Position numbers and translations under genes: made by a program. From positions 434,001 to 498,000 of the forward strand of contig NZ_CP065027.1 of the NCBI RefSeq assembly GCF_015711475.1: DNA of 64,000 nt, given 5' to 3'. The DNA is from Actinomyces trachealis. GTDB lineage: Bacteria; Actinomycetota; Actinomycetes; Actinomycetales; Actinomycetaceae. Of this stretch, positions 1 through 64,000 are shown one piece after another (within the stretch, counting starts at the first letter, position 1; the number at the start of each line of letters is the position of its first letter). The notes beneath the pieces are model-generated. The model was not told the DNA's origin. It searched no databases and saw only the letters and a program-made list of their open reading frames with translations.

Positions 1-162
1 CCCCGGCGCCTGTGCGTAGTGGCGGGCACCGGTAAGGCGCGGGCCCTACTGGCGGCATTGCGGGCTCGGGTGGCCACCGACCTGGTGGTGGACGAGGCGA
101 CGGCGCGGGCGGTCATCTCCCTCACCCGTCAGCGTACGGGGCGCGTCCGCCGCAGCCGCTGA
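1..162 (+). CDS. C-terminal end of a SorC/DeoR-type sugar-binding transcriptional regulator (partial)
   Basis: Only the last 53 codons are present; frame 1 is open from the left edge to the TGA at 160-162. The peptide reads VAGTGKARALLAAL, then a segment ending TDLVVDEATARAVISL. This resembles the end of the effector-binding domain of SorC/DeoR-family regulators, where a glycine-rich VAGG.xK motif is followed by DEATA before the stop. Members bind sugar phosphates or deoxynucleoside phosphates and control catabolic operons. The tail after the domain is short and basic (RQRTGRVRRSR). The N-terminal helix-turn-helix lies outside the window, so the family call rests on the C-terminal pattern alone and the effector cannot be guessed. 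Confidence 0.6.
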   Translation, partial: PRRLCVVAGTGKARALLAALRARVATDLVVDEATARAVISLTRQRTGRVRRSR

Positions 163-258
163 GGTGGGTGGGGCGCCTTCCCCCACAGTTGGGATCTGGT
201 GATGGATCTGTGTGCCGGTGCTGGGTCGTGCCTACCGGGAGGTCCAACTATGGGCCGG

Positions 259-264
259 TACAGT
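259..264 (+). promoter_or_regulatory. Putative -10 hexamer for a leaderless transcript
   Basis: TACAGT lies seven bases before the ATG at 272, so transcription would begin at or next to the start codon. No Shine-Dalgarno sequence precedes that ATG. The spacing is what a leaderless actinobacterial promoter would show. No convincing -35 was found. Confidence 0.35.
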
Positions 265-271
265 GCAGAGC

Positions 272-1579
272 ATGGCAATGGGTCGTGGGTTGCGGGGTGG
301 GGAACCCGATTGGGTCCCCATCAAGCGCGGCGCCCAACAGGCCCGCGCCCGCAAAGCCGCAGCCCGCGCCGCCGGTCAGGCCGGGGTTTCCAAGCCCTCT
401 CGACTGGACCGGGTGGCCGACGATGGTCGGAGTCGCGGGCTGGCGGGGAGAGCTGGTCGGAAGACCTCAAAGAAGGCTGCAGGCAGGGGCGCGAAGACTT
501 CTGCGGTCAGTGGCAACAGGCCTGGTGTCACGCCTGCACGCAAGGCGCCTGCTGACACCGGTACCCGGATCGTTAAAGGCAAGCAGGTTCGCGCCGCCAC
601 CAGTACTGGTCGTGTAGGCGCACCCAGAGCAGGTGGCGCCGGTGCACGGGCGGTTGCCGGGCGGCATCCCCGGCCAGGTGAGGTACGAGGTGGCCGGGCG
701 GGTACCGCTAGAGCTGCGACGGCTGGTGGCGTAGCTAGCTCGCGTGGTGCCGGAGCATCTGAGCGCCGTGGCGCAGGTGTCCCGCGTGGAAGCCGCCGGA
801 AGTCAGATACTTCGACGCCGCAGGGTCGTCGGGATAGGACGCTGGCGACGCCGTCCAGTGGCAGGGCGCGCCGTGCCGCACAGCCGACCAGGCCGGTGCC
901 GCAGCACCGCCCGGGGCAGTTTCGGCGAGGCTTGGCAGCCCGTCCGCGTCGGGTGCTCTCCGAGAAGGAGAAGCGCCACCTCAAGCACCTCGCGATTGCG
1001 CTTGTGACTGTGTTGGCTACGATCGCACTCTGTGCGGCGATCATCTATGGCACCGCTTGGGCGCGGAACCTGATCCGCCAGCAGAACGCGGAGGCGGAGG
1101 CACTGCAGCAGAAGACTGTTTACCCCGTACCTTCCGCCTGCAAACCCGAGAGCCTTGACGTCAAGGTCTCTATGCCGGACGCCGTTACAGCAGGATCCGG
1201 TCTGACGGTTAGCCTGGAATTGACTAACAAGGGCAGTGAGACCTGTCTGCTAGACGCGTCTAACGAGTCCTTGACCATGTTGGTGACCTCTGGCGGGCAG
1301 ACCGTGTGGGACTCCAAGACCTGCCCGGCAGGCGACCCCGGCGGAGTGCTACTACTGCCCGGCACAGATTCAACCAAGGGTGACCCAGGTGCTACCCAGA
1401 CCCCGGCCGCAGTGGGTCTGTCAGCAGGCACCACAGTCTCGATGAAATGGGATGGAAAGACTGCGGGCGCTGACTGTGCGGCAGACAAGGCAACCGTCTC
1501 CACTGCGGGCACCTATCATCTGACTATGAGCCTGGCAGGCAGTGACCTGCTGGGGGACAGGGTCTTCGTCGTCCGCTGA
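272..1579 (+). CDS. Single-pass membrane protein with long basic low-complexity N-terminus, unknown function
   Basis: About 435 aa from the ATG at 272; an in-frame GTG at 212 would add 20 residues. Residues about 1-230 are Ala/Arg/Gly/Lys-rich, strongly basic and probably disordered, with no cysteine. One transmembrane helix follows (ALVTVLATIALCAAIIYGTA, about residues 242-262). The remaining roughly 165 residues form a beta-rich outer domain with VSLELTNKGSETC and a closing TYHLTMSLAG segment, like small Ig-like or DUF4232-type extracytoplasmic domains. With the basic part inside, the protein would sit N-in/C-out. It is followed convergently, 21 bp away, by radA. I do not recognise a named family. 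The basic tail could contact nucleic acid or anionic lipid, but this is speculation. Confidence 0.7.
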   Translation: MAMGRGLRGGEPDWVPIKRGAQQARARKAAARAAGQAGVSKPSRLDRVADDGRSRGLAGRAGRKTSKKAAGRGAKTSAVSGNRPGVTPARKAPADTGTRIVKGKQVRAATSTGRVGAPRAGGAGARAVAGRHPRPGEVRGGRAGTARAATAGGVASSRGAGASERRGAGVPRGSRRKSDTSTPQGRRDRTLATPSSGRARRAAQPTRPVPQHRPGQFRRGLAARPRRVLSEKEKRHLKHLAIALVTVLATIALCAAIIYGTAWARNLIRQQNAEAEALQQKTVYPVPSACKPESLDVKVSMPDAVTAGSGLTVSLELTNKGSETCLLDASNESLTMLVTSGGQTVWDSKTCPAGDPGGVLLLPGTDSTKGDPGATQTPAAVGLSAGTTVSMKWDGKTAGADCAADKATVSTAGTYHLTMSLAGSDLLGDRVFVVR

Positions 1580-1600
1580 TGGCATTTAGCTCGGGTGCAT

Positions 1601-3046
1601 TCACCCCCGCGGCAGTGCGGCACCCATGGCCTCGCCCACGTGGCTGACCGGCAGGAAGGTCATGCCCTTGACCGGCCGCAACTCCTCACTGCCAGCTAGC
1701 GGCACGATCGCTCGGTCAAAACCGAGCCGGGCCGCCTCCACCAGACGCCGCTGAATCCCGACCGTTGCCCGCACCTCCCCGGTCAATCCGACCTCACCAA
1801 AGGCCACCAGGCCCGGGGGTGTAGGTAGGTTCCTTGCGGCACTGACCACCGCGACCGCCACCGCTAGGTCCGTGGCCGGTTCCACTGCCCGTGCCCCACC
1901 CACCGTGGATACGTACACGTCCGCCGTCGAGGTATCCACACGCATGCGCGCGGCAAGTACTGCCAGGGACATAGCCACCCGCGAGTGATCCACCCCTGAG
2001 GTGGTGCGCCGTGGCGAGCCCCCGCCTGTGGCAGCCGCGAGTGCCTGCACCTCCACTGGCATCGGGCGCCGCCCCTCTAAGGTGACGGTGGCACAGGTGC
2101 CGGGAACTTCACTGCGTGCAGCAGACAGGAACAGCCCGGAGGGGTCGGCTAAGCCAACGATGCCGCGTTCACCAAGGTCAAAACAGCCGACCTCATCCGT
2201 GGGCCCATAACGGTTCTTGACGGCGCGCAGCAGTCGGAGGCGGGAGTGCCGGTCCCCCTCAAACTGGCACACCACGTCAACCAGGTGTTCTAGCACTCGG
2301 GGGCCTGCGATACCGCCGTCCTTGGTCACGTGCCCCACCAGCAGCACGGGGATGCTGCGCGCCTTGGCTACCGCGATCAGGGCGGAAGTAACTGCCCGCA
2401 CCTGGGTGACGCCCCCAGCGCTGCCCTCCACCTGTGCGGAGGCAATGGTCTGCACCGAGTCCACCACCAGCAGGGAGGGGCTGGTGGCCTCTACATGCCC
2501 CAGCAGCACGCCCAGCTCAGTTTCAGAGGCGAGCAGCAGGGCGGGGTTGATGGCGCCGATCCGCTCCGCACGCAGCCGCACCTGGCTGGCGGACTCCTCC
2601 CCGGTGATGTAGAGGACCGGCCCGGTGCTCTGCTGGCGGGAGACCGCCGCAGCCTTGGCGGCGACCTCAAGCAACAGCGTGGACTTGCCGACACCGGGCT
2701 CCCCGGCCAGAAGCACTACAGCCCCCGGCACTATGCCGCCACCAAGCACCCGGTCTAGCTCGCCAACACCGGTGGAGCGCGCCCGGACCTCCTCCGCACT
2801 GACCTCCTCGATGGGGAGCGCGGCGACGCTGGGACATACTGTGGCGGCCTTGGCCAGAGCCGCACCGCCTGCGGCACCAGTTACGGCTGCCCCAGCGCCC
2901 GGCTCGTGGAACTCCTCCAAGGTGCCCCACTCCTTGCACTCACGGCACTGGCCCAGCCACTTGGGGCTCGACCAGCCACACTCAGTGCAGACGTAGGACG
3001 TGCGCGCCTTCTTCGAGGTGCTGGAGCGGGCAGGTGAGGGGGTCAT
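1601..3046 (-). CDS. radA: DNA repair protein RadA
   Basis: A 481-aa RecA-like ATPase that promotes branch migration during recombinational repair. A four-cysteine zinc finger lies at residues 20-37 (CTEC...CREC). The Walker A is GEPGVGKST at about 115-123, the RadA signature KNRYG is mid-protein, and a Lon-type C-terminal domain includes STVGGARAVEPATDLAVAVA. Length matches the family. I chose the ATG at 3046 rather than an upstream in-frame start near 3130, because residues before MTPSPARSS are not RadA-like. Also, TAGGCT sits 7 nt upstream of this ATG, which fits a leaderless promoter. It is convergent with the preceding membrane protein. Confidence 0.96.
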   Translation of the reverse strand: MTPSPARSSTSKKARTSYVCTECGWSSPKWLGQCRECKEWGTLEEFHEPGAGAAVTGAAGGAALAKAATVCPSVAALPIEEVSAEEVRARSTGVGELDRVLGGGIVPGAVVLLAGEPGVGKSTLLLEVAAKAAAVSRQQSTGPVLYITGEESASQVRLRAERIGAINPALLLASETELGVLLGHVEATSPSLLVVDSVQTIASAQVEGSAGGVTQVRAVTSALIAVAKARSIPVLLVGHVTKDGGIAGPRVLEHLVDVVCQFEGDRHSRLRLLRAVKNRYGPTDEVGCFDLGERGIVGLADPSGLFLSAARSEVPGTCATVTLEGRRPMPVEVQALAAATGGGSPRRTTSGVDHSRVAMSLAVLAARMRVDTSTADVYVSTVGGARAVEPATDLAVAVAVVSAARNLPTPPGLVAFGEVGLTGEVRATVGIQRRLVEAARLGFDRAIVPLAGSEELRPVKGMTFLPVSHVGEAMGAALPRG

Positions 3047-3053
3047 GGTGGCA

Positions 3054-3059
3054 AGCCTA
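3054..3059 (-). promoter_or_regulatory. Putative -10 hexamer of radA (leaderless)
   Basis: On the minus strand TAGGCT is followed by seven bases and then the radA ATG, with no ribosome-binding site between. This favours transcription starting on the start codon. Confidence 0.4.
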
Positions 3060-3135
3060 GGAGGAGGCTCTGACACGAACACCGTCCCGAGCGGGGACGC
3101 GGGGCCCACCCAGCCCCTCCCCGCCCCCACCCCGC

Positions 3136-3900
3136 TCAGCAGGTGCAGGCCAGCGGCCCGGCGGGCCCCTCGATCACCGTCAGCGGCGTGCCAAAGACAT
3201 CGGAGAGGACCTCATCGCGCATGATCTCGGCGGGCGTGCCGCTGTAGGCCACCTTGCCGTCCTTGAGGGCGACGATGCGCTCGGCGTAGCGCGCCGCGAT
3301 GTTGACGTCATGCAGCACCACGAGGATCGTGCGACCGAACTCGCGGGCCGCCCGCTCAAGGTGCTGCATCATCTCCACACTGTGGGCGATGTCGAGGTTG
3401 TTGAGCGGCTCATCCAGCAGCACGTAGTCGGTCTCCTGGCACAGCACCATCCCCACATAGGCCCGCTGCCGCTGCCCGCCCGAGAGCTCGTCGAGGTAAC
3501 GCCCCTCCAGCTCGGTCAGCGCCAAGAAATCGATGTAGCGCGAGATGATCTCCTCGTCATCGGCCGTCAGCCGCCCGTGCGAATAGGGGAAGCGCCCGAA
3601 GCCCACCAGCTGGCGCACGGTGAGCCGGGAGACGAAGTGGTTCTCCTGACGCAGGATGGACAGCACCTTGGCCAGCTGGGAGGAACGGGTGGTGGACACG
3701 TCCAGCCCCGCCACGGTGATGACCCCCTCATCCAGGCCCAGCAACCGCCCCGTCATCGTCAGCAGGGTGGACTTGCCCGCACCATTGGGGCCAATGAAGG
3801 CTGTGATCCCGCCAGCCGGGATGTCCAGGTCCACCGGCCCGATGCGCACGGTGTCGCCCGAGGAGATGTAGACCTTGGCGACCTTGCTCAGGCTGATCAC
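3136..3900 (-). CDS. Iron-chelate ABC transporter, ATP-binding protein
   Basis: A 254-aa FepC/FhuC-type ATPase powering the importer encoded upstream. Walker A is GPNGAGKST near residue 38, the signature is LSGGQRQRA near 141, Walker B is YVLLDEP near 162, and the H-loop is LHDVN near 197. The start is the GTG at 3900, which overlaps the permease stop by 4 bp (GTGA). A longer open frame continues upstream but only reads through the permease gene. It is the last gene of the four-gene operon, ends in CTC just before the stop, and lies 90 bp ahead of the radA start on the same strand. Confidence 0.95.
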   Translation of the reverse strand: MISLSKVAKVYISSGDTVRIGPVDLDIPAGGITAFIGPNGAGKSTLLTMTGRLLGLDEGVITVAGLDVSTTRSSQLAKVLSILRQENHFVSRLTVRQLVGFGRFPYSHGRLTADDEEIISRYIDFLALTELEGRYLDELSGGQRQRAYVGMVLCQETDYVLLDEPLNNLDIAHSVEMMQHLERAAREFGRTILVVLHDVNIAARYAERIVALKDGKVAYSGTPAEIMRDEVLSDVFGTPLTVIEGPAGPLACTC

Positions 3901-4964
3901 AGGCGCCCCTTCCGCAGGATGACAACGAGGAAAGTGAGCCCGCCCACGAGCTCGATGATGATGGACACCACGCCCTGGGCGGCAAAGACGTGGTGCATGA
4001 GGAAGTAGGCGCCGGTGAGTACCAGCACCCCCAGGGACACGGCCATCGGCAGCACGTAACGGTGATCGAAGGTGCCCGAGAACTGGTAGGCGAGCGTCGA
4101 GACGAGGAAACCCAGGAAGGTCATGGGCCCCACCAGGGCCGTTGAGGTGGCCATGAGGACCGAGACCACCACCAGCACGGCCACGCTCCAGCGCCGGTGG
4201 CTCATCCCCAGGTTCGTCGCCGTCTCGCGCCCGAGCGCCAGGACGTTGAGCCGCCGCGACCACACGGCCAGGGCGACCACTCCCGCCGTCACTACGGGGA
4301 TGGCGATCGGGTAGTAGTCGGGGTTGGCGTTGTTGACAGAGCCGAACAGGCGTGCGGTAAGCACGTCGAACTCACTTGGCGTGAGTAAACGCTGCATGAA
4401 GGCGGCCACCGACCCTAGGCCAGCGCCGATGACGACGCCCAGCAGCAGCATGGCGTGCAGCGTGGCCCCCCGGCTGGTGAGCAGCCAGGAGTACAGCGCC
4501 AGGCACAGGGCGACCATGAGCACCAGCTGACCCACGAAGGTCGTCGTCGTGCGGGCCGCGGTCAGGCCCGCCGCCCCCAGGAAGAACACGGTCGAGGTGT
4601 GGATCGCGCGGTACAGGGCCTCAAAACCCATGATCGACGGCGTGAGGATCCGGTTGCCCGTCACCGTCTGGAAGGCCACGGTGGCCATGGCCTGGCACAC
4701 GGCGACGATAAGCATGGCGACCACGGCGTTGGCGCGCCGCTGCGCGATGAGCCAGAAACCGCGCGTGCCGGGCTCCAGGGGGTTGCCCCAGGCCAGCAGG
4801 CCGAGGCAGAACAGCAGGGCGAGCGTGGTCACCACCAGGAAGGTCAGCCACCAGCGGTGCCGGGCGGACGCCGTCGGAAATGCCCCGGAGCCGTAAGAGG
4901 GCCGACGGCGGGTGGTGGAGTCCGGCTCGGACGGCCGGGTGGGCAGTGCGTGAGTGGTGCTCAT
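3897..4964 (-). CDS. Iron-chelate ABC transporter permease (FecCD family), second subunit
   Basis: A 355-aa polytopic membrane protein. A cytoplasmic N-terminal tail of about 35 polar residues precedes a run of about nine hydrophobic helices. The conserved FecCD-type coupling region LGRETATNLGMSHRRW is clear, as is the late GPMTFLGFLVSTLAYQF segment. Together with the preceding permease it would form the heterodimeric channel for ferric siderophore or heme. Start and stop both overlap neighbours by 4 bp, indicating translational coupling. The substrate cannot be read from the sequence. Confidence 0.93.
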   Translation of the reverse strand: MSTTHALPTRPSEPDSTTRRRPSYGSGAFPTASARHRWWLTFLVVTTLALLFCLGLLAWGNPLEPGTRGFWLIAQRRANAVVAMLIVAVCQAMATVAFQTVTGNRILTPSIMGFEALYRAIHTSTVFFLGAAGLTAARTTTTFVGQLVLMVALCLALYSWLLTSRGATLHAMLLLGVVIGAGLGSVAAFMQRLLTPSEFDVLTARLFGSVNNANPDYYPIAIPVVTAGVVALAVWSRRLNVLALGRETATNLGMSHRRWSVAVLVVVSVLMATSTALVGPMTFLGFLVSTLAYQFSGTFDHRYVLPMAVSLGVLVLTGAYFLMHHVFAAQGVVSIIIELVGGLTFLVVILRKGRL

Positions 4965-5980
4965 GCCCCACCCCTGCGGGTGCGGCGCACGATGAGGGCG
5001 ATGAAGACGGCGGCCCCGATAACCCCCAGGACCACCGAGACCGGCACCTCGAAGGGGGAGATGATCGTGCGGGCCACCAGGTCACACACCGTCACCAGGG
5101 CGGTGCCGGACAGGCACACCCACGGCAGGTTGGAGCGCAGGTCGTCGCCGCGCACCATCGACACGAGGTTGGGCACGATGAGTCCCAGGAAGGGCAGGGA
5201 GCCGACGACGACGGTCACCACCCCGGTGGCCAGCGCAATGAGTGCGGTGGCAATGAGGACCATCTGCTGGTAGCTCACGCCGACGGCGGTGGCGACGTCC
5301 TCGCCCAGGCCTGCGACGGTCAGCCGGTCCGCCAGGACGACGACGGCGGCCACGGCCAGCAGGACCAGCCACAGCACCTCGTACTGACCGCGGTACACCG
5401 AGGTGAAGGAGCCCTGGAACCACACGCCCAGGGATTGCAGGCTGTTGGTCTGCAGGGCCAGGAAGGTGGAGATGGCGCTGACGACCGCGCCCAGCATGAT
5501 GCCCATGATCGGCACCAGCAGGGAGGAGCGCAGCGAGATCCGGCGCAGCAGCAGGAAGAAGACCATGGTGCCGATGAAGGCGAAGCCGACGGCGACCGCC
5601 ATGCGGCCCAGGATGGTGGCCTGCGGGGCCACGATCATGACGGTGAGCAGGCCCAGTCCCGCCCACTCGGTGGTGCCCGTGGTGGTGGGCTCGACGAAGC
5701 GGTTCTGGGTGATGAGCTGCATGACCAGGCCGGACAGCGACATGGCGGCGCCCGACAGGACGAGGGCGATCGTGCGTGGGATGCGCACGCTGCGGAACAG
5801 CTCCCAGCCGTCGTTGTGAGACAGGATCGAGTACTCGCCGGTGGCCAGGCTCAGGCCCAGCAGGGCGGCAGTGAGCGCCAGGGCGAGGAAGAAGGGCAGG
5901 CCCAGGCGACTGCGGGTGCGCGCGAGGGTGTCCCGTCCGGCCCGCGCGGGGGCCGGACGGGACGGTGCGGAAACGGTCAT
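4961..5980 (-). CDS. Iron-chelate ABC transporter permease (FecCD family), first subunit
   Basis: A 339-aa permease with hydrophobic helices throughout and the FecCD hallmarks SGAAMSLSGLVMQLITQN (helix 2 region), GEDVATAVGVSYQ (coupling helix facing the ATPase) and GSLPFLGLIVPNLVSMVRG. It pairs with the next gene, which it overlaps by 4 bp. The start is the ATG at 5980, about 50 bp after the stop of the binding-protein gene, so the whole block 7075 to 3136 reads as one operon. Confidence 0.95.
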   Translation of the reverse strand: MTVSAPSRPAPARAGRDTLARTRSRLGLPFFLALALTAALLGLSLATGEYSILSHNDGWELFRSVRIPRTIALVLSGAAMSLSGLVMQLITQNRFVEPTTTGTTEWAGLGLLTVMIVAPQATILGRMAVAVGFAFIGTMVFFLLLRRISLRSSLLVPIMGIMLGAVVSAISTFLALQTNSLQSLGVWFQGSFTSVYRGQYEVLWLVLLAVAAVVVLADRLTVAGLGEDVATAVGVSYQQMVLIATALIALATGVVTVVVGSLPFLGLIVPNLVSMVRGDDLRSNLPWVCLSGTALVTVCDLVARTIISPFEVPVSVVLGVIGAAVFIALIVRRTRRGGA

Positions 5981-6028
5981 CTTGGGTAGGCGGGGGTTCG
6001 TGGCGGGCTCAGTCCTTGGCGGCCCGTC

Positions 6029-7075
6029 TCAGCCTTTTGCGCCCGAGAAGGCCGCGGCGATGGAGTCCATGATCTCGGTGTAGGTGAGGATCGACTCGTT
6101 GGTGTAAGTGTCCGCCGGGGCGTACACGATGTGGCCGGAGGACACAGCCTTGACGTTCTGCAGGGCGGCGTTGCCAGCGATGACTTGCTCGGCGGGGGTG
6201 TAGCTGTCCTTGGCGGACTTGATGGCGGCGTCGCGGTCCAGGACGAAGATCCAGTCGGGGTTGGACTCGGCGATGGCCTCGACGGAGATGTCGTCGCCCT
6301 CGTGGTCATTGGTGGCGCCAGCGACCTCCAGGGCGGGCTTGAGGCCGAGCATGTCGAAGACCGGACCGAAGGTTCGGCCCACGTGGGGGGCGATGTAGCC
6401 GATCTCGCCGCCCGAGACGTTGACGGTCATGACCTTGGAGGTGCCGTCGTAGGCGGCCTTGGCCTTGTCGGTGGCCTTGTGGAAGGCGTCCACGATGGCT
6501 TTTGCCTCGTCCTGCTTGGAGAAGACCTCGCCCAGGCCGGTGACGTGGCGCACGAGTTCGGAGGTGAAGTTCTCGCCGTCGCGCGGCTCAAGGTCGATCA
6601 GGGGCGTGCCCTGGGTGAGGGTGGCGATGTCCTTGTTGAACTGGCTGAAGCGCTGACCGGAGATGATGACGTCGGGCTCGGCGGCGACCAGGGCCTCAAG
6701 GTTCGGCTCGCGGTGGTTTCCGATGTTGGCGACGTCCTCGCCGTTGAAGGCGGTGACGGTGGCGGGGATGAGCGGCTTGGGGGCGGCCACCAGGCTCACG
6801 CCCCAGGTCGCCAGGATCTCGAAGGAGCGGTTGTCCAGGCAGACGGGGCGCTTGGTCGGCAGGGTCACCTTGACGTCGCCGGTGTTGGTGGCGATGGTGG
6901 CAGAGGTCGGGGCGGCGGAAGCCTGGGTGGCGCCTTGGGTGCCCGGTGCTGAGGCCGCGACGTTGGTCGGTGAGGTCCCGGACGCGGCGTCGTTGGACCC
7001 GGAACAGGCTGCCAGGGTCAGGGCGGTGGCCGTCGAGACGGACAGGGCGACGAAGCTGCGGCGGGTGGTGGTCAT
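6029..7075 (-). CDS. Iron-chelate ABC transporter substrate-binding lipoprotein
   Basis: A 348-aa FecB/FepB-type periplasmic-binding-fold lipoprotein. The signal region MTTTRRSFVALSVSTATA carries a twin-arginine pair and runs into the lipobox LAAC (Cys about residue 24). The mature N-terminus is Ser/Ala/Thr-rich. The fold follows with LATWGVSLVAAPKP, NLEALVAAEPDVIISG and a C-terminal WIFVLDRDAAI. It would capture a ferric siderophore or heme at the outer membrane face and deliver it to the two permeases. A GAGGAG ribosome site precedes the ATG. The leader carries a run of 11 C and five CT repeats, plus a DtxR-like box (listed separately). Confidence 0.95.
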   Translation of the reverse strand: MTTTRRSFVALSVSTATALTLAACSGSNDAASGTSPTNVAASAPGTQGATQASAAPTSATIATNTGDVKVTLPTKRPVCLDNRSFEILATWGVSLVAAPKPLIPATVTAFNGEDVANIGNHREPNLEALVAAEPDVIISGQRFSQFNKDIATLTQGTPLIDLEPRDGENFTSELVRHVTGLGEVFSKQDEAKAIVDAFHKATDKAKAAYDGTSKVMTVNVSGGEIGYIAPHVGRTFGPVFDMLGLKPALEVAGATNDHEGDDISVEAIAESNPDWIFVLDRDAAIKSAKDSYTPAEQVIAGNAALQNVKAVSSGHIVYAPADTYTNESILTYTEIMDSIAAAFSGAKG

Positions 7076-7093
7076 GAGGCTCCTCTGAGTGTC

Positions 7094-7114
7094 GGGGGGG
7101 GGGGAGAGAGAGAG
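7094..7114 (-). repeat. C11 homopolymer next to (CT)5 in the leader of the iron-binding lipoprotein gene
   Basis: On the plus strand, eleven G at 7094-7104 are followed directly by five AG units (7105-7114). On the coding strand this is CT repeats followed by C11, between the putative promoter and the ribosome site. Tracts of this length are prone to slipped-strand length change. Confidence 0.9.
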
Positions 7115-7128
7115 AAAGTAGGCGAAAG

Positions 7129-7147
7129 TAATGCAAGGCTCACCTAA
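7129..7147 (-). promoter_or_regulatory. DtxR/IdeR-type iron box
   Basis: On the minus strand the 19 bases read TTAGGTGAGCCTTGCATTA. They match about 14 of 19 positions of the DtxR/IdeR consensus (TTAGGTTAGSCTAACCTAA). The box overlaps a possible -10 (TGCATT, 7130-7135) that has a -35 TTGAAC at 7153-7158, 17 bp away. Iron-loaded repressor would shut the operon off. The match count was made by eye. Confidence 0.7.
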
Positions 7148-7177
7148 GTTCTGTTCAACTTAGGGGATGTTACCTAA
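7143..7177. promoter_or_regulatory. Second overlapping iron-box-like palindromes
   Basis: CCTAAGTT and AACTTAGG (7143-7150, 7157-7164) form a perfect 8-bp inverted repeat with a 6-bp spacer. TTAGG...CCTAA also spans 7160-7177 with an 8-bp centre, one short of the usual box. These half-sites adjoin the 7129-7147 box and could allow repressor multimers. Confidence 0.5.
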
Positions 7178-7272
7178 TTTGCGCAAATCAGGTTCCGCTC
7201 CTCGGACAGCCCGTGAGACGGCGACACCTGCGGCGCGACGAACGGTGGTGGTCGGCGCGAGTGAGCACGGCG

Positions 7273-7310
7273 AAGGGCCCCGCGCCGGAGCGATCCGGCG
7301 CGGGGCCCTT
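7273..7310 (-). terminator. Strong hairpin downstream of tkt
   Basis: A perfect 17-bp stem (7273-7289 with 7294-7310) is closed by a GCGA loop, 23 bp past the transketolase stop. There is no long U-run, as is common in high-GC actinobacteria. Confidence 0.85.
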
Positions 7311-7332
7311 CGTACTCAGGCAGCTGCCTCGC

Positions 7333-9423
7333 TTACTTCTGGGCGAGCGCCTCCTTAGCCACGCCCGCGACGTTTTCCGCCGTGAAGCCGTAGCGCTCAA
7401 AGAGTTCACTGCCCGGGGCGGAGGCCCCAAAGTGGTCCAGGGATACGATCGCGCCGTCGTCTCCCACGTACTCGCGCCAGCCCATAGCGATACCTGCCTC
7501 CACACTGACCTTCACGGCGTCGGGCGGCAGCACGGCGGCACGGTAGGTCTCCTCCTGCTGCATGAACCACTCCAGGCAGGGGGCCGAGACCACCCGTGTG
7601 GGCACACCTTGCTCTTGCAGTAGCCCGCGCGCGCCCAGGGCCACGGCCAGCTCCGATCCGGTAGCCACGAGCACCAGCCGGGGCGCCACCTGAGCGCCGT
7701 CAACGCCCGCAGCCTCCGCCACCACGTAGGCCCCCTTGGGCACGCCTGCCAGGGCCGCCTGCGCCTCCACGACCACCGGCACGTTCTGGCGCGTCAGCAC
7801 CAGCCCGGCAGGCCGGTCCCGATGACCCAGCACCTGCGCCCAGGCGGCCACGGTCTCGTTGGCGTCGCCAGGCCGTACCACGTCCAGGCCGGGGATGGCC
7901 CGCAGCGAAGCCACGTGCTCGATCGGCTGGTGGGTGGGGCCGTCCTCGCCCACCCCAATGGAGTCGTGGGACCACACGAACACCGTGGGCAGTCCCATGA
8001 GTGCGGCTAGGCGCACCGCCGGGCGCATGTAGTCGGCAAAGACCAGGAAGGTGCCGCCGTAGGGGCGGGTTAGCCCGTCCAGGGAGATACCGTTGAGGAC
8101 CGAACCCATCGCATGCTCCCGCACCCCGAAGTGCAGGGTGCGTCCGTAGGGGCCGTCCCCCTCCGTCTGGGCCAGCTCCGGGGGCAGGAAGGAAGGCTCC
8201 CCGACCATGGTGGTGTTGTTGGAGCCTCCCAGGTCCGCTGAGCCGCCCCACAGCTCAGGCATGACGGGGGCCAGGGCGGCTAGGGTCTTGCCGGAGGCCA
8301 CCCGGGTGGCCAGGGACTCGCCCAGGGTGAAGCGGGGCAGGACGGCGTCGAAGTCGCTGGGCAAGTCGCCAGCCTGTAGGCGCTCCAGGAGGGCTGCCTG
8401 CTGTGGGTTGCTCTGCTGCCAGACGGCGAAGCGGGCGTCCCAGTCCTGACGGGCGGCGGCGGCCCGGGCAGCGGCCCGCTCCCGCAGGGCCTCCAGCAGG
8501 CCTGCGGGCATGAAGAAGTCCTGCTGTGGGTCCAGCCCCAGGTTGTGTTTGAGCCCCGCAACTTCCTGTGCCCCCAGCTTGGCGCCGTGGGAGGAGGCGG
8601 AACCGGCCTTGGTGGGGCAGGGCCAGGCGATCACGGTGTGCAGCCGCACCAGGGTGGGCCTCTTGGTCTCGGCGCGGGCCGCCACCAGGGCCTCGTGCAG
8701 GGCGTGCAGGTCCTCGGAGTACTCCTGGCCGCCGTGGGTCCAGTCTACGTCCAGCACCTGCCAGCCGTAGGCCGCGAACTCGGCGGAGGAGTCGGCGGTG
8801 TAGGCGATGTTGGTGCTGCCCTCGATGGAGATGTCATTGTCGTCGTAGATAGCGATCAGGTTGCCGAGCTGCTGAGTGCCAGCCAGGGAGGCGGCCTCCG
8901 CCGTCACGCCCTCCTGCATGCAGCCGTCTCCCATGATCGTGTACACGAAGTGGTCGAAGACTGATTCCCCGGGGGCGGTGGCGCCGTCCAGGATGCCGTG
9001 CTGACGGCGGGCAGCCATGGCCATGCCCACCGCGTTGGAGAAGCCTGCCCCCAGCGGCCCGGTGGTGGTCTCCACTCCGGCGGTGTGGCCGCGCTCGGGG
9101 TGACCGGGGGTGAGGGAGCCCCACTGGCGCAGGTGTTTGAGGTCCTCCACCTCCAGGCCGAAGCCCGCCATGAGGAGTTGGCAGTACTGGAGCATGGAGG
9201 CGTGCCCGATGGACAGCACGAAGCGGTCGCGTCCCAACCAGTGCGGGTCGGCGGGGTCTAGGCGCATCTCGTGCTGGTAGAGCAGGTGGGCCACGCCCGC
9301 CAGGGAGATGGCGGCACCGGGGTGACCGGATCCGGTCCGCTCGACGGCATCGGCGGTCAGGGCCTTGGCGGTGGCGATGGCTTGGAGGTCGAGATCCGTG
9401 ATGGTCAGGGTCTCGGTGGGCAT
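7333..9423 (-). CDS. tkt: Transketolase
   Basis: A 696-aa thiamine-diphosphate enzyme of the non-oxidative pentose phosphate pathway, moving two-carbon units between ketoses and aldoses. Seen: GHPGAAISLAG near residue 33, the ThDP/Mg motif GDGCMQEG near 155 with its partner asparagine, the pyrimidine-domain glutamate in FGVREHAMG, and HDSIGVGEDGPTHQP. The C-terminal transketolase domain is complete. Length is normal. AAGGAG lies 6-11 nt before the ATG. It is monocistronic between two intergenic spacers and ends at a strong hairpin. Confidence 0.97.
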   Translation of the reverse strand: MPTETLTITDLDLQAIATAKALTADAVERTGSGHPGAAISLAGVAHLLYQHEMRLDPADPHWLGRDRFVLSIGHASMLQYCQLLMAGFGLEVEDLKHLRQWGSLTPGHPERGHTAGVETTTGPLGAGFSNAVGMAMAARRQHGILDGATAPGESVFDHFVYTIMGDGCMQEGVTAEAASLAGTQQLGNLIAIYDDNDISIEGSTNIAYTADSSAEFAAYGWQVLDVDWTHGGQEYSEDLHALHEALVAARAETKRPTLVRLHTVIAWPCPTKAGSASSHGAKLGAQEVAGLKHNLGLDPQQDFFMPAGLLEALRERAAARAAAARQDWDARFAVWQQSNPQQAALLERLQAGDLPSDFDAVLPRFTLGESLATRVASGKTLAALAPVMPELWGGSADLGGSNNTTMVGEPSFLPPELAQTEGDGPYGRTLHFGVREHAMGSVLNGISLDGLTRPYGGTFLVFADYMRPAVRLAALMGLPTVFVWSHDSIGVGEDGPTHQPIEHVASLRAIPGLDVVRPGDANETVAAWAQVLGHRDRPAGLVLTRQNVPVVVEAQAALAGVPKGAYVVAEAAGVDGAQVAPRLVLVATGSELAVALGARGLLQEQGVPTRVVSAPCLEWFMQQEETYRAAVLPPDAVKVSVEAGIAMGWREYVGDDGAIVSLDHFGASAPGSELFERYGFTAENVAGVAKEALAQK

Positions 9424-9639
9424 GGGGCTTCTCCTTCACGGCGGTGCTGCGGGCCGCCTGGGGTGGTTGCCTTCGCATTGTGCCTTGCCTGGGGTGAGGC
9501 GGCAAAGCTCCTGGCTGGTCTGTCTTGTCACCCTGCTGTCACGGCGACGGCGTCGCTGCCGTCTACAGTCCGCAGCCAGTAGCCAGCAGCCCGCTAGGCT
9601 CACGCCTGTACCCCGCACGGCACCTTCCGGGAGGAAACC

Positions 9640-10581
9640 ATGATTAACGGAGAGCTAATCACCCTCAACGCTGGCGAGTACCAGGCACAGGTGGCCTCCT
9701 GCGGCGGGATGCTCGTGTCCCTGACCCGAGCGGATCGGGACTTGGTGCTCCCCTTCGACGCGGAGGCCAGTATGCCTTCCGGTTGGCAAGGAAAGACCAT
9801 GCTGCCCTGGCCTAACCGTATCGCTGGGTCCACCTACACCCGGGGCGGGCGCACGTTCCAGGTGGCTTGCAACGAGCCGGAGACGGGCGCCGCCAACCAC
9901 GGCTTGGTTTCCTGGACTGACTGGGAGGTCACCGGCATAGACGTCGATGCCGCCACCTTCGGGACCCTGCTGCCAGCCTCCTACGGCTACCCGTGGTCGC
10001 TGCTGGTAACCACCCGCTACCGTCTGCACCCCATCTGCGGCCTGTCCGTAACCACCCAGACGATCTGCGTGGGCGCAGCCCTGGCCACCGACGACGTCGT
10101 GGGCGCCCCCGGGGGCCTAGCCGCTGGCGCGCTCGCGGCCGCTCCCTATGGGATTGCGGCGCACCCGTATCTGAGCCGGGGCGTGAAGATCGACGAGTGC
10201 GTGCTGACCTTGCCCGGCGCCAAGGTTCTGGAGGCGGATGAGAACCTGACACCTACCGTTTTGCGGGACGTGGAGGGCACGGAGCAGGACTGGCGGGCGG
10301 GCAAGCAGATCGGTGCCACCCGGGCGGACAACGCCTTCACGGGGCTGCCCCAGGGGGTGTGGGAGATCCGCCTGGCTCGTGCTGAGGGCGGCCCCGCCGT
10401 CGTGCTGTCCTCTGATAGCCCGTGGGCGCAGATCTACACGGCTGACCACATGGGCCGTCGGGGTCTGGCTGTGGAACCGATGACCTGCCCGGCCAACGCT
10501 TTCAACACCGGTGAGAGTCTGATCGAGTTGGAAGTCGGGGCGGAGCACACCTTGGCCTGGAACCTGCGCGAAGTGGACTGA
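9640..10581 (+). CDS. Aldose 1-epimerase family protein (GalM-like)
   Basis: A 313-aa galactose-mutarotase-fold protein. PWPNRIAGSTY (residues about 58-68) and NEP...ANHGLV match the sugar-binding and first-histidine region of actinobacterial GalM-like proteins. IAAHPYL supplies the second histidine, and GLAVEPMTCPANAFNTG carries the conserved glutamate. It probably interconverts anomers of a hexose or hexose phosphate. The start is the ATG at 9640 with GGAGGAAACC directly before it. It is transcribed away from tkt and convergent with the potassium gene that follows. The exact sugar is unknown. Confidence 0.9.
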   Translation: MINGELITLNAGEYQAQVASCGGMLVSLTRADRDLVLPFDAEASMPSGWQGKTMLPWPNRIAGSTYTRGGRTFQVACNEPETGAANHGLVSWTDWEVTGIDVDAATFGTLLPASYGYPWSLLVTTRYRLHPICGLSVTTQTICVGAALATDDVVGAPGGLAAGALAAAPYGIAAHPYLSRGVKIDECVLTLPGAKVLEADENLTPTVLRDVEGTEQDWRAGKQIGATRADNAFTGLPQGVWEIRLARAEGGPAVVLSSDSPWAQIYTADHMGRRGLAVEPMTCPANAFNTGESLIELEVGAEHTLAWNLREVD

Positions 10582-10611
10582 ACCCGGAAGGAGCGCGGAC
10601 TGAGCCCGGCC

Positions 10612-11280
10612 TCAGCGCCGGTTGGCGAAGCGCTCCAGGAGGGCGGCGTCGCCGCCGACCACTAGCACGTCGTCGGCACTGACCAGGGTGTCCGGCTGGG
10701 CGTACTCGAAGGGCTCGCCGGGGCTCATCAGACCGAAGACCGTAACCCCGTAGCGGGAGCGGACCTTGGCGTCACCGATGGTGAAACCGTGCAGTTCGGC
10801 CGGCGGGTGCATCTTCACGATCGTGAAGCCGCCCTTCTCCATCTCGATGTAGTCGAGCATGCGTCCGGAGACCAGGTGGGCGGCGCGCTGCCCGGCATCG
10901 AACTCCGGGTAGACGACGTGGTGGGCGCCAATGCGCCGCAGGATGCGTCCGTGCGCGCGGCTGGTGGCCTTGGCCCAGATCTGGGGTGTGCCCAGGTCCA
11001 CCAGGTTGCCGGTGATCAGCACGGAGGCCTCCAGGGAGGAGGATAGGCCCACCACGGCGGTGCCAAACTCGACGGCGCCCAGCTGCTCCAGGGCCTCCAT
11101 GTCGGTGGCGTCGGCCTCCACCAGGGGGATACGCCCGGACCACTGGCGCACGATTACCGGGTCGTGCTCCACGGCCAGCACCTCACGACCCAGCCGGTCC
11201 AAGGTGGCGGCCACGGCGGAGCCGAAGCGTCCTAGCCCGATCACCAAGGTCGAGTCGTTGTGGGCGCTGGGGTCTGGCAT
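10612..11280 (-). CDS. Potassium uptake regulatory subunit (KtrA/TrkA, RCK domains)
   Basis: A 222-aa cytoplasmic gating subunit. The RCK_N Rossmann domain starts at residue 10 (LVIGLGRFGSAVA), has an acidic strand end (AVEHD) and includes ADATDMEAL. A TrkA_C domain occupies the last about 80 residues (HGFTIGDAKVRSRYGVTV). It binds NAD(H), ATP or ADP to control the channel subunit encoded 90 bp upstream. AGGAG precedes the ATG. Size fits KtrA (about 220 aa) rather than the duplicated enterobacterial TrkA. Confidence 0.93.
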   Translation of the reverse strand: MPDPSAHNDSTLVIGLGRFGSAVAATLDRLGREVLAVEHDPVIVRQWSGRIPLVEADATDMEALEQLGAVEFGTAVVGLSSSLEASVLITGNLVDLGTPQIWAKATSRAHGRILRRIGAHHVVYPEFDAGQRAAHLVSGRMLDYIEMEKGGFTIVKMHPPAELHGFTIGDAKVRSRYGVTVFGLMSPGEPFEYAQPDTLVSADDVLVVGGDAALLERFANRR

Positions 11281-11370
11281 GAAGGCTCCTGGGTTTCCGG
11301 TTGGTTTGAGTGCAGGTGAGAGGCGGGTGACGTCGTGGTGGCGGGTGCCGACGGCCTACACGGTAGCCGC

Positions 11371-12840
11371 TCAGCCGATCATTGGGCGTCCCTCAGGCAT
11401 GCGGATCACGCGCCGACGTTCACGTAGGGCCAGGGCGGACGCCATGGTCATGGTGCCCACGCGCCCTATGTACATCAGAGCGACCAGCACGTACTTGGCG
11501 GAGTCGGGCAGCGTGGGTGTCACCCCCGTGGACAACCCCACGGTGGCGAAAGCGCTAACCGTCTCAAAGAGGATGTGGTCCAGGTCTAGGTCCGTGAGCT
11601 GGAGCAGCAGGAGGGTGGCGGAGCCCACTGCCGTCGCCCCGATGATGACCACGGAGACGCACAGCCGCACAGTAGACAGGCCGATGCGGCGTCCGTAGGC
11701 CTCGATGTCCTGGTCACCGCGCGCCTCCGCGATGATCGCCAGCACCAGCACCGCGAAAGTGGTCACTTTGATACCGCCAGCTGTGGAAGCCGAGCCACCA
11801 CCGATGAACATGAGGATGTCCTGCAGGAACCAGGTGGTCTGATGCATCTCCGACGTCGGTGCGGTGGCCAGGCCGGAGGAGCGAGAGTTCACTGAGCTGA
11901 CCAGGGCACTGAGCAATTTGCCGTGCAGCGGCATCCCCCCGAGCGTGTGGGGATTGTTCCACTCGAAGGCCCCGACGCTGACAGCCGTCAGCAGGCTCAG
12001 GGTGGAGTAGGTGGTCAAGGTGAGTTTGGTGTGCAGACTCCAGGTGCGGGGGCGGTGGCGGCGCCGCACGATGTCCAGAATCACGGGGAAGCCTACGGCG
12101 CCCAGGAAGGTACCGATGATGATCGGCAGGCACATCCACCAGTCGGTGGCGTGCGGCTCCAGCCCCTCGGGCATGATGACGAAGCCCGCGTTGTTGAAGA
12201 TGGACAGGGACATGAACACCGCGTACCAGGCCGCCTTGTGCAGGGGCAGTCCGAGAGTCAGGAAGCGGGGTAAGAGGGCGGCGGTCAGGAGGACCTCCAC
12301 CCCTAGGGAGGTGCCGATCACGGCGCGCAGCAGGGAGCCGACGTCGCCCAAGGAGGACTGGGTTTCGGAGGCGGTGAGTAGGCGCTGGGTCAGGCCCACG
12401 TGGCGGGAGACGGCCAGGGAGAGCACGGAGGCCAGGGTCATGACGCCTAGGCCGCCGATCGCAGAGCCCATGATGATGGTGGCCTGCCCAAAGGTGGACC
12501 AGTAGGTGGCGGTCTCCACGGTGGTCAGGCCGGTGACGCAGACGGCGGAGGTGGCCTGGAACAGGGCGTCCACGAAGGGGGCGGCGGCCAGTCCGTTCGC
12601 GGTGGCGATAGGTAGGCAGAGCAGGCTGGTGATGCCCGCGATGATGGTGGCGAAGACGATCAGGGCTAGGCGGGCGGGGGAGGTGCGGGCGGCCCGGTCC
12701 ACGTAGGAGCGGGGGTTGAGCCTGGTGGCGACGGCCCGCCAGCCGGTCGGTACGGCAATGCGCATGACCAGCCGTGAGTTGTTGCTGTCCTCGTTGTCTC
12801 CGTTGGTGGAGGGCGTCAGCTCTTCTGTCGTGGCGGGCAC
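11371..12840 (-). CDS. Potassium uptake membrane subunit (KtrB/TrkH family)
   Basis: A 489-aa protein with four membrane-pore-membrane repeats. The first pore loop SAVCVTGLTTVETA, the second around IFNNAGFVIMPEGL, the third GSASTAGGIKVTT and the last SAFATVGLSTGVTP each carry a filter-like glycine. The N-terminal 25 residues are polar and poorly conserved, so the GTG at 12840 is uncertain; a downstream ATG (MRIAVPTGW) is possible. It forms the K+ channel complex with the RCK protein encoded next. Low-affinity sodium- or gradient-linked uptake is the family role. Confidence 0.93.
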   Translation of the reverse strand: MPATTEELTPSTNGDNEDSNNSRLVMRIAVPTGWRAVATRLNPRSYVDRAARTSPARLALIVFATIIAGITSLLCLPIATANGLAAAPFVDALFQATSAVCVTGLTTVETATYWSTFGQATIIMGSAIGGLGVMTLASVLSLAVSRHVGLTQRLLTASETQSSLGDVGSLLRAVIGTSLGVEVLLTAALLPRFLTLGLPLHKAAWYAVFMSLSIFNNAGFVIMPEGLEPHATDWWMCLPIIIGTFLGAVGFPVILDIVRRRHRPRTWSLHTKLTLTTYSTLSLLTAVSVGAFEWNNPHTLGGMPLHGKLLSALVSSVNSRSSGLATAPTSEMHQTTWFLQDILMFIGGGSASTAGGIKVTTFAVLVLAIIAEARGDQDIEAYGRRIGLSTVRLCVSVVIIGATAVGSATLLLLQLTDLDLDHILFETVSAFATVGLSTGVTPTLPDSAKYVLVALMYIGRVGTMTMASALALRERRRVIRMPEGRPMIG

Positions 12841-12981
12841 GCGCCCATTGTGGTCTATTGGCGCAAGTACCGGTGCTTTGTGGGTGTGGCGCAGGTTAGG
12901 TTGCGGGCTGTGGAGTCGGCGCTGCTGAGCAAAAGTGCACCATGTGACGAAAACGAACCTGTGTGGTGTACGTGACTAGGT

Positions 12982-12987
12982 TATATT
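12982..12987 (+). promoter_or_regulatory. Putative -10 (TATATT) ahead of the BldC-like gene
   Basis: TATATT stands in an A/T-rich island in otherwise GC-rich spacer, about 90 bp before the BldC-like start. No clear -35 was seen. The spacer 12841-13078 holds no ORF of its own. Confidence 0.35.
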
Positions 12988-13078
12988 TGGTGCGGTCCGT
13001 CAGGAAGCTGACCGTTGGTCGGCTCTCCTGGCTCCTTAAGTTCGCAACTGTTCGCCCTTGACGACGGGAATTCTGCCC

Positions 13079-13309
13079 ATGCCTTCGGGTCTGCCTACTT
13101 CTGCGGCTCCTGCCTTCTACACCGTGGCCGAGGTGGCCGCGATCCTGCGAGTCTCCAAGATGACCGTGTACCGCATGGTTCACTCTGGTGAGCTGGTGGC
13201 TATGCAGGTTGGCCGTTCCTTCCGGGTGCCGCAACGCGCCGTTGAGGACTACCTGTCTGCCGGGCTGGGTGACTGGGGCCACGGGGATCAGGCGGTCACC
13301 GGCTCTTGA
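13079..13309 (+). CDS. BldC/excisionase-type small helix-turn-helix regulator
   Basis: A 76-aa MerR-like DNA-binding protein. The core FYTVAEVAAILRVSKMTVYRM (about residues 13-33) is the helix-turn-helix, and VGRSFRVPQRAVEDYL is the wing and recognition end of BldC proteins. BldC binds head-to-tail direct repeats and controls developmental or stress timing in streptomycetes; a role here is inference. I use the ATG at 13079. An upstream in-frame TTG at 13058 would add seven residues. It is followed by a GGTCAC/GTGACC hairpin at 13329-13343. Confidence 0.88.
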   Translation: MPSGLPTSAAPAFYTVAEVAAILRVSKMTVYRMVHSGELVAMQVGRSFRVPQRAVEDYLSAGLGDWGHGDQAVTGS

Positions 13310-13449
13310 GAGCCGTTAGAATCGCCCGGTCACTGTGTGACCGGTGCTTGCGTGGGACAGCGCGCCGCCGGTTGTCACCCCGATAAGACCACGACCGGAC
13401 CGGCACGAGCCAACCGGGCCCCAGCCCACCACGACTACGAGGAGATCTC

Positions 13450-13548
13450 ATGGGATCCGTCATCAAGAAGCGCCGTAAGCGCATGGCCAAGAAGAAGCAC
13501 CGCAAGCTTCTACGCAAGACCCGTCACCAGCGTCGTAACAAGAAGTGA
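13450..13548 (+). CDS. Small ribosomal subunit protein bS22 (AURKAIP1/COX24-domain)
   Basis: A 32-aa, extremely basic protein beginning [19 protein letters not shown]. It agrees nearly residue for residue with the short 30S protein bS22 described in mycobacteria, which binds near the decoding centre. GAGGAG lies 8-13 nt before the ATG at 13450, and a hairpin with T-run follows. It is far below usual length cut-offs and easily missed. A promoter-like TAGAAT lies at 13317-13322. Function in translation is inferred from the family. Confidence 0.9.
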
Positions 13549-13568
13549 CGAGCGCATCCGCGTGATTG

Positions 13569-13609
13569 CAGGGCCCCGAGCCGAGTGAATCCTCTGGCCG
13601 GGGCCCTTT
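13569..13609 (+). terminator. Terminator of the bS22 gene
   Basis: AGGGCCCCG at 13570-13578 pairs with CGGGGCCCT at 13598-13606, with further imperfect pairing inside, followed by TTG. It starts 21 bp past the bS22 stop. Confidence 0.75.
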
Positions 13610-13652
13610 GCATGCCCTAGGCCTACCCGGGCCGGTCCCGGTTGCCACCGCC

Positions 13653-13716
13653 ACTGGCGCATTTTCGGCACCAGTGGTGCCGGAATCCCGCGCCAGTCGC
13701 ACCGAAATGCGCCAGT
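13653..13716. repeat. Compound inverted/direct repeat between bS22 and murB
   Basis: ACTGGCGCATTTTCGG (13653-13668) is inverted, with one base missing, as CCGAAATGCGCCAGT (13702-13716). Between them lie a perfect palindrome CACCAGTGGTG (13669-13679) and a third GCGCCAGTCG copy in direct orientation. It could be an operator or a dispersed repeat; no protein is encoded. Confidence 0.75.
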
Positions 13717-13784
13717 CGGGCAGATGAGTGCTCGACGCCGTCACCTATCCTGGCGGCACGCCTACCTCACCTACAGGAGCCGAG

Positions 13785-15116
13785 ATGACCCAGCCTCCCA
13801 GCCAGCAGTCGGCCGTCCTCCCTGAAGTCTCCGGCATCCTGCCGGTCGACGTCGACGCCGCCGCCTGCGAGATCCCATTGACCCACGGCCCCGCCGATCC
13901 CACCACCTGGCCCACCGCCGTCGAGTCCCTGGCCCGCCCACTTGGCACCAGCCCTGCCCCCACCACCCTGGCTGAACTCACCACTCTGCGCGTGGGCGGG
14001 CCTGTGCGTGAGTACCTGGAGGTCAGCACTGAGGCCGAGCTCATCGATGCCGTGCGTGCCGCTGACGCCGACGGCATCCCCCTGCTCGTCATCGGTGGTG
14101 GCTCCAATATTCTTGCCTCCGACTCCGGCTTTGCTGGACTGGTGGTCCGCGATGCCCGCACAGATGTACGCCTGCTGTCTGACGACCGTTGCGGCGGCGT
14201 CGAGGTGCAGGCCACCGCAGGCACCACTTGGGACGATCTGGTGCGTGAGGCTGTAGTCAGCCAGTGGGGCGGATTCGCTCCTCTGTCCGGCATCCCCGGC
14301 ACCGTGGGGGCTGCTCCCGTGCAGAACATTGGGGCTTATGGTGCGGAGGTCGCCGAGCTGATCGCCTCCGTGCGCGCCTGGGATCGGGCATTTGGCAAGA
14401 CCGTGCACCTGCCCCTGAGTGAACTGGCCCTCAGCTACCGCGACTCCGCCCTCAAACGCTCCCTGACCGATGCCGCCGTGGGTGGCGGTCGCACCTGGGG
14501 GCCCACCGGCCGCTGGGTGGTGCTGCAGGTGGTCTTTACCGTGCGGCAGGCCACCCTCTCCGCACCCGTGGCCTACAAGCAGCTGGCGCAGGCCCTCGGT
14601 GTGAAGTTGGGAGAACGGGCACCCATGCGTGAGGTGCGTGAGGCCGTGCTGGCCTTGCGCAGCTCTAAGGGTATGGTCCTGGACGCCGCTGACTACGACA
14701 CCTGGAGCGCAGGCTCCTTCTTCACCAACCCGATCCTGGCCGCCTCCGAGGCTGAGGCTCTGCCCGCCGAGGCGCCACGATTCCCCGTGGCCGACTACTC
14801 CCGGGCCACCAGTGCGGGAGGCGTGCCTGTGCTGGAGGGGCTGGTTAAGACCTCTGCCGCCTGGCTGATCGACCACGCTGGCTTCGGCAAGGGCTGGGCG
14901 GTGGGGGGCGGCACTGATGGCGACGCCGGGCGCGGGGCTGCGGGGGGTGCAGTCGCTCCTGCCGCCAGCCTGTCCACCAAGCATGTTCTGGCCCTGACAA
15001 ACCGTGGCGGTGCGACCGCCGCCGACCTAATCGCCCTGCGCGACGCCGTCGTGTCCGGTGTGCGTGAGCGCTACGGCGTCACGCTGGTGCCCGAGCCTGT
15101 GCACGTCGGCTGGTGA
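13785..15116 (+). CDS. murB: UDP-N-acetylenolpyruvoylglucosamine reductase
   Basis: A 443-aa FAD enzyme that makes UDP-MurNAc for peptidoglycan. FAD-domain motifs LLVIGGGSNILASDSGF and SGIPGTVGAAPVQNIGAYG are clear. The active-site serine region is WSAGSFFTNP and the C-terminal glutamate is in VPEPVHVGW. It is about 100 residues longer than E. coli MurB, with an N-terminal extension of about 60 residues and a glycine-rich insert near residue 385. The start is the ATG at 13785 with AGGAG upstream; an in-frame GTG at 13728 has no such site. Its TGA overlaps the next gene's GTG. Confidence 0.96.
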   Translation: MTQPPSQQSAVLPEVSGILPVDVDAAACEIPLTHGPADPTTWPTAVESLARPLGTSPAPTTLAELTTLRVGGPVREYLEVSTEAELIDAVRAADADGIPLLVIGGGSNILASDSGFAGLVVRDARTDVRLLSDDRCGGVEVQATAGTTWDDLVREAVVSQWGGFAPLSGIPGTVGAAPVQNIGAYGAEVAELIASVRAWDRAFGKTVHLPLSELALSYRDSALKRSLTDAAVGGGRTWGPTGRWVVLQVVFTVRQATLSAPVAYKQLAQALGVKLGERAPMREVREAVLALRSSKGMVLDAADYDTWSAGSFFTNPILAASEAEALPAEAPRFPVADYSRATSAGGVPVLEGLVKTSAAWLIDHAGFGKGWAVGGGTDGDAGRGAAGGAVAPAASLSTKHVLALTNRGGATAADLIALRDAVVSGVRERYGVTLVPEPVHVGW

Positions 15117-16051
15117 GCACGACTAATTTGGGGCGCGGTGGCGTGGATGCGCGGTCGTCGATCGTCTCCCAGCTGGCGCCAGCCCTGGTGCTGTTTGTGG
15201 TGGCTATGGTCTGGGGCTCCTCCTTCACCCTCACCAAGGACCTGCTGGCGTACCAGCCGGTGCTGGATTTTTTGGGCTTGCGTTTTGCCGTGGCGGGAGT
15301 AGCTGGTGCTGTGGTGCTGGCGCCGCAGCTGTGGCGCGCAGATTGGGGTACCTGGTGGAGGGGCGCGGCGCTAGGGGCGGTTTTCGCCCTAGCGCAGGTG
15401 CTGCAGACCTTTGGACTGGACCGTGCCTCAGCCTCGGTGTCTGGCTTCCTGACCGCCTTGTATGTGGTGGGCACGCCGATTGTGGGGTGGGCGTTGTGGC
15501 GGGTGCGGCTGGCACGCTCCACACTGGTGTCGGTGCTGTTGGCGCTCGTGGGGGCGGCGGTGCTGGGGCTGACCGGGTTTCACGTTGGGATGGGGGAGTT
15601 GCTGCTGGTGGGTGGAGCCGTCTGCTACTCCTTCCATGTTGCGTTTATGGCCCGGTGGCGCGCAGGCCGTGACCCGCTGGCCTTGGGGGCGGTGCAGATG
15701 ATTGCCCTGGGGGTGATTCATCTGCCGCTGGCGCTACCGGATGGCTTGGTTCTTCCAGAGGGCCCCCAGCAGTGGGGCGTGCTGGTGTTCCTGGCGGTGA
15801 TCGTGGGGCTGGTGGCGCTGCTGGGGCAGACCTGGTCGCAGGGGCATATGGATGCGGCGCGCGCGGCGGTGATCATGGCTATGGAGCCGGTGTTCTCCGC
15901 GGTGTTCGCGGTGCTGTTGGGTGGTGAGGTGGTGACGGTACGGCTGTTGATTGGTGGTTTGCTGATTTTTGTCGGGTCGGTGGTGGCGGAACTTGGGCCA
16001 TTGGTCCGACGGCGTCGTGTCGTGGCTGGCCTGAGCGTGTCCAGGTCCTGA
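15113..16051 (+). CDS. EamA/DMT-family membrane transporter
   Basis: A 312-aa protein with ten hydrophobic helices in two EamA repeats. Typical motifs are VAMVWGSSFTLTKDLL in helix 1, LDFLGLRFAVAGV in helix 2 and AVIMAMEPVFSAVFAVLLGGE in helix 9. The family exports or exchanges amino acids, nucleotides, metabolites or drugs, so the substrate cannot be assigned. The GTG start overlaps the murB stop by 4 bp, implying co-translation. Whether this reflects a cell-wall role or only proximity is unknown. Confidence 0.92.
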   Translation: MSTTNLGRGGVDARSSIVSQLAPALVLFVVAMVWGSSFTLTKDLLAYQPVLDFLGLRFAVAGVAGAVVLAPQLWRADWGTWWRGAALGAVFALAQVLQTFGLDRASASVSGFLTALYVVGTPIVGWALWRVRLARSTLVSVLLALVGAAVLGLTGFHVGMGELLLVGGAVCYSFHVAFMARWRAGRDPLALGAVQMIALGVIHLPLALPDGLVLPEGPQQWGVLVFLAVIVGLVALLGQTWSQGHMDAARAAVIMAMEPVFSAVFAVLLGGEVVTVRLLIGGLLIFVGSVVAELGPLVRRRRVVAGLSVSRS

Positions 16052-16113
16052 CGTTCTGTGGTGTTGGTGCCCGGGGAACGAAGCCGGGGCTGACTGCGGG
16101 GCGAGATGGGTGT

Positions 16114-16136
16114 CCACGCGGCGGACATGATCGGCA
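16114..16136 (+). repeat. Short repeat copy A built on GCGGCGGACATGA
   Basis: These 23 bases recur at 35411-35433 with a single T/C difference. A shorter inverted copy (TCATGTCCGCCGTG) lies at 16211-16224. The copies are in spacers or gene relics, and similar but looser sequence continues 3' of both. Confidence 0.75.
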
Positions 16137-16210
16137 TCTCGGTGCCGCCCGCCTAGGTAAAACGGCGTGATTCCTGGCATTTGGGTGAGGCCGTTGCCGC
16201 CAGGCAGTGC

Positions 16211-16355
16211 TCATGTCCGCCGTGCAAGAGCGGCAGGCATCCTCAAGCAGTACCCAGCACCGAAGCCCCTCACCACCACCATCACGAAGTACAAGACCAG
16301 CGGCCCCAGGATGAGCCATACCAAACGCCCCTGGGTTGGGCTGGGACTCCGTCAT
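16211..16355 (-). pseudogene. Relic of a small single-helix membrane protein (frameshifted)
   Basis: On the minus strand, ATG at 16355 opens MTESQPNPGAFGM. The frame then changes to one reading VWLILGPLVLYFVMVVVRGF and ending ARRT before a TGA at 16211-16213. Joined, this gives a plausible roughly 48-aa protein with one transmembrane helix. Neither frame alone makes sense across the join near 16317, so I read it as a frameshifted small gene. The rest of the spacer 16052-16446 shows only the GCGGCGGACATGA repeats and the antitoxin promoter. Confidence 0.4.
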
Positions 16356-16419
16356 CCTGCGCCGCTCGGTCTGAGTGCGTCGGTCTCAGAACGTCGGGCG
16401 TTGGCCACGTGCGTAGCTG

Positions 16420-16431
16420 CTGACATGTCAG
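16420..16431. promoter_or_regulatory. Perfect palindrome, likely antitoxin operator
   Basis: CTGACATGTCAG is a perfect 12-bp palindrome just upstream of the TATAAT at 16437. A further TGACATG half-site lies downstream at 16452-16458, across the start codon region. This layout fits autorepression by the antitoxin. Confidence 0.6.
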
Positions 16432-16436
16432 TCAAG

Positions 16437-16442
16437 TATAAT
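16437..16442 (+). promoter_or_regulatory. Consensus -10 box of the toxin-antitoxin operon
   Basis: A perfect TATAAT, rare in this GC-rich DNA. Transcription would start about 16449, so the ATG at 16456 may be the real, leaderless start rather than the ATG at 16447. Confidence 0.6.
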
Positions 16443-16446
16443 TACC

Positions 16447-16758
16447 ATGCATGACATGACGTCCACGATGGAGCCTGCAACGATCACCGCGAGGGAGCTC
16501 AGCCGTCGCACCGGCGAAGTACTCAGCGCGGTTGCCTCTACTGGCACCCCTGTCACCGTCACGCTCGGCGGGGTCCCCCAGGCGACCATCGTTCCTGTGG
16601 GGAAGCATGAGTCGCATATCGACCGGATGATCCGTCAGGGCCGCATCGAACTCCCAAGCGGCGAATGGGAGAAAGGGGCGCGCCTGCCGTCACTCAGCCT
16701 GCCGGACGGTATGACCACTGACCAGATTCTTGACGAGGACCGACGGGATCGGTTCTGA
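16447..16758 (+). CDS. Type II antitoxin, Phd/YefM (prevent-host-death) family
   Basis: A 103-aa protein (100 aa if started at 16456). The N-terminal DNA-binding fold ITARELSRRTGEVLSAVASTGTPVTVTLGGVP is the Phd/YefM core, followed by ATIVPVG. The C-terminal half (ELPSGEWEKGARLPS...) is the variable toxin-wrapping tail. It should neutralise the PIN toxin encoded next, whose ATG overlaps this gene's TGA by one base, and repress its own promoter through the TGACATG elements. The pair is bordered by degraded genes, consistent with horizontal arrival. Confidence 0.88.
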   Translation: MHDMTSTMEPATITARELSRRTGEVLSAVASTGTPVTVTLGGVPQATIVPVGKHESHIDRMIRQGRIELPSGEWEKGARLPSLSLPDGMTTDQILDEDRRDRF

Positions 16759-17207
16759 TGCCCTATTACCTGGACACCTCCTTCGCGGGGATCGCCCTCT
16801 TCCCACAGCAAGGCCCACCAGAGCGACGCAATGAGTACGCGCGTGTGGGAAAGCGCGCCGCGAATATCATCCGATCCGCGCTCGATGACGCTGATCTGTA
16901 TTCATCGGCTCTCATCGACGTGGAACTCACCCACGTCGTTCATCACGCAGGGCTCCCATCGGCTAACATCGACAGCTTCCTGAGCTACCTGCGGCGAGTG
17001 CGTATCGACGCCGAGGTGATTCAACGGGCCAGAACCCTCACTAAAGCCCTCCGATCGCTCGACGCCATCCACCTCGCGAGCGCTCTCATTCTGGACTCCC
17101 CGACGGCTCCGGTGACGCTGTTGACCCACGACCGGCGCATGTCCATCGCCGCTGCGGCGCATGGGCTCACCGTTGTCGACCTCCTTGAGGATGACGCCGG
17201 GGCCTGA
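16758..17207 (+). CDS. PIN-domain ribonuclease toxin (VapC-like)
   Basis: A 149-aa PIN nuclease. The acidic metal-binding set is visible: D6 in YYLDTS, E55-56 in LIDVELTH, D near 93 in LRSLDAIHLASA, and D near 118 in LLTHDRRM. VapC-type toxins cut tRNA or rRNA when released from the antitoxin. The active site is intact, so the toxin is probably functional. It is co-translated with the antitoxin (TGATG junction). A small CCGTGGA/TCCACGG inverted repeat follows at 17232-17266. Confidence 0.88.
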   Translation: MPYYLDTSFAGIALFPQQGPPERRNEYARVGKRAANIIRSALDDADLYSSALIDVELTHVVHHAGLPSANIDSFLSYLRRVRIDAEVIQRARTLTKALRSLDAIHLASALILDSPTAPVTLLTHDRRMSIAAAAHGLTVVDLLEDDAGA

Positions 17208-17212
17208 TACCC

Positions 17213-17310
17213 CTGACGTGGGCGTTCAAACCCGTGGACGGCCATCGAATCAACCCCATCCACGGAGCCGATCTCGCGACCATGGTTGTCGATTGCGTCG
17301 AAGCCGGTGA
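17213..17310 (+). pseudogene. Fragment of an NAD(P)-binding epimerase/SDR gene
   Basis: Read from 17213, the frame gives WAFKPVDGHRINPIHGADLA followed by TMVVDCVEAG. The RINPIHGADLA core is characteristic of NAD(P)H-binding SDR/epimerase-like proteins. It has no start, and homologous sequence fades before the IS3 remnant. It is an internal piece of a gene left by rearrangement, not obviously part of the SDR that follows. Confidence 0.5.
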
Positions 17311-17364
17311 CGCTGGGCAGGGACTGGAGTGCTCGGCGTTTTCGGACTGTGGTTGTTGTGTTGA

Positions 17365-17421
17365 TTAGGCTGCTTTCTGGTTTCCTAGGAGTTCGTGTTC
17401 AACTTCGTTAGGTGTGCGATA
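17365..17421 (-). pseudogene. C-terminal remnant of an IS3-family transposase
   Basis: On the minus strand the last 18 codons read YRTPNEVEHELLGNQKAA and stop at 17367-17365. This is the usual C-terminus of IS3-type OrfB transposases (xxYRTPxEVE...). A TGA lies in frame just upstream. The rest of the element is missing, cut at the point where the SDR gene begins, so the junction near 17421 is probably an IS-mediated breakpoint. Confidence 0.65.
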
Positions 17422-17430
17422 TCATATGGT

Positions 17431-18207
17431 ATGAATCAGTCAAGAGTAGCCCTCGTCACAGGTGTCTCTCGGCGCGGCGGAATAGGTTTCGCCGTTGCTT
17501 CTCGATTGGCGGCGCGCGGGTTTGATCTTGTTCTCGCCCATCACGCACCGCACGATGCCGATCAACCGTGGGGCGCGGATGATGTTGACGCAGTCGTGTC
17601 GACCATTCGCAACCAGATGGAGCCTGGGCGGAGAGTTGAGGCGTTCGGTGGAGATCTTGCGGAACCCGATGCGCCAGCCCGTCTGGTCGGCGAGGCGCGG
17701 ACCGCGTTTGGTCATGTCGACGTCTTGGTCGCCAACCATGCTCGCTCCGGGGGCGACGGGCCCCTGCTCGCGCAAACGTGTGCGTCCCTGGATGAGCATT
17801 GGGCCGTCAACGCCCGATCCACCCTTCTGCTCTGCAAGGAATTCGCAGCTCAGCACGACGGCCGTCCGGGCGGTCGAATCGTCATGATGACCTCAGGGCA
17901 GAACCTTGGGCCCATGCCCGGCGAGGTTGCCTACGGGGCGTCCAAGGCTGCCCTGGTTGGCATCCTCGCGACCTTGGCACACGAACTAGCTCCGCGGGGT
18001 ATCACGGTCAATTGCGTCAACCCGGGACCGGTCGATACAGACTCCTATGTGACGGACGAACTCCGCCAGATGCTGGCGGATCGCTTCCCGTTTGGTCGGT
18101 GGGGCGAGCCTGATGATCCGGCGCGCCTGATCGACTGGCTGGTGTCCGACGACGGCAGGTGGGTCACCGGTCAGGTGATCAACAGTGAGGGTGGTTTCAT
18201 TCGGTGA
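17431..18207 (+). CDS. SDR-family oxidoreductase (FabG-like)
   Basis: A 258-aa classical short-chain dehydrogenase. The cofactor loop is TGVSRRGGIGFAVA (residues 8-21), the NNAG-equivalent is ANHARSG, the catalytic serine is in MMTSGQ, and the YxxxK pair is in AYGASKAAL. NPGPVDTD follows. All key residues are present. The start ATG at 17431 has no ribosome site, but TATCAT at 17420-17425 would give an almost leaderless transcript; that box lies at the end of the IS3 remnant, so the element may have supplied the promoter. Substrate unknown. It is surrounded by debris and probably acquired. Confidence 0.85.
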   Translation: MNQSRVALVTGVSRRGGIGFAVASRLAARGFDLVLAHHAPHDADQPWGADDVDAVVSTIRNQMEPGRRVEAFGGDLAEPDAPARLVGEARTAFGHVDVLVANHARSGGDGPLLAQTCASLDEHWAVNARSTLLLCKEFAAQHDGRPGGRIVMMTSGQNLGPMPGEVAYGASKAALVGILATLAHELAPRGITVNCVNPGPVDTDSYVTDELRQMLADRFPFGRWGEPDDPARLIDWLVSDDGRWVTGQVINSEGGFIR

Positions 18208-18725
18208 CGATTGCGCCCCATCAGCGCAAGCCGTCGGCGCTGGAGATGTGGCATGCAACCCCGACCGGGGTCCTCACCGTAATCCATCAGTCGTCGCGGG
18301 GCACATAGGGAGCGCAGCCCTACGGGGCTCGCCCCAATTGAGGGTGTAGGTGAGGTGGGATTCCTCTGGCCTGGAGCAGGTTGGGGGTGGTGTAGGCGAT
18401 TACTGGCATGTCCAGGCGGGCTCTGGCTGGGGGTGTTCGTGTGGTTGTTGTTGAGCGGGTTTGGGGGTTCGTGGGGCGTGCGGTTCTTTATTATCGTGTG
18501 CATGATGTTGGGTCGGCGGCGTGTTAAGTATGTGACTGCGGTGTTGTGATGCTTTTTTTGGCTTGTTTGCGCTCGTGGTATGCCCGTGACCGTGGGTCGT
18601 GGCATGACGTGTCCCGCGCGGATTGGAACAGAGCGTTCTTTTTGTTGGCCTGGGTAGGGAACTCACCCCGCACCACTCACCCTCAATCGCGATGAGCCTG
18701 ATTGGGGTGATCCTGGCGTGGGCGG
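18208..18725. other. Degraded spacer with no supportable gene
   Basis: This stretch has lower GC and many T-rich runs. Two short plus-strand frames look partly protein-like but have no recognisable start or family: one ends FIIVCMMLGRRRVKYVTAVL at 18549, the other (18549-18693) contains RSWYARDRGSWHDVSRADWN. An imperfect inverted repeat sharing ATTGAGGGTG lies at about 18333-18360 and 18665-18690 and may mark ends of a decayed element. I assign no function. Confidence 0.4.
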
Positions 18726-19225
18726 CTAGGTGTCCTGGGGTGGGGAAGCGGAGATGTTGCCAGTGGTCAGGAGGATCTGGGCTGTGGTCTTGGCCCCGGC
18801 TCCTGGCTTGGAGGTCAAGACTGTGGAAAGAGGGAAGCCATTGGCCAGTTTGTCGGTCTTGCTGGCGACGATGTTCTGCTGCTGCTTGAGTTCCTTGATC
18901 TGTGCCGCGATCGTTGGGGTGACGAGTTCGGCCGTGGTAGTACCAGGGAGCGTGATGGTCTGCTCAGACAACGCGGTGAAGACTTGGTTGATAAGCGGGT
19001 CGAGGGTTTTGCGGTTGTGGTTGCGTGCTTACCGCTTGACCTTGGTCTTCCCCGCAGCCGTGAGTCCAGCTGGCCCGTGATAGTGGATGAACAGTTCCAG
19101 CACAAACCGTTCGGGTAAGGACAGCACCAGGAAAGACACGCTCCCCTTGATGGTGTCAGAGCGCATCGGTGATGAGTGGACTTGCCGACATCAAGTCCGA
19201 GTGTGATGGCGTATTCGGTTGTCAT
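18726..19225 (-). pseudogene. IS110-family transposase, internally deleted and frameshifted
   Basis: The minus-strand ATG at 19225 begins MTTEYAITLGLDVGKSTHH, the RuvC-like first catalytic-aspartate block of IS110 (DEDD) transposases. After a frame change comes RFVLELFIHYHGPAGLTAAG, ending at a stop at 19029-19031. A third frame then gives LINQVFTALSEQTITLPGTT and the C-terminal LTSKPGAGAKTTAQILL serine-domain motif, ending at 18726. Roughly 165 codons remain of about 400. Most of the middle and the extreme C-terminus are gone, so it cannot be active. Confidence 0.85.
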
Positions 19226-19436
19226 GACAGACCCCTCCACCTGCTATATCCCCGGTCGCCGGTATCATGACACTCGATGCTGGCACCCACGTTACCAAGA
19301 GACCTCAACCAGAGTCGGGCCGTGTCCCTACTTAGCAATCAACGCGTGTCCTGGACTCCGGGCAGCAACACCCCGGATCATCGGTGACAGGGCAAAACAG
19401 CCATACCAGGATCAGCAACCAGACCCTGGTGAGAAC
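19226..19436 (-). ncRNA. Remnant of the IS110 non-coding end (possible bridge-RNA region)
   Basis: Active IS110 elements carry a structured guide (bridge) RNA in the non-coding end upstream of the transposase. This roughly 200-bp stretch directly upstream of the relic ATG has no ORF. It holds several short stems (for example CCCGGAGTCC near 19350-19360), and its position fits that role. Assignment is by position and general character only; with the transposase broken it has no partner here. Confidence 0.35.
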
Positions 19437-19774
19437 CTACCAATAAATGTAACGGGGTTGGCGGGTGATGCCTGAGCCTTTGGCCAGTAGGCGGGTCACC
19501 TGGGTGCGTGTGACCGTGACCGGGCTAGCCGGGGCAGGCCCTTGGGTGGCAGGCGCCCCCTTTCTGGGCAGGCAGGTGCCATACAGCTGGATGAACACCT
19601 CAGGCTCATCGGAGTGAGCACAGCGCCCCACCAAAGCCTGATTCCAAGACACAAACGAATCAAGAAACGACACCTCAGGTTCAGCGTAGGTGCCTTCGTC
19701 ATACCCAATCTGCTGCACTGGCAGGCCGACCTCACGACCGATGAGCCGGTGCTAGTTGTTGTCTCGATCATCAT
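19437..19774 (-). pseudogene. Broken gene of unknown family, truncated by the IS110 element
   Basis: The minus-strand ATG at 19774 has an excellent AGGAGG site and starts MMIETTTSTG. The protein-like part lies in another frame: RLIGREVGLPVQQIGYDEGT, then AEPEVSFLDSFVSWNQALVG and PEVFIQLYGTC. It ends SGITRQPRYIYW at 19437, where the last residues appear to come from IS sequence. I therefore read a frameshift near the start and a 3' truncation by the IS110 insertion. No family recognised. Confidence 0.45.
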
Positions 19775-19910
19775 GACTCCTCCTGCCCTGCCGGGCGATG
19801 GAGCCACTTACACCGTTTCTCTGACAGACCCGGATCAGGGGGCAGGCCAGCATCATCACCAACCCGAGCACCACAACCAGCCAGACCCCAGGGAAGAGCC
19901 CAACCAGCAA
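19752..19910 (-). CDS. Possible small membrane protein ahead of the broken gene
   Basis: From a TTG at 19910 a 52-codon frame reads LLVGLFPGVWLVVVLGLVMM, giving one clear transmembrane helix. A basic tail (RQGRRSHDDRDNN) follows, with the stop at 19752. It overlaps the ATG of the broken gene at 19774. No good ribosome site was seen for the TTG, and the stretch may itself be the tail of a lost gene. The rest of 19911-19968 is spacer before the deaminase stop. Confidence 0.3.
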   Translation of the reverse strand: MLVGLFPGVWLVVVLGLVMMLACPLIRVCQRNGVSGSIARQGRRSHDDRDNN

Positions 19911-19968
19911 GCACCAGAAACCAGGCTACCGGCCCCACCACCCAAAACAGAGCCCTGTGGACAAGCGC

Positions 19969-21039
19969 CTAGGCGCTGGCACAGGCTTCCGCAGAGGCCT
20001 CGCTCCGGCCAGTTGGGCCCATGTCATCAGCGGCCAGCCACGCGTCCACCTCGGCCAGCCAACGCCGTTTGGACTCCTCACTAGCTAGCGACGCCCGGAT
20101 CGACCCGCGCGCCAACCCAGCCAGTGCCGCGTCATCCATCCCCTGCGCTCGCGCGATCGCGTACTGGTCTACCAGCCGCGACTGGAACAACAACGGGTCA
20201 TCCGCCCCCAGCGCCACCTGCGCTCCGTGCTCCAGTAGCGTCCCCAGCGGCACGTCGCCAGGCTCGTGGTACACCCCTAGGCACACATTGGACGCTGGGC
20301 ACACCTCCAGGCTGATGCCCGAATCCACCACCGCATCCAGCAGTGCCGGGTCCTCGCTTAACCGCACCCCGTGACCCAGACGCGTCGGCCCCAAGGCAGA
20401 CACCACCTCCCGCACATGCGTCGGCCCCAACAGTTCCCCGCCGTGCGGCAGCGAGGCCAACCCGGCCCGTCGCGCAATCGCAAAAGCTGGCCCCCAGGAC
20501 GCCGTGTCTCCGGCCCGCTCATCGTTGGAGAGACCAAAGCCCACCACATCGCCAGCGCCGTCGCCCGCGTGCCGCACAGCCAGCCGCGCCAGCGTCCGCG
20601 CGTCCAGGGGGTGGCGCATGCGGGAGGCCGCCACCACCACCGCCACTTCCACTCCAGTGAGCACGGTGGCCTGCTGTGCGGCATCCAGAATGATCTCTAG
20701 CGCCGGGGTTATCCCACCCACATAGGGTGCGTAAGACGTCGGGTCCACCTGGATTTCCAGCCGCCGCGAACTCTCAGCGGCGTCGTCCAAAGCGGCCTCC
20801 AGCACCAGGCGACGCATGACCTCCTCGCTGCGAACTAGCGCGCGGGCTGTGTCATAGGAGCGTTGGAAACGGAACCAGCCGCGGTGGTCGGCAGGCACGC
20901 GCAGCGGGTCGCCGTCGATAAACGACGACGGCAGGCGGGTGCGTGTGGCGGAAGCAAGCTCCACCAGCGTGTCCAGACGCATTGAACCTGTGAAGTGTAG
21001 GTGCAGGTGCGCTTTGGGCAGCTTGGCGAGGTCGCGCAT
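19969..21039 (-). CDS. add: Adenosine deaminase
   Basis: A 356-aa amidohydrolase converting adenosine or deoxyadenosine to inosine in purine salvage. The metal-binding HLHLHFTGS lies near residue 9. SLPHGGELLGP carries the catalytic His-Glu (the family HAGE appears here as HGGE), TRLGHGVRL holds another ligand, EVCPASN is present, and the metal aspartate is in LGADDPLL. I chose ATG 21039 because the 34 residues encoded upstream are not enzyme-like, and CACAAT lies six bases before it (possible leaderless -10). The C-terminal 25 residues are low-complexity. It diverges from the next gene. Confidence 0.9.
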   Translation of the reverse strand: MRDLAKLPKAHLHLHFTGSMRLDTLVELASATRTRLPSSFIDGDPLRVPADHRGWFRFQRSYDTARALVRSEEVMRRLVLEAALDDAAESSRRLEIQVDPTSYAPYVGGITPALEIILDAAQQATVLTGVEVAVVVAASRMRHPLDARTLARLAVRHAGDGAGDVVGFGLSNDERAGDTASWGPAFAIARRAGLASLPHGGELLGPTHVREVVSALGPTRLGHGVRLSEDPALLDAVVDSGISLEVCPASNVCLGVYHEPGDVPLGTLLEHGAQVALGADDPLLFQSRLVDQYAIARAQGMDDAALAGLARGSIRASLASEESKRRWLAEVDAWLAADDMGPTGRSEASAEACASA

Positions 21040-21170
21040 GGCGGGATTGTGCCATGTTGCCCATTGGTTGCTTCGCCATGCGCGTACTGGCGCCAGCCGG
21101 GGCGGCCCACGGGTACGAGAGCCCATGCATGTGCCGCGCATTTGCCCGTTAGTAGGGCAGACTTGTCTCT

Positions 21171-22433
21171 ATGGACAATGCGCTGGCTGGTCGAGAGGCA
21201 GGGGACGTCTCCCTGCTCACGGGTCCACGTGCTGCATCTGTGCTGGCCGCAGCGCTAGCGCCTTCCCGCCAGACCTTGGTCTCCTGGCGCGTCCACTCCG
21301 TACACCACCGACCCGGCGCCGGTGTCTCCGTGGGGTACACGGCGCTGGTGGACTTCCCGGAGGGCTACCGCGCCACTGAGTACCTGTTCGCGACGACGGC
21401 GCGCCTGTCCAACCCCAACTCGCCACACCTGGTGCGCGTGGCCCCCACTGGCGGCTCCGGCCCCACCATTCACGTTTGGCGCCACCCGGATGACCCTGAA
21501 CTGCCTGCCCTGACCGTGGCCTGTACCCCCTCCGCCCTGGGGCAGCGCCTGGGCGCCCAGGTGCGCGTGGAGGTGGTGGTCTATCGGCCCACTCGCCGCG
21601 CGGTGCTGCGCGTCACCTATCCGGACAACTCCACCGCATACGCGAAAGTGCTGCGTCCTTCGCAGGCCCGCCCCTTTGTGCAGCGCCACCGGCTCCTGGA
21701 GATCGCGAACGTCCCGGCACCGCGCATCCTGCGGGAGGACCAGGACGGCTTCGTACTGATCTCCACCGGCCTGGGCACGCCCCTTTCTGGCCTGCTGGCT
21801 GCCGGTATGGATGAGGCTAAGGCCACCCGTGTTTTCGGCTCCCTGACCAGCCTGCTGGACTCTCTGCCCGCCGACGCCGTCCAGCTGCCGCGGCGCCCGG
21901 CTTGGTCTGAGCGCGTGCGCCATTACGCGCATGCCGCTGCCACCGTGCTCCCGCAGTGTGCCGCCCGCACGCGGGCTGTGGCCGACGGCGTCGTGGAACT
22001 CATGGCGCGCACAGACCCAGGACCGGTGGTGCCGGTACACGGCGACTTCTACGAGGCGAATGTCCTGATGGATGGGGAGAAGGTAGCCTGCCTGCTGGAT
22101 GTCGACTCTCTGGGGCCGGGCCACCGCGTGGATGACTTGGCCTGCCTGCTGGGGCACGTCAGCATCCTGGATCACCTGGCGCCCGCCTCCTACCCTTACC
22201 TGCGCCCGGCGGTGGACACTTGGACGCGACTGGCGGGCTTGCAGGCGGATCCGGTTGCGCTGCGCGCCCGCTGTGCCGGGGTGGTGCTCTCGCTGGTGGC
22301 GGGGGCGCGCCGCGAGGACGGTGGCGCCTGGCGGGCCGACGCCGAAGGTCGCCTGGCTCGCGCCGAACTGTGGCTAGCTGAAGCCCGTGAGATCGACACG
22401 CGCCGTGCCCCGCACTCCACCCCCGTTGTCTGA
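21171..22433 (+). CDS. APH-fold phosphotransferase-family protein
   Basis: A 420-aa protein. The C-terminal half carries the aminoglycoside-phosphotransferase-type catalytic loop HGDFYEANVL (about residues 292-301) and the metal-binding DVDSLGPGHRVDDLA. TAYAKVLRP near residue 158 is the ATP-lysine strand. The N-terminal about 130 residues resemble the cap found before kinase domains in actinobacterial maltokinase-like or homoserine-kinase-like proteins. The substrate is unknown and need not be an antibiotic; chromosomal copies usually act on sugars or small metabolites. No ribosome site precedes the ATG, which may be leaderless. Confidence 0.82.
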   Translation: MDNALAGREAGDVSLLTGPRAASVLAAALAPSRQTLVSWRVHSVHHRPGAGVSVGYTALVDFPEGYRATEYLFATTARLSNPNSPHLVRVAPTGGSGPTIHVWRHPDDPELPALTVACTPSALGQRLGAQVRVEVVVYRPTRRAVLRVTYPDNSTAYAKVLRPSQARPFVQRHRLLEIANVPAPRILREDQDGFVLISTGLGTPLSGLLAAGMDEAKATRVFGSLTSLLDSLPADAVQLPRRPAWSERVRHYAHAAATVLPQCAARTRAVADGVVELMARTDPGPVVPVHGDFYEANVLMDGEKVACLLDVDSLGPGHRVDDLACLLGHVSILDHLAPASYPYLRPAVDTWTRLAGLQADPVALRARCAGVVLSLVAGARREDGGAWRADAEGRLARAELWLAEAREIDTRRAPHSTPVV

Positions 22434-22503
22434 GACATGATTCTCTGAGACCTAAGGGGATCGAAGGTTTGGTTGATCTCCGGGCCAACTCAGCTCGCGC
22501 CGC

Positions 22504-23715
22504 TTACTGCACCTCGGCCAGGAGCTTCTGCATGCGGCCTACGCCCTCGGTGATGGCCTCGTCGCTGGTCGCGTAGGACAGGCGCAGGTAGCCGGAACGC
22601 CCGAAAGCCTCACCAGGCACTACGGCCACCTCAACGTGCTCCAGGATCACGTCAGCCAGGGTGATAGACGAGTCGATCAGGCGGCCGCGCAGGGTCTTGC
22701 CTATCAGCCCCTCCGTGCTGGGGTAGGCGTAGAAGGCGCCCTTCGGTGTTGGCACCACTAGGCCCTGGATGCTGGAGAGCATCTCCACCATCAGCTTGCG
22801 GCGTCGGTCAAAGGCCTGTCGCATCTGGGCGACGGCTGACAGGTCGCCGCTGACGGCGGCCAGGGCCGCGTGCTGGGCCACGTTGGCGACGTTGCTGGTC
22901 ATGTGGGACTGCAAGTTGGTGGCAGCCTTGATGATGTCGGAGGGGCCGATCATCCAGCCCACCCGCCAACCGGTCATGGCATAGGTCTTAGCCACCCCGT
23001 TGAGGACCAGGGTCTGGTCGGCCAACTCTGGCACTAGTTTGACGATGTGGGCGCTCTGTGCACCATCGTAGAGCAGATGCTCGTAGATCTCGTCGGAGAT
23101 GACCCAGATGCCGTGTTCCACGGCCCACTGGCCGATGACGATGAGTTCTTCTGGCGTGTATACGGAGCCGGTGGGGTTGGAGGGGGAGCAAATCAAGACA
23201 GCCTTGGTGCGTTCGCTGCGGGCGGCCTCCAGTTGCTCCACGGTGACCTTGTAGTCCTGGTCTGCACCAGCGAAGACCTCCACCGGGGTGCCGCCAGCCA
23301 GGCGGACGCACTCGGGGTAGGTGACCCAGTAGGGAGCGGGCAGGATGACCTCGTCACCGGGGTCCAGCAGCGCGGCGAAGGCCTCGAACACCGCCTGCTT
23401 GCCACCGTTGGTGACAATGATGTCGTCGGGGGAGACCTCGTAGCCGGAGTCCCGGAGGGTCTTGCTAGCGATGGTCTCGCGCAGGGCCGGTAGGCCCTTG
23501 GCGGGGGTGTACTTGTGGTTGGCCGGGTCTTTGGCGGCGGCAATGGCGGCCTCGACGATGTAGTCGGGGGTCGCGAAGTCGGGCTCGCCAGCGCCGAAGC
23601 CGATGACCGGATGGCCAGCAGCCTTGAGCGCCTTAGCTTTGGAGTCGACAACTAGGGTAGCGGAAGGGGAGATTGCGGCTAGACGGGCTGAGACCCGCTT
23701 AGTTGGTGTGCTCAC
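22504..23715 (-). CDS. Pyridoxal-phosphate aminotransferase (aspartate aminotransferase-like, class I/II)
   Basis: A 403-aa fold-type I aminotransferase. [17 protein letters not shown] near residue 40, [11 protein letters not shown] (PLP phosphate contact), [28 protein letters not shown] with the PLP aspartate/tyrosine, and the Schiff-base lysine in [16 protein letters not shown] are all present. RLSYATSD near the end holds the carboxylate-binding arginine. The pattern fits aspartate/tyrosine/aromatic aminotransferases of subgroup I-gamma. The start is GTG at 23715. The upstream spacer holds two AAAGTGC palindromic motifs. Confidence 0.93.
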
Positions 23716-23799
23716 AGGTCCATAGTTCCATTCCGCGCCGTCACATGCCTGTGATGTTCATGTCGGTGTGGTCTGGCGTCAGCAGTGGCTCGGTGTCGG

Positions 23800-23814
23800 A
23801 AAGTGCAGCACTTT
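23800..23814. repeat. Perfect palindrome AAAGTGC-A-GCACTTT
   Basis: A 7-1-7 perfect inverted repeat lying 85 bp upstream of the aminotransferase GTG on that gene's strand. It is a candidate operator or a dispersed palindromic element. Confidence 0.7.
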
Positions 23815-23894
23815 GAGGCGCCCGGTCAGCTAGCTGCCGGAAGAGTCGTTGGAATCGTGCGGTTTTGCGAGGGTTGGTCTGTCTGCCGGTGCTG

Positions 23895-23919
23895 AAAGTG
23901 CTGCAAAACGCGACACTTT
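23895..23919. repeat. Related imperfect palindrome AAAGTGCTGC...GCGACACTTT
   Basis: It shares the AAAGTGC arm with the palindrome about 95 bp away, but has a longer centre (AAAAC) and two arm mismatches. It begins about 25 bp past the stop of the DUF4862-type gene and could also serve as its terminator. Confidence 0.55.
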
Positions 23920-23942
23920 TTCTTCAACTCAATCGTGCGGTC

Positions 23943-24917
23943 TCAGCCGAACAGCTCGGTGGCGTACAGGATGTTGCGCACGAAGCGTAGGCGGGTGGCC
24001 AGGTCGGCGTCCTTAGGCACCTGGCACTTGGAGCCGATGTAGGAGGCCGGAACAGCTTCTGCCAGGTCCGCCGGGCTACCAGCAGCGGTCAAGGCGGCGG
24101 TGTCGGTGGAGGTGGCGGCAACGGTGCACTCGCGCACTTGCGCAGCGCCCATGACGGAGCTGGGCTCATCCTTGTCCAGTGGGAGGTGCCCGTCCATCCA
24201 GGCTTTGGCGTACTGTGTGTCGGCGGGGCCAGCACCGGAGAACATGACGCCTTCCAGCAGACCGGCAGCGCGCACGCGGCGCACGTGCTCAGCGGCGACG
24301 GCGGGGTCGCGAGCCTCCAGGGCGGAGCGACCCCAGTTCAGGGTCATGCGGATCTCGGGGTGGCTCAGCTCAGTGAGCACCGCCAGCTCGTCGTCGAGGG
24401 TCATGAGGCGCTTCTCGCCGCGGTCGGCGGATACGAAGGCGTCGCAATGCTCAACCAGCAACGGTGCGCCGCCCCAGTCATAGTCCACGATCTCTGCCAG
24501 GGACTCGCCGAAGGCCTCGGGGGAGTGGGCCACCCCGTGCTCACCGGAGGGGGCTGAATGGATCTCCACGCCAGCTACCACGTCACGCCCGGCGGTCTCG
24601 CGCAGGGCCTCGACGGCGTCGCGCAGATCGCGGGTGAAAGCTAGGGCGGCGGCGCGGCCTTCCGCAGAGGTGGAGGCCAGGCCGAAGGTGCCGGTGTTCC
24701 AGACGCGCACCATGGTGCCGCCCACGCCGGTGACGATGTTGCGGTCCCAGGTGGGGGCCAGCTGCGTAGCGAGCCAGGGGAGGTCGCCTAGGTCGTGCAC
24801 GTAGGGGATCTCTAGGCCACGGATGCCAGGGATCTGGCTGAGAAGCCGGTAGTATTCCTCCTGGTCCGTCTTGTCGGCTGGCAGTGACGCGTAGGCGCCG
24901 ATGAGACCGTGGGGCAT
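23943..24917 (-). CDS. DUF4862-type protein, function unknown
   Basis: A 324-aa protein beginning MPHGLIGAYASLPADK. Features are IRGLEIPYVHDLGDLPWLA, VTGVGGTMVRVW, VVAGVEIHSAPSG, PLLVEHCDAF and IRMTLNWGRSALEAR. Alternating strands ending in acidic or histidine residues look like a TIM-barrel related to xylose-isomerase-like enzymes. This pattern matches the actinobacterial DUF4862 family as I know it, but no reaction has been assigned to my knowledge. I start at ATG 24917; a much longer open frame upstream reads through the tRNA and is not coding. It is transcribed away from the tRNA-Trp/secE block. Confidence 0.7.
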   Translation of the reverse strand: MPHGLIGAYASLPADKTDQEEYYRLLSQIPGIRGLEIPYVHDLGDLPWLATQLAPTWDRNIVTGVGGTMVRVWNTGTFGLASTSAEGRAAALAFTRDLRDAVEALRETAGRDVVAGVEIHSAPSGEHGVAHSPEAFGESLAEIVDYDWGGAPLLVEHCDAFVSADRGEKRLMTLDDELAVLTELSHPEIRMTLNWGRSALEARDPAVAAEHVRRVRAAGLLEGVMFSGAGPADTQYAKAWMDGHLPLDKDEPSSVMGAAQVRECTVAATSTDTAALTAAGSPADLAEAVPASYIGSKCQVPKDADLATRLRFVRNILYATELFG

Positions 24918-25060
24918 GTCTTCTCGTCTCTCCTCGTTGAGTTCGTCTTGGCAGGACGTCTGATGTCCTGATGTTAGTCCTTGCAAGTGGGACGTGTCGC
25001 AGGCCACCTCAAGATATTTCGCGATCGAGGTGCCTCTGTGCGAGTATTGGGTCTCGCTGA

Positions 25061-25133
25061 AGGGCAGTGGCGCAATTGGTAGCGCACCGGTCTCCAAAAC
25101 CGGCGGTTGTGGGTTCGAGTCCCGCCTGCCCTG
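25061..25133 (+). tRNA. tRNA-Trp (anticodon CCA)
   Basis: A 73-nt cloverleaf. The acceptor stem AGGGCAG/CTGCCCT (25061-25067, 25126-25132) has discriminator G. The D-arm contains AATTGGTAGCGC. The anticodon stem CCGGT/ACCGG encloses CTCCAAA with CCA at 25094-25096. The T-arm contains GGTTCGAGTCC. CCA is not encoded. It sits directly before secE, as in many Gram-positive genomes. Confidence 0.97.
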
Positions 25134-25226
25134 CTGAGACGGCGGATCTGCCGGGAGGTCCCGTCGGCTTCGTCTTCTCACCCCAACGGGTAATGAACGA
25201 ACCGCCGAGCCTTGAGGACCGTGATT

Positions 25227-25454
25227 ATGAGCGAGAGCGCCGCCACTGAGCAGCGTAAGAAGCGTGGCCTGTTCGCCCGCATCGCGTTGTTCCTGCGTCA
25301 GGTGGTTGATGAGCTCAAGAAGGTCGTCTGGCCCACCCGTAACGAGTTGACCACCTACTTCATCGTGGTCGTTGTCTTTATCCTGGCGATCATGGCCTTC
25401 ACCGGCGTGCTTGACTTCGTCTTCAACAAGATCGTCAACTGGGTCTTCGCCTGA
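25227..25454 (+). CDS. secE: Preprotein translocase subunit SecE
   Basis: A 75-aa single-helix protein that clamps SecY. The family amphipathic stretch VVDELKKVVWPTRNELTTYF is followed by one transmembrane helix (IVVVVFILAIMAFTGVLDFVF). The ATG at 25227 is chosen because GAGGA lies 8 bp upstream; a TTG at 25212 would place the ribosome site inside the gene. It comes between tRNA-Trp and nusG in the usual order. Confidence 0.97.
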   Translation: MSESAATEQRKKRGLFARIALFLRQVVDELKKVVWPTRNELTTYFIVVVVFILAIMAFTGVLDFVFNKIVNWVFA

Positions 25455-25531
25455 CCCGGCGGGGGCGCCTCCTTGAGCCCTGAGCGCCGCCCCGCCCACC
25501 ACCGAGCCACTTAGCTGAAAGCAGGTACACC

Positions 25532-26296
25532 GTGTCTGAGGAGATCGTGTCCGAGGAGCCCGCCACCGAGGCCGTCAACGAGGCCGCCGAGCCTACTGAG
25601 GTCGGCACTGACACTGCAGCAGGCGCCCCAGCTGACTCCACCCCTGACCCGTTGGAGGCCTTTCGCCGGGAGATGTCTGGTCTGCCTGGGGAGTGGTACG
25701 TGCTGCACACCTACTCCGGCTACGAGCGCCGCGTGGCCACGGACATTCGCACCCGCGCGGAGAACTTCGAGATCGAGGACTACGTCTTCGACGCCGTCGT
25801 CCCGATGGAGACCGTCATCGAGATCAAGAACGGCAACAGGAAGAAAGAGGTTTCCCGCGTCCGCATCCCCGGCTACGTGTTCGTGCGCATGGACCTGGAT
25901 GATCCAGAGACCTCCGATCGTGTGTGGCGTACCATCAAGGACACCCCGGCGGTCACCGGCTTCGTGGGTGACCGCTACAACCCGGTCCCGCTGACCTTTG
26001 AGGAGGCCGTCTCTCAGCTAGGCCCCACCCCCGAGGAGATTGCCGCCAAGCAGGCTGAGGCTGTCAACGCCGCCCCGGAGGAGGGGGCCAAGACGCAGGT
26101 TGCCGCCGGTGGCCAGATCTACGAGGTGGCTTTCGAGGTCGGCGAGTCTGTGATTGTCACGGATGGTCCGTTCGAGTCCCTGCCCGCCACCATCGCGGAG
26201 ATTCACCCCGATACCCAGAAGGTGCAGGTGCTTATCTCCCTGTTCGGCCGCGACACCCCTGCTGAACTCTCTTTCAATCAGGTCGCCAAGATCTGA
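25532..26296 (+). CDS. nusG: Transcription termination/antitermination factor NusG
   Basis: A 254-aa protein. The N-terminal 45 residues form an acidic Glu/Ala-rich extension common in actinobacteria. The NGN domain follows ([38 protein letters not shown]), and a C-terminal KOW domain begins near residue 195 ([19 protein letters not shown]...[11 protein letters not shown]). It binds RNA polymerase and couples it to Rho or the ribosome. GTG start. A roughly 35-residue Ala/Glu linker separates the domains. Confidence 0.97.
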
Positions 26297-26327
26297 TCGA
26301 CGCCTTGACACCTGGTTAACGCCTGGG

Positions 26328-26365
26328 CGCCCGCCGCAGCTGGTTCTGAGACAGCTCGGCGGGCG
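26328..26365 (+). terminator. Hairpin between nusG and rplK
   Basis: CGCCCGCCG(C)AGCT pairs with AGCTCGGCGGGCG (one bulged C), starting 32 bp after the nusG stop. It probably separates secE-nusG from rplK-rplA transcription, since a -10-like TAGGAT follows at 26433-26438. Confidence 0.75.
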
Positions 26366-26432
26366 TCGCGTATCACAGTGCTTTTGCCTGTGAGCCCGCG
26401 CACCGCAGTCGTTTGGAGGGGGTGTCCGGGGA

Positions 26433-26535
26433 TAGGATTGGCGTTCGTGCGTGTGCCTTGGCGCTCCGTTTGGGTGCGCGCAGCTGCTGCACGGCAGGCG
26501 TGCAGCATTTCCGGACAAGAAAGAGATCCATACAC
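26433..26535 (+). promoter_or_regulatory. rplK promoter and structured leader
   Basis: TAGGAT (26433-26438) is a candidate -10. The about 90-nt leader includes a perfect 7-bp hairpin, GCTGCAC/GTGCAGC (26486-26506). L1 represses rplK-rplA by binding such leaders in other bacteria; that role here is inference. Confidence 0.45.
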
Positions 26536-26967
26536 ATGGCTCCCAAGAAGAAGGTCGCCGGGCTCATCAAGCTCCAGATCCAGGCCGGTGCAGCCAACCC
26601 TGCTCCGCCGATCGGCCCTGCGCTAGGTCAGCACGGCGTCAACATCATGGAGTTCTGCAAGGCCTACAACGCGGCGACGGAGTCCCAGCGCGGCAACGTC
26701 ATCCCCGTTGAGATCACGGTTTATGAGGACCGCTCCTTCACTTTCATCACCAAGACGCCCCCGGCCGCCGAGATGATCAAGAAGGCTGCTGGAGTCCCGA
26801 AGGGTTCCTCCACCCCCCACACTGCCAAGGTCGGCTCGCTGACCATGGATCAGGTCAAGGAAATCGCCCAGACCAAGATGGCCGACCTCAACGCCAATGA
26901 CATCGACGCTGCCGCGAAGATCATCGCTGGCACTGCCCGTTCCATGGGCATCACCGTCGAGGCCTGA
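26536..26967 (+). CDS. rplK: 50S ribosomal protein L11 (uL11)
   Basis: A 143-aa protein. The N-terminal [20 protein letters not shown] is the thiostrepton/EF-G contact domain, and [15 protein letters not shown] and [16 protein letters not shown] strands follow. The C-terminal rRNA-binding domain contains [20 protein letters not shown] and ends RSMGITVEA. Length and motifs are typical. I use the ATG at 26536; the open frame extends 41 codons upstream without L11 similarity. Confidence 0.98.
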
Positions 26968-27042
26968 GCCTCAGCCCCCTAGATAACCCCCCCCGTGGAA
27001 GGGCCAGCGCGGCCCGTTCACCACGACTGCAAGGAGAAGCAG

Positions 27043-27732
27043 ATGACTAAGCGCAGCAAGGCCTACCGCGCCGCCGCTGAGAAGATCCAGTCCGGGATCC
27101 TCTACACCCCGGCCGAGGCCGTCCACCTGGCCAAGGAGACCACCATCACGAAGTTCGACTCCACCGTGGACGTCGTCTTCCGTCTTGGTGTGGATCCCCG
27201 CAAGGCTGACCAGATGGTGCGTGGCACCGTGTCCCTGCCGCACGGTACTGGTAAGACCGCCCGCGTCGTCGTCTTCGCTCAGGGTGAGCGTGCCGAGCAG
27301 GCCCTCGCCGCTGGCGCTGACGAGGTCGGCGGCGACGAGCTCATTGAGAAGGTGGCCAAGGGTTACACGGATTTCGACGCCGCCGTCGCCACTCCGGACC
27401 TGATGGGCAAGGTCGGCCGCCTGGGTCGCGTGCTCGGTCCCCGTGGACTCATGCCCAACCCCAAGACAGGTACCGTGACCATGGATGTGGCCAAGGCCGT
27501 CACTGACATTAAGGGTGGACGCATCGAGTTCCGCGTGGACCGTGCTGCCAACCTGAACTTCATCATCGGCAAGACTTCCTTTACCGAGGAGCAGCTGGTG
27601 GACAACTTCCGCGCCGCCCTGGATGAGGTTCTGCGCCTCAAGCCGGCCACTTCCAAGGGCCGCTACATCCTGAAGGCCACTATGACCACCACCATGGGCC
27701 CTGGCATCCCGATGGACGTCACCAAGGCCTGA
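27043..27732 (+). CDS. rplA: 50S ribosomal protein L1 (uL1)
   Basis: A 229-aa L1 stalk protein and likely repressor of its own operon. Motifs are [60 protein letters not shown] and [27 protein letters not shown] precedes the ATG. It is separated from rplK by 75 bp. A strong hairpin follows, and unusually the next genes are a kinase and a lipoprotein rather than rplJ. Confidence 0.98.
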
Positions 27733-27753
27733 TCTGCTGACACCGTAGTAGCG

Positions 27754-27791
27754 CACTGGCGCCGGGTTCCCTAAGGGGCCCGGCGTCAGTG
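27754..27791 (+). terminator. Terminator after rplA
   Basis: CACTGGCGCCGGG (27754-27766) pairs with CCCGGCGTCAGTG (27779-27791), 13 bp with a single non-Watson-Crick position and a 12-nt loop. TTG follows. Confidence 0.85.
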
Positions 27792-27807
27792 TTGTGGCCG
27801 GGAGTAG

Positions 27808-27957
27808 TGGCCGGAAACACCGACCCAGATCCCCACGGTGTGGGCCGATACCGGCCAGGACACGGTGGTCCTGGACTTGCCCGGCGACAAGACCCGCGAC
27901 GGCGTCGAAACCATCCGCCTACGCCTCACCGACATCCCAGTCAAAGAGGTTGGCTAA
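27808..27957 (+). pseudogene. 3' fragment of an OmpA-domain lipoprotein gene
   Basis: This open stretch of 49 codons reads WADTGQDTVVLDLPGDK, then TIRLRLTDIPVKEVG before the TAA at 27955-27957. It is clearly homologous to the last about 40 residues of the lipoprotein at 30970-32541 (VWPDTGEDKVVLDLPGG, LTLRLTDIPVVQA). A TAG precedes it and there is no start. It shows that a second copy of that gene once stood here, upstream of the kinase. Confidence 0.8.
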
Positions 27958-28316
27958 CCTCAGTCGGGCCCTGACCCTAGAGGTAAACCGCCCAGCTGGT
28001 TCTGTCAGCAAAGACAGGAGGCTCCGCTGCTCGCACCTGCGGGACGGGGCCAGACCGTATCTGCTGCTGGGCGGGAGCCGACTGCACGGGGAGTGCCCGG
28101 GGAGGCGGGACGTTCTGCCCCTGTTGGATCCGGGGACAGATCACCTAACCTCAGGAAGACGCCCTGATACCGGGTGTCCCTAACTGTCCCCGGTTCCCGC
28201 AAGACAGGGTGCACAAACCATCAATCGTTTCACATAGGTGCTGAGAACCGGTTTGTTGGACGGTAGGTTCAGTGCCAGCCATTATTTAAAACGGTTAACG
28301 ATCCCCGGAGACCCCA
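27958..28316. other. Structured spacer before the kinase gene
   Basis: No ORF is supportable. CCGGGGACAG (28130-28139) and CTGTCCCCGG (28184-28193) form a perfect 10-bp inverted repeat enclosing a smaller TCAGG/CCTGA hairpin. Other GGCTCC/GGGAGCC pairing lies about 28020-28080. TAGGTT at 28264-28269 and an A/T-rich TATTTAAAA just before the kinase could be promoter parts. Confidence 0.5.
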
Positions 28317-30908
28317 ATGACGACATCTGCAACCTCCCCCGCCTCTGCACCATTGCGCCGGTTGGGCAGCGCCTATGTTCTGCTGGACCGCATCGGTTCC
28401 GGGGCGCAGGGCGAGGTCTGGCGTGCTCAGCGCGCCGAGAACACTTCTGGCAGCTGGGACCCGGTGGGGACAGACACCAGCGCCCCCGGTGTCCATGAGG
28501 AGCTGGCGGCCAAGGTGCTGAGTGCCGACATCGTCTCCCAGCCCGGCGTCTTGGAGCGTTTCCTGGCGGAACGGGCCACCCTGATGCGCATCCGGTCCCA
28601 GTCGGTGGTCGCGGTGCGTGACCTGGTGGTGGAAGGGAACACCTTCGCCATCCTCATGGACCTGGTAGACGGCGGGGACCTGCGCGGGCACCTGCTGCAG
28701 CACGGCGTGCTGCCCCCGGCGGAGGTAGCCCGTGTGGGGGCCCTGATCGCGGAGGGCCTAGCCGCCGTGCACGCGGTGGGCGTGCTGCACCGGGACATCA
28801 AGCCCGCCAACGTGCTGCTGGAACGCCATGCTGAGGGGGAACCGGTAGTGCCGCGCCTGGCGGACTTCGGGGTGGCGCGGATCTGTGAAGCTGTGGGAGC
28901 TACCACCTCCACCAGCGCTATCGGCACCCCCTTGTACATGGCCCCGGAGGTGCTGACCGGCAAGGTGCCGCCGTTGACCGCTGACGTCTACTCCTTGGGC
29001 GTGATGCTCTACGAGATGACTTGCGGGGTGCCTCCTTTCAAAGGGAGCACGCCACAGGTCCTGGCTAGTCACGCACGTCACACCCCGGGGCGGCCAGACG
29101 GGGTCCCGGATGCGCTGTGGGAGCTGATCTTGTCCATGCAGTCCAAGCAGGCTGCGGATCGTCCCAGCGCCGCTGCGGTCGCCGAGCGCCTGCGGCTGCT
29201 GGAGCCTTCCCTGCGAGGACTGCCAGCGGCTCCGCGTCTCAGCACGCCGCCGCCCGCCACACGCGCCCACAATCCCTTTGAGTGGGACCCGCAGGAGCCT
29301 GCGGCGAGTAAAGCAGGCACTGTGCAAGAAGCCACCCTGGTGGAGCAGTCGGGTGCGGTACCGGCCAGTGCTGCCGGTTACGGGATCTACGGCAGCCCCC
29401 CGGCAGCAGCCTCCGGAGGCTCCCCGCAGATGGTCTCCTCGTCCTCCCCGGCATACGGGGTAGGCCAGAGCGGTGGAGCAGGGACAGGTCAGGGGACTGT
29501 GCCGCTCCCCGGCTCTTCAGCGACCTCTGTGCTGCCCCCCGCAGGCGCTGGCGGGTCAGCGCCCGCAGCGGTCCCCTACGGTGCCACCCCGGCCTCCTTC
29601 TCCGCAGTCAGCCTCACCCCTGCCGCTGCGCCCCCCAGGCGGAGCCGCACCGGGCTGGTAGCGGCGCTGGTGGCAGTTCTGGCACTCACAGGCACCGGGA
29701 TCGGCGGCTACTGGCTCTATAACCGTTGGGGGTCTTCCGACGCTGCTAATGCGATATCGGGCCTGCCCCTGCAAGCCAAGCTGCAGGAGAGCCAGCGGAT
29801 CGCTGATGTGTCCAAGATCCGGCTCTCCCCGAACAAGCGGGTCCTGGCCAGCGAGCACTTCGGTAACTGGAGCCTGCGCGACCTTGACAGCGACGACCAG
29901 GCAGCGTTCTGGACGGGTGACTGCTGGGGAGGTTACTTCTTCACGAACGAGGTCTTCGTCTGTCAACACGGCATTGGCGAACAGCGGAAGTTCATTGGTC
30001 TGGACGGGCAGCCCAAATCCCTGGAGCTTTCCAAAGGCACAGAGGTGCTGGGTACCACCGGAGAGCTGGCAATCGTCCGGGAAGGCTCCTATGAAGGCTC
30101 CCTGGTGGCTCTGGACAGCTCCGGCAACCAGGTCTGGCGGCTGGACGGCGGCTACACGAAAGCCCAGGTCACCAAGGACTTTGTACTGACCTATGAGAAC
30201 GGGTCCAAACGCATCCAGGTGCTCAAGGCCACCAACGGTGCTATCCGCCTGTCACAGCCGGTTGAGAAGACCCCTGAGTGGGACAAGCCCCGTCCTGGAG
30301 GGGTCGACATCCTTGTCGGTGGTCAGGGCTTCCTGGTAGAGGGCTCGCCTTCCGTGGTCTATGACGCTGAGGGAAACTCCCTGGGCGAGGTCGCTGCCGA
30401 TAACGGGCTGCCCACCAGCTGGCAGGTCCAGGACCCGACCTCGGCCGCCGACCTCAAGAAGGCGCTGAACGCAATGCCACAGGACTCTGGCCGCTATGCG
30501 CGGGCGCTGCTGGTCTCCGGTGGCGACTCTCTGGCCTTGTCACTGGACACCAATACCTGCGCAGCCAACGTCCTGGGCAAGGAAGGCCTCAGCTTTGCCG
30601 CCCCGCAGCGCACCGAGGGTGAGGCTTGCACGATCTACCCGGTAGGCATAATCGACGACGGTGCCGGGGTGGTCTTCGGCATGGGCGAGCACTCCTCCAA
30701 GCAGGGCGCCACCGGTGACCAAGTGGTGGCCTACAACCGCAAGACCGGGGAGCAGGTCTGGCAGGTTAAGGGGAACCTGGTTACTGTCCTGTCGCAGCAC
30801 CCCTCCGCCAGCGGCACTGCCGCCAAGTCCCCGCGTCTGATGGTCCGTGAGGGCGGGAGTTCCGGTGACCTGGTGCTGTACACCGTCGTCGCCAACCGAG
30901 ACCGGTAG
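28317..30908 (+). CDS. Receptor-like Ser/Thr protein kinase with beta-propeller-like ectodomain
   Basis: An 863-aa membrane kinase. The cytoplasmic kinase domain spans about residues 20-295: glycine loop IGSGAQGEVW, lysine in ELAAKVL, HRDIKPANVLL, DFG and MAPEVL are all intact. A Pro/Ser/Ala-rich linker of about 140 residues follows. One transmembrane helix lies near residue 445 (GLVAALVAVLALTGTGIGGY). The outer part of about 400 residues has repeated W-containing strands (FGNWSLRDLDSD, GNQVWRLDGGY, TGEQVWQVKGN) like a PQQ/WD-type propeller. It probably senses something outside and phosphorylates proteins inside. GGAG precedes the ATG. It is paired with the lipoprotein encoded 61 bp on. Confidence 0.92.
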   Translation: MTTSATSPASAPLRRLGSAYVLLDRIGSGAQGEVWRAQRAENTSGSWDPVGTDTSAPGVHEELAAKVLSADIVSQPGVLERFLAERATLMRIRSQSVVAVRDLVVEGNTFAILMDLVDGGDLRGHLLQHGVLPPAEVARVGALIAEGLAAVHAVGVLHRDIKPANVLLERHAEGEPVVPRLADFGVARICEAVGATTSTSAIGTPLYMAPEVLTGKVPPLTADVYSLGVMLYEMTCGVPPFKGSTPQVLASHARHTPGRPDGVPDALWELILSMQSKQAADRPSAAAVAERLRLLEPSLRGLPAAPRLSTPPPATRAHNPFEWDPQEPAASKAGTVQEATLVEQSGAVPASAAGYGIYGSPPAAASGGSPQMVSSSSPAYGVGQSGGAGTGQGTVPLPGSSATSVLPPAGAGGSAPAAVPYGATPASFSAVSLTPAAAPPRRSRTGLVAALVAVLALTGTGIGGYWLYNRWGSSDAANAISGLPLQAKLQESQRIADVSKIRLSPNKRVLASEHFGNWSLRDLDSDDQAAFWTGDCWGGYFFTNEVFVCQHGIGEQRKFIGLDGQPKSLELSKGTEVLGTTGELAIVREGSYEGSLVALDSSGNQVWRLDGGYTKAQVTKDFVLTYENGSKRIQVLKATNGAIRLSQPVEKTPEWDKPRPGGVDILVGGQGFLVEGSPSVVYDAEGNSLGEVAADNGLPTSWQVQDPTSAADLKKALNAMPQDSGRYARALLVSGGDSLALSLDTNTCAANVLGKEGLSFAAPQRTEGEACTIYPVGIIDDGAGVVFGMGEHSSKQGATGDQVVAYNRKTGEQVWQVKGNLVTVLSQHPSASGTAAKSPRLMVREGGSSGDLVLYTVVANRDR

Positions 30909-30969
30909 CCCCTTGCGCCGCAACTAGTCCGTATGCACTTGAAACAGCAACCGAAGGAGCTGGTCCCTG

Positions 30970-32541
30970 ATGGTCCTGGTCTCTAGACGCGCCACGATCT
31001 TGGCCTCCCTGGCCGCGGCGGGCCTGCCGGTCCTAGCCGCCTGCGGCAAAGGCGCCAAGGGTACTACCGACGGCGCCGATGACACCGTCTCCTCGGCAGC
31101 TTCGGGTACGGCAGCCACCCCGACCAATGCTGACGGCGTCAGTGTGCGGACCTCCCTGGGCGGTCAGGCCTGGGACGTGCAGGTGGGCCCTGCGGTGGTA
31201 CGCGACGGCTTGACGGTGCTGCGGGTGGCCTACAGCCCGTCGGCGGGGAAGAAGGTGAGCCTGGGGGCGGGTCTGTTCCAGGGCGGGGGCTCACAGCCCC
31301 TGGGAGGTCTGCGCCTGCTGTCCCTGGACCACTCAGTCATGTATCCGGTTATTGGGGGCTACCAGCCCAGCCGCTTCAGTTCCGCGAGCGCGGGGGAGTG
31401 GATCCAGGTCTTCCCGGTCTACACCGCCTTGCCGGAGGGCCTGGACAGTGTGGAGGTGATGCTGCCGCGCAGCGGGGTCGTCCTAGGGGTGCCGGTGGTG
31501 GCGCCGAGCCAGGCTGGCTTCAACCTGGAGGAGGTGCTGCGCGAGGCTAAGGTGGACCGTTCCGCCGAGGGCACTAACCGGATCATCACGCGCCGTCTGG
31601 TGGCGGACGGCTCCGCCGACACTAAGGAGGACGAAGGCGTAACCACGGTCACTATCAGCGGAGACGTGACCTTTGACCCCGGCTCCGCGGCCCTGTCAGC
31701 GCAGGCGGATGCGGTGCTGGCCTCGGTGGTGGAGCAGGTGGGTCGCTTCCCCTCCGGGGGCACGATGTCGGTCACCGGGCACACCGACGACGTGCTCGAC
31801 GACGCCTCCAACCAGACCTTGTCCGAGCAGCGCGCCCAGGCTGTGGCGCAGCGGTTGGGGCAGCTCACCACCTTGAGCGCCTGGACCCAGACCGTCTCCG
31901 GCAAGGGAGAGACGGCGCCGCGCGTCCCCAACGACTCGGAGGAGAACCGGCAGCTCAACCGGCGGGTGGAGGTGCTGCTCACCCCGGTCAAGCCTGAGGA
32001 GGGACAGCAGGGGCAGGCGAGCCAGCCCACCGCGTCTGCTTCCGGGCAGGCGGGGCAGCCGACGGCGCAGGGGCCGGTCGGCGTCGGTAAGGACGGCGTG
32101 GACGTGCAGTACGAGGGGAGCACCATCCACGTGTGGATGGACCAGGTGACCCGCGTGGGCGGCTTCCTGGTGGGGGAGGTGCTGTTGCGCTCTGCCAACG
32201 ACGTCGAACTGCCCTACGGTTCCCTGGTCCTGCCCCGGTCCTTCAGCAGCACCATCAAGTGGGGGGACCATTTCTCTCGGGTGTGCAGTTTGACGCTCCT
32301 GAAGGGCGACGTGTACCTGCCGGTGGCGGCGTACCTGGTGGGTGGGGACGACACCTACCCGCTGGCCGGGGTTATGCCGGTGAAGATCAAGGGGGGAGAG
32401 GAGCCCGTGCGCCTGCCCGCCGTATGGCCGGACACCGGCGAGGACAAGGTGGTGCTGGACCTGCCCGGGGGAAGCCGGGGCCCCAACGCCACGCCGGTGC
32501 TCACGCTGCGGCTTACCGATATCCCGGTGGTGCAGGCCTGA
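30970..32541 (+). CDS. OmpA-domain lipoprotein
   Basis: A 523-aa secreted lipoprotein. The signal carries an RR pair (VSRRATILASLAAAGLPVLA) and lipobox LAAC with Cys about residue 25. The OmpA/MotB peptidoglycan-binding domain spans about 225-340: VTFDPGSAALS, VTGHTDD, LSEQRAQAVAQRL and the closing NRRVEVLL. A Gln/Ala/Pro linker leads to a C-terminal beta domain (DVQYEGSTIHVWMDQVTR to LTLRLTDIPVVQA) resembling the region before the OmpA part. It may anchor the kinase's outer domain to the wall. That is inference from adjacency. Confidence 0.88.
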   Translation: MVLVSRRATILASLAAAGLPVLAACGKGAKGTTDGADDTVSSAASGTAATPTNADGVSVRTSLGGQAWDVQVGPAVVRDGLTVLRVAYSPSAGKKVSLGAGLFQGGGSQPLGGLRLLSLDHSVMYPVIGGYQPSRFSSASAGEWIQVFPVYTALPEGLDSVEVMLPRSGVVLGVPVVAPSQAGFNLEEVLREAKVDRSAEGTNRIITRRLVADGSADTKEDEGVTTVTISGDVTFDPGSAALSAQADAVLASVVEQVGRFPSGGTMSVTGHTDDVLDDASNQTLSEQRAQAVAQRLGQLTTLSAWTQTVSGKGETAPRVPNDSEENRQLNRRVEVLLTPVKPEEGQQGQASQPTASASGQAGQPTAQGPVGVGKDGVDVQYEGSTIHVWMDQVTRVGGFLVGEVLLRSANDVELPYGSLVLPRSFSSTIKWGDHFSRVCSLTLLKGDVYLPVAAYLVGGDDTYPLAGVMPVKIKGGEEPVRLPAVWPDTGEDKVVLDLPGGSRGPNATPVLTLRLTDIPVVQA

Positions 32542-32612
32542 GGGCACGCAGACGGTCTTCCGCAACCTGGGTGAGGACGTGAGCGATTGCATCCCACAGC
32601 AGTGGTGCTGGC

Positions 32613-32643
32613 TTGTGCCGTTGCCCGGCTGCCGGGATAGAGT
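32613..32643 (+). promoter_or_regulatory. Putative rplJ promoter
   Basis: -10 TAGAGT (32638-32643) with possible -35 TTGTGC (32613-32618), spacing 19 bp. It lies 70 bp past the lipoprotein stop, so rplJ-rplL need not depend on the inserted genes. Confidence 0.5.
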
Positions 32644-32649
32644 TGGCTC

Positions 32650-32816
32650 TGCCAAAGACCGCCGGTTCCTCGTCAACGGGGCCAAGTCCAACCTAGTTGG
32701 AGCCAGCGCAGGTGAGCTTAAGGAGATCCTTCCGTTGTATACGGACTGTGAGCCCCGTGCCACCGGTGCGGGGCTTTTGTGCGTAGGGCTGGCGGATGAC
32801 CACGGAAGGAGGGCCC
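32650..32816 (+). ncRNA. Ribosomal protein L10 leader RNA with attenuator-like hairpin
   Basis: A 165-nt leader in the position of the L10(L12)4 autoregulatory leader. The kinked segments GGAGCCAGCGCAGGTGAGC and AAGGAGATCC resemble the L10-binding junction. At 32751-32777 AGCCCCG...CGGGGCT followed by TTTTG looks like an intrinsic terminator before the rplJ ribosome site, suggesting attenuation. The family call was made by eye. Confidence 0.7.
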
Positions 32817-33338
32817 ATGGCAAGGCCTGACAAGGAAGCAGCCGTTGCTGCTATCGCGGACAGGTTCCGCGGTGCTAGCGCCGTCCTGCTGACTGAGTAC
32901 CGGGGGATGAGCGTCGCCCAGCTCAAGGAGCTGCGTCGTTCCCTCGTCGGCAACGCCGAGTACACCGTGGTGAAGAACACGCTTGCTGCGATCGCCGCCC
33001 GCCAGACTGGGTTTGAGGCTTTCGCAGACGACCTCAAGGGCCCCACGGCTCTGGCTTTCGTCACCGGTGAGCCGGTTGAGGCCGCCAAGGCGCTGCGTAA
33101 CTTCGCCAAGGAAAACCAGCAGCTCATCATTAAGGGCGGTGTCATGGACGGAAAGGTCCTGGCAGCCGCTGACGTAGAGAAGCTGGCTTCGCTCGAGTCC
33201 CGTGAGGTGCTGCTGGCCAAGACTGCGGGCGCTATGAAGGCGTCCCTGTCCAAGGCGGCTTACCTCTTCGTCGCGCCCGCCTCCAAGGCGGTCCGCACTG
33301 TTGACGCCCTGCGAGACAAGCAGGAGCAGGCGGCCTGA
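32817..33338 (+). CDS. rplJ: 50S ribosomal protein L10 (uL10)
   Basis: A 173-aa base of the L7/L12 stalk. Motifs are ARPDKEAAVAAIADRFRG, LLTEYRGMSVAQLKELRR, YTVVKNTLAAIAA and GPTALAFVTGEPVEAAKAL. The C-terminal helix that binds L12 dimers ends RDKQEQAA. GGAAGGAGGG sits before the ATG at 32817; an upstream in-frame ATG (32796) would bury this site. It is probably autoregulated through the leader. Confidence 0.98.
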   Translation: MARPDKEAAVAAIADRFRGASAVLLTEYRGMSVAQLKELRRSLVGNAEYTVVKNTLAAIAARQTGFEAFADDLKGPTALAFVTGEPVEAAKALRNFAKENQQLIIKGGVMDGKVLAAADVEKLASLESREVLLAKTAGAMKASLSKAAYLFVAPASKAVRTVDALRDKQEQAA

Positions 33339-33423
33339 CCGCCCCCGCGTCAAAAACCAACAACTCACCCTGTGCTGAGATACAGACGGTGCAGGACCCC
33401 ATTTCCAGGAAGGAACGCCCAAC

Positions 33424-33813
33424 ATGGCGAAGCTGACCACTGACGAGCTCATCGAGGCTTTCAAGGAACTCACCCTCATCGAGCTGTCCGAGTTCGTGAA
33501 GGCCTTCGAGGAGACCTTCGACGTCACCGCTGCCGCCCCGGCTGCCGTGGCCGTTGCTGCCGCCCCTGCCGCTGGTGGAGAGGCCGCCGCCGCTGAGGAG
33601 AAGGACGAGTTCGACGTCATCCTTGAGGCTGCTGGCGACAAGAAGATCCAGGTCATCAAGGAGGTGCGTGCCCTGACCTCCCTCGGCCTGAAGGAGGCCA
33701 AGGAGCTGGTTGACGGCGCTCCCAAGGCCGTCCTTGAGGGTGCCAACAAGGAGACCGCTGAGAAGGCCAAGGCTCAGCTTGAGGGCGCTGGCGCCACCGT
33801 CACCCTCAAGTGA
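33424..33813 (+). CDS. rplL: 50S ribosomal protein L7/L12 (bL12)
   Basis: A 129-aa stalk protein. The N-terminal dimer domain ([20 protein letters not shown]) is followed by an Ala-rich hinge. The C-terminal GTPase-contact domain contains [40 protein letters not shown] and ends VTLK. AGGAAGGAACGCCC precedes the ATG. A strong terminator follows 67 bp on. Confidence 0.98.
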
Positions 33814-33880
33814 GCCCTGCCCCGACGCCGTCGGCTGTTTCCTAGTGACGGTTTGACGGAAGGGGACCTGGCTTAGGATT

Positions 33881-33909
33881 TGCCCCGCCCACCATTGGTG
33901 GGCGGGGCA
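33881..33909 (+). terminator. Terminator after rplL
   Basis: A perfect 13-bp stem, TGCCCCGCCCACC/GGTGGGCGGGGCA, with a 3-nt ATT loop. It cuts rplJ-rplL off from the surface-protein genes and rpoB. Confidence 0.9.
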
Positions 33910-33978
33910 ACGTGCTGTCTGGGGACTGATGGGTGGCACTCGGTTGTGGCCAACTACACACCTGGTTGTAACGGCAGG

Positions 33979-34005
33979 ATTGCGGGCGTAACGATGCGGT
34001 TGCGG
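33979..34005 (+). promoter_or_regulatory. Direct repeat (A/G)TTGCGG, copy upstream of first LAATG gene
   Basis: ATTGCGG at 33979-33985 and GTTGCGG at 33999-34005 are exactly 20 bp apart, two helical turns. The same pair with identical spacing precedes the paralogous gene (35531-35557). It is a likely shared activator or repressor site. Confidence 0.5.
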
Positions 34006-34094
34006 CTGCACTGCGGGCTGAACGGTGGTTGAATAGCGGTAATTCCCTGTGGTGTCAACACAGACACCTTCCCGCCCCGCCTGAGGAGGCCGCT

Positions 34095-35291
34095 ATGACG
34101 AGGTGGCATAGTCCCCTGGCTCAGCGAACCGGCAACGGTTTGAGTGCGCCCAGGTCAAGCCGATTCGTGAAGTGTCTAGGTGCGACGCTGTTCGCTGGCG
34201 CCCTAGCCCTGGGCGCCACCACGGCCGCTGTTGCGGAGGAACCGAGCGCGCCGACGGGAGCAGCCTGCCCCGAAGACACGTTCTGCGTGGACAGCACGAA
34301 CAAGACGACGGTGGACAACGTTCCGGAACTGACACTTGGTGACGGGCAGGATGGCCCCTTCGCATTGTCACCAGGTGCTTCGATCAGGGGCGGCTTCGAT
34401 GTGAAGAACACGGGCAGCCGGGAAGCACGAGTTGTCGTGACCATGGCCTGGACGAACGAGCGCTGCGTGGGGGCATCATTCGCGGATGACCCATTCCTCA
34501 TGAGTCTGCCGCATCCCGGTGGGAAGACCACGTTCTACTCTCCAGGGATGGACGCCAAGGTTGACTACAGCGGCGGCAGCATGGTCGCTGAGAGTCTCCG
34601 CTGCAACGGCACGAGGGAGACCGCAGTGCTGACGGTGGCCCCGGGTGAGACCCTCACCTTTGACGCTAGGATCGCTTTCCCGTTCATGGAAAACGGGAAT
34701 GACACCCAGAAAGAGAAAGTCTCTATCGACTTCAGGATCAAGTTGGAAGTTGATGATCCGACCAAGATCCCAGTCCCGGCTACCCCTGGTGTGAATGACC
34801 CTTGTGGGCCGGACAACGCGACGTGGCAGGTCCCTGAGAATACCGATCAGCTGGATTGGACGCTGGCGGCGGACGGGACCTTGAGCGTTACCCCGAAACC
34901 TGGGTTCGAGTTCGAAGGCGGCGAGGCCAGCCACTCGTTCGGAAAGGCCCAGGATTCTGGGGTGGCCTGCCCGACGCCTATGCCGAGTCCGACTCCGAGT
35001 GTCACGCCTACCGAGGTGACCCCGAGTCCGACCCCGAGTGTCACGCCAACCCCGGAGCCGAGCTCGACCTCATCTGGGGCGCCTGGCGGGTCGACGCTGC
35101 CCACGGGTCAGCCCACTGGGGAGCCCTCTGCTTCTGGTGTCCCGGTGCCTTCGGTGGCGCCCAGTCGTCCGAGTCGTCCGGGGCTGGCTGCCACTGGTGT
35201 GAACCTCACTGGTGTGGCGGTCGGTGTTGGTGGTCTGGTGGTTGCTGGCGGGCTGCTCCTCCTGGTCCGCCGTCGGAAGCGTCAGGACTGA
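34095..35291 (+). CDS. Sortase-anchored surface protein (LAATG), first of two paralogues
   Basis: A 398-aa cell-wall-anchored protein. The signal peptide (about residues 1-47, hydrophobic LGATLFAGALALGATTAAVA) is followed by a mature region with paired cysteines (AACPEDTFCVD, RCNG, NDPCGPD). A Pro-Ser-Thr-rich spacer of PSPTPSVTP repeats follows. The C-terminus has LAATG, a hydrophobic helix (VAVGVGGLVVAGGLLLL) and RRRKRQD. LAxTG is recognised by class E sortases. GAGGAGG precedes the ATG at 34095. Ligand unknown. The last 244 bp with 3' flank are identical to the next gene. Confidence 0.9.
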   Translation: MTRWHSPLAQRTGNGLSAPRSSRFVKCLGATLFAGALALGATTAAVAEEPSAPTGAACPEDTFCVDSTNKTTVDNVPELTLGDGQDGPFALSPGASIRGGFDVKNTGSREARVVVTMAWTNERCVGASFADDPFLMSLPHPGGKTTFYSPGMDAKVDYSGGSMVAESLRCNGTRETAVLTVAPGETLTFDARIAFPFMENGNDTQKEKVSIDFRIKLEVDDPTKIPVPATPGVNDPCGPDNATWQVPENTDQLDWTLAADGTLSVTPKPGFEFEGGEASHSFGKAQDSGVACPTPMPSPTPSVTPTEVTPSPTPSVTPTPEPSSTSSGAPGGSTLPTGQPTGEPSASGVPVPSVAPSRPSRPGLAATGVNLTGVAVGVGGLVVAGGLLLLVRRRKRQD

Positions 35292-35308
35292 GCTAACAAC
35301 TGCGCCCT
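35065..35308 (+). repeat. 244-bp identical direct repeat, copy 1
   Basis: It covers the end of the Pro/Ser/Thr spacer, the LAATG anchor, the stop and 17 bp beyond. By eye it is base-for-base identical to 36425-36668. Confidence 0.92.
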
Positions 35309-35310
35309 AA

Positions 35311-35360
35311 GCAGAGGCTTGTCCCGTCCACCACCCCAGGTGAGCGGGACAAGCCTCTGC
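35311..35360 (+). terminator. Terminator after the first LAATG gene
   Basis: A perfect 16-bp stem, GCAGAGGCTTGTCCCG/CGGGACAAGCCTCTGC, with an 18-nt loop, beginning three bases after the identical repeat ends. Confidence 0.88.
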
Positions 35361-35410
35361 TCACCCAGGCTGCACGCCCCACGAAGAGGGCGTGGGGGGG
35401 CGGTTGGGGC

Positions 35411-35433
35411 CCACGCGGCGGACATGACCGGCA
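35411..35433 (+). repeat. Short repeat copy B built on GCGGCGGACATGA
   Basis: It matches 16114-16136 over 23 bases with one difference. It lies in the spacer 35361-35646, which otherwise holds only the promoter region of the next gene. Confidence 0.75.
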
Positions 35434-35530
35434 CCCCCGCGCCGCCCCCAAGCGGTCCCTCCCTAACACCTCCCGAACACCCGGGAACTGATTAGGGAGC
35501 TTTATAGGGTCACTTGACGGTAACAGCAAG

Positions 35531-35557
35531 ATTGCGGTTATGATGAAGCAATTGCGG
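35531..35557 (+). promoter_or_regulatory. Direct repeat ATTGCGG, copy upstream of second LAATG gene
   Basis: ATTGCGG at 35531-35537 and 35551-35557, 20 bp apart as in the paralogue. Conserved blocks GGTTGAAT and TGTCAAC follow in both leaders at matching positions. Confidence 0.5.
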
Positions 35558-35646
35558 TCTCGCTGAGGGCCGAACAATGGTTGAATGACGGCGATTCCCC
35601 TTGATGTCAACGTCGATACTTCCCCACCCTGCGCTAGGAGACCACC

Positions 35647-36651
35647 ATGAGGGTCTGGCCATCCCCCGTGCCGCAACTTCCAGGTAACGGAACGAGCGCC
35701 GTAGGGTCACGCCGCAGTTTGCGCCTGATCGGTACCCCGCTGCTTGCCGCCGGGCTGGCAATCGGCACTGCGGTGACAGTGGCGGCTCTGCCAGGAGGCC
35801 AAAGCCAAGCCACCACCTGCCCGACCGGAGCGGTCTGCGTTGACGCCACTAAGCAGCAGCTCATAAACAATGTTGACGATGTGACCCTGGGCCCCTACGC
35901 CCCGGTATGTGGCCCCTCTTCCGTGCAAAGGCACCTGCTCCCAGCAGGTAAGGATGCGGCTGAACTCGCCAACGACACTTTCGCGCTCATCAACCAAGGG
36001 AGCGAGCCGGTGACCGTTCGGGTCTATCTGGCCTGGCAGAACGACCGCCGGGTCGGGGACCCGATCACCGACAGTGACATCCTCGGCCTCCCGCTGCCTG
36101 GGCCGAACTACAGCTCCCCAGGCATGGCAGGCTACCTGCTGGTAGATGGCCAGATCGGACTGGAGGTTCCCAGTCTGCGCTCGCAGGGCAAAGACTGGTC
36201 CACCGCAGTGCAGGTGGCTGCCCATAGTCAGAAAGAAATTGGCTACGCCGTCGCCTTTGGGTGCGCCGAGAACGTGAACGACACCCAGAAGGAGCTGGTC
36301 AAGCTTGAGGTAGGCGTCGCCGTGGAGGCCGAGCCCACCCCGACGCCGACGCCGGACCCATCCCCGAGCCCCACGGCGAGTGAGATCCCCTCGGTGAGTC
36401 CCTCGGTCGGTCCGGAGCCGAGCCCGACCTCATCTGGGGCGCCTGGCGGGTCGACGCTGCCCACGGGTCAGCCCACTGGGGAGCCCTCTGCTTCTGGTGT
36501 CCCGGTGCCTTCGGTGGCGCCCAGTCGTCCGAGTCGTCCGGGGCTGGCTGCCACTGGTGTGAACCTCACTGGTGTGGCGGTCGGTGTTGGTGGTCTGGTG
36601 GTTGCTGGCGGGCTGCTCCTCCTGGTCCGCCGTCGGAAGCGTCAGGACTGA
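35647..36651 (+). CDS. Sortase-anchored surface protein (LAATG), second paralogue
   Basis: 334 aa, same architecture: a long signal peptide (hydrophobic core LLAAGLAIGTAVTVAAL), a mature start TTCPTGAVCVDATK aligning with ACPEDTFCVDSTN of the first gene, and a beta-rich domain with VRVYLAWQNDRRVGDP and NVNDTQKELVKLEV. A Pro/Thr/Ser spacer, LAATG, helix and basic tail follow. It lacks the CGPDNATW module of the first copy. The N-terminal domains have diverged strongly while the anchors are identical at DNA level. AGGAG lies close to the ATG. Confidence 0.9.
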   Translation: MRVWPSPVPQLPGNGTSAVGSRRSLRLIGTPLLAAGLAIGTAVTVAALPGGQSQATTCPTGAVCVDATKQQLINNVDDVTLGPYAPVCGPSSVQRHLLPAGKDAAELANDTFALINQGSEPVTVRVYLAWQNDRRVGDPITDSDILGLPLPGPNYSSPGMAGYLLVDGQIGLEVPSLRSQGKDWSTAVQVAAHSQKEIGYAVAFGCAENVNDTQKELVKLEVGVAVEAEPTPTPTPDPSPSPTASEIPSVSPSVGPEPSPTSSGAPGGSTLPTGQPTGEPSASGVPVPSVAPSRPSRPGLAATGVNLTGVAVGVGGLVVAGGLLLLVRRRKRQD

Positions 36652-36668
36652 GCTAACAACTGCGCCCT
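36425..36668 (+). repeat. 244-bp identical direct repeat, copy 2
   Basis: Second copy of 35065-35308. Recombination between the two would delete or fuse the surface-protein genes (1360-bp period). Confidence 0.92.
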
Positions 36669-36820
36669 GAGCAGCAAGGCCCAGGAACGCAATCCGGTCC
36701 GGTCCCTAAACGGCGCCACCGCAAGCCCCAACCAGGCCAGTCGGCACGCCTGCCGGTCACAAAAGCCTCGCAGTATCCACGACTGTGGCGGGAATCGCAA
36801 CCATTGACACGCCAATCAGA

Positions 36821-36849
36821 TGGACCCGTGCATAGGTCCCGTGTAGGCT
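36821..36849 (+). promoter_or_regulatory. Putative rpoB promoter
   Basis: -35 TGGACC (36821-36826), 17-bp spacer, -10 TAGGCT (36844-36849), giving a leader of about 100 nt. A separate TTGACA lies at 36804-36809 without a well-placed -10. The spacer 36669-36958 holds no gene. Confidence 0.5.
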
Positions 36850-36958
36850 AGCGCTTCGCGTGCATTGTGTGGATTGCTATCTGGTGACGGCTCAGCCAAA
36901 GCTCAGAAAAGCGCCGCATGACGCGCTCTAAGCCCCGCTCTTGAGGGAAGGGAAACTG

Positions 36959-39900
36959 TTGGCTGCCTCGCGCACCTTTGCACCCACCGCAGAAGAAATC
37001 GCCGCCCGCACCGCATCACGGCGAATCAATTTCGGAAAGATCCCGGAGCCCATGCAGGCTCCAAACCTCCTCGCCCTCCAGACCGAGTCCTTCGACTGGC
37101 TCATGGGCAATGAGCAGTGGCGGACTCGGACAGAGGCCGTCAACGCTGCCCGCCCCGGCTCCCTGCCCGAGACCTCCGGCCTTGAGGAAGTCTTCGACGA
37201 GATCTCCCCGATCGAGGACTTCGCCGAGACCATGGCGCTCTCCTTCCACGACCACCGCTTCGAGGAGGCCAAGTACACGGCGGAGGAGTGCAAGGAGAAG
37301 GACCTCACCTATGCCGCCCCCCTCTACGTGCAGGCGGACTTTGAGAACTTCCAGACCGGCGAGATCAAGTCCCAGACCGTGTTCATGGGTGACTTCCCGC
37401 TCATGACCGAGCGCGGCACCTTCATCATCAACGGCACTGAGCGCGTCGTCGTCTCCCAGCTAGTCCGCTCCCCAGGCGTCTACTTTGAGCGCACCACCGA
37501 GAAAGCCAGCGACAAGTTCCTCTACAACGCCAAGTTCATCCCCTCCCGCGGTGCCTGGCTTGAGTTCGAGGTAGACAAGTCCGACCGCGTCGCCGTGCGC
37601 ATCGACCGCAAGCGCAAGCAGGACATCACCATCTTCCTGCTGGCCCTAGGCATGGACGAGACCGAGATCCGCGCGACCTTCAAGGACTACCCGGCCCTGA
37701 CCGCCTCCCTGGACGAGGACCGCAAAGTCACCACCCAGGATGAAGCCCTGCTGGACATCTACAAGAAGATCCGCCCCGGTGAGCCGCCGAGCGTCGAGGC
37801 TGGCCGCGCCCTCCTGGAGAACTTCTACTTCAACCCCAAGCGCTACGACCTGGCCAAGGTCGGCCGCTACAAGATCAACAAGAAGCTCGGCCTGGACGCC
37901 CGCCTGGACGAGTCCGTGCTGCGCATCGAGGACGTCGTCTCCGCCATCAAATACCTGCTGGCTCTGCACGCTGGCGCTGAGACGGTCGAGGGCGTGCGCG
38001 ACGGTGAGATCATCGACGTCGCCGTCGAATACGACGACATCGACCATCTGGGCAACCGCCGCATCCGCGCCGTCGGCGAGCTCATCCAGGCCCAGGTGCG
38101 CACCGGTATGGGCCGCATGGAGCGTCAGGTGCGTGAGCGCATGACCACCCAGGACGTGGAGGCCATCACCCCCAACACCCTGATCAACATCCGGCCCGTC
38201 ACAGCCGCGATCAAGGAGTTCTTCGGCACCTCCCAGCTGTCCCAGTTCATGGACCAGAACAACCCCCTGGCTGGCATGACGCACAAGCGGCGTCTGTCCG
38301 CCCTGGGCCCCGGCGGCCTCTCTCGTGAGCGCGCCTCCATGGACGTGCGTGACGTCCACACCTCCCACTACGGGCGCATGTGCCCCATCGAGTCCCCTGA
38401 GGGCCCCAACATCGGTCTGATCGGCTCGCTGGCTACCTTTGCCCGCATCAACCCCTTCGGTTTCATCGAGACCCCCTACCGGGTGGTCAAGAACGGTGAG
38501 ATTACCGACGAGGTCCACTACCTGACTGCTGACGACGAGGACCGCCACACCATCGCCCAAGCGAACGTGGTTCTCACCGAAGACGGCCGTCACTTCGCTG
38601 AGGACCACGTCCTGTGCCGCGTCACCGGCGGTGAACCCGCCCTGGTGGCCGCCACCCAGGTGGACCTCATGGACGTGTCCCCACGCCAGATGGTGTCCGT
38701 GGGCACCTCACTGATCCCCTTCCTGGAGCACGACGACGCCAACCGTGCACTCATGGGTGCCAACATGCAGCGCCAGGCCGTGCCGCTGCTGCGCCCCGAC
38801 GCCCCGCTGGTCGGGACCGGCATGGAGCGGCGCACCGCCGTCGACGCCGGTGACGTGCTCGTGGCCACCAAGGCCGGTGTGGTCACCGAGGTTTGTGGTG
38901 ACTTCGTGCGCATCGCCAACGACGACGCCACCGAGACCGTCTACAAGGTCGCCAAGTTCCGCCGCTCCAACCAAGGCAACTGCTACAACCAGCGGGTCGT
39001 GGCCTCGGAGGGTGAGCGCGTAGAGGTCGGCACCGTGCTGGCAGACGGCCCCGCCACCAACGAGGGTGACCTAGCCCTGGGCCAGAACCTCCTGGTTGCC
39101 TTCATGACCTGGGAAGGCCTGAACTACGAGGACGCCATCATTGTGTCTCAACGCGTGGTGGCAGAAGATCTCCTGACCTCCATCCACATTATGGAGCACG
39201 ACGTTGACGCCCGCGACACCAAGCTGGGCGCCGAGGAGATCACCCGCGACATTCCCAACGTCTCTGAGGAAACCCTGGCCAACCTGGACGAGCGCGGCAT
39301 CATCCGCATCGGTGCCGAGGTCCGCTCCGGTGACATTCTGGTCGGCAAGGTCACCCCCAAGGGTGAAACCGAGCTGACCAGTGAGGAGCGCCTGCTGCGC
39401 GCGATCTTCGGTGAGAAGGCCCGCGAGGTCCGTGACACCTCCCTGCGCGTGCCTCACGGTGAGTACGGCATCGTCACCGGCGTGCGGGAGATCGACGCCT
39501 CCAGTGAGGATGCCGAGCTGCCCGCCGGTGTGAACCGCATGGTGCGCGTCTTCATCGCCCAGCGTCGCAAGATCACGGTCGGTGACAAGCTCTCCGGCCG
39601 CCACGGCAACAAGGGTGTCATCTCCAAGATCAACCCGATCGAGGACATGCCTTTCCTGGCTGACGGCACCCCGGTGGACGTCATCCTCAACCCGCTGGGT
39701 GTGCCCAGCCGTATGAACGTTGGACAGGTGCTTGAGCTGCACCTGGGCTGGGTGGCCTCCCGTGGTTGGGACGCCACCAAGGCCCGCGAAGCTGGCGAGG
39801 ACTGGGCCCTGCGCCTGCCCGAGAACGGCGTCAAAGCAGAGGCCCGCACCCCCGTGGCCACCCCCGTGTTCGACGGCGTGCGCGACGACGAACTCATGGG

Positions 39901-40474
39901 CCTGCTGGACTCCACGCTGCCCAACCCCGAGGGCCTGGAACTCGTCCAGCCCAACGGTAAAGCCCTCCTCTTTGACGGCCGCTCCGGTGAGCCTTTCCCG
40001 TACCCGATCTCGGTCGGCTACATGTACATCCTCAAGCTCCACCACCTGGTGGACGACAAGATCCACGCCCGCTCCACCGGCCCCTACTCCATGATCACGC
40101 AGCAGCCGCTGGGCGGTAAGGCGCAGTTCGGTGGTCAGCGCTTCGGTGAGATGGAGGTGTGGGCCCTGGAAGCTTACGGCGCCGCCCACGCCCTCCAGGA
40201 GATCCTCACCGTCAAGTCCGACGACGTGAACGGCCGTGTGAAGGTGTACGAGGCCATCGTCAAGGGTGAGGATATTCCTGAGCCGGGCATCCCCGAGTCC
40301 TTCAAGGTCCTCATGAAGGAGATGCAGTCACTGTGCCTGAATGTGGAGGCGCTGGACGCCGCGGGCAACACCATCGCCCTTGATGACACCGACGACGACC
40401 GCCGCGTCGGCGAGGAGCTGGGCTTCGACCTGGGCCGCCGCCCCGGATCCCCCACCTCAGTAGACGAGATCTGA
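36959..40474 (+). CDS. rpoB: DNA-directed RNA polymerase subunit beta
   Basis: 1171 aa, typical actinobacterial length. N-terminal [11 protein letters not shown] leads to [14 protein letters not shown]. The rifampicin region reads [20 protein letters not shown], then [16 protein letters not shown], with wild-type Asp, His and Ser positions, so no classical resistance change is seen. The catalytic-core [22 protein letters not shown] segment and [20 protein letters not shown] are present. The start is TTG at 36959 after AGGGAAGGGA; an in-frame TTG at 36941 lies before this site. MAASR-type starts fit other actinobacteria. Confidence 0.98.
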
Positions 40475-40607
40475 CACCCAGGGGCTAGCTGGTTGAGGAG
40501 CGCAGGCATCTCCCGGCTAGCCCCCATGGGCCCGCCCACACCTTGGAAACGTGCGGACGCCGCCCCTAAGAACCAACCGATTCAATGACCAATCGGAAGT
40601 AGGAACT

Positions 40608-44561
<3,954 letters not shown>

Positions 44562-44610
44562 GCTGATCCTAAACCGCTGGGGTGTTGAGCCCCCGGCGGC
44601 ACTGAGTCAC

Positions 44611-44660
44611 AAGCCTCGGGGCCGGGCACCTCCCATCTGGGGTGCCCGGCCCCGAGGCTT
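44611..44660 (+). terminator. Terminator of the rpoBC unit
   Basis: A perfect 20-bp stem (44611-44630 with 44641-44660) and a 10-nt loop. It starts 50 bp after the rpoC stop and isolates the following operon. Confidence 0.92.
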
Positions 44661-44691
44661 GGGCCGTTCTACCCACTTTCTGGATTATGGG

Positions 44692-44720
44692 TTGTCAAAG
44701 ACTGGTATCAGTTAGATCAT
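44692..44720 (+). promoter_or_regulatory. Putative promoter of the surface-protein/kinase operon
   Basis: -35 TTGTCA (44692-44697), 17-bp spacer, -10 GATCAT (44715-44720). It lies directly after the rpoC terminator, and no other clear promoter is seen until the window's end. Confidence 0.55.
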
Positions 44721-44786
44721 GTTTTGGGGTCCCGCCTCGCCTCCCCATCGTCCACGTGCGGGATCTTTCCTGACAGGAGTCGTTTT

Positions 44787-47700
44787 ATGACCTTTGCGCC
44801 ACTGCGACGCATTGCCGCCAGTGTGGTGGGCACGCTATCGGTGGGTGTCGTTGTCATGGCACTCCTACATCCCGGCGTCGTGACCCGCGAGATCGATCTG
44901 CACGACGGAGGGGTATGGGTCACCAACCAGAACCTGCGTACCGTTGGTCACCTCAACTACCCGGCGCACGTGATCGATGGTGGCCTACGTGCTGCCTCTA
45001 GCAAATTCGATGTCTCCCAGGAGGCCGGTACGGTCTTCGTGGCCGACCATGAGTCTGGTGCCTTCACCCAGGTGGACGTGGCCAAGAACATACTGCTCGC
45101 AGCGGTACAGAACGCAGATGACATGCAGCTTGGTGGGGACCGCCTGGGCATCGCAGACCCCGCCAGCGGCTCAGTGTGGGTTATGCCAGCTTCGCAGCAG
45201 AGCGAATACGACCCAACAGTCACGGAGCCGACGCTCCGGGATGAGAAAGGGGCGATCCTGGCCATGGGCTTGGAGGGCTCCGCTCATATCGTCTCCCCAG
45301 AGACCAAGCGCATCACCACCATCACCCCGGCAGGTAGCCAGCAAGATCAACACACTACTCCGTTGCCGGAGCTGGGGACCAACGCGGACCTGCAGGTGTC
45401 CGCGGTCGGCAAGCAGACAGTGGTCCTGGACCGCACTTCCGGGACACTGGTGCGCCAGGACGGCTCCACCGTGCAGCTGACCGGCACCGAGCTGCAGCTC
45501 CAGATGCCGGGGCCAGAGTCAACTGAGGTCCTAGTGGCTTCCTCCGAGGCGCTCTTGCGTGTGGGCCGGGACGGTAAGGTCACGCCGGTCCCCAAGCGCA
45601 GTCCGGGCGGCAAGCCTGCTCGTCCCGCCCGTATGCGCTCCTGTGTCTACTCCGTCTGGAGTGGCCAAGGTGGTTACCTACGTGACTGCACCAATGACGC
45701 CGATGACCGCAACGAGGACCGGACGGACCTCAACGCAGCGGACACTGCGGTCTTCCGTATAAACCGTGAAGTGATCGTCCTGAACAACACGCAGGACGGC
45801 GGTGTATGGCTGCCCGACGAAGACATGGTCAAGGTCGACAACTGGGACCAGATCAACTCCGACCTCAAAACGGATGACGAGAAGCAGGACGACACTACCC
45901 GCACCGACCAGGAGTCCCCCGCAGAGCGGCGCGAGCAGAACACCCCACCCGACGCCGTCGACGACGAATTTGGGGTGCGCCCAGGGCGGTCAGTCAACCT
46001 GCCAGTGATCGGCAATGACACCGATCCTGACGGCGACGTGCTCGTGGCCAGCCCCACCACCCAGCCGGAACTCGGTGAAGTGGTACAGGTGCGTGACGGC
46101 GCTGCCCTGCAGGCACGCATCAGGCCTGACGCCACCGGCTCCAGCAGCTTTGTCTACGAACTCTCCGACGGCGGCAGCACTGATACCGCTAATGTCAGCC
46201 TCACGGTGCATCCTTGGGAGGTTAATGAGGGTCCTAAGCAGACCCGCGTCTCCACCATGATCCTGGGACAAGGGGCCCGCGGCACCACCAATGTCGCCGG
46301 GGACTGGATCGACCCTGACGGTGATGCCGTCTATCTGGAGTCCGTGGCCTTTCCCTCCGGACTGGATGTCACGTGGCGTGCGGACGGCACCATCACGGTG
46401 CATGACCTGGGCCAAGGCGCAGGGGTTAAAGAACTCACCGTCACCTACTCTGATGGCAGGAAGACCACCGAGGGCACGATGCGGGTGGACGTGCGTGGCG
46501 CTGAGAACATCGCCCCAGTGGCGAACGGTGACCACCTTGTGGTGGCACAGGGACAGACTGCGCAACTAGACCCTAGGGTGAACGACACTGACGCCAACGG
46601 GGACACCTTGCGCGTCGCCTCTATCTCCCAGCCCACCACCGGCATCAGCGCCAGCCTGGACCCAGACCTCTCGATTGTCTCCGTGACAGGGCAGACCCTG
46701 GGTACCTATTACCTGGAGTACAACCTCACCGATGGTCCGACAGCCACCACCGGTTTCATCCGCGTGGACGTGGTGGCTTCAGACTCTCAGGGGCTGCCGG
46801 TGGCGCAGGATGATGTGACCACCCTCCCCGCAGGGGGCGAGGCCCTGGTAGACGTCTTGGCTAATGACTCCGACCCCACCGGCGGCGTGCTCGTGGCCCA
46901 GTCCGTGCAAGTGCCTGAGGGATCCCAGTTGGTGGTGGCTCTGCTGGAGCACCACATTCTGCGCATCACCGCACCTGCCGGTTTAACTTCGAGCCAACAG
47001 ATCACCTACACCGTGGCTAACGGTGTGGGTACCTCGCAGGGACAGGTCATGGTGATCCCCGCCCCGCCGGTGTCCTCAACAGAGCCCCCTGTTCTCACCG
47101 ACGACAACCTGGTGGTGCGGGTGGGAGACATCGGCTCTGTGCGGGTCTTGGACAATGACCGCTCTCCAGCCGGACTCAAGCTCACCGTGGACGACACGCT
47201 CCAACACACCTTTGAACCGGCCACCGCCAGCCCCTTCGTCTCCGACGGTGTGGTTCGTGTGCGCGCTGGGGACAAGCCCGGCACAGGCACCCTGGTCTAC
47301 ACGGTGCACGATGCGGCTGGGAACGTCGCCTCCGCGCAGGTCAATGTAAGCGTCGTGGCCCTGGACGAGCACACGAACACGGCGCCGCACCCCCAGGACG
47401 TCACCGGTTGGGCTGTGGCTGGACAGACCGTCAAGATTCCCGTACCCCTGACCGGTATCGACTCTGAGGGTGACTCCGTGACCCTGGTAGGCGTGTCTTC
47501 CTCACCAAAGCTAGGAACCGTGGAGGTGGACGAGAACAACCTGAGATACACAGCGGGCCAGAAGTCCGCTGGCACCGACGTGTTCACCTACACGGTCAAG
47601 GATCGACTCGGCAAGACCGCCACCGCCACAGTGCGTGTGGGTGTGGCTGCCGCCGCTACCACCAACCAGCGTCCGGTGGCCGTGCCTGACCTGGTCAACG

Positions 47701-50700
47701 TGCGGCCCGCCAAGAAGGTCAGCGTGCCGGTGGTGGGCAACGACGTCGACCCCGACGGCGACCCGCTGGAGTTGCGGCAAGACATGGTCTTTGGTTCTGA
47801 CCCAGCACTGCACGTGGAGCCGCGCGGCAACAGCGTTGTCCTTACGGCTCCGGAGACCGAAGGGACCTACACGCTCCAGTACGGGCTCACCGATTCCCGC
47901 TCTGAGCCGGTGACCGGGCTGCTGACCGTCGTCGTCTCCGCGAATGCGCCGCTGCTCGCCCCGATCGCCAGGGATGACAGCGTGGCGGTCGCTGATGCTG
48001 CGCAGGCCAGCTCCGTGAGCGTGAACGTGCTGGACAACGACATTGACCCAGACGGCGACGTCCAGGCAGATGAACTCACCACTGCGGACGACGGTGTGAC
48101 CGTTAGCGGCGGCACGCTCACAATTCCGGTCAACGAGACCGCACGGTATGTGCTCTACACCCTCACCGACCCGGACGGGCTGACCTCGTCCGCCGTCGTG
48201 CTGGTCCCAGGCTCAAAGGTCAATGCTCCCGAGGTCGATGTGACCAAGGCCCGGGGGCTGCAGGTCAAGGCAGGGGAGAGCATCACCATCCCGCTGGCGG
48301 ACTATGTGATCACCCGCGAGGGTCACTCGGTGCAGCTGACTGACGCAGCCAAGGTTTCCGCCTCCTTAGGCTGGGACGGCACCCCACTGGTCAAAGACGC
48401 CACCACTCTGATCTTCGGTGCCGCCAAGGACTACTCCGGCCCCAGCTCAGTAACCTTTGAGGTCACCGACGGCAAGGACCTCAACGACTCTGACGGGCGA
48501 GTGGCCAGCCTGACCCTCCCCATAACCGTGCTGCCGACAGGCAACCAGCCTCCCACCATCACCCCCACTAATATTGAGGTGGCTGCGGGAGACGACGCTG
48601 TCACGGTGGATGTGAGTAAGTGGGTGGCTGATCCTGACGGTGAGGATCCAGCCTCCATGACCTATTCAATTGAGCCAACCCTCAATGGGGCCAGCGCCTC
48701 CCTGTCCGGGACCACCCTGTCCGTGAGTGCCGACGCCGCAACCACGCAAGGCGCAGCAGGCCAGCTCAATGTGACAGTCAAAGACGCTGCGGGTGCTACC
48801 GCCATGGGTACCGCCCAGGTCACCGTGGTGGCTTCCACCAAGGAACGGATCCAGGTCTCACCGATCTCCGTGACTACCAACGCTGGCCAGACTGTGAGCG
48901 TGGACGTGTCCCAGTCAGCCTCTAACCCTTTCCCAGACACCCCGCTGTACGTGGCGGGCACCCCTACGGCCTCCGACGGTGGCAGCGTGAGCGTCAACGG
49001 CACCACCGTGTCTATCACGCCGCCTGCGGGCACCAACGGCACGACCACCGTCACCTTCCGTCTAGGGGACAAGACCAAGGATGCCGCACGTGAAGTTGAG
49101 GGGACCATCCAGGTCACCGTCAAGGACAAGCCTGCGGCCCCCACTGCGGTCACCGCCGCCTCGGCGGCCGCTAGCACCGCCACGATCACCTGGTCCGCGG
49201 GCGCCGCCAATGGGGATCCCATCACCGGTTTCACGGTCTTTGATGAGACCCAGGGCGACTCCAAGCAGTGCGGGCAGGTCACCACTTGCCTGGTGGAGGG
49301 CCGTAAGAACGGTGTGGACCATACTTTCCACGTGGTCGCCACCAATGGGGTAGGGGACTCCCCGGCCTCCGCCAGCGCCACCACCAATATTGACGTGGTG
49401 CCCGGGATAGTCACTGCCCCGACTGGGACCCCTGGAGACAACCAGGCATCCTTCACCTGGAACGCTCCAGAAAATGAGGGATCGGCGATCAGCGGCTACA
49501 CCGTCTACCTATCTGGGCCCGACGGCGTAAAAGTGAATACGGTCACCACCACCTCCACCACCTTCACGGGGCTGCGGAACGGCGCCGCCTACACCGCCAC
49601 CGTCACTGCTACCAACAAGAAGGGCACCAGCAAAGCTTCTGGGGCCTCGAAGGCCGTGACCCCTTACGGGCGCCCAGAGCCTGTGCCCCACCTTGAGGCG
49701 CAGGCAGCTTCCCTAGGGACCGGCGGCAGCAGTGACCGCGTGAACGTCTTCTGGACCGCCCCGGGCGGCAACGGGCGGGAGATTGCCTACTACACCCTGA
49801 GCTGGCCGGGGGGCTCCAAACGGGTTGAGGGCGCCACCTCCACCACCATCGAGTCTGTGAGCACCTCCAACAGCCAGGTGGAATTCAAGATCACCGCTAC
49901 CAATGACGCCGCGGCACCCGAGGCACACACCTCCTCCGAGACCAGCACCTCCACCTGGGTTGTAGGTATGCCGCCGAGCCCGACGGGCAGCGGGCTGCAA
50001 GCTACTGGGCAAGGCGCTTCCATCAATCTGGACGCCTCCGTGCAGGACGGCAACGGCTGGCGTGCCTCTGACCTGATCCTCCAATGGTCCACCAACGGCG
50101 TCGATTGGAAGCGCCTTGATGACCTGACCGGCAATGGGCTAACCGTAGGCAACGCCGCCTCCGTCACCGTGCGGGCCTGCGGCAGCAAGACCGGCTCAAC
50201 CGTCTGTTCCCAAGCAACAACCGTCGGCTCTGTCACCCCTTACGAGCCGCCCACCTCCCCGGCTGTCAGCTGTGCCGCAGGCGCGGTGGGACAAGTCAGG
50301 TGCAACTGGAGCGGGGCGAAGGACGGGGGCGCTACCGCCGAGCTGTTGCTTGACGCCAACGGCTCCACTGAGCGGATCGGCTTACAGGCCTCCGGTGAGC
50401 GCACCCTCAACGTGGGTGAGGGCGGGACCGGCAAGCTCTGCGTCTATGCGGTACGGCCAGGGCAGAACGCGACGGCCTCTGGGAACGGGGGCAGCTCCCC
50501 GTGCGCCAGCGCCACGGCCCCCAGGTATGAGCGGAAGGTTGGCATGTTCAGGGGGCAGTACCTCAACTGCTCTATCGGTGCCTGCGCAGGTGTCAAGGCC
50601 TGGCGCGTTGGGGTGGACCTGCAGGGATGGCCCCCTAACAGCAGTGTCACCTGCAGCGGCCTGTGGGCTGGACAACACGAGACCACGACCTTGTCCGTGG

Positions 50701-50813
50701 ACGGCAATGGCAACTACCACGGCGAACCCAAATGGAGCGGCCCCTGGAAAGGCTCCCTGTTGAGCGCCGATCCCAACGACGTTGAGGGTACGCCTTGGTA
50801 CACCTGCAGGTAG
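44787..50813 (+). CDS. Giant modular surface protein with tandem Ig/cadherin-like repeats and FN3 domains
   Basis: 2008 aa. A short cytoplasmic start and one N-terminal helix (residues about 10-33) leave everything else outside. Residues about 40-330 form a repeat region with strands like propeller blades. From about 400 to 1180, eight modules of about 96 residues each carry an acidic loop such as GNDTDPDGDV. Two or three more Ig-like modules follow, then three FN3 domains (about 1448-1724). The cysteine-containing C-terminus has pairs such as SCAAGAVGQVRCNW and ends WYTCR. No sortase signal is seen; the N-terminal helix is the anchor. ACAGGAG precedes the ATG at 44787. It is first in the operon and corresponds to fn3 of the bifidobacterial PFNA cluster. 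Confidence 0.9.
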   Translation: MTFAPLRRIAASVVGTLSVGVVVMALLHPGVVTREIDLHDGGVWVTNQNLRTVGHLNYPAHVIDGGLRAASSKFDVSQEAGTVFVADHESGAFTQVDVAKNILLAAVQNADDMQLGGDRLGIADPASGSVWVMPASQQSEYDPTVTEPTLRDEKGAILAMGLEGSAHIVSPETKRITTITPAGSQQDQHTTPLPELGTNADLQVSAVGKQTVVLDRTSGTLVRQDGSTVQLTGTELQLQMPGPESTEVLVASSEALLRVGRDGKVTPVPKRSPGGKPARPARMRSCVYSVWSGQGGYLRDCTNDADDRNEDRTDLNAADTAVFRINREVIVLNNTQDGGVWLPDEDMVKVDNWDQINSDLKTDDEKQDDTTRTDQESPAERREQNTPPDAVDDEFGVRPGRSVNLPVIGNDTDPDGDVLVASPTTQPELGEVVQVRDGAALQARIRPDATGSSSFVYELSDGGSTDTANVSLTVHPWEVNEGPKQTRVSTMILGQGARGTTNVAGDWIDPDGDAVYLESVAFPSGLDVTWRADGTITVHDLGQGAGVKELTVTYSDGRKTTEGTMRVDVRGAENIAPVANGDHLVVAQGQTAQLDPRVNDTDANGDTLRVASISQPTTGISASLDPDLSIVSVTGQTLGTYYLEYNLTDGPTATTGFIRVDVVASDSQGLPVAQDDVTTLPAGGEALVDVLANDSDPTGGVLVAQSVQVPEGSQLVVALLEHHILRITAPAGLTSSQQITYTVANGVGTSQGQVMVIPAPPVSSTEPPVLTDDNLVVRVGDIGSVRVLDNDRSPAGLKLTVDDTLQHTFEPATASPFVSDGVVRVRAGDKPGTGTLVYTVHDAAGNVASAQVNVSVVALDEHTNTAPHPQDVTGWAVAGQTVKIPVPLTGIDSEGDSVTLVGVSSSPKLGTVEVDENNLRYTAGQKSAGTDVFTYTVKDRLGKTATATVRVGVAAAATTNQRPVAVPDLVNVRPAKKVSVPVVGNDVDPDGDPLELRQDMVFGSDPALHVEPRGNSVVLTAPETEGTYTLQYGLTDSRSEPVTGLLTVVVSANAPLLAPIARDDSVAVADAAQASSVSVNVLDNDIDPDGDVQADELTTADDGVTVSGGTLTIPVNETARYVLYTLTDPDGLTSSAVVLVPGSKVNAPEVDVTKARGLQVKAGESITIPLADYVITREGHSVQLTDAAKVSASLGWDGTPLVKDATTLIFGAAKDYSGPSSVTFEVTDGKDLNDSDGRVASLTLPITVLPTGNQPPTITPTNIEVAAGDDAVTVDVSKWVADPDGEDPASMTYSIEPTLNGASASLSGTTLSVSADAATTQGAAGQLNVTVKDAAGATAMGTAQVTVVASTKERIQVSPISVTTNAGQTVSVDVSQSASNPFPDTPLYVAGTPTASDGGSVSVNGTTVSITPPAGTNGTTTVTFRLGDKTKDAAREVEGTIQVTVKDKPAAPTAVTAASAAASTATITWSAGAANGDPITGFTVFDETQGDSKQCGQVTTCLVEGRKNGVDHTFHVVATNGVGDSPASASATTNIDVVPGIVTAPTGTPGDNQASFTWNAPENEGSAISGYTVYLSGPDGVKVNTVTTTSTTFTGLRNGAAYTATVTATNKKGTSKASGASKAVTPYGRPEPVPHLEAQAASLGTGGSSDRVNVFWTAPGGNGREIAYYTLSWPGGSKRVEGATSTTIESVSTSNSQVEFKITATNDAAAPEAHTSSETSTSTWVVGMPPSPTGSGLQATGQGASINLDASVQDGNGWRASDLILQWSTNGVDWKRLDDLTGNGLTVGNAASVTVRACGSKTGSTVCSQATTVGSVTPYEPPTSPAVSCAAGAVGQVRCNWSGAKDGGATAELLLDANGSTERIGLQASGERTLNVGEGGTGKLCVYAVRPGQNATASGNGGSSPCASATAPRYERKVGMFRGQYLNCSIGACAGVKAWRVGVDLQGWPPNSSVTCSGLWAGQHETTTLSVDGNGNYHGEPKWSGPWKGSLLSADPNDVEGTPWYTCR

Positions 50814-50863
50814 TCCTGCCCCAGCCCGACTTGACACCAGACCGAGCAGAGAGAGCGTCCGAT

Positions 50864-51829
50864 ATGCCTATGACCCAGGAGAACGCGACCTGGTTCGCAG
50901 ATACCTTCTCCCGTATTGTTGACAACGTTGGTTTGGCGTTGCTTGGCAAGACGGACATCATCCGCTTGGCGCTAACCACCATGCTCGCTGAGGGCCACCT
51001 GCTGCTAGAGGACGCCCCCGGCACTGGCAAGACTGCCCTGGCCCGTGCCCTGGCCGCCACCGTGCAGGGCACCCACTCCCGGATCCAGTTCACCCCTGAC
51101 CTGCTGCCCAGTGACATTACGGGCGTGACCATCTATGACCAGAAGACCGGCTCCTGGGACTTCCACCCAGGCCCTGTCTTCGCTTCCATCGTGTTGGCCG
51201 ATGAGATCAACCGTGCCTCACCCAAGACCCAGTCTGCGCTGTTGGAGGTTATGGAGGAGTCCCAGGTGACTGTGGACGGGGTGCGTCATGAGGCCGGGCG
51301 TCCCTTCATGGTGATCGCCACCCAGAACCCGGTGGAACAGGCCGGCACCTACAAGCTTCCCGAGGCGCAGCTGGACCGTTTCCTGATGAAGACCAGCATC
51401 GGCTACCCCGAGGAAGAGGACTTCATAGAGGTGCTGGCGGGCTCAGCCGCTCCGGACCGCTCCAAGCAGCTCGGCGCCGTGATCGCCTCCCACGCCGTCG
51501 CCTCTATGGCGGACCTGGCTGCCGAGAACCACGTGGAGCGCGCTGTCCTGACATACATCACCCGCCTGGCCCGCGCCACCCGAGACTCCGCCCAGACCCG
51601 CATTGGTGTGTCCACCCGTGGCGCAATCGCCATGACCCGCGCGGTCAAGGTTTGGGCTGCCGCCCAAGGCCGCCCTTACGTCCTGCCTTCAGATGTCAAG
51701 GACCTGGCTGTGGTGGTCTGGGCGCACCGCCTGGTGATGGACCCTGACGCCGAGTTTGCCGGGACCACTGCCCGCGACATTGTGGCCCAGGCTCTCGCCG
51801 AGGTTCCAGCGCCACAGAGCCGCTCCTGA
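50864..51829 (+). CDS. MoxR-family AAA+ ATPase
   Basis: A 321-aa chaperone-like ATPase. Walker A EDAPGTGKTALARAL is near residue 48, Walker B VLADEINRASPKTQSALLEVMEE near 112, and sensor-type ATQNPVEQAGTYKLPEAQLDRF near 157. MoxR proteins work with DUF58/von Willebrand-type partners to assemble or activate complexes at the membrane, and such a partner is encoded 28 bp downstream. The start ATG 50864 has a GAGAGAG site; an ATG six bases later is possible. The gap after the giant gene is 50 bp. Confidence 0.95.
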   Translation: MPMTQENATWFADTFSRIVDNVGLALLGKTDIIRLALTTMLAEGHLLLEDAPGTGKTALARALAATVQGTHSRIQFTPDLLPSDITGVTIYDQKTGSWDFHPGPVFASIVLADEINRASPKTQSALLEVMEESQVTVDGVRHEAGRPFMVIATQNPVEQAGTYKLPEAQLDRFLMKTSIGYPEEEDFIEVLAGSAAPDRSKQLGAVIASHAVASMADLAAENHVERAVLTYITRLARATRDSAQTRIGVSTRGAIAMTRAVKVWAAAQGRPYVLPSDVKDLAVVVWAHRLVMDPDAEFAGTTARDIVAQALAEVPAPQSRS

Positions 51830-51857
51830 GCCACCGCCTCCAGGAGACACCGGAGCC

Positions 51858-53207
51858 ATGACCAAGCAAACCAAGGACACCCCCAAGCCGAGACGCCGCA
51901 GGCGTGAGCAATCGTTCCACCAGGTAGGTCGGCTCAAGAAGGCTACCCGCAGACACCTAAACACGCTCAGGGTGTGGTTGGCGTATACAGGAACCGAAGT
52001 CAAGCAGGCCGCTGCCGCCAGCTCAGTGGCCGGTCCGGTGCTGCGGTGGCTGGAACGGGTAGGTGACGTCATCACCCCCCTAGGACGTTGGAGCTTGCTA
52101 GCTCTGCTGCTGTCCCTGCCCACTGCCGTAGCCACCCACTGGCAGGAGGCTTGGGCAGTCACTCTGGTGCTCGCCACCATGCTGCTGCTGGCCCTACCTA
52201 CCGTGATCGGCCGCCGCTCCTACGAGGTCGTCGTCTCTCTGGCCGCCAACCGGGTCACCGTGGGGGAGGCAGCGTTTGGTGGGGTGCGGCTGACCAATTC
52301 CTCCCCCCGCAGCGTCGGCAGTGCCAGCGTGGAACTGCCAGTCGGCACCGGCCTGGCGGTATTCAACGTGCCTAGGCTGGCGGGCAAGACTAGCCACGAG
52401 GAGGTCTTCACTGTCCCTACGCGCCGACGCGGCGTGATCATCGTGGGCCCTGCGACATCTGTGCGCGGAGACCCCTTAGGGCTGCTGCGCCGAAAGCAGC
52501 GTTGGAACGAGCCGATAGAGCTGTTCGTACACCCCCGCACCATCACCATCGACACTGAGGCCATCGGCTTCATCCGTGACATTGAGGGCGCGGTCACCCA
52601 GGAGCTGTCCTCCTCCGACGTCTCCTTCCACGCCCTGCGCGACTACATCCCCGGCGATGACCGCCGCAACGTCCACTGGCGCTCCACCGCCCGCACCGGC
52701 CGCCTCATGGTGCGCCAGTTCGAGGAGACCCGCCGTTCCCATCTGCTGGTGGTCCTGGATCTGGACGCAGAGGCCTGGCACAGCGCAGATGAGTTTGAGA
52801 TCGGCGTGTCCTGCGCCGCCTCACTGGTGCTCGCCGCATACCGCGCTGGCCGCGAGGTGAGCCTAGTGACCCAGGACGGCATGCCCGTGGGCCCCAACGC
52901 CATGCGGGCCCTGGACGCCATCACGCGCCTGGAGCAGGTCCGCACCACCAAGGACCTCAGTGCCCTGGCCCGCCAGGCTGCCAGGGACGTGCCCCAGGCC
53001 TCCGTGGCTGCCCTGGTCACCGGCTCCGCCCTGCCCGCCGTCCAGCTCCACCGGGCTCACTGCGAGCTGCCCTTAACGGCTTACCCAATCGGGCTACGCA
53101 TTGACCAGGGCGCACCGCTGCGCTCTACGCAAATTGGTGGGCTGCGCTTGTTCACGCTAGGCGCCTTGGAACCCCTGCCCCAGGCTATGAGGCGGGCCGC
53201 CCTGTGA
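51858..53207 (+). CDS. DUF58 membrane protein
   Basis: 449 aa. A basic N-terminal cytoplasmic tail (KPRRRRREQSFHQ) of about 75 residues precedes two transmembrane helices (about 78-115). A beta domain follows (RRSYEVVVSLAANRVTVGEA), then the DUF58 core DVSFHALRDYIPGDDRRNVHW, containing the signature HxLRxYxxGDxxRxIxW. A vWA-like fold follows (LLVVLDLDAEAW). It is the usual partner of MoxR ATPases. GGAG lies before ATG 51858. Its stop overlaps the next GTG by 4 bp. Confidence 0.95.
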   Translation: MTKQTKDTPKPRRRRREQSFHQVGRLKKATRRHLNTLRVWLAYTGTEVKQAAAASSVAGPVLRWLERVGDVITPLGRWSLLALLLSLPTAVATHWQEAWAVTLVLATMLLLALPTVIGRRSYEVVVSLAANRVTVGEAAFGGVRLTNSSPRSVGSASVELPVGTGLAVFNVPRLAGKTSHEEVFTVPTRRRGVIIVGPATSVRGDPLGLLRRKQRWNEPIELFVHPRTITIDTEAIGFIRDIEGAVTQELSSSDVSFHALRDYIPGDDRRNVHWRSTARTGRLMVRQFEETRRSHLLVVLDLDAEAWHSADEFEIGVSCAASLVLAAYRAGREVSLVTQDGMPVGPNAMRALDAITRLEQVRTTKDLSALARQAARDVPQASVAALVTGSALPAVQLHRAHCELPLTAYPIGLRIDQGAPLRSTQIGGLRLFTLGALEPLPQAMRRAAL

Positions 53208-55642
53208 CTGTCGACATGTCTACCGTCAGGCAGCCGGGCACCCGGCGCACTAACTTAGGTGACCTGGTGGTGGTCACCTGCCTGCTACTGCTTGCGGGTG
53301 CTATTCACGGTCCTGTCTTTGGGGATCACAGCGGCTACCTGGCTGCCGCTGGCGGTGTACTGCTCGGGGCTTTAGTGGCTGTTCCCGCAGCGCGTTGGCG
53401 CTGGAATCTACTGGAGACCAGTCTGGGAGTGGTGGTCGTCTACCTGTTAGGTGGAGGCGCCCTGGCCCTGCCCACCACCACAACTAACCGGGTGGTGCCC
53501 ACTCTGGGCACGTTCCAAGGACTCGTGGTCGGCGCGGTGCAGGCTTGGAAGGACTTGCTCACACTCAATCCACCGGCGGCGGCTTTTGCTGGCCCTGCGA
53601 TCGTGCCTTTGCTGTCTGGGCTTCTATGCTCCGTGCTGGCCTTGACTATTGTCCTACGGAGCCAGCGGCAGGGCTGGGCGCTCGTGCCAGTAGTGGTGCT
53701 GGCACTGCTCGGCGCCGCCTGGGGCTCCCAGAACGCCCCCTGGGGACGCTACTTGGGCACTGCTGCCGCCGTGACCGCTCTGCTCTGGGGAAGCTGGCTG
53801 GCGCAGCGGCGCCGCACCGCCTCAAGTACCGGGATCGCCAGTGCAGGAGCTACCGGTACCGCATGGTTTCGCACCGCCCGGGCCGCCGTCGGAGGCGTCG
53901 TCGTGCTGGCCCTCGCGACTGGGGCTGGAGTAACGGGTACCACGCGCCTGGACCCGCAAGGGCACCGGGCTGTGCTGCGCGACCACCTCACTCCGCCTTT
54001 AGACCTGAGTAGTTACGCCTCCCCCCTGAGCAGCTACCGCTACTGGATGGACGACAAGAAGGACGCAGTCCTGTTCACCGTCAATGGGATGCAGCAGGAT
54101 CAGCGCATCCGTCTGGCCACCCTGGATACCTACGACGGCGTGGTTATGCGGGTGGGAGACTCCAGCAACGGTGAAGGATTCAACCGTGTAGGCTCGATCG
54201 TCTCCGACGCGCCCTTGCCTGACGGCACCCAGACCACCACTCTGAGCATCACCGTGCAGGACTACACCGGTTACTGGATCCCGGGCGGTGGCGAGTTGCG
54301 CAGGCTGGAGGTCACCTCCCCAGGGGCTGCCGCTATCAAGGACACCCTCTACTACTCTTCCAGGCTGCAGACGGCTCTGACCACCCGGGGCCTAACCGAA
54401 GGCGACGCTTACACGGTGGAAGCTGTTATGCCGCAGGTGTGGAGTGATTCTCAGCTCGCTGGGAAGTCCTTCAGCCAGTACTCCATGCCAGCTGACAAGG
54501 AGGTCCCGGAGCAGGTGGGGCAGCGCCTGTCAGAGTTCATGGGTGATGCCAAAGGTGGGGTGGAGTCCATCCGGGCCCTGACCCAGGCTTTCGCCACTAA
54601 GGGCTTCTACTCGGACGGCTCAGACAACCTCTCCTTGGCCAGCCACTCTTCAGCACGGCTTTCCAAATTTTTGGACCCGGCTCGGCTGATGGTTGGTGAT
54701 GATGAGCAGTATGCCGTCGCCATGGCGCTGATGGCCCGTCAGGCTGGCTACCCGGCCCGTGTCGTGATCGGCTTCTACCCGGACAGCTACACTCCAGGAC
54801 CCATTGAGATGACCGGTACCAACGCTCACGCCTGGGTGGAGGTGTCCTTCTCTGGCATCGGCTGGGTGGCTTTCGACCCCACCCCGCCGCGGGACAAGAA
54901 GCCCCAGACCGAGCTGCCTGAGCCTAAACCCAACCCTCGGCCGCAGGTGATCCAGCCGCCAGTGCCGCCCCAGCACCCAGCAGACCTCAACCCGGATATT
55001 GACGACGACCAGCAGGATGAGAAGAAGGAGCCCGCTGACTGGTGGCCCTGGATCCTTCTGGGGCTGAAGGTATTCAGCGGGATCTTCCTAGCACTGTCGC
55101 CGTTCTTGATGATCATAATTATCAAGGTCTGGCGGCGTCGGCGGCGACGCCGGGCGAAGGAGCCGCTGGCTCGTGTTACTGGTGCCTGGGATGAACTCGT
55201 GGACCAAGCTCAAGACTTGCGTCTGGACGTACCGCTCACCGCGCCGCGCGCAGAGCAGGCCAGCGTGATAGCGGCCTTGGGTGGGGAACCAGTGAAGCCC
55301 GCCTTCCGGCAGGCAGCGAAGCCCGGCAGTCTGGAGGCTTTAGCACAAGACGTTGACGGCGCTGTCTTCTCCGGTGGAGCAACAGCTGCTGCGGACGCTG
55401 AGAGATCCTGGCAGGCCATGGGCCAGGTTCTGTGCGGGCTGCGCAAGCAGACCACCAAAGGTCGTCGTCTCCGCGCCCAGGTTTCCCTCGGTTCCTTGCG
55501 CCAACGCTCCAGGCACAACATCCAGAACAGACTCCGAAAAGCGCCCGCGAAGACCGTGTCCCCGCTTCATCAGCCTGGCAGTATGGCCGCCAGGAAGAGC
55601 AATCGAGGCCCGGCCGAGATCCCAAGGTTTGGAGACAAGTGA
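53204..55642 (+). CDS. Transglutaminase-like membrane protein (TgpA type) lacking the catalytic cysteine
   Basis: 812 aa. Six or so N-terminal transmembrane helices (residues 20-250) are followed by a large outer domain. The transglutaminase core lies at about 490-570: GDDEQYAVAMALMARQAGYP, then ARVVIGFYPD, AHAWVEVSF and FDPTPP. The His and Asp of the triad are present, but the position normally held by Cys (GDCEQ-like) is Asp at residue 500. A Pro-rich linker, a last helix near 620 and a cytoplasmic tail of about 165 residues complete it. Equivalent to tgm of the PFNA cluster. GTG start within a GTGA overlap. Confidence 0.9.
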   Translation: MTVDMSTVRQPGTRRTNLGDLVVVTCLLLLAGAIHGPVFGDHSGYLAAAGGVLLGALVAVPAARWRWNLLETSLGVVVVYLLGGGALALPTTTTNRVVPTLGTFQGLVVGAVQAWKDLLTLNPPAAAFAGPAIVPLLSGLLCSVLALTIVLRSQRQGWALVPVVVLALLGAAWGSQNAPWGRYLGTAAAVTALLWGSWLAQRRRTASSTGIASAGATGTAWFRTARAAVGGVVVLALATGAGVTGTTRLDPQGHRAVLRDHLTPPLDLSSYASPLSSYRYWMDDKKDAVLFTVNGMQQDQRIRLATLDTYDGVVMRVGDSSNGEGFNRVGSIVSDAPLPDGTQTTTLSITVQDYTGYWIPGGGELRRLEVTSPGAAAIKDTLYYSSRLQTALTTRGLTEGDAYTVEAVMPQVWSDSQLAGKSFSQYSMPADKEVPEQVGQRLSEFMGDAKGGVESIRALTQAFATKGFYSDGSDNLSLASHSSARLSKFLDPARLMVGDDEQYAVAMALMARQAGYPARVVIGFYPDSYTPGPIEMTGTNAHAWVEVSFSGIGWVAFDPTPPRDKKPQTELPEPKPNPRPQVIQPPVPPQHPADLNPDIDDDQQDEKKEPADWWPWILLGLKVFSGIFLALSPFLMIIIIKVWRRRRRRRAKEPLARVTGAWDELVDQAQDLRLDVPLTAPRAEQASVIAALGGEPVKPAFRQAAKPGSLEALAQDVDGAVFSGGATAAADAERSWQAMGQVLCGLRKQTTKGRRLRAQVSLGSLRQRSRHNIQNRLRKAPAKTVSPLHQPGSMAARKSNRGPAEIPRFGDK

Positions 55643-56928
55643 TGACAAACCGCAGGAGTGCCGCTCCCACACCATTGGACGGGACCGTAGCCGCCAGCCG
55701 GGGTAAGCGCCTTGGAGCCTGGCTGCTTGACGGCCTGATCCTGGCTATCGTGCAGGGGTCTGTGACCGCAGTGGCGTGGTCCGGTATCATTCGGCAGCTG
55801 CTGGCTGGCGCCAAGCCTGAGCAGGTGGACGCCACCTTTTTGCCAGTGCCCGGGCTGGTGGGGTTCGGCCTGTCTTTGGCCTACGTTATCTGGCTCTGGT
55901 TTTGGGGGCAGACTCCCAGCTATGTACTGATGGGCCTACGCATGGTTAACCAGGACACCGCCGGAGCCCCGCGGGGGCGTAGCCTCATCTGGCACATCCT
56001 GGCTGGGCTGATCGGCTCAGTGACCCTGGGCGTCGCCACCATAGTGATCCTGCTACGCCCCAACAGCAAGGGCCGTAACTGGTATGACCGCACCTCTGGG
56101 GTCGCTGTTGTGGACTTGCGCGCTGGCCGGGACCCACTGGCCGAGGAGCCGCTTAAGGAGGAGCCCACCGTCAAGGAGGTGGATCCGGACGAAGCCTTAG
56201 GGGAAACCATCACAGTGCAAGCTCCCGGTCTGATTCAGGGCCTCCCGGTTCTGGCTTCCCAGACGGCTCCCGCCCCGGCAGACTCACCTATGTTCGCGCC
56301 CACGAGTAGCGCGGCGCCAGCGAGCGGTCCCCTCGGCGTATCAGGTTCCAGGAACTCTATGCGTGGGACCTCGCCGCACGCAGACGCAGTTATCACTGCG
56401 GTGCCTTGGGAGATGGGTAGCGAGTTGCCGGGTGCTGCCCAATTACAATCGGCGCCTGGCACGCCGGTTGATGCTCCAGCAACGACGGCGCCCCCGGCGT
56501 CGCCTGCTCCGGCGGCTTCTGGCGTGCCTACCGGTGCGTCAGTGCCAAGCGTGGCTCCAGTAGCGGCCCCAGATCCTGCGCCAAGTGAGGCGTCCGTGCT
56601 GCAACTAGTGCTTCGCGTGGACACCGGCCAACGGATCGTCCTGGGTGAGGGTCGCACGGTCCTGGGCCGTGAGCCGGAAGCGCGGGGCGAGTGGACCGGT
56701 GCGCTGACCGTGCCGGTGACCGACCCAGAGATGAGTATCTCCAAGACCCACCTGGGGGTGCTCCTCACCGCTGAGAGCACGACCGTGCTGGACCTTGGCT
56801 CTACCAATGGAACCAAGATGATTATGCCCAACGGCAAAGAGTTGGCGCTTGACCCCCAGGAGCCCTCCGGCATGCTGGAGGGCGCCATGATCCGCATGGG
56901 CGAACGCCTCATCGCGGTGGAGAGGTGA
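55642..56928 (+). CDS. RDD-family membrane protein with C-terminal FHA domain
   Basis: 428 aa. The RDD membrane domain covers residues 15-160 (SRGKRLGAWLLDGLILAIVQ, WFWGQTPSYVLMGLRMV, WYDRTSGVAVVD). A low-complexity Ala/Pro/Ser linker runs to about 315. An FHA phosphothreonine-binding domain follows (RTVLGRE, SISKTHLGVL, DLGSTNGT). It could tether phosphorylated partners to the membrane. Its ATG shares one base with the previous TGA, and its stop overlaps the phosphatase GTG by 4 bp. Confidence 0.92.
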   Translation: MTNRRSAAPTPLDGTVAASRGKRLGAWLLDGLILAIVQGSVTAVAWSGIIRQLLAGAKPEQVDATFLPVPGLVGFGLSLAYVIWLWFWGQTPSYVLMGLRMVNQDTAGAPRGRSLIWHILAGLIGSVTLGVATIVILLRPNSKGRNWYDRTSGVAVVDLRAGRDPLAEEPLKEEPTVKEVDPDEALGETITVQAPGLIQGLPVLASQTAPAPADSPMFAPTSSAAPASGPLGVSGSRNSMRGTSPHADAVITAVPWEMGSELPGAAQLQSAPGTPVDAPATTAPPASPAPAASGVPTGASVPSVAPVAAPDPAPSEASVLQLVLRVDTGQRIVLGEGRTVLGREPEARGEWTGALTVPVTDPEMSISKTHLGVLLTAESTTVLDLGSTNGTKMIMPNGKELALDPQEPSGMLEGAMIRMGERLIAVER

Positions 56929-57812
56929 GCACTGTGCACCCTGATCACAGCCAGATGGACCGATCCATCCAGCCACACCTACAGGTCACGTGGGGTGCGG
57001 TCACCAACACCGGCCTGGTGCGGGAGCACAATGAGGACGCCTTCCTGGCAGCCTCCCCGGTATTCCTTGTGGCCGATGGCATGGGCGGTCACCGCTACGG
57101 CGCCCAGGCATCCAAGCTAGCCCTGTCCACCTTTGCGCCCCTGGTGGGGCAGGAGTTTGTCTCCGCTGCCGAGCTGGACAGTGCCCTGTCTGAGGCCGCC
57201 ATCTCCGTCAACACCCTGGGGCAGGACTCAGTGGCCCCTGGCTCCACCCTGACCGGCCTGGTCTTGTCCACACAGGGCCAGCGCCCCTGCCTGAGGGTGG
57301 TCAACATTGGGGATTCCCGCACCTACCAGCTCTCCCGGGGCGTCCTCTCACAGGTCACCAAGGACCATTCTCACGTGCAGGAGCTCATTGACGCGGGCGT
57401 AATTAGCGCAGAAGATGCCCGCAACCGCCCAGACCGCAGTGTCATCACCCGTGCCTTGGGTGCTGGCTCCGGACCGGTGGTCTGCGCGGACCAGGTGCTG
57501 CTGCCAGCCTGCCAGGGGGACCGCTATCTGGTGTGCTCGGATGGGCTCAGCGGCCTGGTGCGGGATGCCGCCCTGGCAGCGGTTCTCAGCGAGCAGGTGT
57601 CCCCGCAGGACGCGGCTGAGAGGCTGTTGGTGCTGGCGCTTGAGGCTGGCGGGCATGACAACATCACTGTGGTTGTCGTAGACGTCGTTGAGGCAACACC
57701 CGGCTGGGGTGCCGGGAGCGTGGATGGGAGCACCATTGCTCACCAACGCCCTGACGAGGACACTGTGCCTCGTGAGGTTGTGATGGACTCTTTGCCTAAG
57801 GGGCAGCCATGA
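56925..57812 (+). CDS. PP2C-type Ser/Thr protein phosphatase
   Basis: 295 aa. All metal-binding motifs are present: VREHNEDAFL (residues about 33-42), VADGMGGHRYG near 50, VNIGDSRTY near 126, LVCSDGLSGLV near 205, and GGHDNITVVVVD near 246. It is soluble, with a short acidic tail. It should reverse phosphorylation by the kinase encoded two genes downstream, and thus control FHA binding. The GTG start and ATGA junction with the next gene show tight coupling. Confidence 0.95.
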   Translation: MSTVHPDHSQMDRSIQPHLQVTWGAVTNTGLVREHNEDAFLAASPVFLVADGMGGHRYGAQASKLALSTFAPLVGQEFVSAAELDSALSEAAISVNTLGQDSVAPGSTLTGLVLSTQGQRPCLRVVNIGDSRTYQLSRGVLSQVTKDHSHVQELIDAGVISAEDARNRPDRSVITRALGAGSGPVVCADQVLLPACQGDRYLVCSDGLSGLVRDAALAAVLSEQVSPQDAAERLLVLALEAGGHDNITVVVVDVVEATPGWGAGSVDGSTIAHQRPDEDTVPREVVMDSLPKGQP

Positions 57813-59341
57813 GTGTTGCACGCTGGTGGCCCGGTGAGGTCAAGGTCGCTGTCAGCGGCACCGGGGCCCTAGCGTTTGACGGCGCCCGCGAGATCCTGGA
57901 CCCACTGTGGCAGCAGCTAGACGCCGGAGCTAGCCTGTCTGACCTGCTGCGCCAGCTGGTGATGGCTTATGACGGCTCGGTACTGGCCCTGCCGGACTTC
58001 CTGCTGGTGGTTTCCCACGAGTCCGGGTGGCGGGCGGTGGCCCGGGGTCGGTTCCGGTTGCTGGACGCTAGCGGCGCTGTACTGCTGTACGCGCCTAACC
58101 CGGTGGCTTGGGAGGAGGTACAGGTGCCTGCAGGCACAGATCTAGTCTTTGACCTGGCGGGCCCCACGATCCAAGAGACGGGGTGGCCGCTGCGGGCAGG
58201 CGTGGTCCCGGCTGGGCGTCTCAGTCTGGATGCCGCAAGCAAGGCTGAATCTGCCCTGGAGTGCGAAGTAGAGTTTGCAGCACCTGAGACGTCAGCGCCC
58301 ACACCTGCTACCAGTGCAAATGTGCTGGGGTCCCCCGTTGTATCGGCCCCAGAGCCGACTCCAGTCCCAGGCACCACGCCGGTGTTCGACGCCGCCGAGG
58401 AGCCGCAGCCGCTGGGGAAGGAAATGGCCTCTTCGGCGACCTTGGGTCCTGAGCACCTGGACCTCATTGGTGTCGACGATGCTGCCCCGCCAGAGACACC
58501 AGCAGAGGAGTTCAGTGCCTACGCCCACCACTACGGTGACCATACCATCGCTGTGAACGTCGCTGAGGCGGCGATACATCACCGAGACACTGAAGCTGGC
58601 ATTGTCACTGCAGTGCCCAAGCCCGGCCAACCTGCTCCGCCTGTCAGCATCTCTGTGGCAGCAGCCGCACAGTCCCCGGTGCCGGGCACTCCACCGGTCA
58701 CGGTGCTTTCCGAGGCGTTTCAGCCCGCCGTCGAAGCAGCTTTGTCAGCGGACCCAGTTGCAGGGGATGAGGCCGACTGGCTGCACGACGGGCATACTGT
58801 GGCAGCCGCCAAACTACGGCGTTCCCGCCCGGGTGCCCACGTCGCTGAGCCGACCCCACAGGCTGGCACCGTGGACACTCAAGGAACCGTGCTAGCGGTC
58901 CTGTGTCCAGCAGAGCATCCCAACACAGTCACTGCCTTGCGCTGCCGGGTCTGCGGCATGCCCGTAAGTGGCTCCAGTGTGTGGGTCCCTCGGCCGGTGC
59001 TGGGGCGTCTGCGCACCTCCTCCCAAGAGGAGGTGATGCTTAGCTCCGACGTCATCATTGGGCGCGCTCCGCAGGCGACGCCAAGGCCCGGCGAGGCTAT
59101 GCCCCAGTTGCTCGCAGTGGCATGCCCCGACAAAGCCATCTCTAAGACTCACTGCGCGGTGCGTGTCGACGGCTGGGAGCTGCTCGTTGAGGATCTCGGC
59201 TCCACCAACGGGACCTTCCTGCTGCGCCGGGGTGAGGCCCCCCGGCGCGTCACCCGAGGTACCCCGGAACCCCTGCTGCTTGGGGATGTGCTGGACCTGG
59301 CGGACTCAGTGACCGTCACGGTGGAGGCTCTCGATGCTTGA
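57809..59341 (+). CDS. FHA-domain protein with zinc-ribbon-like motif
   Basis: 510 aa. The N-terminal about 150 residues form a conserved-looking alpha/beta domain (WWPGEVKVAVSGTGALAFDG, LLVVSHESGWRAVARGRFRL). A long Ala/Pro/Glu-rich disordered middle follows. At about 365-390 two cysteine pairs, LCPAEHPN and CRVCGMPV, suggest a small zinc ribbon. A C-terminal FHA domain runs about 405-505 (VIIGRAPQATP, AISKTHCAVRV, EDLGSTNGTFLL). It is probably a phospho-dependent scaffold. It overlaps the kinase start by 8 nt. Confidence 0.88.
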   Translation: MSVARWWPGEVKVAVSGTGALAFDGAREILDPLWQQLDAGASLSDLLRQLVMAYDGSVLALPDFLLVVSHESGWRAVARGRFRLLDASGAVLLYAPNPVAWEEVQVPAGTDLVFDLAGPTIQETGWPLRAGVVPAGRLSLDAASKAESALECEVEFAAPETSAPTPATSANVLGSPVVSAPEPTPVPGTTPVFDAAEEPQPLGKEMASSATLGPEHLDLIGVDDAAPPETPAEEFSAYAHHYGDHTIAVNVAEAAIHHRDTEAGIVTAVPKPGQPAPPVSISVAAAAQSPVPGTPPVTVLSEAFQPAVEAALSADPVAGDEADWLHDGHTVAAAKLRRSRPGAHVAEPTPQAGTVDTQGTVLAVLCPAEHPNTVTALRCRVCGMPVSGSSVWVPRPVLGRLRTSSQEEVMLSSDVIIGRAPQATPRPGEAMPQLLAVACPDKAISKTHCAVRVDGWELLVEDLGSTNGTFLLRRGEAPRRVTRGTPEPLLLGDVLDLADSVTVTVEALDA

Positions 59342-61040
59342 GCGTTCTCGTCCAGTCCCCCCGGAGATCCCGGGCGCCACCTATACACGCTTCCTGGGAG
59401 CCGGAGGCTTCGCTGACGTCTTTCTGTACCGCCAAGCCGCTCCGGCACGAGAAGTGGCGGTAAAGGTCATCCGCTCTGAGGCGCGGCTTGAGGCCAGAGA
59501 TCACTTCAAGCACGAGACCGACATTATGGCCCTGCTGTCGTCTCACCCATCCGTGGTTTCCGTGTATGACGCTGGGCAGACCAAGGACCAGCGCGGCTAC
59601 ATCGTCATGGAGTTCTGCCCGCCACCACATATGGGACAGCTCTGCAAGCAGGAGCCACCGTCCCTGGACCGGGTACTCAAGTACGCGATTCAGATCGGTT
59701 CCGCCGTGGAGACCATCCACCGTAGCGGCTATCTGCACCGGGATATCAAGCCCGCCAACATCCTCATGACCGCCTTCAACCGGCCAGCCCTGACGGACTT
59801 CGGCATCGCCGTGCCTATTGAGGCGCAGGTGGTCAATGATGACTTCGGTGGTGCCTCCCCGCCTTGGGCGCCATACGAGCAGCAGCTTGGTGACGAGGCC
59901 CTCACCCCCGCGGCTGACGTCTACGCCTTAGGCGCCACCATCTACAACATGATCACCGGGCACGCCCCACATGTGGATCGGAGCCCTGGGGCTGCAAACG
60001 AGCGTGCGGATATGCTCCGCCGCGCCCAGTTGGGGTTGATCCCACCGATCACCCGCGTCGACGTGCCCGAGCAGTTGCACCGGGTCCTGCGCACTGCCAT
60101 GGCTCCGCAGCCCGCTTACCGGTACCAGACTGCCCTGGCCCTGGTCAGGGACCTGCAGAAGATCCAACGAGACCAGAACCTTACGGTCACTGAGGCTGAC
60201 GTCATGGAGCAGGCCCCGCTGGACACGGCTGGGGTCGGGGAACCCGACCGCACGATCCTGCGCCCAGTGACCGCTATCGACCCCTACCAGGGCACTCAGG
60301 ACGCCTTGGTCGCTGACGCCACCCGTTTTAAGCCGCGCATCATCATCCCGCTGGCTGAGGTGGAGGAACAGACCAGCGCCGACACGCTGCTGGGCAGCCC
60401 CGGCCAGCTATTCAGTGCCACTGGTGGGGACTTGGGCCACACTGGCGGCGGTGTCTTGGCTCCTTCCACGGAGATGACCGGCTCACGCCACAAGCCCACA
60501 GACTGTAGCGGCGAGAAGATGGCGCCACCGGCCCCAGCCACCCCTGCTCTGAGCCGGGATGGGGAAGCTAGCGTCCTTGAGGTCGGCGCCTCTGATCCGG
60601 ACGTTGTCGGCCAACCGCCCTCCCGGCGGCTGGTGCTGGGGCTGGCAGCTGCAGTGGCGTTGGTTCTCGTGCTCGGAGGCATTGGAGTGCGGTCCTGGCT
60701 GCGCGATGAGGGAGGCATCCAGAAGGTTTCCACCTCCGCCAGCCCCGAGGCTGATGTCGTCGGGCCGGGCGGCGAGGTGGCTCAAGACGCCGGAGTCACC
60801 AACCTGCAGTTGACGGTTAACGGCAAGCAGGTTACTGCCACCTGGGACTATGAGGGTCCCGCTGGCGCCATCTTCCTCTACTCGGTGGTTGACCCCGCCA
60901 ATCAGCGCCAGCTCCAGGAGACCAGTGAGCACACCGCCACTGTTGACGCTGTCCCTGGTCGGACCTGCGTCGAGGTGGTGGTACGGAGCGCCTCCGGATC
61001 ATCTTCCGTCCCCACAACCAAGTGCCAGGAGACACCATGA
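59334..61040 (+). CDS. Receptor Ser/Thr protein kinase with FN3-like ectodomain (Pkb2-like)
   Basis: 568 aa. The kinase domain spans about residues 17-275: LGAGGFADVFLY, lysine in VAVKVI, LHRDIKPANIL and DFGIAV are intact. The APE motif reads APYE (PPWAPYEQQ), an atypical form. A linker of about 150 residues with threonine-rich stretches (possible autophosphorylation sites) leads to one helix near 430 (VLGLAAAVALVLVLGGIGV). The outer about 110 residues look like one FN3/Ig fold (LQLTVNGKQVTATWDYEG, CVEVVVRSASGSS). It corresponds in position and type to pkb2 of PFNA clusters. ATGA overlap with the next gene. Confidence 0.9.
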   Translation: MLERSRPVPPEIPGATYTRFLGAGGFADVFLYRQAAPAREVAVKVIRSEARLEARDHFKHETDIMALLSSHPSVVSVYDAGQTKDQRGYIVMEFCPPPHMGQLCKQEPPSLDRVLKYAIQIGSAVETIHRSGYLHRDIKPANILMTAFNRPALTDFGIAVPIEAQVVNDDFGGASPPWAPYEQQLGDEALTPAADVYALGATIYNMITGHAPHVDRSPGAANERADMLRRAQLGLIPPITRVDVPEQLHRVLRTAMAPQPAYRYQTALALVRDLQKIQRDQNLTVTEADVMEQAPLDTAGVGEPDRTILRPVTAIDPYQGTQDALVADATRFKPRIIIPLAEVEEQTSADTLLGSPGQLFSATGGDLGHTGGGVLAPSTEMTGSRHKPTDCSGEKMAPPAPATPALSRDGEASVLEVGASDPDVVGQPPSRRLVLGLAAAVALVLVLGGIGVRSWLRDEGGIQKVSTSASPEADVVGPGGEVAQDAGVTNLQLTVNGKQVTATWDYEGPAGAIFLYSVVDPANQRQLQETSEHTATVDAVPGRTCVEVVVRSASGSSSVPTTKCQETP

Positions 61041-61801
61041 GTGAGATTCAGGCCCAGGAGGGGTCGCAGGAGGACCCGGAGGGGCGGGCTGCGTCCCTAG
61101 CCGTCGACTTCTGTGGAGAGGTGTACCAGGTTAAGCCTGGTGAGGTCTTCCGCGTTGGTCGTGAAGGTGACCTGGCCATCGACGACAACCCCTTTCTGCA
61201 CCGAAGCTTCTTGGTGCTGGAGCATGCCCACGGCCTGTGGTGGCTGTCGAATGTCGGCTCCCGTCTGGCCGCTTCCGTGGCTGATTCAACCGGCTCCTCC
61301 GTGTCCCACGTAGCTCCCGGGTCACGAGTGCCACTGGTATTCCCCACCATGACCATCGTGTTCTCTGCCGGAGCCACCACCTACGAGATCCTCCTGGAGG
61401 TGCCTTGCCCTGCCTATGACGCCAGCATGGCTGTCAGCACCAGTACAGACATGGAAACCACCATCGGTGCCGTCAGTCTCACCGCCAGCCAGCAACTGCT
61501 GATCTTGGCCCTGGCCGAGCCTTGGCTGCGGCGGGTCGGCTCCGGACCCGTGGACCTGCCCCGCAATGTTGACGCCGCCGCCCGCCTGGGCTGGAGCCTG
61601 ACCCGTTTTAACCGCAAGCTGGATAATGTCTGCGACAAGCTCGACCGGGTAGGCGTTAAGGGCCTGCGTGGGGGACCGCAGTCTCACGCCACCTTCCGGC
61701 GCGTCGCCCTGGTGGACTATGCGTTGGCGGCCCGTTTGGTCACGGCTGAGGATCTGCCCCTGCTGGATGCCGCCGCGGCGGATAGTAAGGAGAGCAGATG
61801 A
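61037..61801 (+). CDS. FHA-like protein with C-terminal helical DNA-binding-like domain
   Basis: 254 aa. Residues about 20-115 form a forkhead-associated-like fold (VFRVGREGDLAIDDNPFLHR, SFLVLEHAHGLWWLSNVGS). The usual SxxH is weak (LHRSFLVL) and the NG motif is replaced by NVGSR, so phosphopeptide binding is uncertain. Residues about 140-245 are helical: LTASQQLLILALAEPWLRR, AARLGWSLTRFNRKLDNVCD, resembling a winged-helix or LuxR/SARP-type domain. It may act as a regulator tied to the kinase. The start is ATG 61037; a GTG at 61022 is less likely. Confidence 0.78.
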   Translation: MSEIQAQEGSQEDPEGRAASLAVDFCGEVYQVKPGEVFRVGREGDLAIDDNPFLHRSFLVLEHAHGLWWLSNVGSRLAASVADSTGSSVSHVAPGSRVPLVFPTMTIVFSAGATTYEILLEVPCPAYDASMAVSTSTDMETTIGAVSLTASQQLLILALAEPWLRRVGSGPVDLPRNVDAAARLGWSLTRFNRKLDNVCDKLDRVGVKGLRGGPQSHATFRRVALVDYALAARLVTAEDLPLLDAAAADSKESR

Positions 61802-64000
61802 AGCTGCGCCTGACTGTCACCGCGCCTTCCGGCGTCGCCCGGAATCTCCAGGTGACTGCGGACGCTACCGCCACGATTGGCGACGTCGCTGCGGGCCTCG
61901 CAGGCGCAGGTCCCTCCCGCGCCAGCGCCCCGGTGGACCCGCGCACGGTGACCTTGGAGGTGCTGGAGGCTGGGGGTCCTGTGTCCACCACCGGTAGGGT
62001 GGGCGCTTCAATAGGTGGCGGCGTGCAAGGTCGCATGCTTGACCCGGCACTGCACTTAGACGAATCCGGGCTGCGCTCCGGCGCTATCGTGACGGTCCGT
62101 TCCGTAGGGCCTTCCAGGCGTGAAAAGGCGCAGGAGGGGGCAGTGGTCACCGTTTTGAGTGGTCCGCATGCGGGTGAGTCCTATCCGGTGCCAGTTGGTG
62201 CCACAGAGATCGGCCGCTCCTCACATTGTGACATCACCTTGGGCAGGGACCCGCTTGTCTCCAAGCACCACCTGCGTCTTACCGTGGGGTCTACGGTGGA
62301 GGTCAGTGATTTGGGCTCCGCCAATGGGGTGCTGGTGGGGGAGATGAAAGTCCAACGCCAAAGTATTTCGAGCACCGAGGTGGTCACCATCGGCGGTACC
62401 ACCTTGCGGGTCTCCCGGGTGGTGGCGGCCTCGGAGATCCCGGGTAGTGCTGACACCACGGACCTGGGACACAACCGCTCCCCGCGCGTGGTGCCGCGCA
62501 CGCCCGCGATCACCATTGAGTTGCCCAATGCGCCACGGCCTAAGGACAAGGCCCGCTTCCCGATCCTGGCCATGATGGCTCCCTTGGTTATGGGCACCGC
62601 CATGTACTTGATGAGCCGCAATCCGCTGAGCCTGATCTTTGTGGCCCTGAGTCCGATCATCATGATCGGCAACTGGATTGACCAGCGGATTCGGAATAAA
62701 CGGGCCTATAAGCATGAGGTGGAGGTCTTCTCCGAGGCTATCGAGCAGGCCGGTGAGGATTTGGAGGAGGCGCATAAGCGTGAGCGGGCCGCGCGGCTGG
62801 CGCAGTACCCATCCACGGAAGAGGTTATGGCTGACGCCTTGCTGATGGGGTCGCTGCTGTGGTCTCGCCGTCCCGAGCACCCTGAGTTTCTGCAGCTGCG
62901 GCTGGGCTTGGGTTCGGATGTGCCGCGCACAGAGCTGGATGGCGGCAATGACGCCGATGCGGTGCCGGTGCACAAGGAGATGATCCGGGAGGTACAGGCT
63001 CGCAATGAGTTGATCGCTGAGGTTCCGATTGTCACCAACCTGCGGGAGGACGGTTCTGTGGGCCTGGCGGGACGCCGGGACCTGCTTGACGGCGTCGCTC
63101 AGGCGGTTTTGGCACAACTGGTGTTACTGCACTCCCCGGCAGAGTTGGCCCTGGTGTGCCTCACAGACGCGCGGGGTAGGGGCCGTTGGGGATGGTTGGA
63201 GTGGCTGCCGCACACCGCCTCACCACATTCACCCATCGGCTCCATGCAGCTGGCCTGCGACCCCACTACGGGCACGGCCCTACTGGCCCGCCTGGAGGAG
63301 CTGATCTCTATTCGGGGTGGCTCCGGCACCCCTGGTCTGCGCGGCCCGGCGGATCATGAGGACGACTCCGGTGACGCGCCCACGGTGCCAGCCGTTGTGG
63401 TGCTGGTGGATGGTGCGGGAGTTGACCGGGCCCGTCTGAACCGGGTGGTGGAGCAGGGTCCGGACGTGGGGGTGCACGTTGTCTGGGTTGCGGACCACGT
63501 CAAGGACCTGCCAGCTGCTTGCCGTACTTTTGTGGATGTGCGGGCTGATGGCACCACCGTGGGTTTTGTGCGCCGTTCGCGTTCTAGCACCGACGTCGTG
63601 CCTGAGCATCTGAGTCTGGAGCGTAGCCAAGGTCTGGGGCGGGTGCTGGCGCCGATCGTGGACGCTGGCGTGCCCGTGGACGATGAGTCTGATCTGCCGC
63701 GCGCCATATCCTTCGTGACCTTAACGGGTGAGGAGCTGGCGGACTCGCCAGAGGCTCAGGTGATGCGCTGGAAAGCTAACCATTCGGTGATTGACCGCAG
63801 CGGGACCTTCCCACTTAAGCACCCTGTGTCCTTGTCCGCCCTGGTGGGTCAGGGGGCTGAGGGGCCCATCTCCTTGGATCTGCGGGTGCATGGGCCACAC
63901 GCCTTGGTGGGCGGTACCACGGGTGCTGGTAAGTCGGAGTTCCTGCAGTCCTGGGTGTTGGGCATGGCCCAGGCACTTTCTCCGGACCGGGTGACCTTCC
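61798..64000 (+). CDS. FHA-FtsK/SpoIIIE ATPase, EssC/EccC-like secretion motor (partial, runs off the right edge)
   Basis: The frame is open from ATG 61798 to the window end, 734 codons without a stop. Residues 1-100 form a ubiquitin- or FHA-like cap (LRLTVTAPSGVARNLQV). A clear FHA follows at about 120-205 (EIGRSSHCDITLG, VSKHHLRL, SDLGSANGV). Two adjacent transmembrane helices lie at about 258-300 (FPILAMMAPLVMGTAMYLM, SLIFVALSPIIMIGNWI). A long FtsK N-domain then reaches the first Walker A GGTTGAGKSEF near residue 705. N-terminal FHA plus two helices plus FtsK modules is the EssC layout of type VII secretion. The C-terminal ATPase modules are outside the window. Confidence 0.88.
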   Translation, partial: MKLRLTVTAPSGVARNLQVTADATATIGDVAAGLAGAGPSRASAPVDPRTVTLEVLEAGGPVSTTGRVGASIGGGVQGRMLDPALHLDESGLRSGAIVTVRSVGPSRREKAQEGAVVTVLSGPHAGESYPVPVGATEIGRSSHCDITLGRDPLVSKHHLRLTVGSTVEVSDLGSANGVLVGEMKVQRQSISSTEVVTIGGTTLRVSRVVAASEIPGSADTTDLGHNRSPRVVPRTPAITIELPNAPRPKDKARFPILAMMAPLVMGTAMYLMSRNPLSLIFVALSPIIMIGNWIDQRIRNKRAYKHEVEVFSEAIEQAGEDLEEAHKRERAARLAQYPSTEEVMADALLMGSLLWSRRPEHPEFLQLRLGLGSDVPRTELDGGNDADAVPVHKEMIREVQARNELIAEVPIVTNLREDGSVGLAGRRDLLDGVAQAVLAQLVLLHSPAELALVCLTDARGRGRWGWLEWLPHTASPHSPIGSMQLACDPTTGTALLARLEELISIRGGSGTPGLRGPADHEDDSGDAPTVPAVVVLVDGAGVDRARLNRVVEQGPDVGVHVVWVADHVKDLPAACRTFVDVRADGTTVGFVRRSRSSTDVVPEHLSLERSQGLGRVLAPIVDAGVPVDDESDLPRAISFVTLTGEELADSPEAQVMRWKANHSVIDRSGTFPLKHPVSLSALVGQGAEGPISLDLRVHGPHALVGGTTGAGKSEFLQSWVLGMAQALSPDRVTF

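Follow-up and report, generated by a model that had tools for sequence, protein, structure and literature searches.

The window analyzed here comprises 64,000 nt of Actinomyces trachealis (assembly GCF_015711475.1, contig NZ_CP065027.1, forward strand, positions 434,001 to 498,000). As shown in Table 1, it contains an operon of ten genes, all on the + strand as the initial annotation had listed them, and each a single unbroken frame. The first two junctions (Ig/FN3-MoxR and MoxR-DUF58) have gaps of +56 and +28 nt, and those from DUF58 to FHA-FtsK measure -4, -1, -4, -4, -8, -4, and -4 nt, thus the claimed overlap of 1-8 nt between each start and the previous stop was present at all seven junctions; these figures depend on the start codons that we picked. 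The operon continues beyond the window, which holds the first 734 of the 1,491 amino acids of the ATPase, and the whole ATPase gene is found in the downstream stretch (L008:298-4773). A scan for promoter-like sites (4 versus 2.1 expected) and terminator-like sites (5 versus 7.1 expected) was uninformative. The operon is real. Relatives show the same gene order and the same 4-nt overlaps, which makes a chance origin very unlikely.

Table 1. Genes of the operon and its left flank. The Pfam scans of Ig/FN3, MoxR, DUF58, and RDD-FHA were run from more upstream starts than those listed.
Feature	Position	Strand	Supporting match
rpoC (left flank, outside the system)	40551..44561	+	Pfam RNA_pol_Rpb1 domains
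Ig/cadherin/FN3 giant surface protein (2,008 aa)	44787..50813	+	Pfam Big_9, Cadherin_4, fn3
MoxR AAA+ ATPase	50870..51829	+	Pfam AAA_3 (7.7e-62)
DUF58 protein, one hydrophobic segment	51858..53207	+	Pfam DUF58 (2.5e-13)
TgpA-type membrane protein, transglutaminase fold	53204..55642	+	Pfam Transglut_core, TgpA_N
RDD-FHA: RDD membrane protein with C-terminal FHA	55642..56928	+	Pfam RDD only; FHA by residues
PP2C/PPM phosphatase	56925..57812	+	Pfam PP2C_2
Zn-FHA: Zn-ribbon-like protein with C-terminal FHA	57809..59341	+	Pfam FHA (2.2e-8)
Receptor-type Ser/Thr kinase	59334..61040	+	Pfam Pkinase (1.1e-34)
FHA2: degenerate FHA, then conserved FNRK core	61037..61801	+	No Pfam match
Type VII ATPase (FHA-FtsK)	61798..64000 (window end)	+	TIGR03928, EccCa/b

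The last gene encodes an EssC/EccC-type ATPase, and its type VII identity is firm. The protein matches the EssC model TIGR03928 with 549 bits across residues 226-1487, versus only 60 bits for the FtsK model PRK10263; the type VII-like motor proposed in the initial annotation was thereby borne out, and an identity as DNA translocase was rejected. With EccCa and EccCb it scores 361 and 297 bits, and all three type VII scores lie under the curated cut-offs (778 for TIGR03928, 509 for EccCa, and 347 for EccCb), which indicates a divergent EccC/EssC member. The part within the window is predicted to contain a ubiquitin-like fold (residues ~1-104), an FHA domain (~119-206), a membrane segment, and the first P-loop, the N-terminal domains being read from predicted models compared by Foldseek and VIA-align 2. 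Pfam gave no ubiquitin-like match for the window ATPase, and among 32 relatives it matched YukD in two (0.044 being the best E value); Foldseek likewise reported no match for this part at E ≤ 0.001, so the fold is assigned from structure comparison only; in VIA-align 2 many ubiquitin-like folds tied, talin and plexin domains included. With the two-domain model, nearly all matches listed by Foldseek were FHA domains, and this FHA domain keeps intact phosphothreonine residues. As a new point, the motor is predicted to begin with a fused ubiquitin-like fold followed by a phosphothreonine-competent FHA domain.

The initial annotation had suggested a search for secretion partners past position 64,000. 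This yielded a T7SS-signal protein (PF21725) gene ~2 kb downstream of the ATPase and a WXG100 gene 4.7 kb downstream (L008:9464-9754, 96 aa; TIGR03930 51.7 bits versus a cut-off of 44.85). Other expected partners did not turn up: the T7SSa components EccB, EccD, EccE, and mycosin were not recognized by Pfam among 10 window and 10 L008 proteins, nor were EsaA, EssA, EssB, or a free EsaB of T7SSb among the window and L008 proteins. A separate T7SSa is present in the same genome, with an EccC that exceeds the curated cut-offs and a sub-threshold match to EccD. The cargo genes of 188, 476, and 438 aa had no relatives across 103 stretches, and eight T7SS-signal relatives showed no convincing C-terminal toxin family, only sub-threshold hydrolase matches.

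Conservation of the gene order, which the initial annotation had asked about, was confirmed. Among the 58 named loci whose upstream sequence reached far enough, TgpA was found in 46 and all six genes tested in 30, of which 28 have the order of the window; overlapping starts and gene order are kept across several families. Five of the 58 named loci carry none of the nine genes upstream of the ATPase, and in a broader draw, in which some stretches end early, only 7 of 22 loci have two or more members of the MoxR, DUF58, and TgpA set. Judged by profiles in named loci with at least 8 kb in view, a WXG100 gene follows downstream in only 22/58 and a T7SS-signal gene in 21/58. The PFNA-linked ATPases were not found to form one clade; on a quick tree of 63 the label, defined as any of MoxR, DUF58, and TgpA within the fetched stretch, changes 12 times.

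The giant Ig/FN3 protein is, judged by its sequence, of the PFNA type: its Big_9, Cadherin_4, and fn3 domains are shared with the Bifidobacteriaceae PFNA protein L179, whereas its similarity to the TsdI-like giant protein of the Bifidobacteriaceae genome G370 (L178) is not significant (E 0.52), and its identification as TsdI was rejected. It has an N-terminal hydrophobic segment (residues 9-27) and none at its C-terminus. Walker A/B residues of MoxR were found in 23 of 29 rows, that is, in all rows with letters there, and DUF58 is a vWA-like domain. The best PDB match of the TgpA-type protein is TgpA (6g49). At the position expected for the catalytic Cys, inferred from an alignment with 6g49 that begins one residue later and from the spacing of the TgpA triad, the protein has Asp (residue 500), and none of 62 aligned rows has Cys (Asp 51, Glu 5, Ser 4, Gln 1, Ala 1). 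The His is kept in 44/62 rows, and the Cys-His-Asp triad is incomplete. This 'transglutaminase' lacks the expected catalytic Cys, a new point that casts doubt on whether the PFNA transglutaminase acts as an enzyme.

The bifidobacterial PFNA operon (PMC8430577) shares with the window the kinase, giant Ig/FN3 protein, MoxR-type AAA ATPase, DUF58, and transglutaminase-fold protein. The FN3-MoxR-DUF58-TgpA order is the same, but the kinase is first in the published order and eighth here. PFNA operons can include prpC and fha, and their presence in some species is paralleled in the window operon. Among 30 Bifidobacteriaceae genomes, TgpA was detected in 24 (a 25th genome has just a weak match, in a frame that looks unrelated), and three have an ATPase closely related to that of the window over its full length, thus a T7SS is no necessary companion of the PFNA genes. 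In view of these genomes and the N-terminal hydrophobic segment, export of the giant protein via Sec is the simpler assumption, and the earlier suggestion that the motor exports it is not supported.

HRD, DFG, and Lys of the kinase are kept in 47/47 aligned rows, and its hydrophobic segment spans residues 434-452, with DRTILRP in the juxtamembrane region. The catalytic residues of the phosphatase are present in 41/41 rows (the Stp1 model gives 177 bits, under the cut-off of 230), and its tail bears DGSTIAHQ and DEDTVPR. The FHA residues are found in 42-43 of 43 rows for Zn-FHA (the Cys pair in 30/43), and in 46-47 of 47 for RDD-FHA with phosphothreonine residues intact. FHA2 has lost the phosphothreonine positions; its C-terminal half is conserved, with FNRK in 42-44 of 44 rows, a core that may resemble a winged helix. 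A further new point is the strict, Thr-specific motif [DE]xT[ILV]x[RK], which is enriched among relatives of the kinase, of the phosphatase, and of Zn-FHA; counts in nine other families showed no enrichment. The qualification is that it was defined after inspecting the same relatives in which it was counted and that the shuffles ignore relatedness. The motif occurs in just 14/45 Zn-FHA proteins and not in that of the window, whose linker bears GDHTI and DGHTV, which fit a relaxed motif only; in RDD-FHA linkers the Thr motif was without enrichment. The strict motif is also absent from the kinases of L189 and L190, two of the closest relatives of the window ATPase, so its absence from 5/5 Bifidobacteriaceae PFNA kinases says little. 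The intact catalytic and phosphothreonine-binding residues and the shared Thr motif suggest that FHA docking may gate the motor, as had been proposed.

Comparison with published type VII subtypes suggests a variant that matches none of those compared in gene content, neither T7SSa/b nor T7SSd. The EccC-type ATPase, WXG100, and ubiquitin-like domain (on EccD in ESX) recall T7SSa/ESX, a system also reported in Actinotignum schaalii (PMC5720513), and the kinase has active-site residues, unlike the EssB pseudokinase of T7SSb. The Bacillota subtypes in PMC11217815 offer further likenesses. T7SSc has an active-site kinase, a PPM phosphatase, and a vWA-domain protein, but its ATPase is without FHA and it has a free ubiquitin-like TscB and an EspG-like TscG. 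T7SSe and T7SSj share the kinase, PPM phosphatase, separate FHA protein, and large TsxI, and T7SSj, which has no TsxH, also an FHA-bearing ATPase with phosphothreonine residues; however, both own a free ubiquitin-like TsxB, TsxJ (DUF6382-FHA in TseJ), and TsxK, none of which was recognized in the window. The initial annotation had singled out the phosphatase and FHA adaptors as distinctive. As far as these sources go, that does not hold, since such genes are described both in PFNA operons (PMC8430577) and, with kinases, at other T7SS loci (PMC11217815); a single unit that joins a motor and its cargo to PFNA genes is, as far as seen, described in neither paper. The accessible text of PMC8430577 contains no mention of type VII, WXG100, ESAT-6, or FtsK, and that of PMC11217815 none of MoxR, DUF58, or fibronectin.

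The best reading, which we hold to be somewhat probable, is a variant of T7SS under the control of FHA docking to phosphothreonine, with the PFNA proteins as its envelope part. The kinase would sense an extracellular cue and phosphorylate Thr in [DE]xT[ILV]x[RK]-like motifs of its own juxtamembrane part, of the tail of the phosphatase, and of the linker in Zn-FHA. Zn-FHA, RDD-FHA, and the ATPase would bind these motifs through their FHA domains and thereby assemble or license the motor, and PP2C would reverse the docking. The PFNA proteins, with MoxR as remodeling ATPase, would supply the envelope part built elsewhere from EccB/D/E, EsaA/EssB, or TsdI, with the pseudo-transglutaminase binding instead of crosslinking. 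WXG100 and T7SS-signal proteins would be cargo, and the giant Ig/FN3 protein would travel by Sec. Several results speak against this reading: PFNA genes that do without such an ATPase in most Bifidobacteriaceae examined, ATPase loci that lack PFNA genes, the low share of loci with WXG100 or T7SS-signal genes downstream, the limits of the motif count, and the three cargo genes without relatives.

Alternatively, a T7SS and an independent PFNA module might merely share transcription, the kinase, phosphatase, and FHA proteins never touching the motor. This agrees with most of the Bifidobacteriaceae examined, which keep PFNA genes without a close full-length ATPase relative, with the adjacency of rpoC to PFNA in three of the five clusters that were read in this family, and with ATPase loci that lack PFNA, including the three that have both the rpoC and rpsL flanks. 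We consider it rather unlikely, as overlapping starts and order persist over several families, the ATPase itself bears an FHA domain whose phosphothreonine residues are intact, and TgpA lies ~31-33 kb from a T7SSd-like ATPase in all three Bifidobacteriaceae genomes having one. Less probable still is that the locus is T7SSd (Olsenella, Bifidobacterium; Garrett, Higginson, and Palmer 2024, PMC11217815) plus extra genes, the giant Ig protein being TsdI and the kinase TsdD. T7SSd is likewise found in Actinomycetota and has an FHA-bearing EssC-like ATPase with phosphothreonine residues, a receptor kinase, WXG100, and a giant Ig-domain protein, the first three of which were found here. However, a TsdI with C-terminal TM, for which the G370 protein served as comparison, was not, and no TsdH-like small single-TM protein was recognized among the genes from Ig/FN3 to the ATPase. 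The window adds PP2C, RDD-FHA, Zn-FHA, FHA2, MoxR, DUF58, and TgpA, and its ATPase is predicted to carry a fused ubiquitin-like fold, while no ubiquitin-like protein was found in T7SSd (PMC11217815). Moreover, G370 carries a TsdD-TsdH-TsdI-TsdC-like row separately from its PFNA cluster, which is encoded on the opposite strand at a distance of ~13 kb; the ATPase of this row is 33% identical to that of the window and is placed elsewhere in the tree, on a long branch of unsure position. A DNA translocase or conjugation-type motor has FtsK/SpoIIIE domains in its favor, but is very improbable given EssC and EccC matches along the length, WXG100/T7SS-signal neighbors, and the ubiquitin-like plus FHA N-terminus.

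The PFNA operon of bifidobacteria has been studied as a sensor of immune signals. We tentatively propose, as possible rather than probable, that PFNA forms the envelope half of a T7SS subtype widespread among actinobacteria and switched by a dedicated phosphothreonine code, in which FHA domains, one of them on the motor, read [DE]xT[ILV]x[RK]-like motifs on kinase, phosphatase, and Zn-FHA. The motor of this subtype would include the ubiquitin-like subunit by fusion, its 'transglutaminase' would be a dead binding domain, and PFNA-only bifidobacteria would keep a motor-less remnant. ATPase loci of this kind are now shown in Arthrobacter, Microbacterium, Cellulosimicrobium, Nocardioides, Dietzia, and Dactylosporangium, among other genera. 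The notion that phosphorylation may regulate T7SS becomes a prediction with named residues, and the ATPase N-terminus is suggested as a place to look in T7SSd, too, for a ubiquitin-like component, which is reported to be missing there (PMC11217815). The analysis links the PFNA and type VII secretion literatures, which in the accessible parts of PMC8430577 and PMC11217815 do not mention each other, and since the gene order persists to a large extent in many related actinobacteria, knowledge of PFNA may help to explain T7SS, and vice versa.

All ten genes that the initial annotation had assigned to one operon (Ig/FN3, MoxR, DUF58, TgpA, RDD-FHA, PP2C, Zn-FHA, kinase, FHA2 and ATPase) were found on the forward strand where it had placed them, each as an open frame. 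The overlaps of 1-8 nt that it described from DUF58 onward were likewise recovered (junctions of -4, -1, -4, -4, -8, -4 and -4 nt with the starts chosen), and with the same choice the first two junctions have no overlap (Ig/FN3-MoxR +56 nt, MoxR-DUF58 +28 nt). Most domains of the ten proteins were assigned by Pfam, and the FHA domains of the fifth (RDD-FHA) and ninth (FHA2) proteins by conserved residues. The ATPase gene is cut by the window at residue 734, and its remainder was read in the same chromosome, a single contig of 2.53 Mb. Since rpoC lies upstream of the operon, and rpsL, rpsG, fusA and tuf follow the LRV_2 gene, the locus is situated between rpoC and rpsL. These same-strand flanks also occur in G225, G268 and L128 (103 stretches checked, many too short), and in these three stretches MoxR, DUF58 and TgpA were not found.

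Features downstream of the ATPase gene (L008, the stretch continuing past the window end; window position = L008 + 61500) and location of the window (C1, the chromosome)
Feature	Coordinates	Remarks
Window	C1:434001-498000	
ATPase 3' end	L008:4773	
641-aa protein	L008:4877-6802	N-terminus looks WXG-like on visual inspection; no Pfam match
430-aa T7SS-signal protein	L008:6802-8094	PF21725 T7SS_signal, E 5.2e-8
207-aa protein	L008:8124-8747	no Pfam match
188-aa protein	L008:8744-9310	
WXG100 protein, 96 aa	L008:9464-9754	passes WXG100 model cut-off
476-aa protein	L008:9889-11319	eight hydrophobic segments
LRV_2 protein, 438 aa	L008:11433-12749	

Judged by its sequence, the locus is type VII. The ATPase matched the EssC model with 549 bits over residues 226-1487, and EccCa and EccCb with 361 and 297 bits, all below the curated cut-offs. 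The FtsK translocase model gave only a local match of 60 bits, which argues against the ordinary DNA translocase that the initial annotation had weighed. Of the partners it had proposed to seek past position 64000, a WXG100 gene was present, whereas EccB, EccD, EccE, mycosin, EsaA and EssB, as well as EssA, gave no Pfam match in the locus scans. The genome contains a second, classical T7SSa (ESX) system (near C1:222-231 kb), with an EccC above both cut-offs and an EccD match below its cut-off. Near this system (L009:7374-20000, C1:222-235 kb), an opposite-strand frame of at least 896 aa, truncated by the end of the stretch, matches the WXG100 model weakly at its N-terminus, with 22.5 bits against a cut-off of 44.85. 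In a tree of 63 ATPases, the nearest named neighbour of the window ATPase is that of Actinomyces mediterranea. The 207-aa gene belongs to a set of 18 related frames in 15 stretches, and in several loci its relatives are neighbours of T7SS-signal genes; its product could possibly be a chaperone or immunity protein.

Within the order, 213 of 396 genomes contain ATPase relatives at E<=1e-90, and within the phylum 53 of 296 do at E<=1e-40, counts that take in the window genome and more distant T7SS ATPases. A named scan gave at least 588 relatives among 593 stretches, and the best 80 were kept; because these are the best matches, the gene counts are biased to close relatives. Where enough DNA was in view, the best 80 of at least 588 carried, upstream on the same strand, FHA2 in 35/72 loci, the kinase in 37/70, Zn-FHA in 38/67, PP2C in 37/67, RDD-FHA in 48/66 and TgpA in 46/58. 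Within these best 80, all six genes were complete in 30 of 58 loci, and 5 of 58 lacked all nine upstream families. The gene order proved to be conserved in relatives, as the initial reading had presupposed: six genes and ATPase are arranged as in the window in 28 of the 30 complete loci, and DUF58 precedes TgpA in all 26 of those that show it, again among the best 80. Exact 4-nt overlaps, counted in these 30 loci together with the window, G008 and G257, by a script that takes the in-frame start closest to the stop and is thus biased toward small gaps, numbered 23/29, 15/28, 24/30, 7/33, 25/33, 15/33 and 19/31 for the junctions from DUF58-TgpA to FHA2-ATPase. In a broader draw, two or more of the genes MoxR, DUF58 and TgpA were seen in 7 of 22 loci (G008, G208, G134, G097, G220, G171 and G257). 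Among the 58 loci from the best 80 with at least 8 kb visible downstream, profiles detected WXG100 in 22 and T7SS-signal genes in 21; in the remainder, such genes may have diverged beyond the reach of profiles built from one seed sequence, or be located elsewhere. A stretch labelled Sporosarcina beigongshangi (L098; Bacillota) carries an operon copy resembling those of Arthrobacter, likely an assembly contamination, and one of Luteimicrobium album (L156) has several consecutive frames matching the ATPase.

Catalytic residues are retained in the kinase (47/47 rows) and PP2C (41/41), and FHA residues in RDD-FHA (46-47/47), Zn-FHA (42-43/43) and the ATPase (97-102/103); they are lost in FHA2. A relaxed threonine motif, [DEG]xT[ILV], noticed in linkers of the window and counted in relatives without the window, exceeded shuffled sequences in Zn-FHA (100 versus 22.4), kinase (50 versus 16.7) and PP2C tail (30 versus 6.3) and was not enriched in RDD-FHA (15 versus 9.7), the shuffles ignoring relatedness. 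The strict form, [DE]xT[ILV]x[RK], was drawn from flanks in relatives and scored in mostly the same relatives; relatedness again ignored, it occurred 36 times in 49 kinases (32 carriers; 4.5 shuffled), 20 times in 42 phosphatases (2.5) and 14 times in 45 Zn-FHA proteins (3.5). Typical forms are DEDTLPR in the phosphatase, DRTILR or DATVLR in the kinase, and WEKTVMR and DGETIMK in Zn-FHA. The strict motif was not enriched in the Ig/FN3, MoxR, DUF58, TgpA, RDD-FHA, FHA2, ATPase, T7SS-signal and WXG100 families, nor were Ser, Ala or reversed forms in kinase, phosphatase and Zn-FHA. The window has it in kinase and phosphatase, and only the relaxed motif in Zn-FHA; it is absent from five Bifidobacteriaceae PFNA kinases and from the kinases of L189 and L190, two of the closest relatives of the ATPase.

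TgpA was aligned with 61 relatives of more than 600 aa, two of them from Bifidobacteriaceae, shorter frames being dropped. At the expected catalytic position Cys occurs in none of the 62 proteins (D51, E5, S4, Q1, A1), and His is retained in 44. The position was deduced by aligning P. aeruginosa TgpA 6g49, an alignment that begins one residue past it, and from the spacing of the triad. According to PMC3507681, in which residues 396-467 are displayed, the triad of P. aeruginosa TgpA is conserved.

Subtypes T7SSc-j were defined in PMC11217815, and the text of that paper had no match to DUF58, MoxR, fibronectin or PP2C. In open-licence literature no other paper on T7SSd was found and, by titles and abstract openings, none was evidently on a union of PFNA-type and type VII genes, or of type VII with FHA, kinase and phosphatase in Micrococcales.

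The bifidobacterial comparison used family f72, which we take to be Bifidobacteriaceae from a 16S primer (matches in 17 genomes of f72 and in 2 from a different family); of its 34 genomes in the draw, 30 (genera g227 and g213) were searched and four small ones excluded. TgpA relatives were present in 24/30 (E<=4.3e-24), or 25/30 at 1e-5, the 25th (G596) being a short match within a 1,490-aa frame. Full-length relatives of the window ATPase (E ~1e-137) occurred in three of the 30 (G370, G426 and G547), about 31-33 kb from TgpA. More distant 1,330-aa frames in G412 and G586 were classed as T7SSa, and that of G412 clusters in the tree with the T7SSa of the window's genome. In 29/30 a shorter frame, 473-761 aa long, matched the ATPase in its first P-loop region. 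FtsK-like frames of 626-661 aa in L175, L176, L181 and L182 share 42-46% identity with this region only.

The T7SSd-like row of G370, about 13 kb from its PFNA cluster on the opposite strand, has the published T7SSd layout: kinase, 147-aa one-segment protein, Ig protein of 1,798 aa with N- and C-terminal segments, then ATPase. The N-terminus of this ATPase (L178:14255-18826) appears ubiquitin-like by eye; T7SSd was reported without a ubiquitin-like protein. The window Ig/FN3 profile matched the G370 PFNA protein with 893 bits, and the window protein showed no significant similarity to the TsdI-like protein of G370 (BLASTP E 0.52). PFNA adjoins rpoC in three of five clusters read (G370, G440 and G567; L179, L177 and L188). 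On a tree of 63 ATPases that does not discriminate between the two, the motor may have joined PFNA at the rpoC-adjacent site, or it may have been lost in bifidobacteria.
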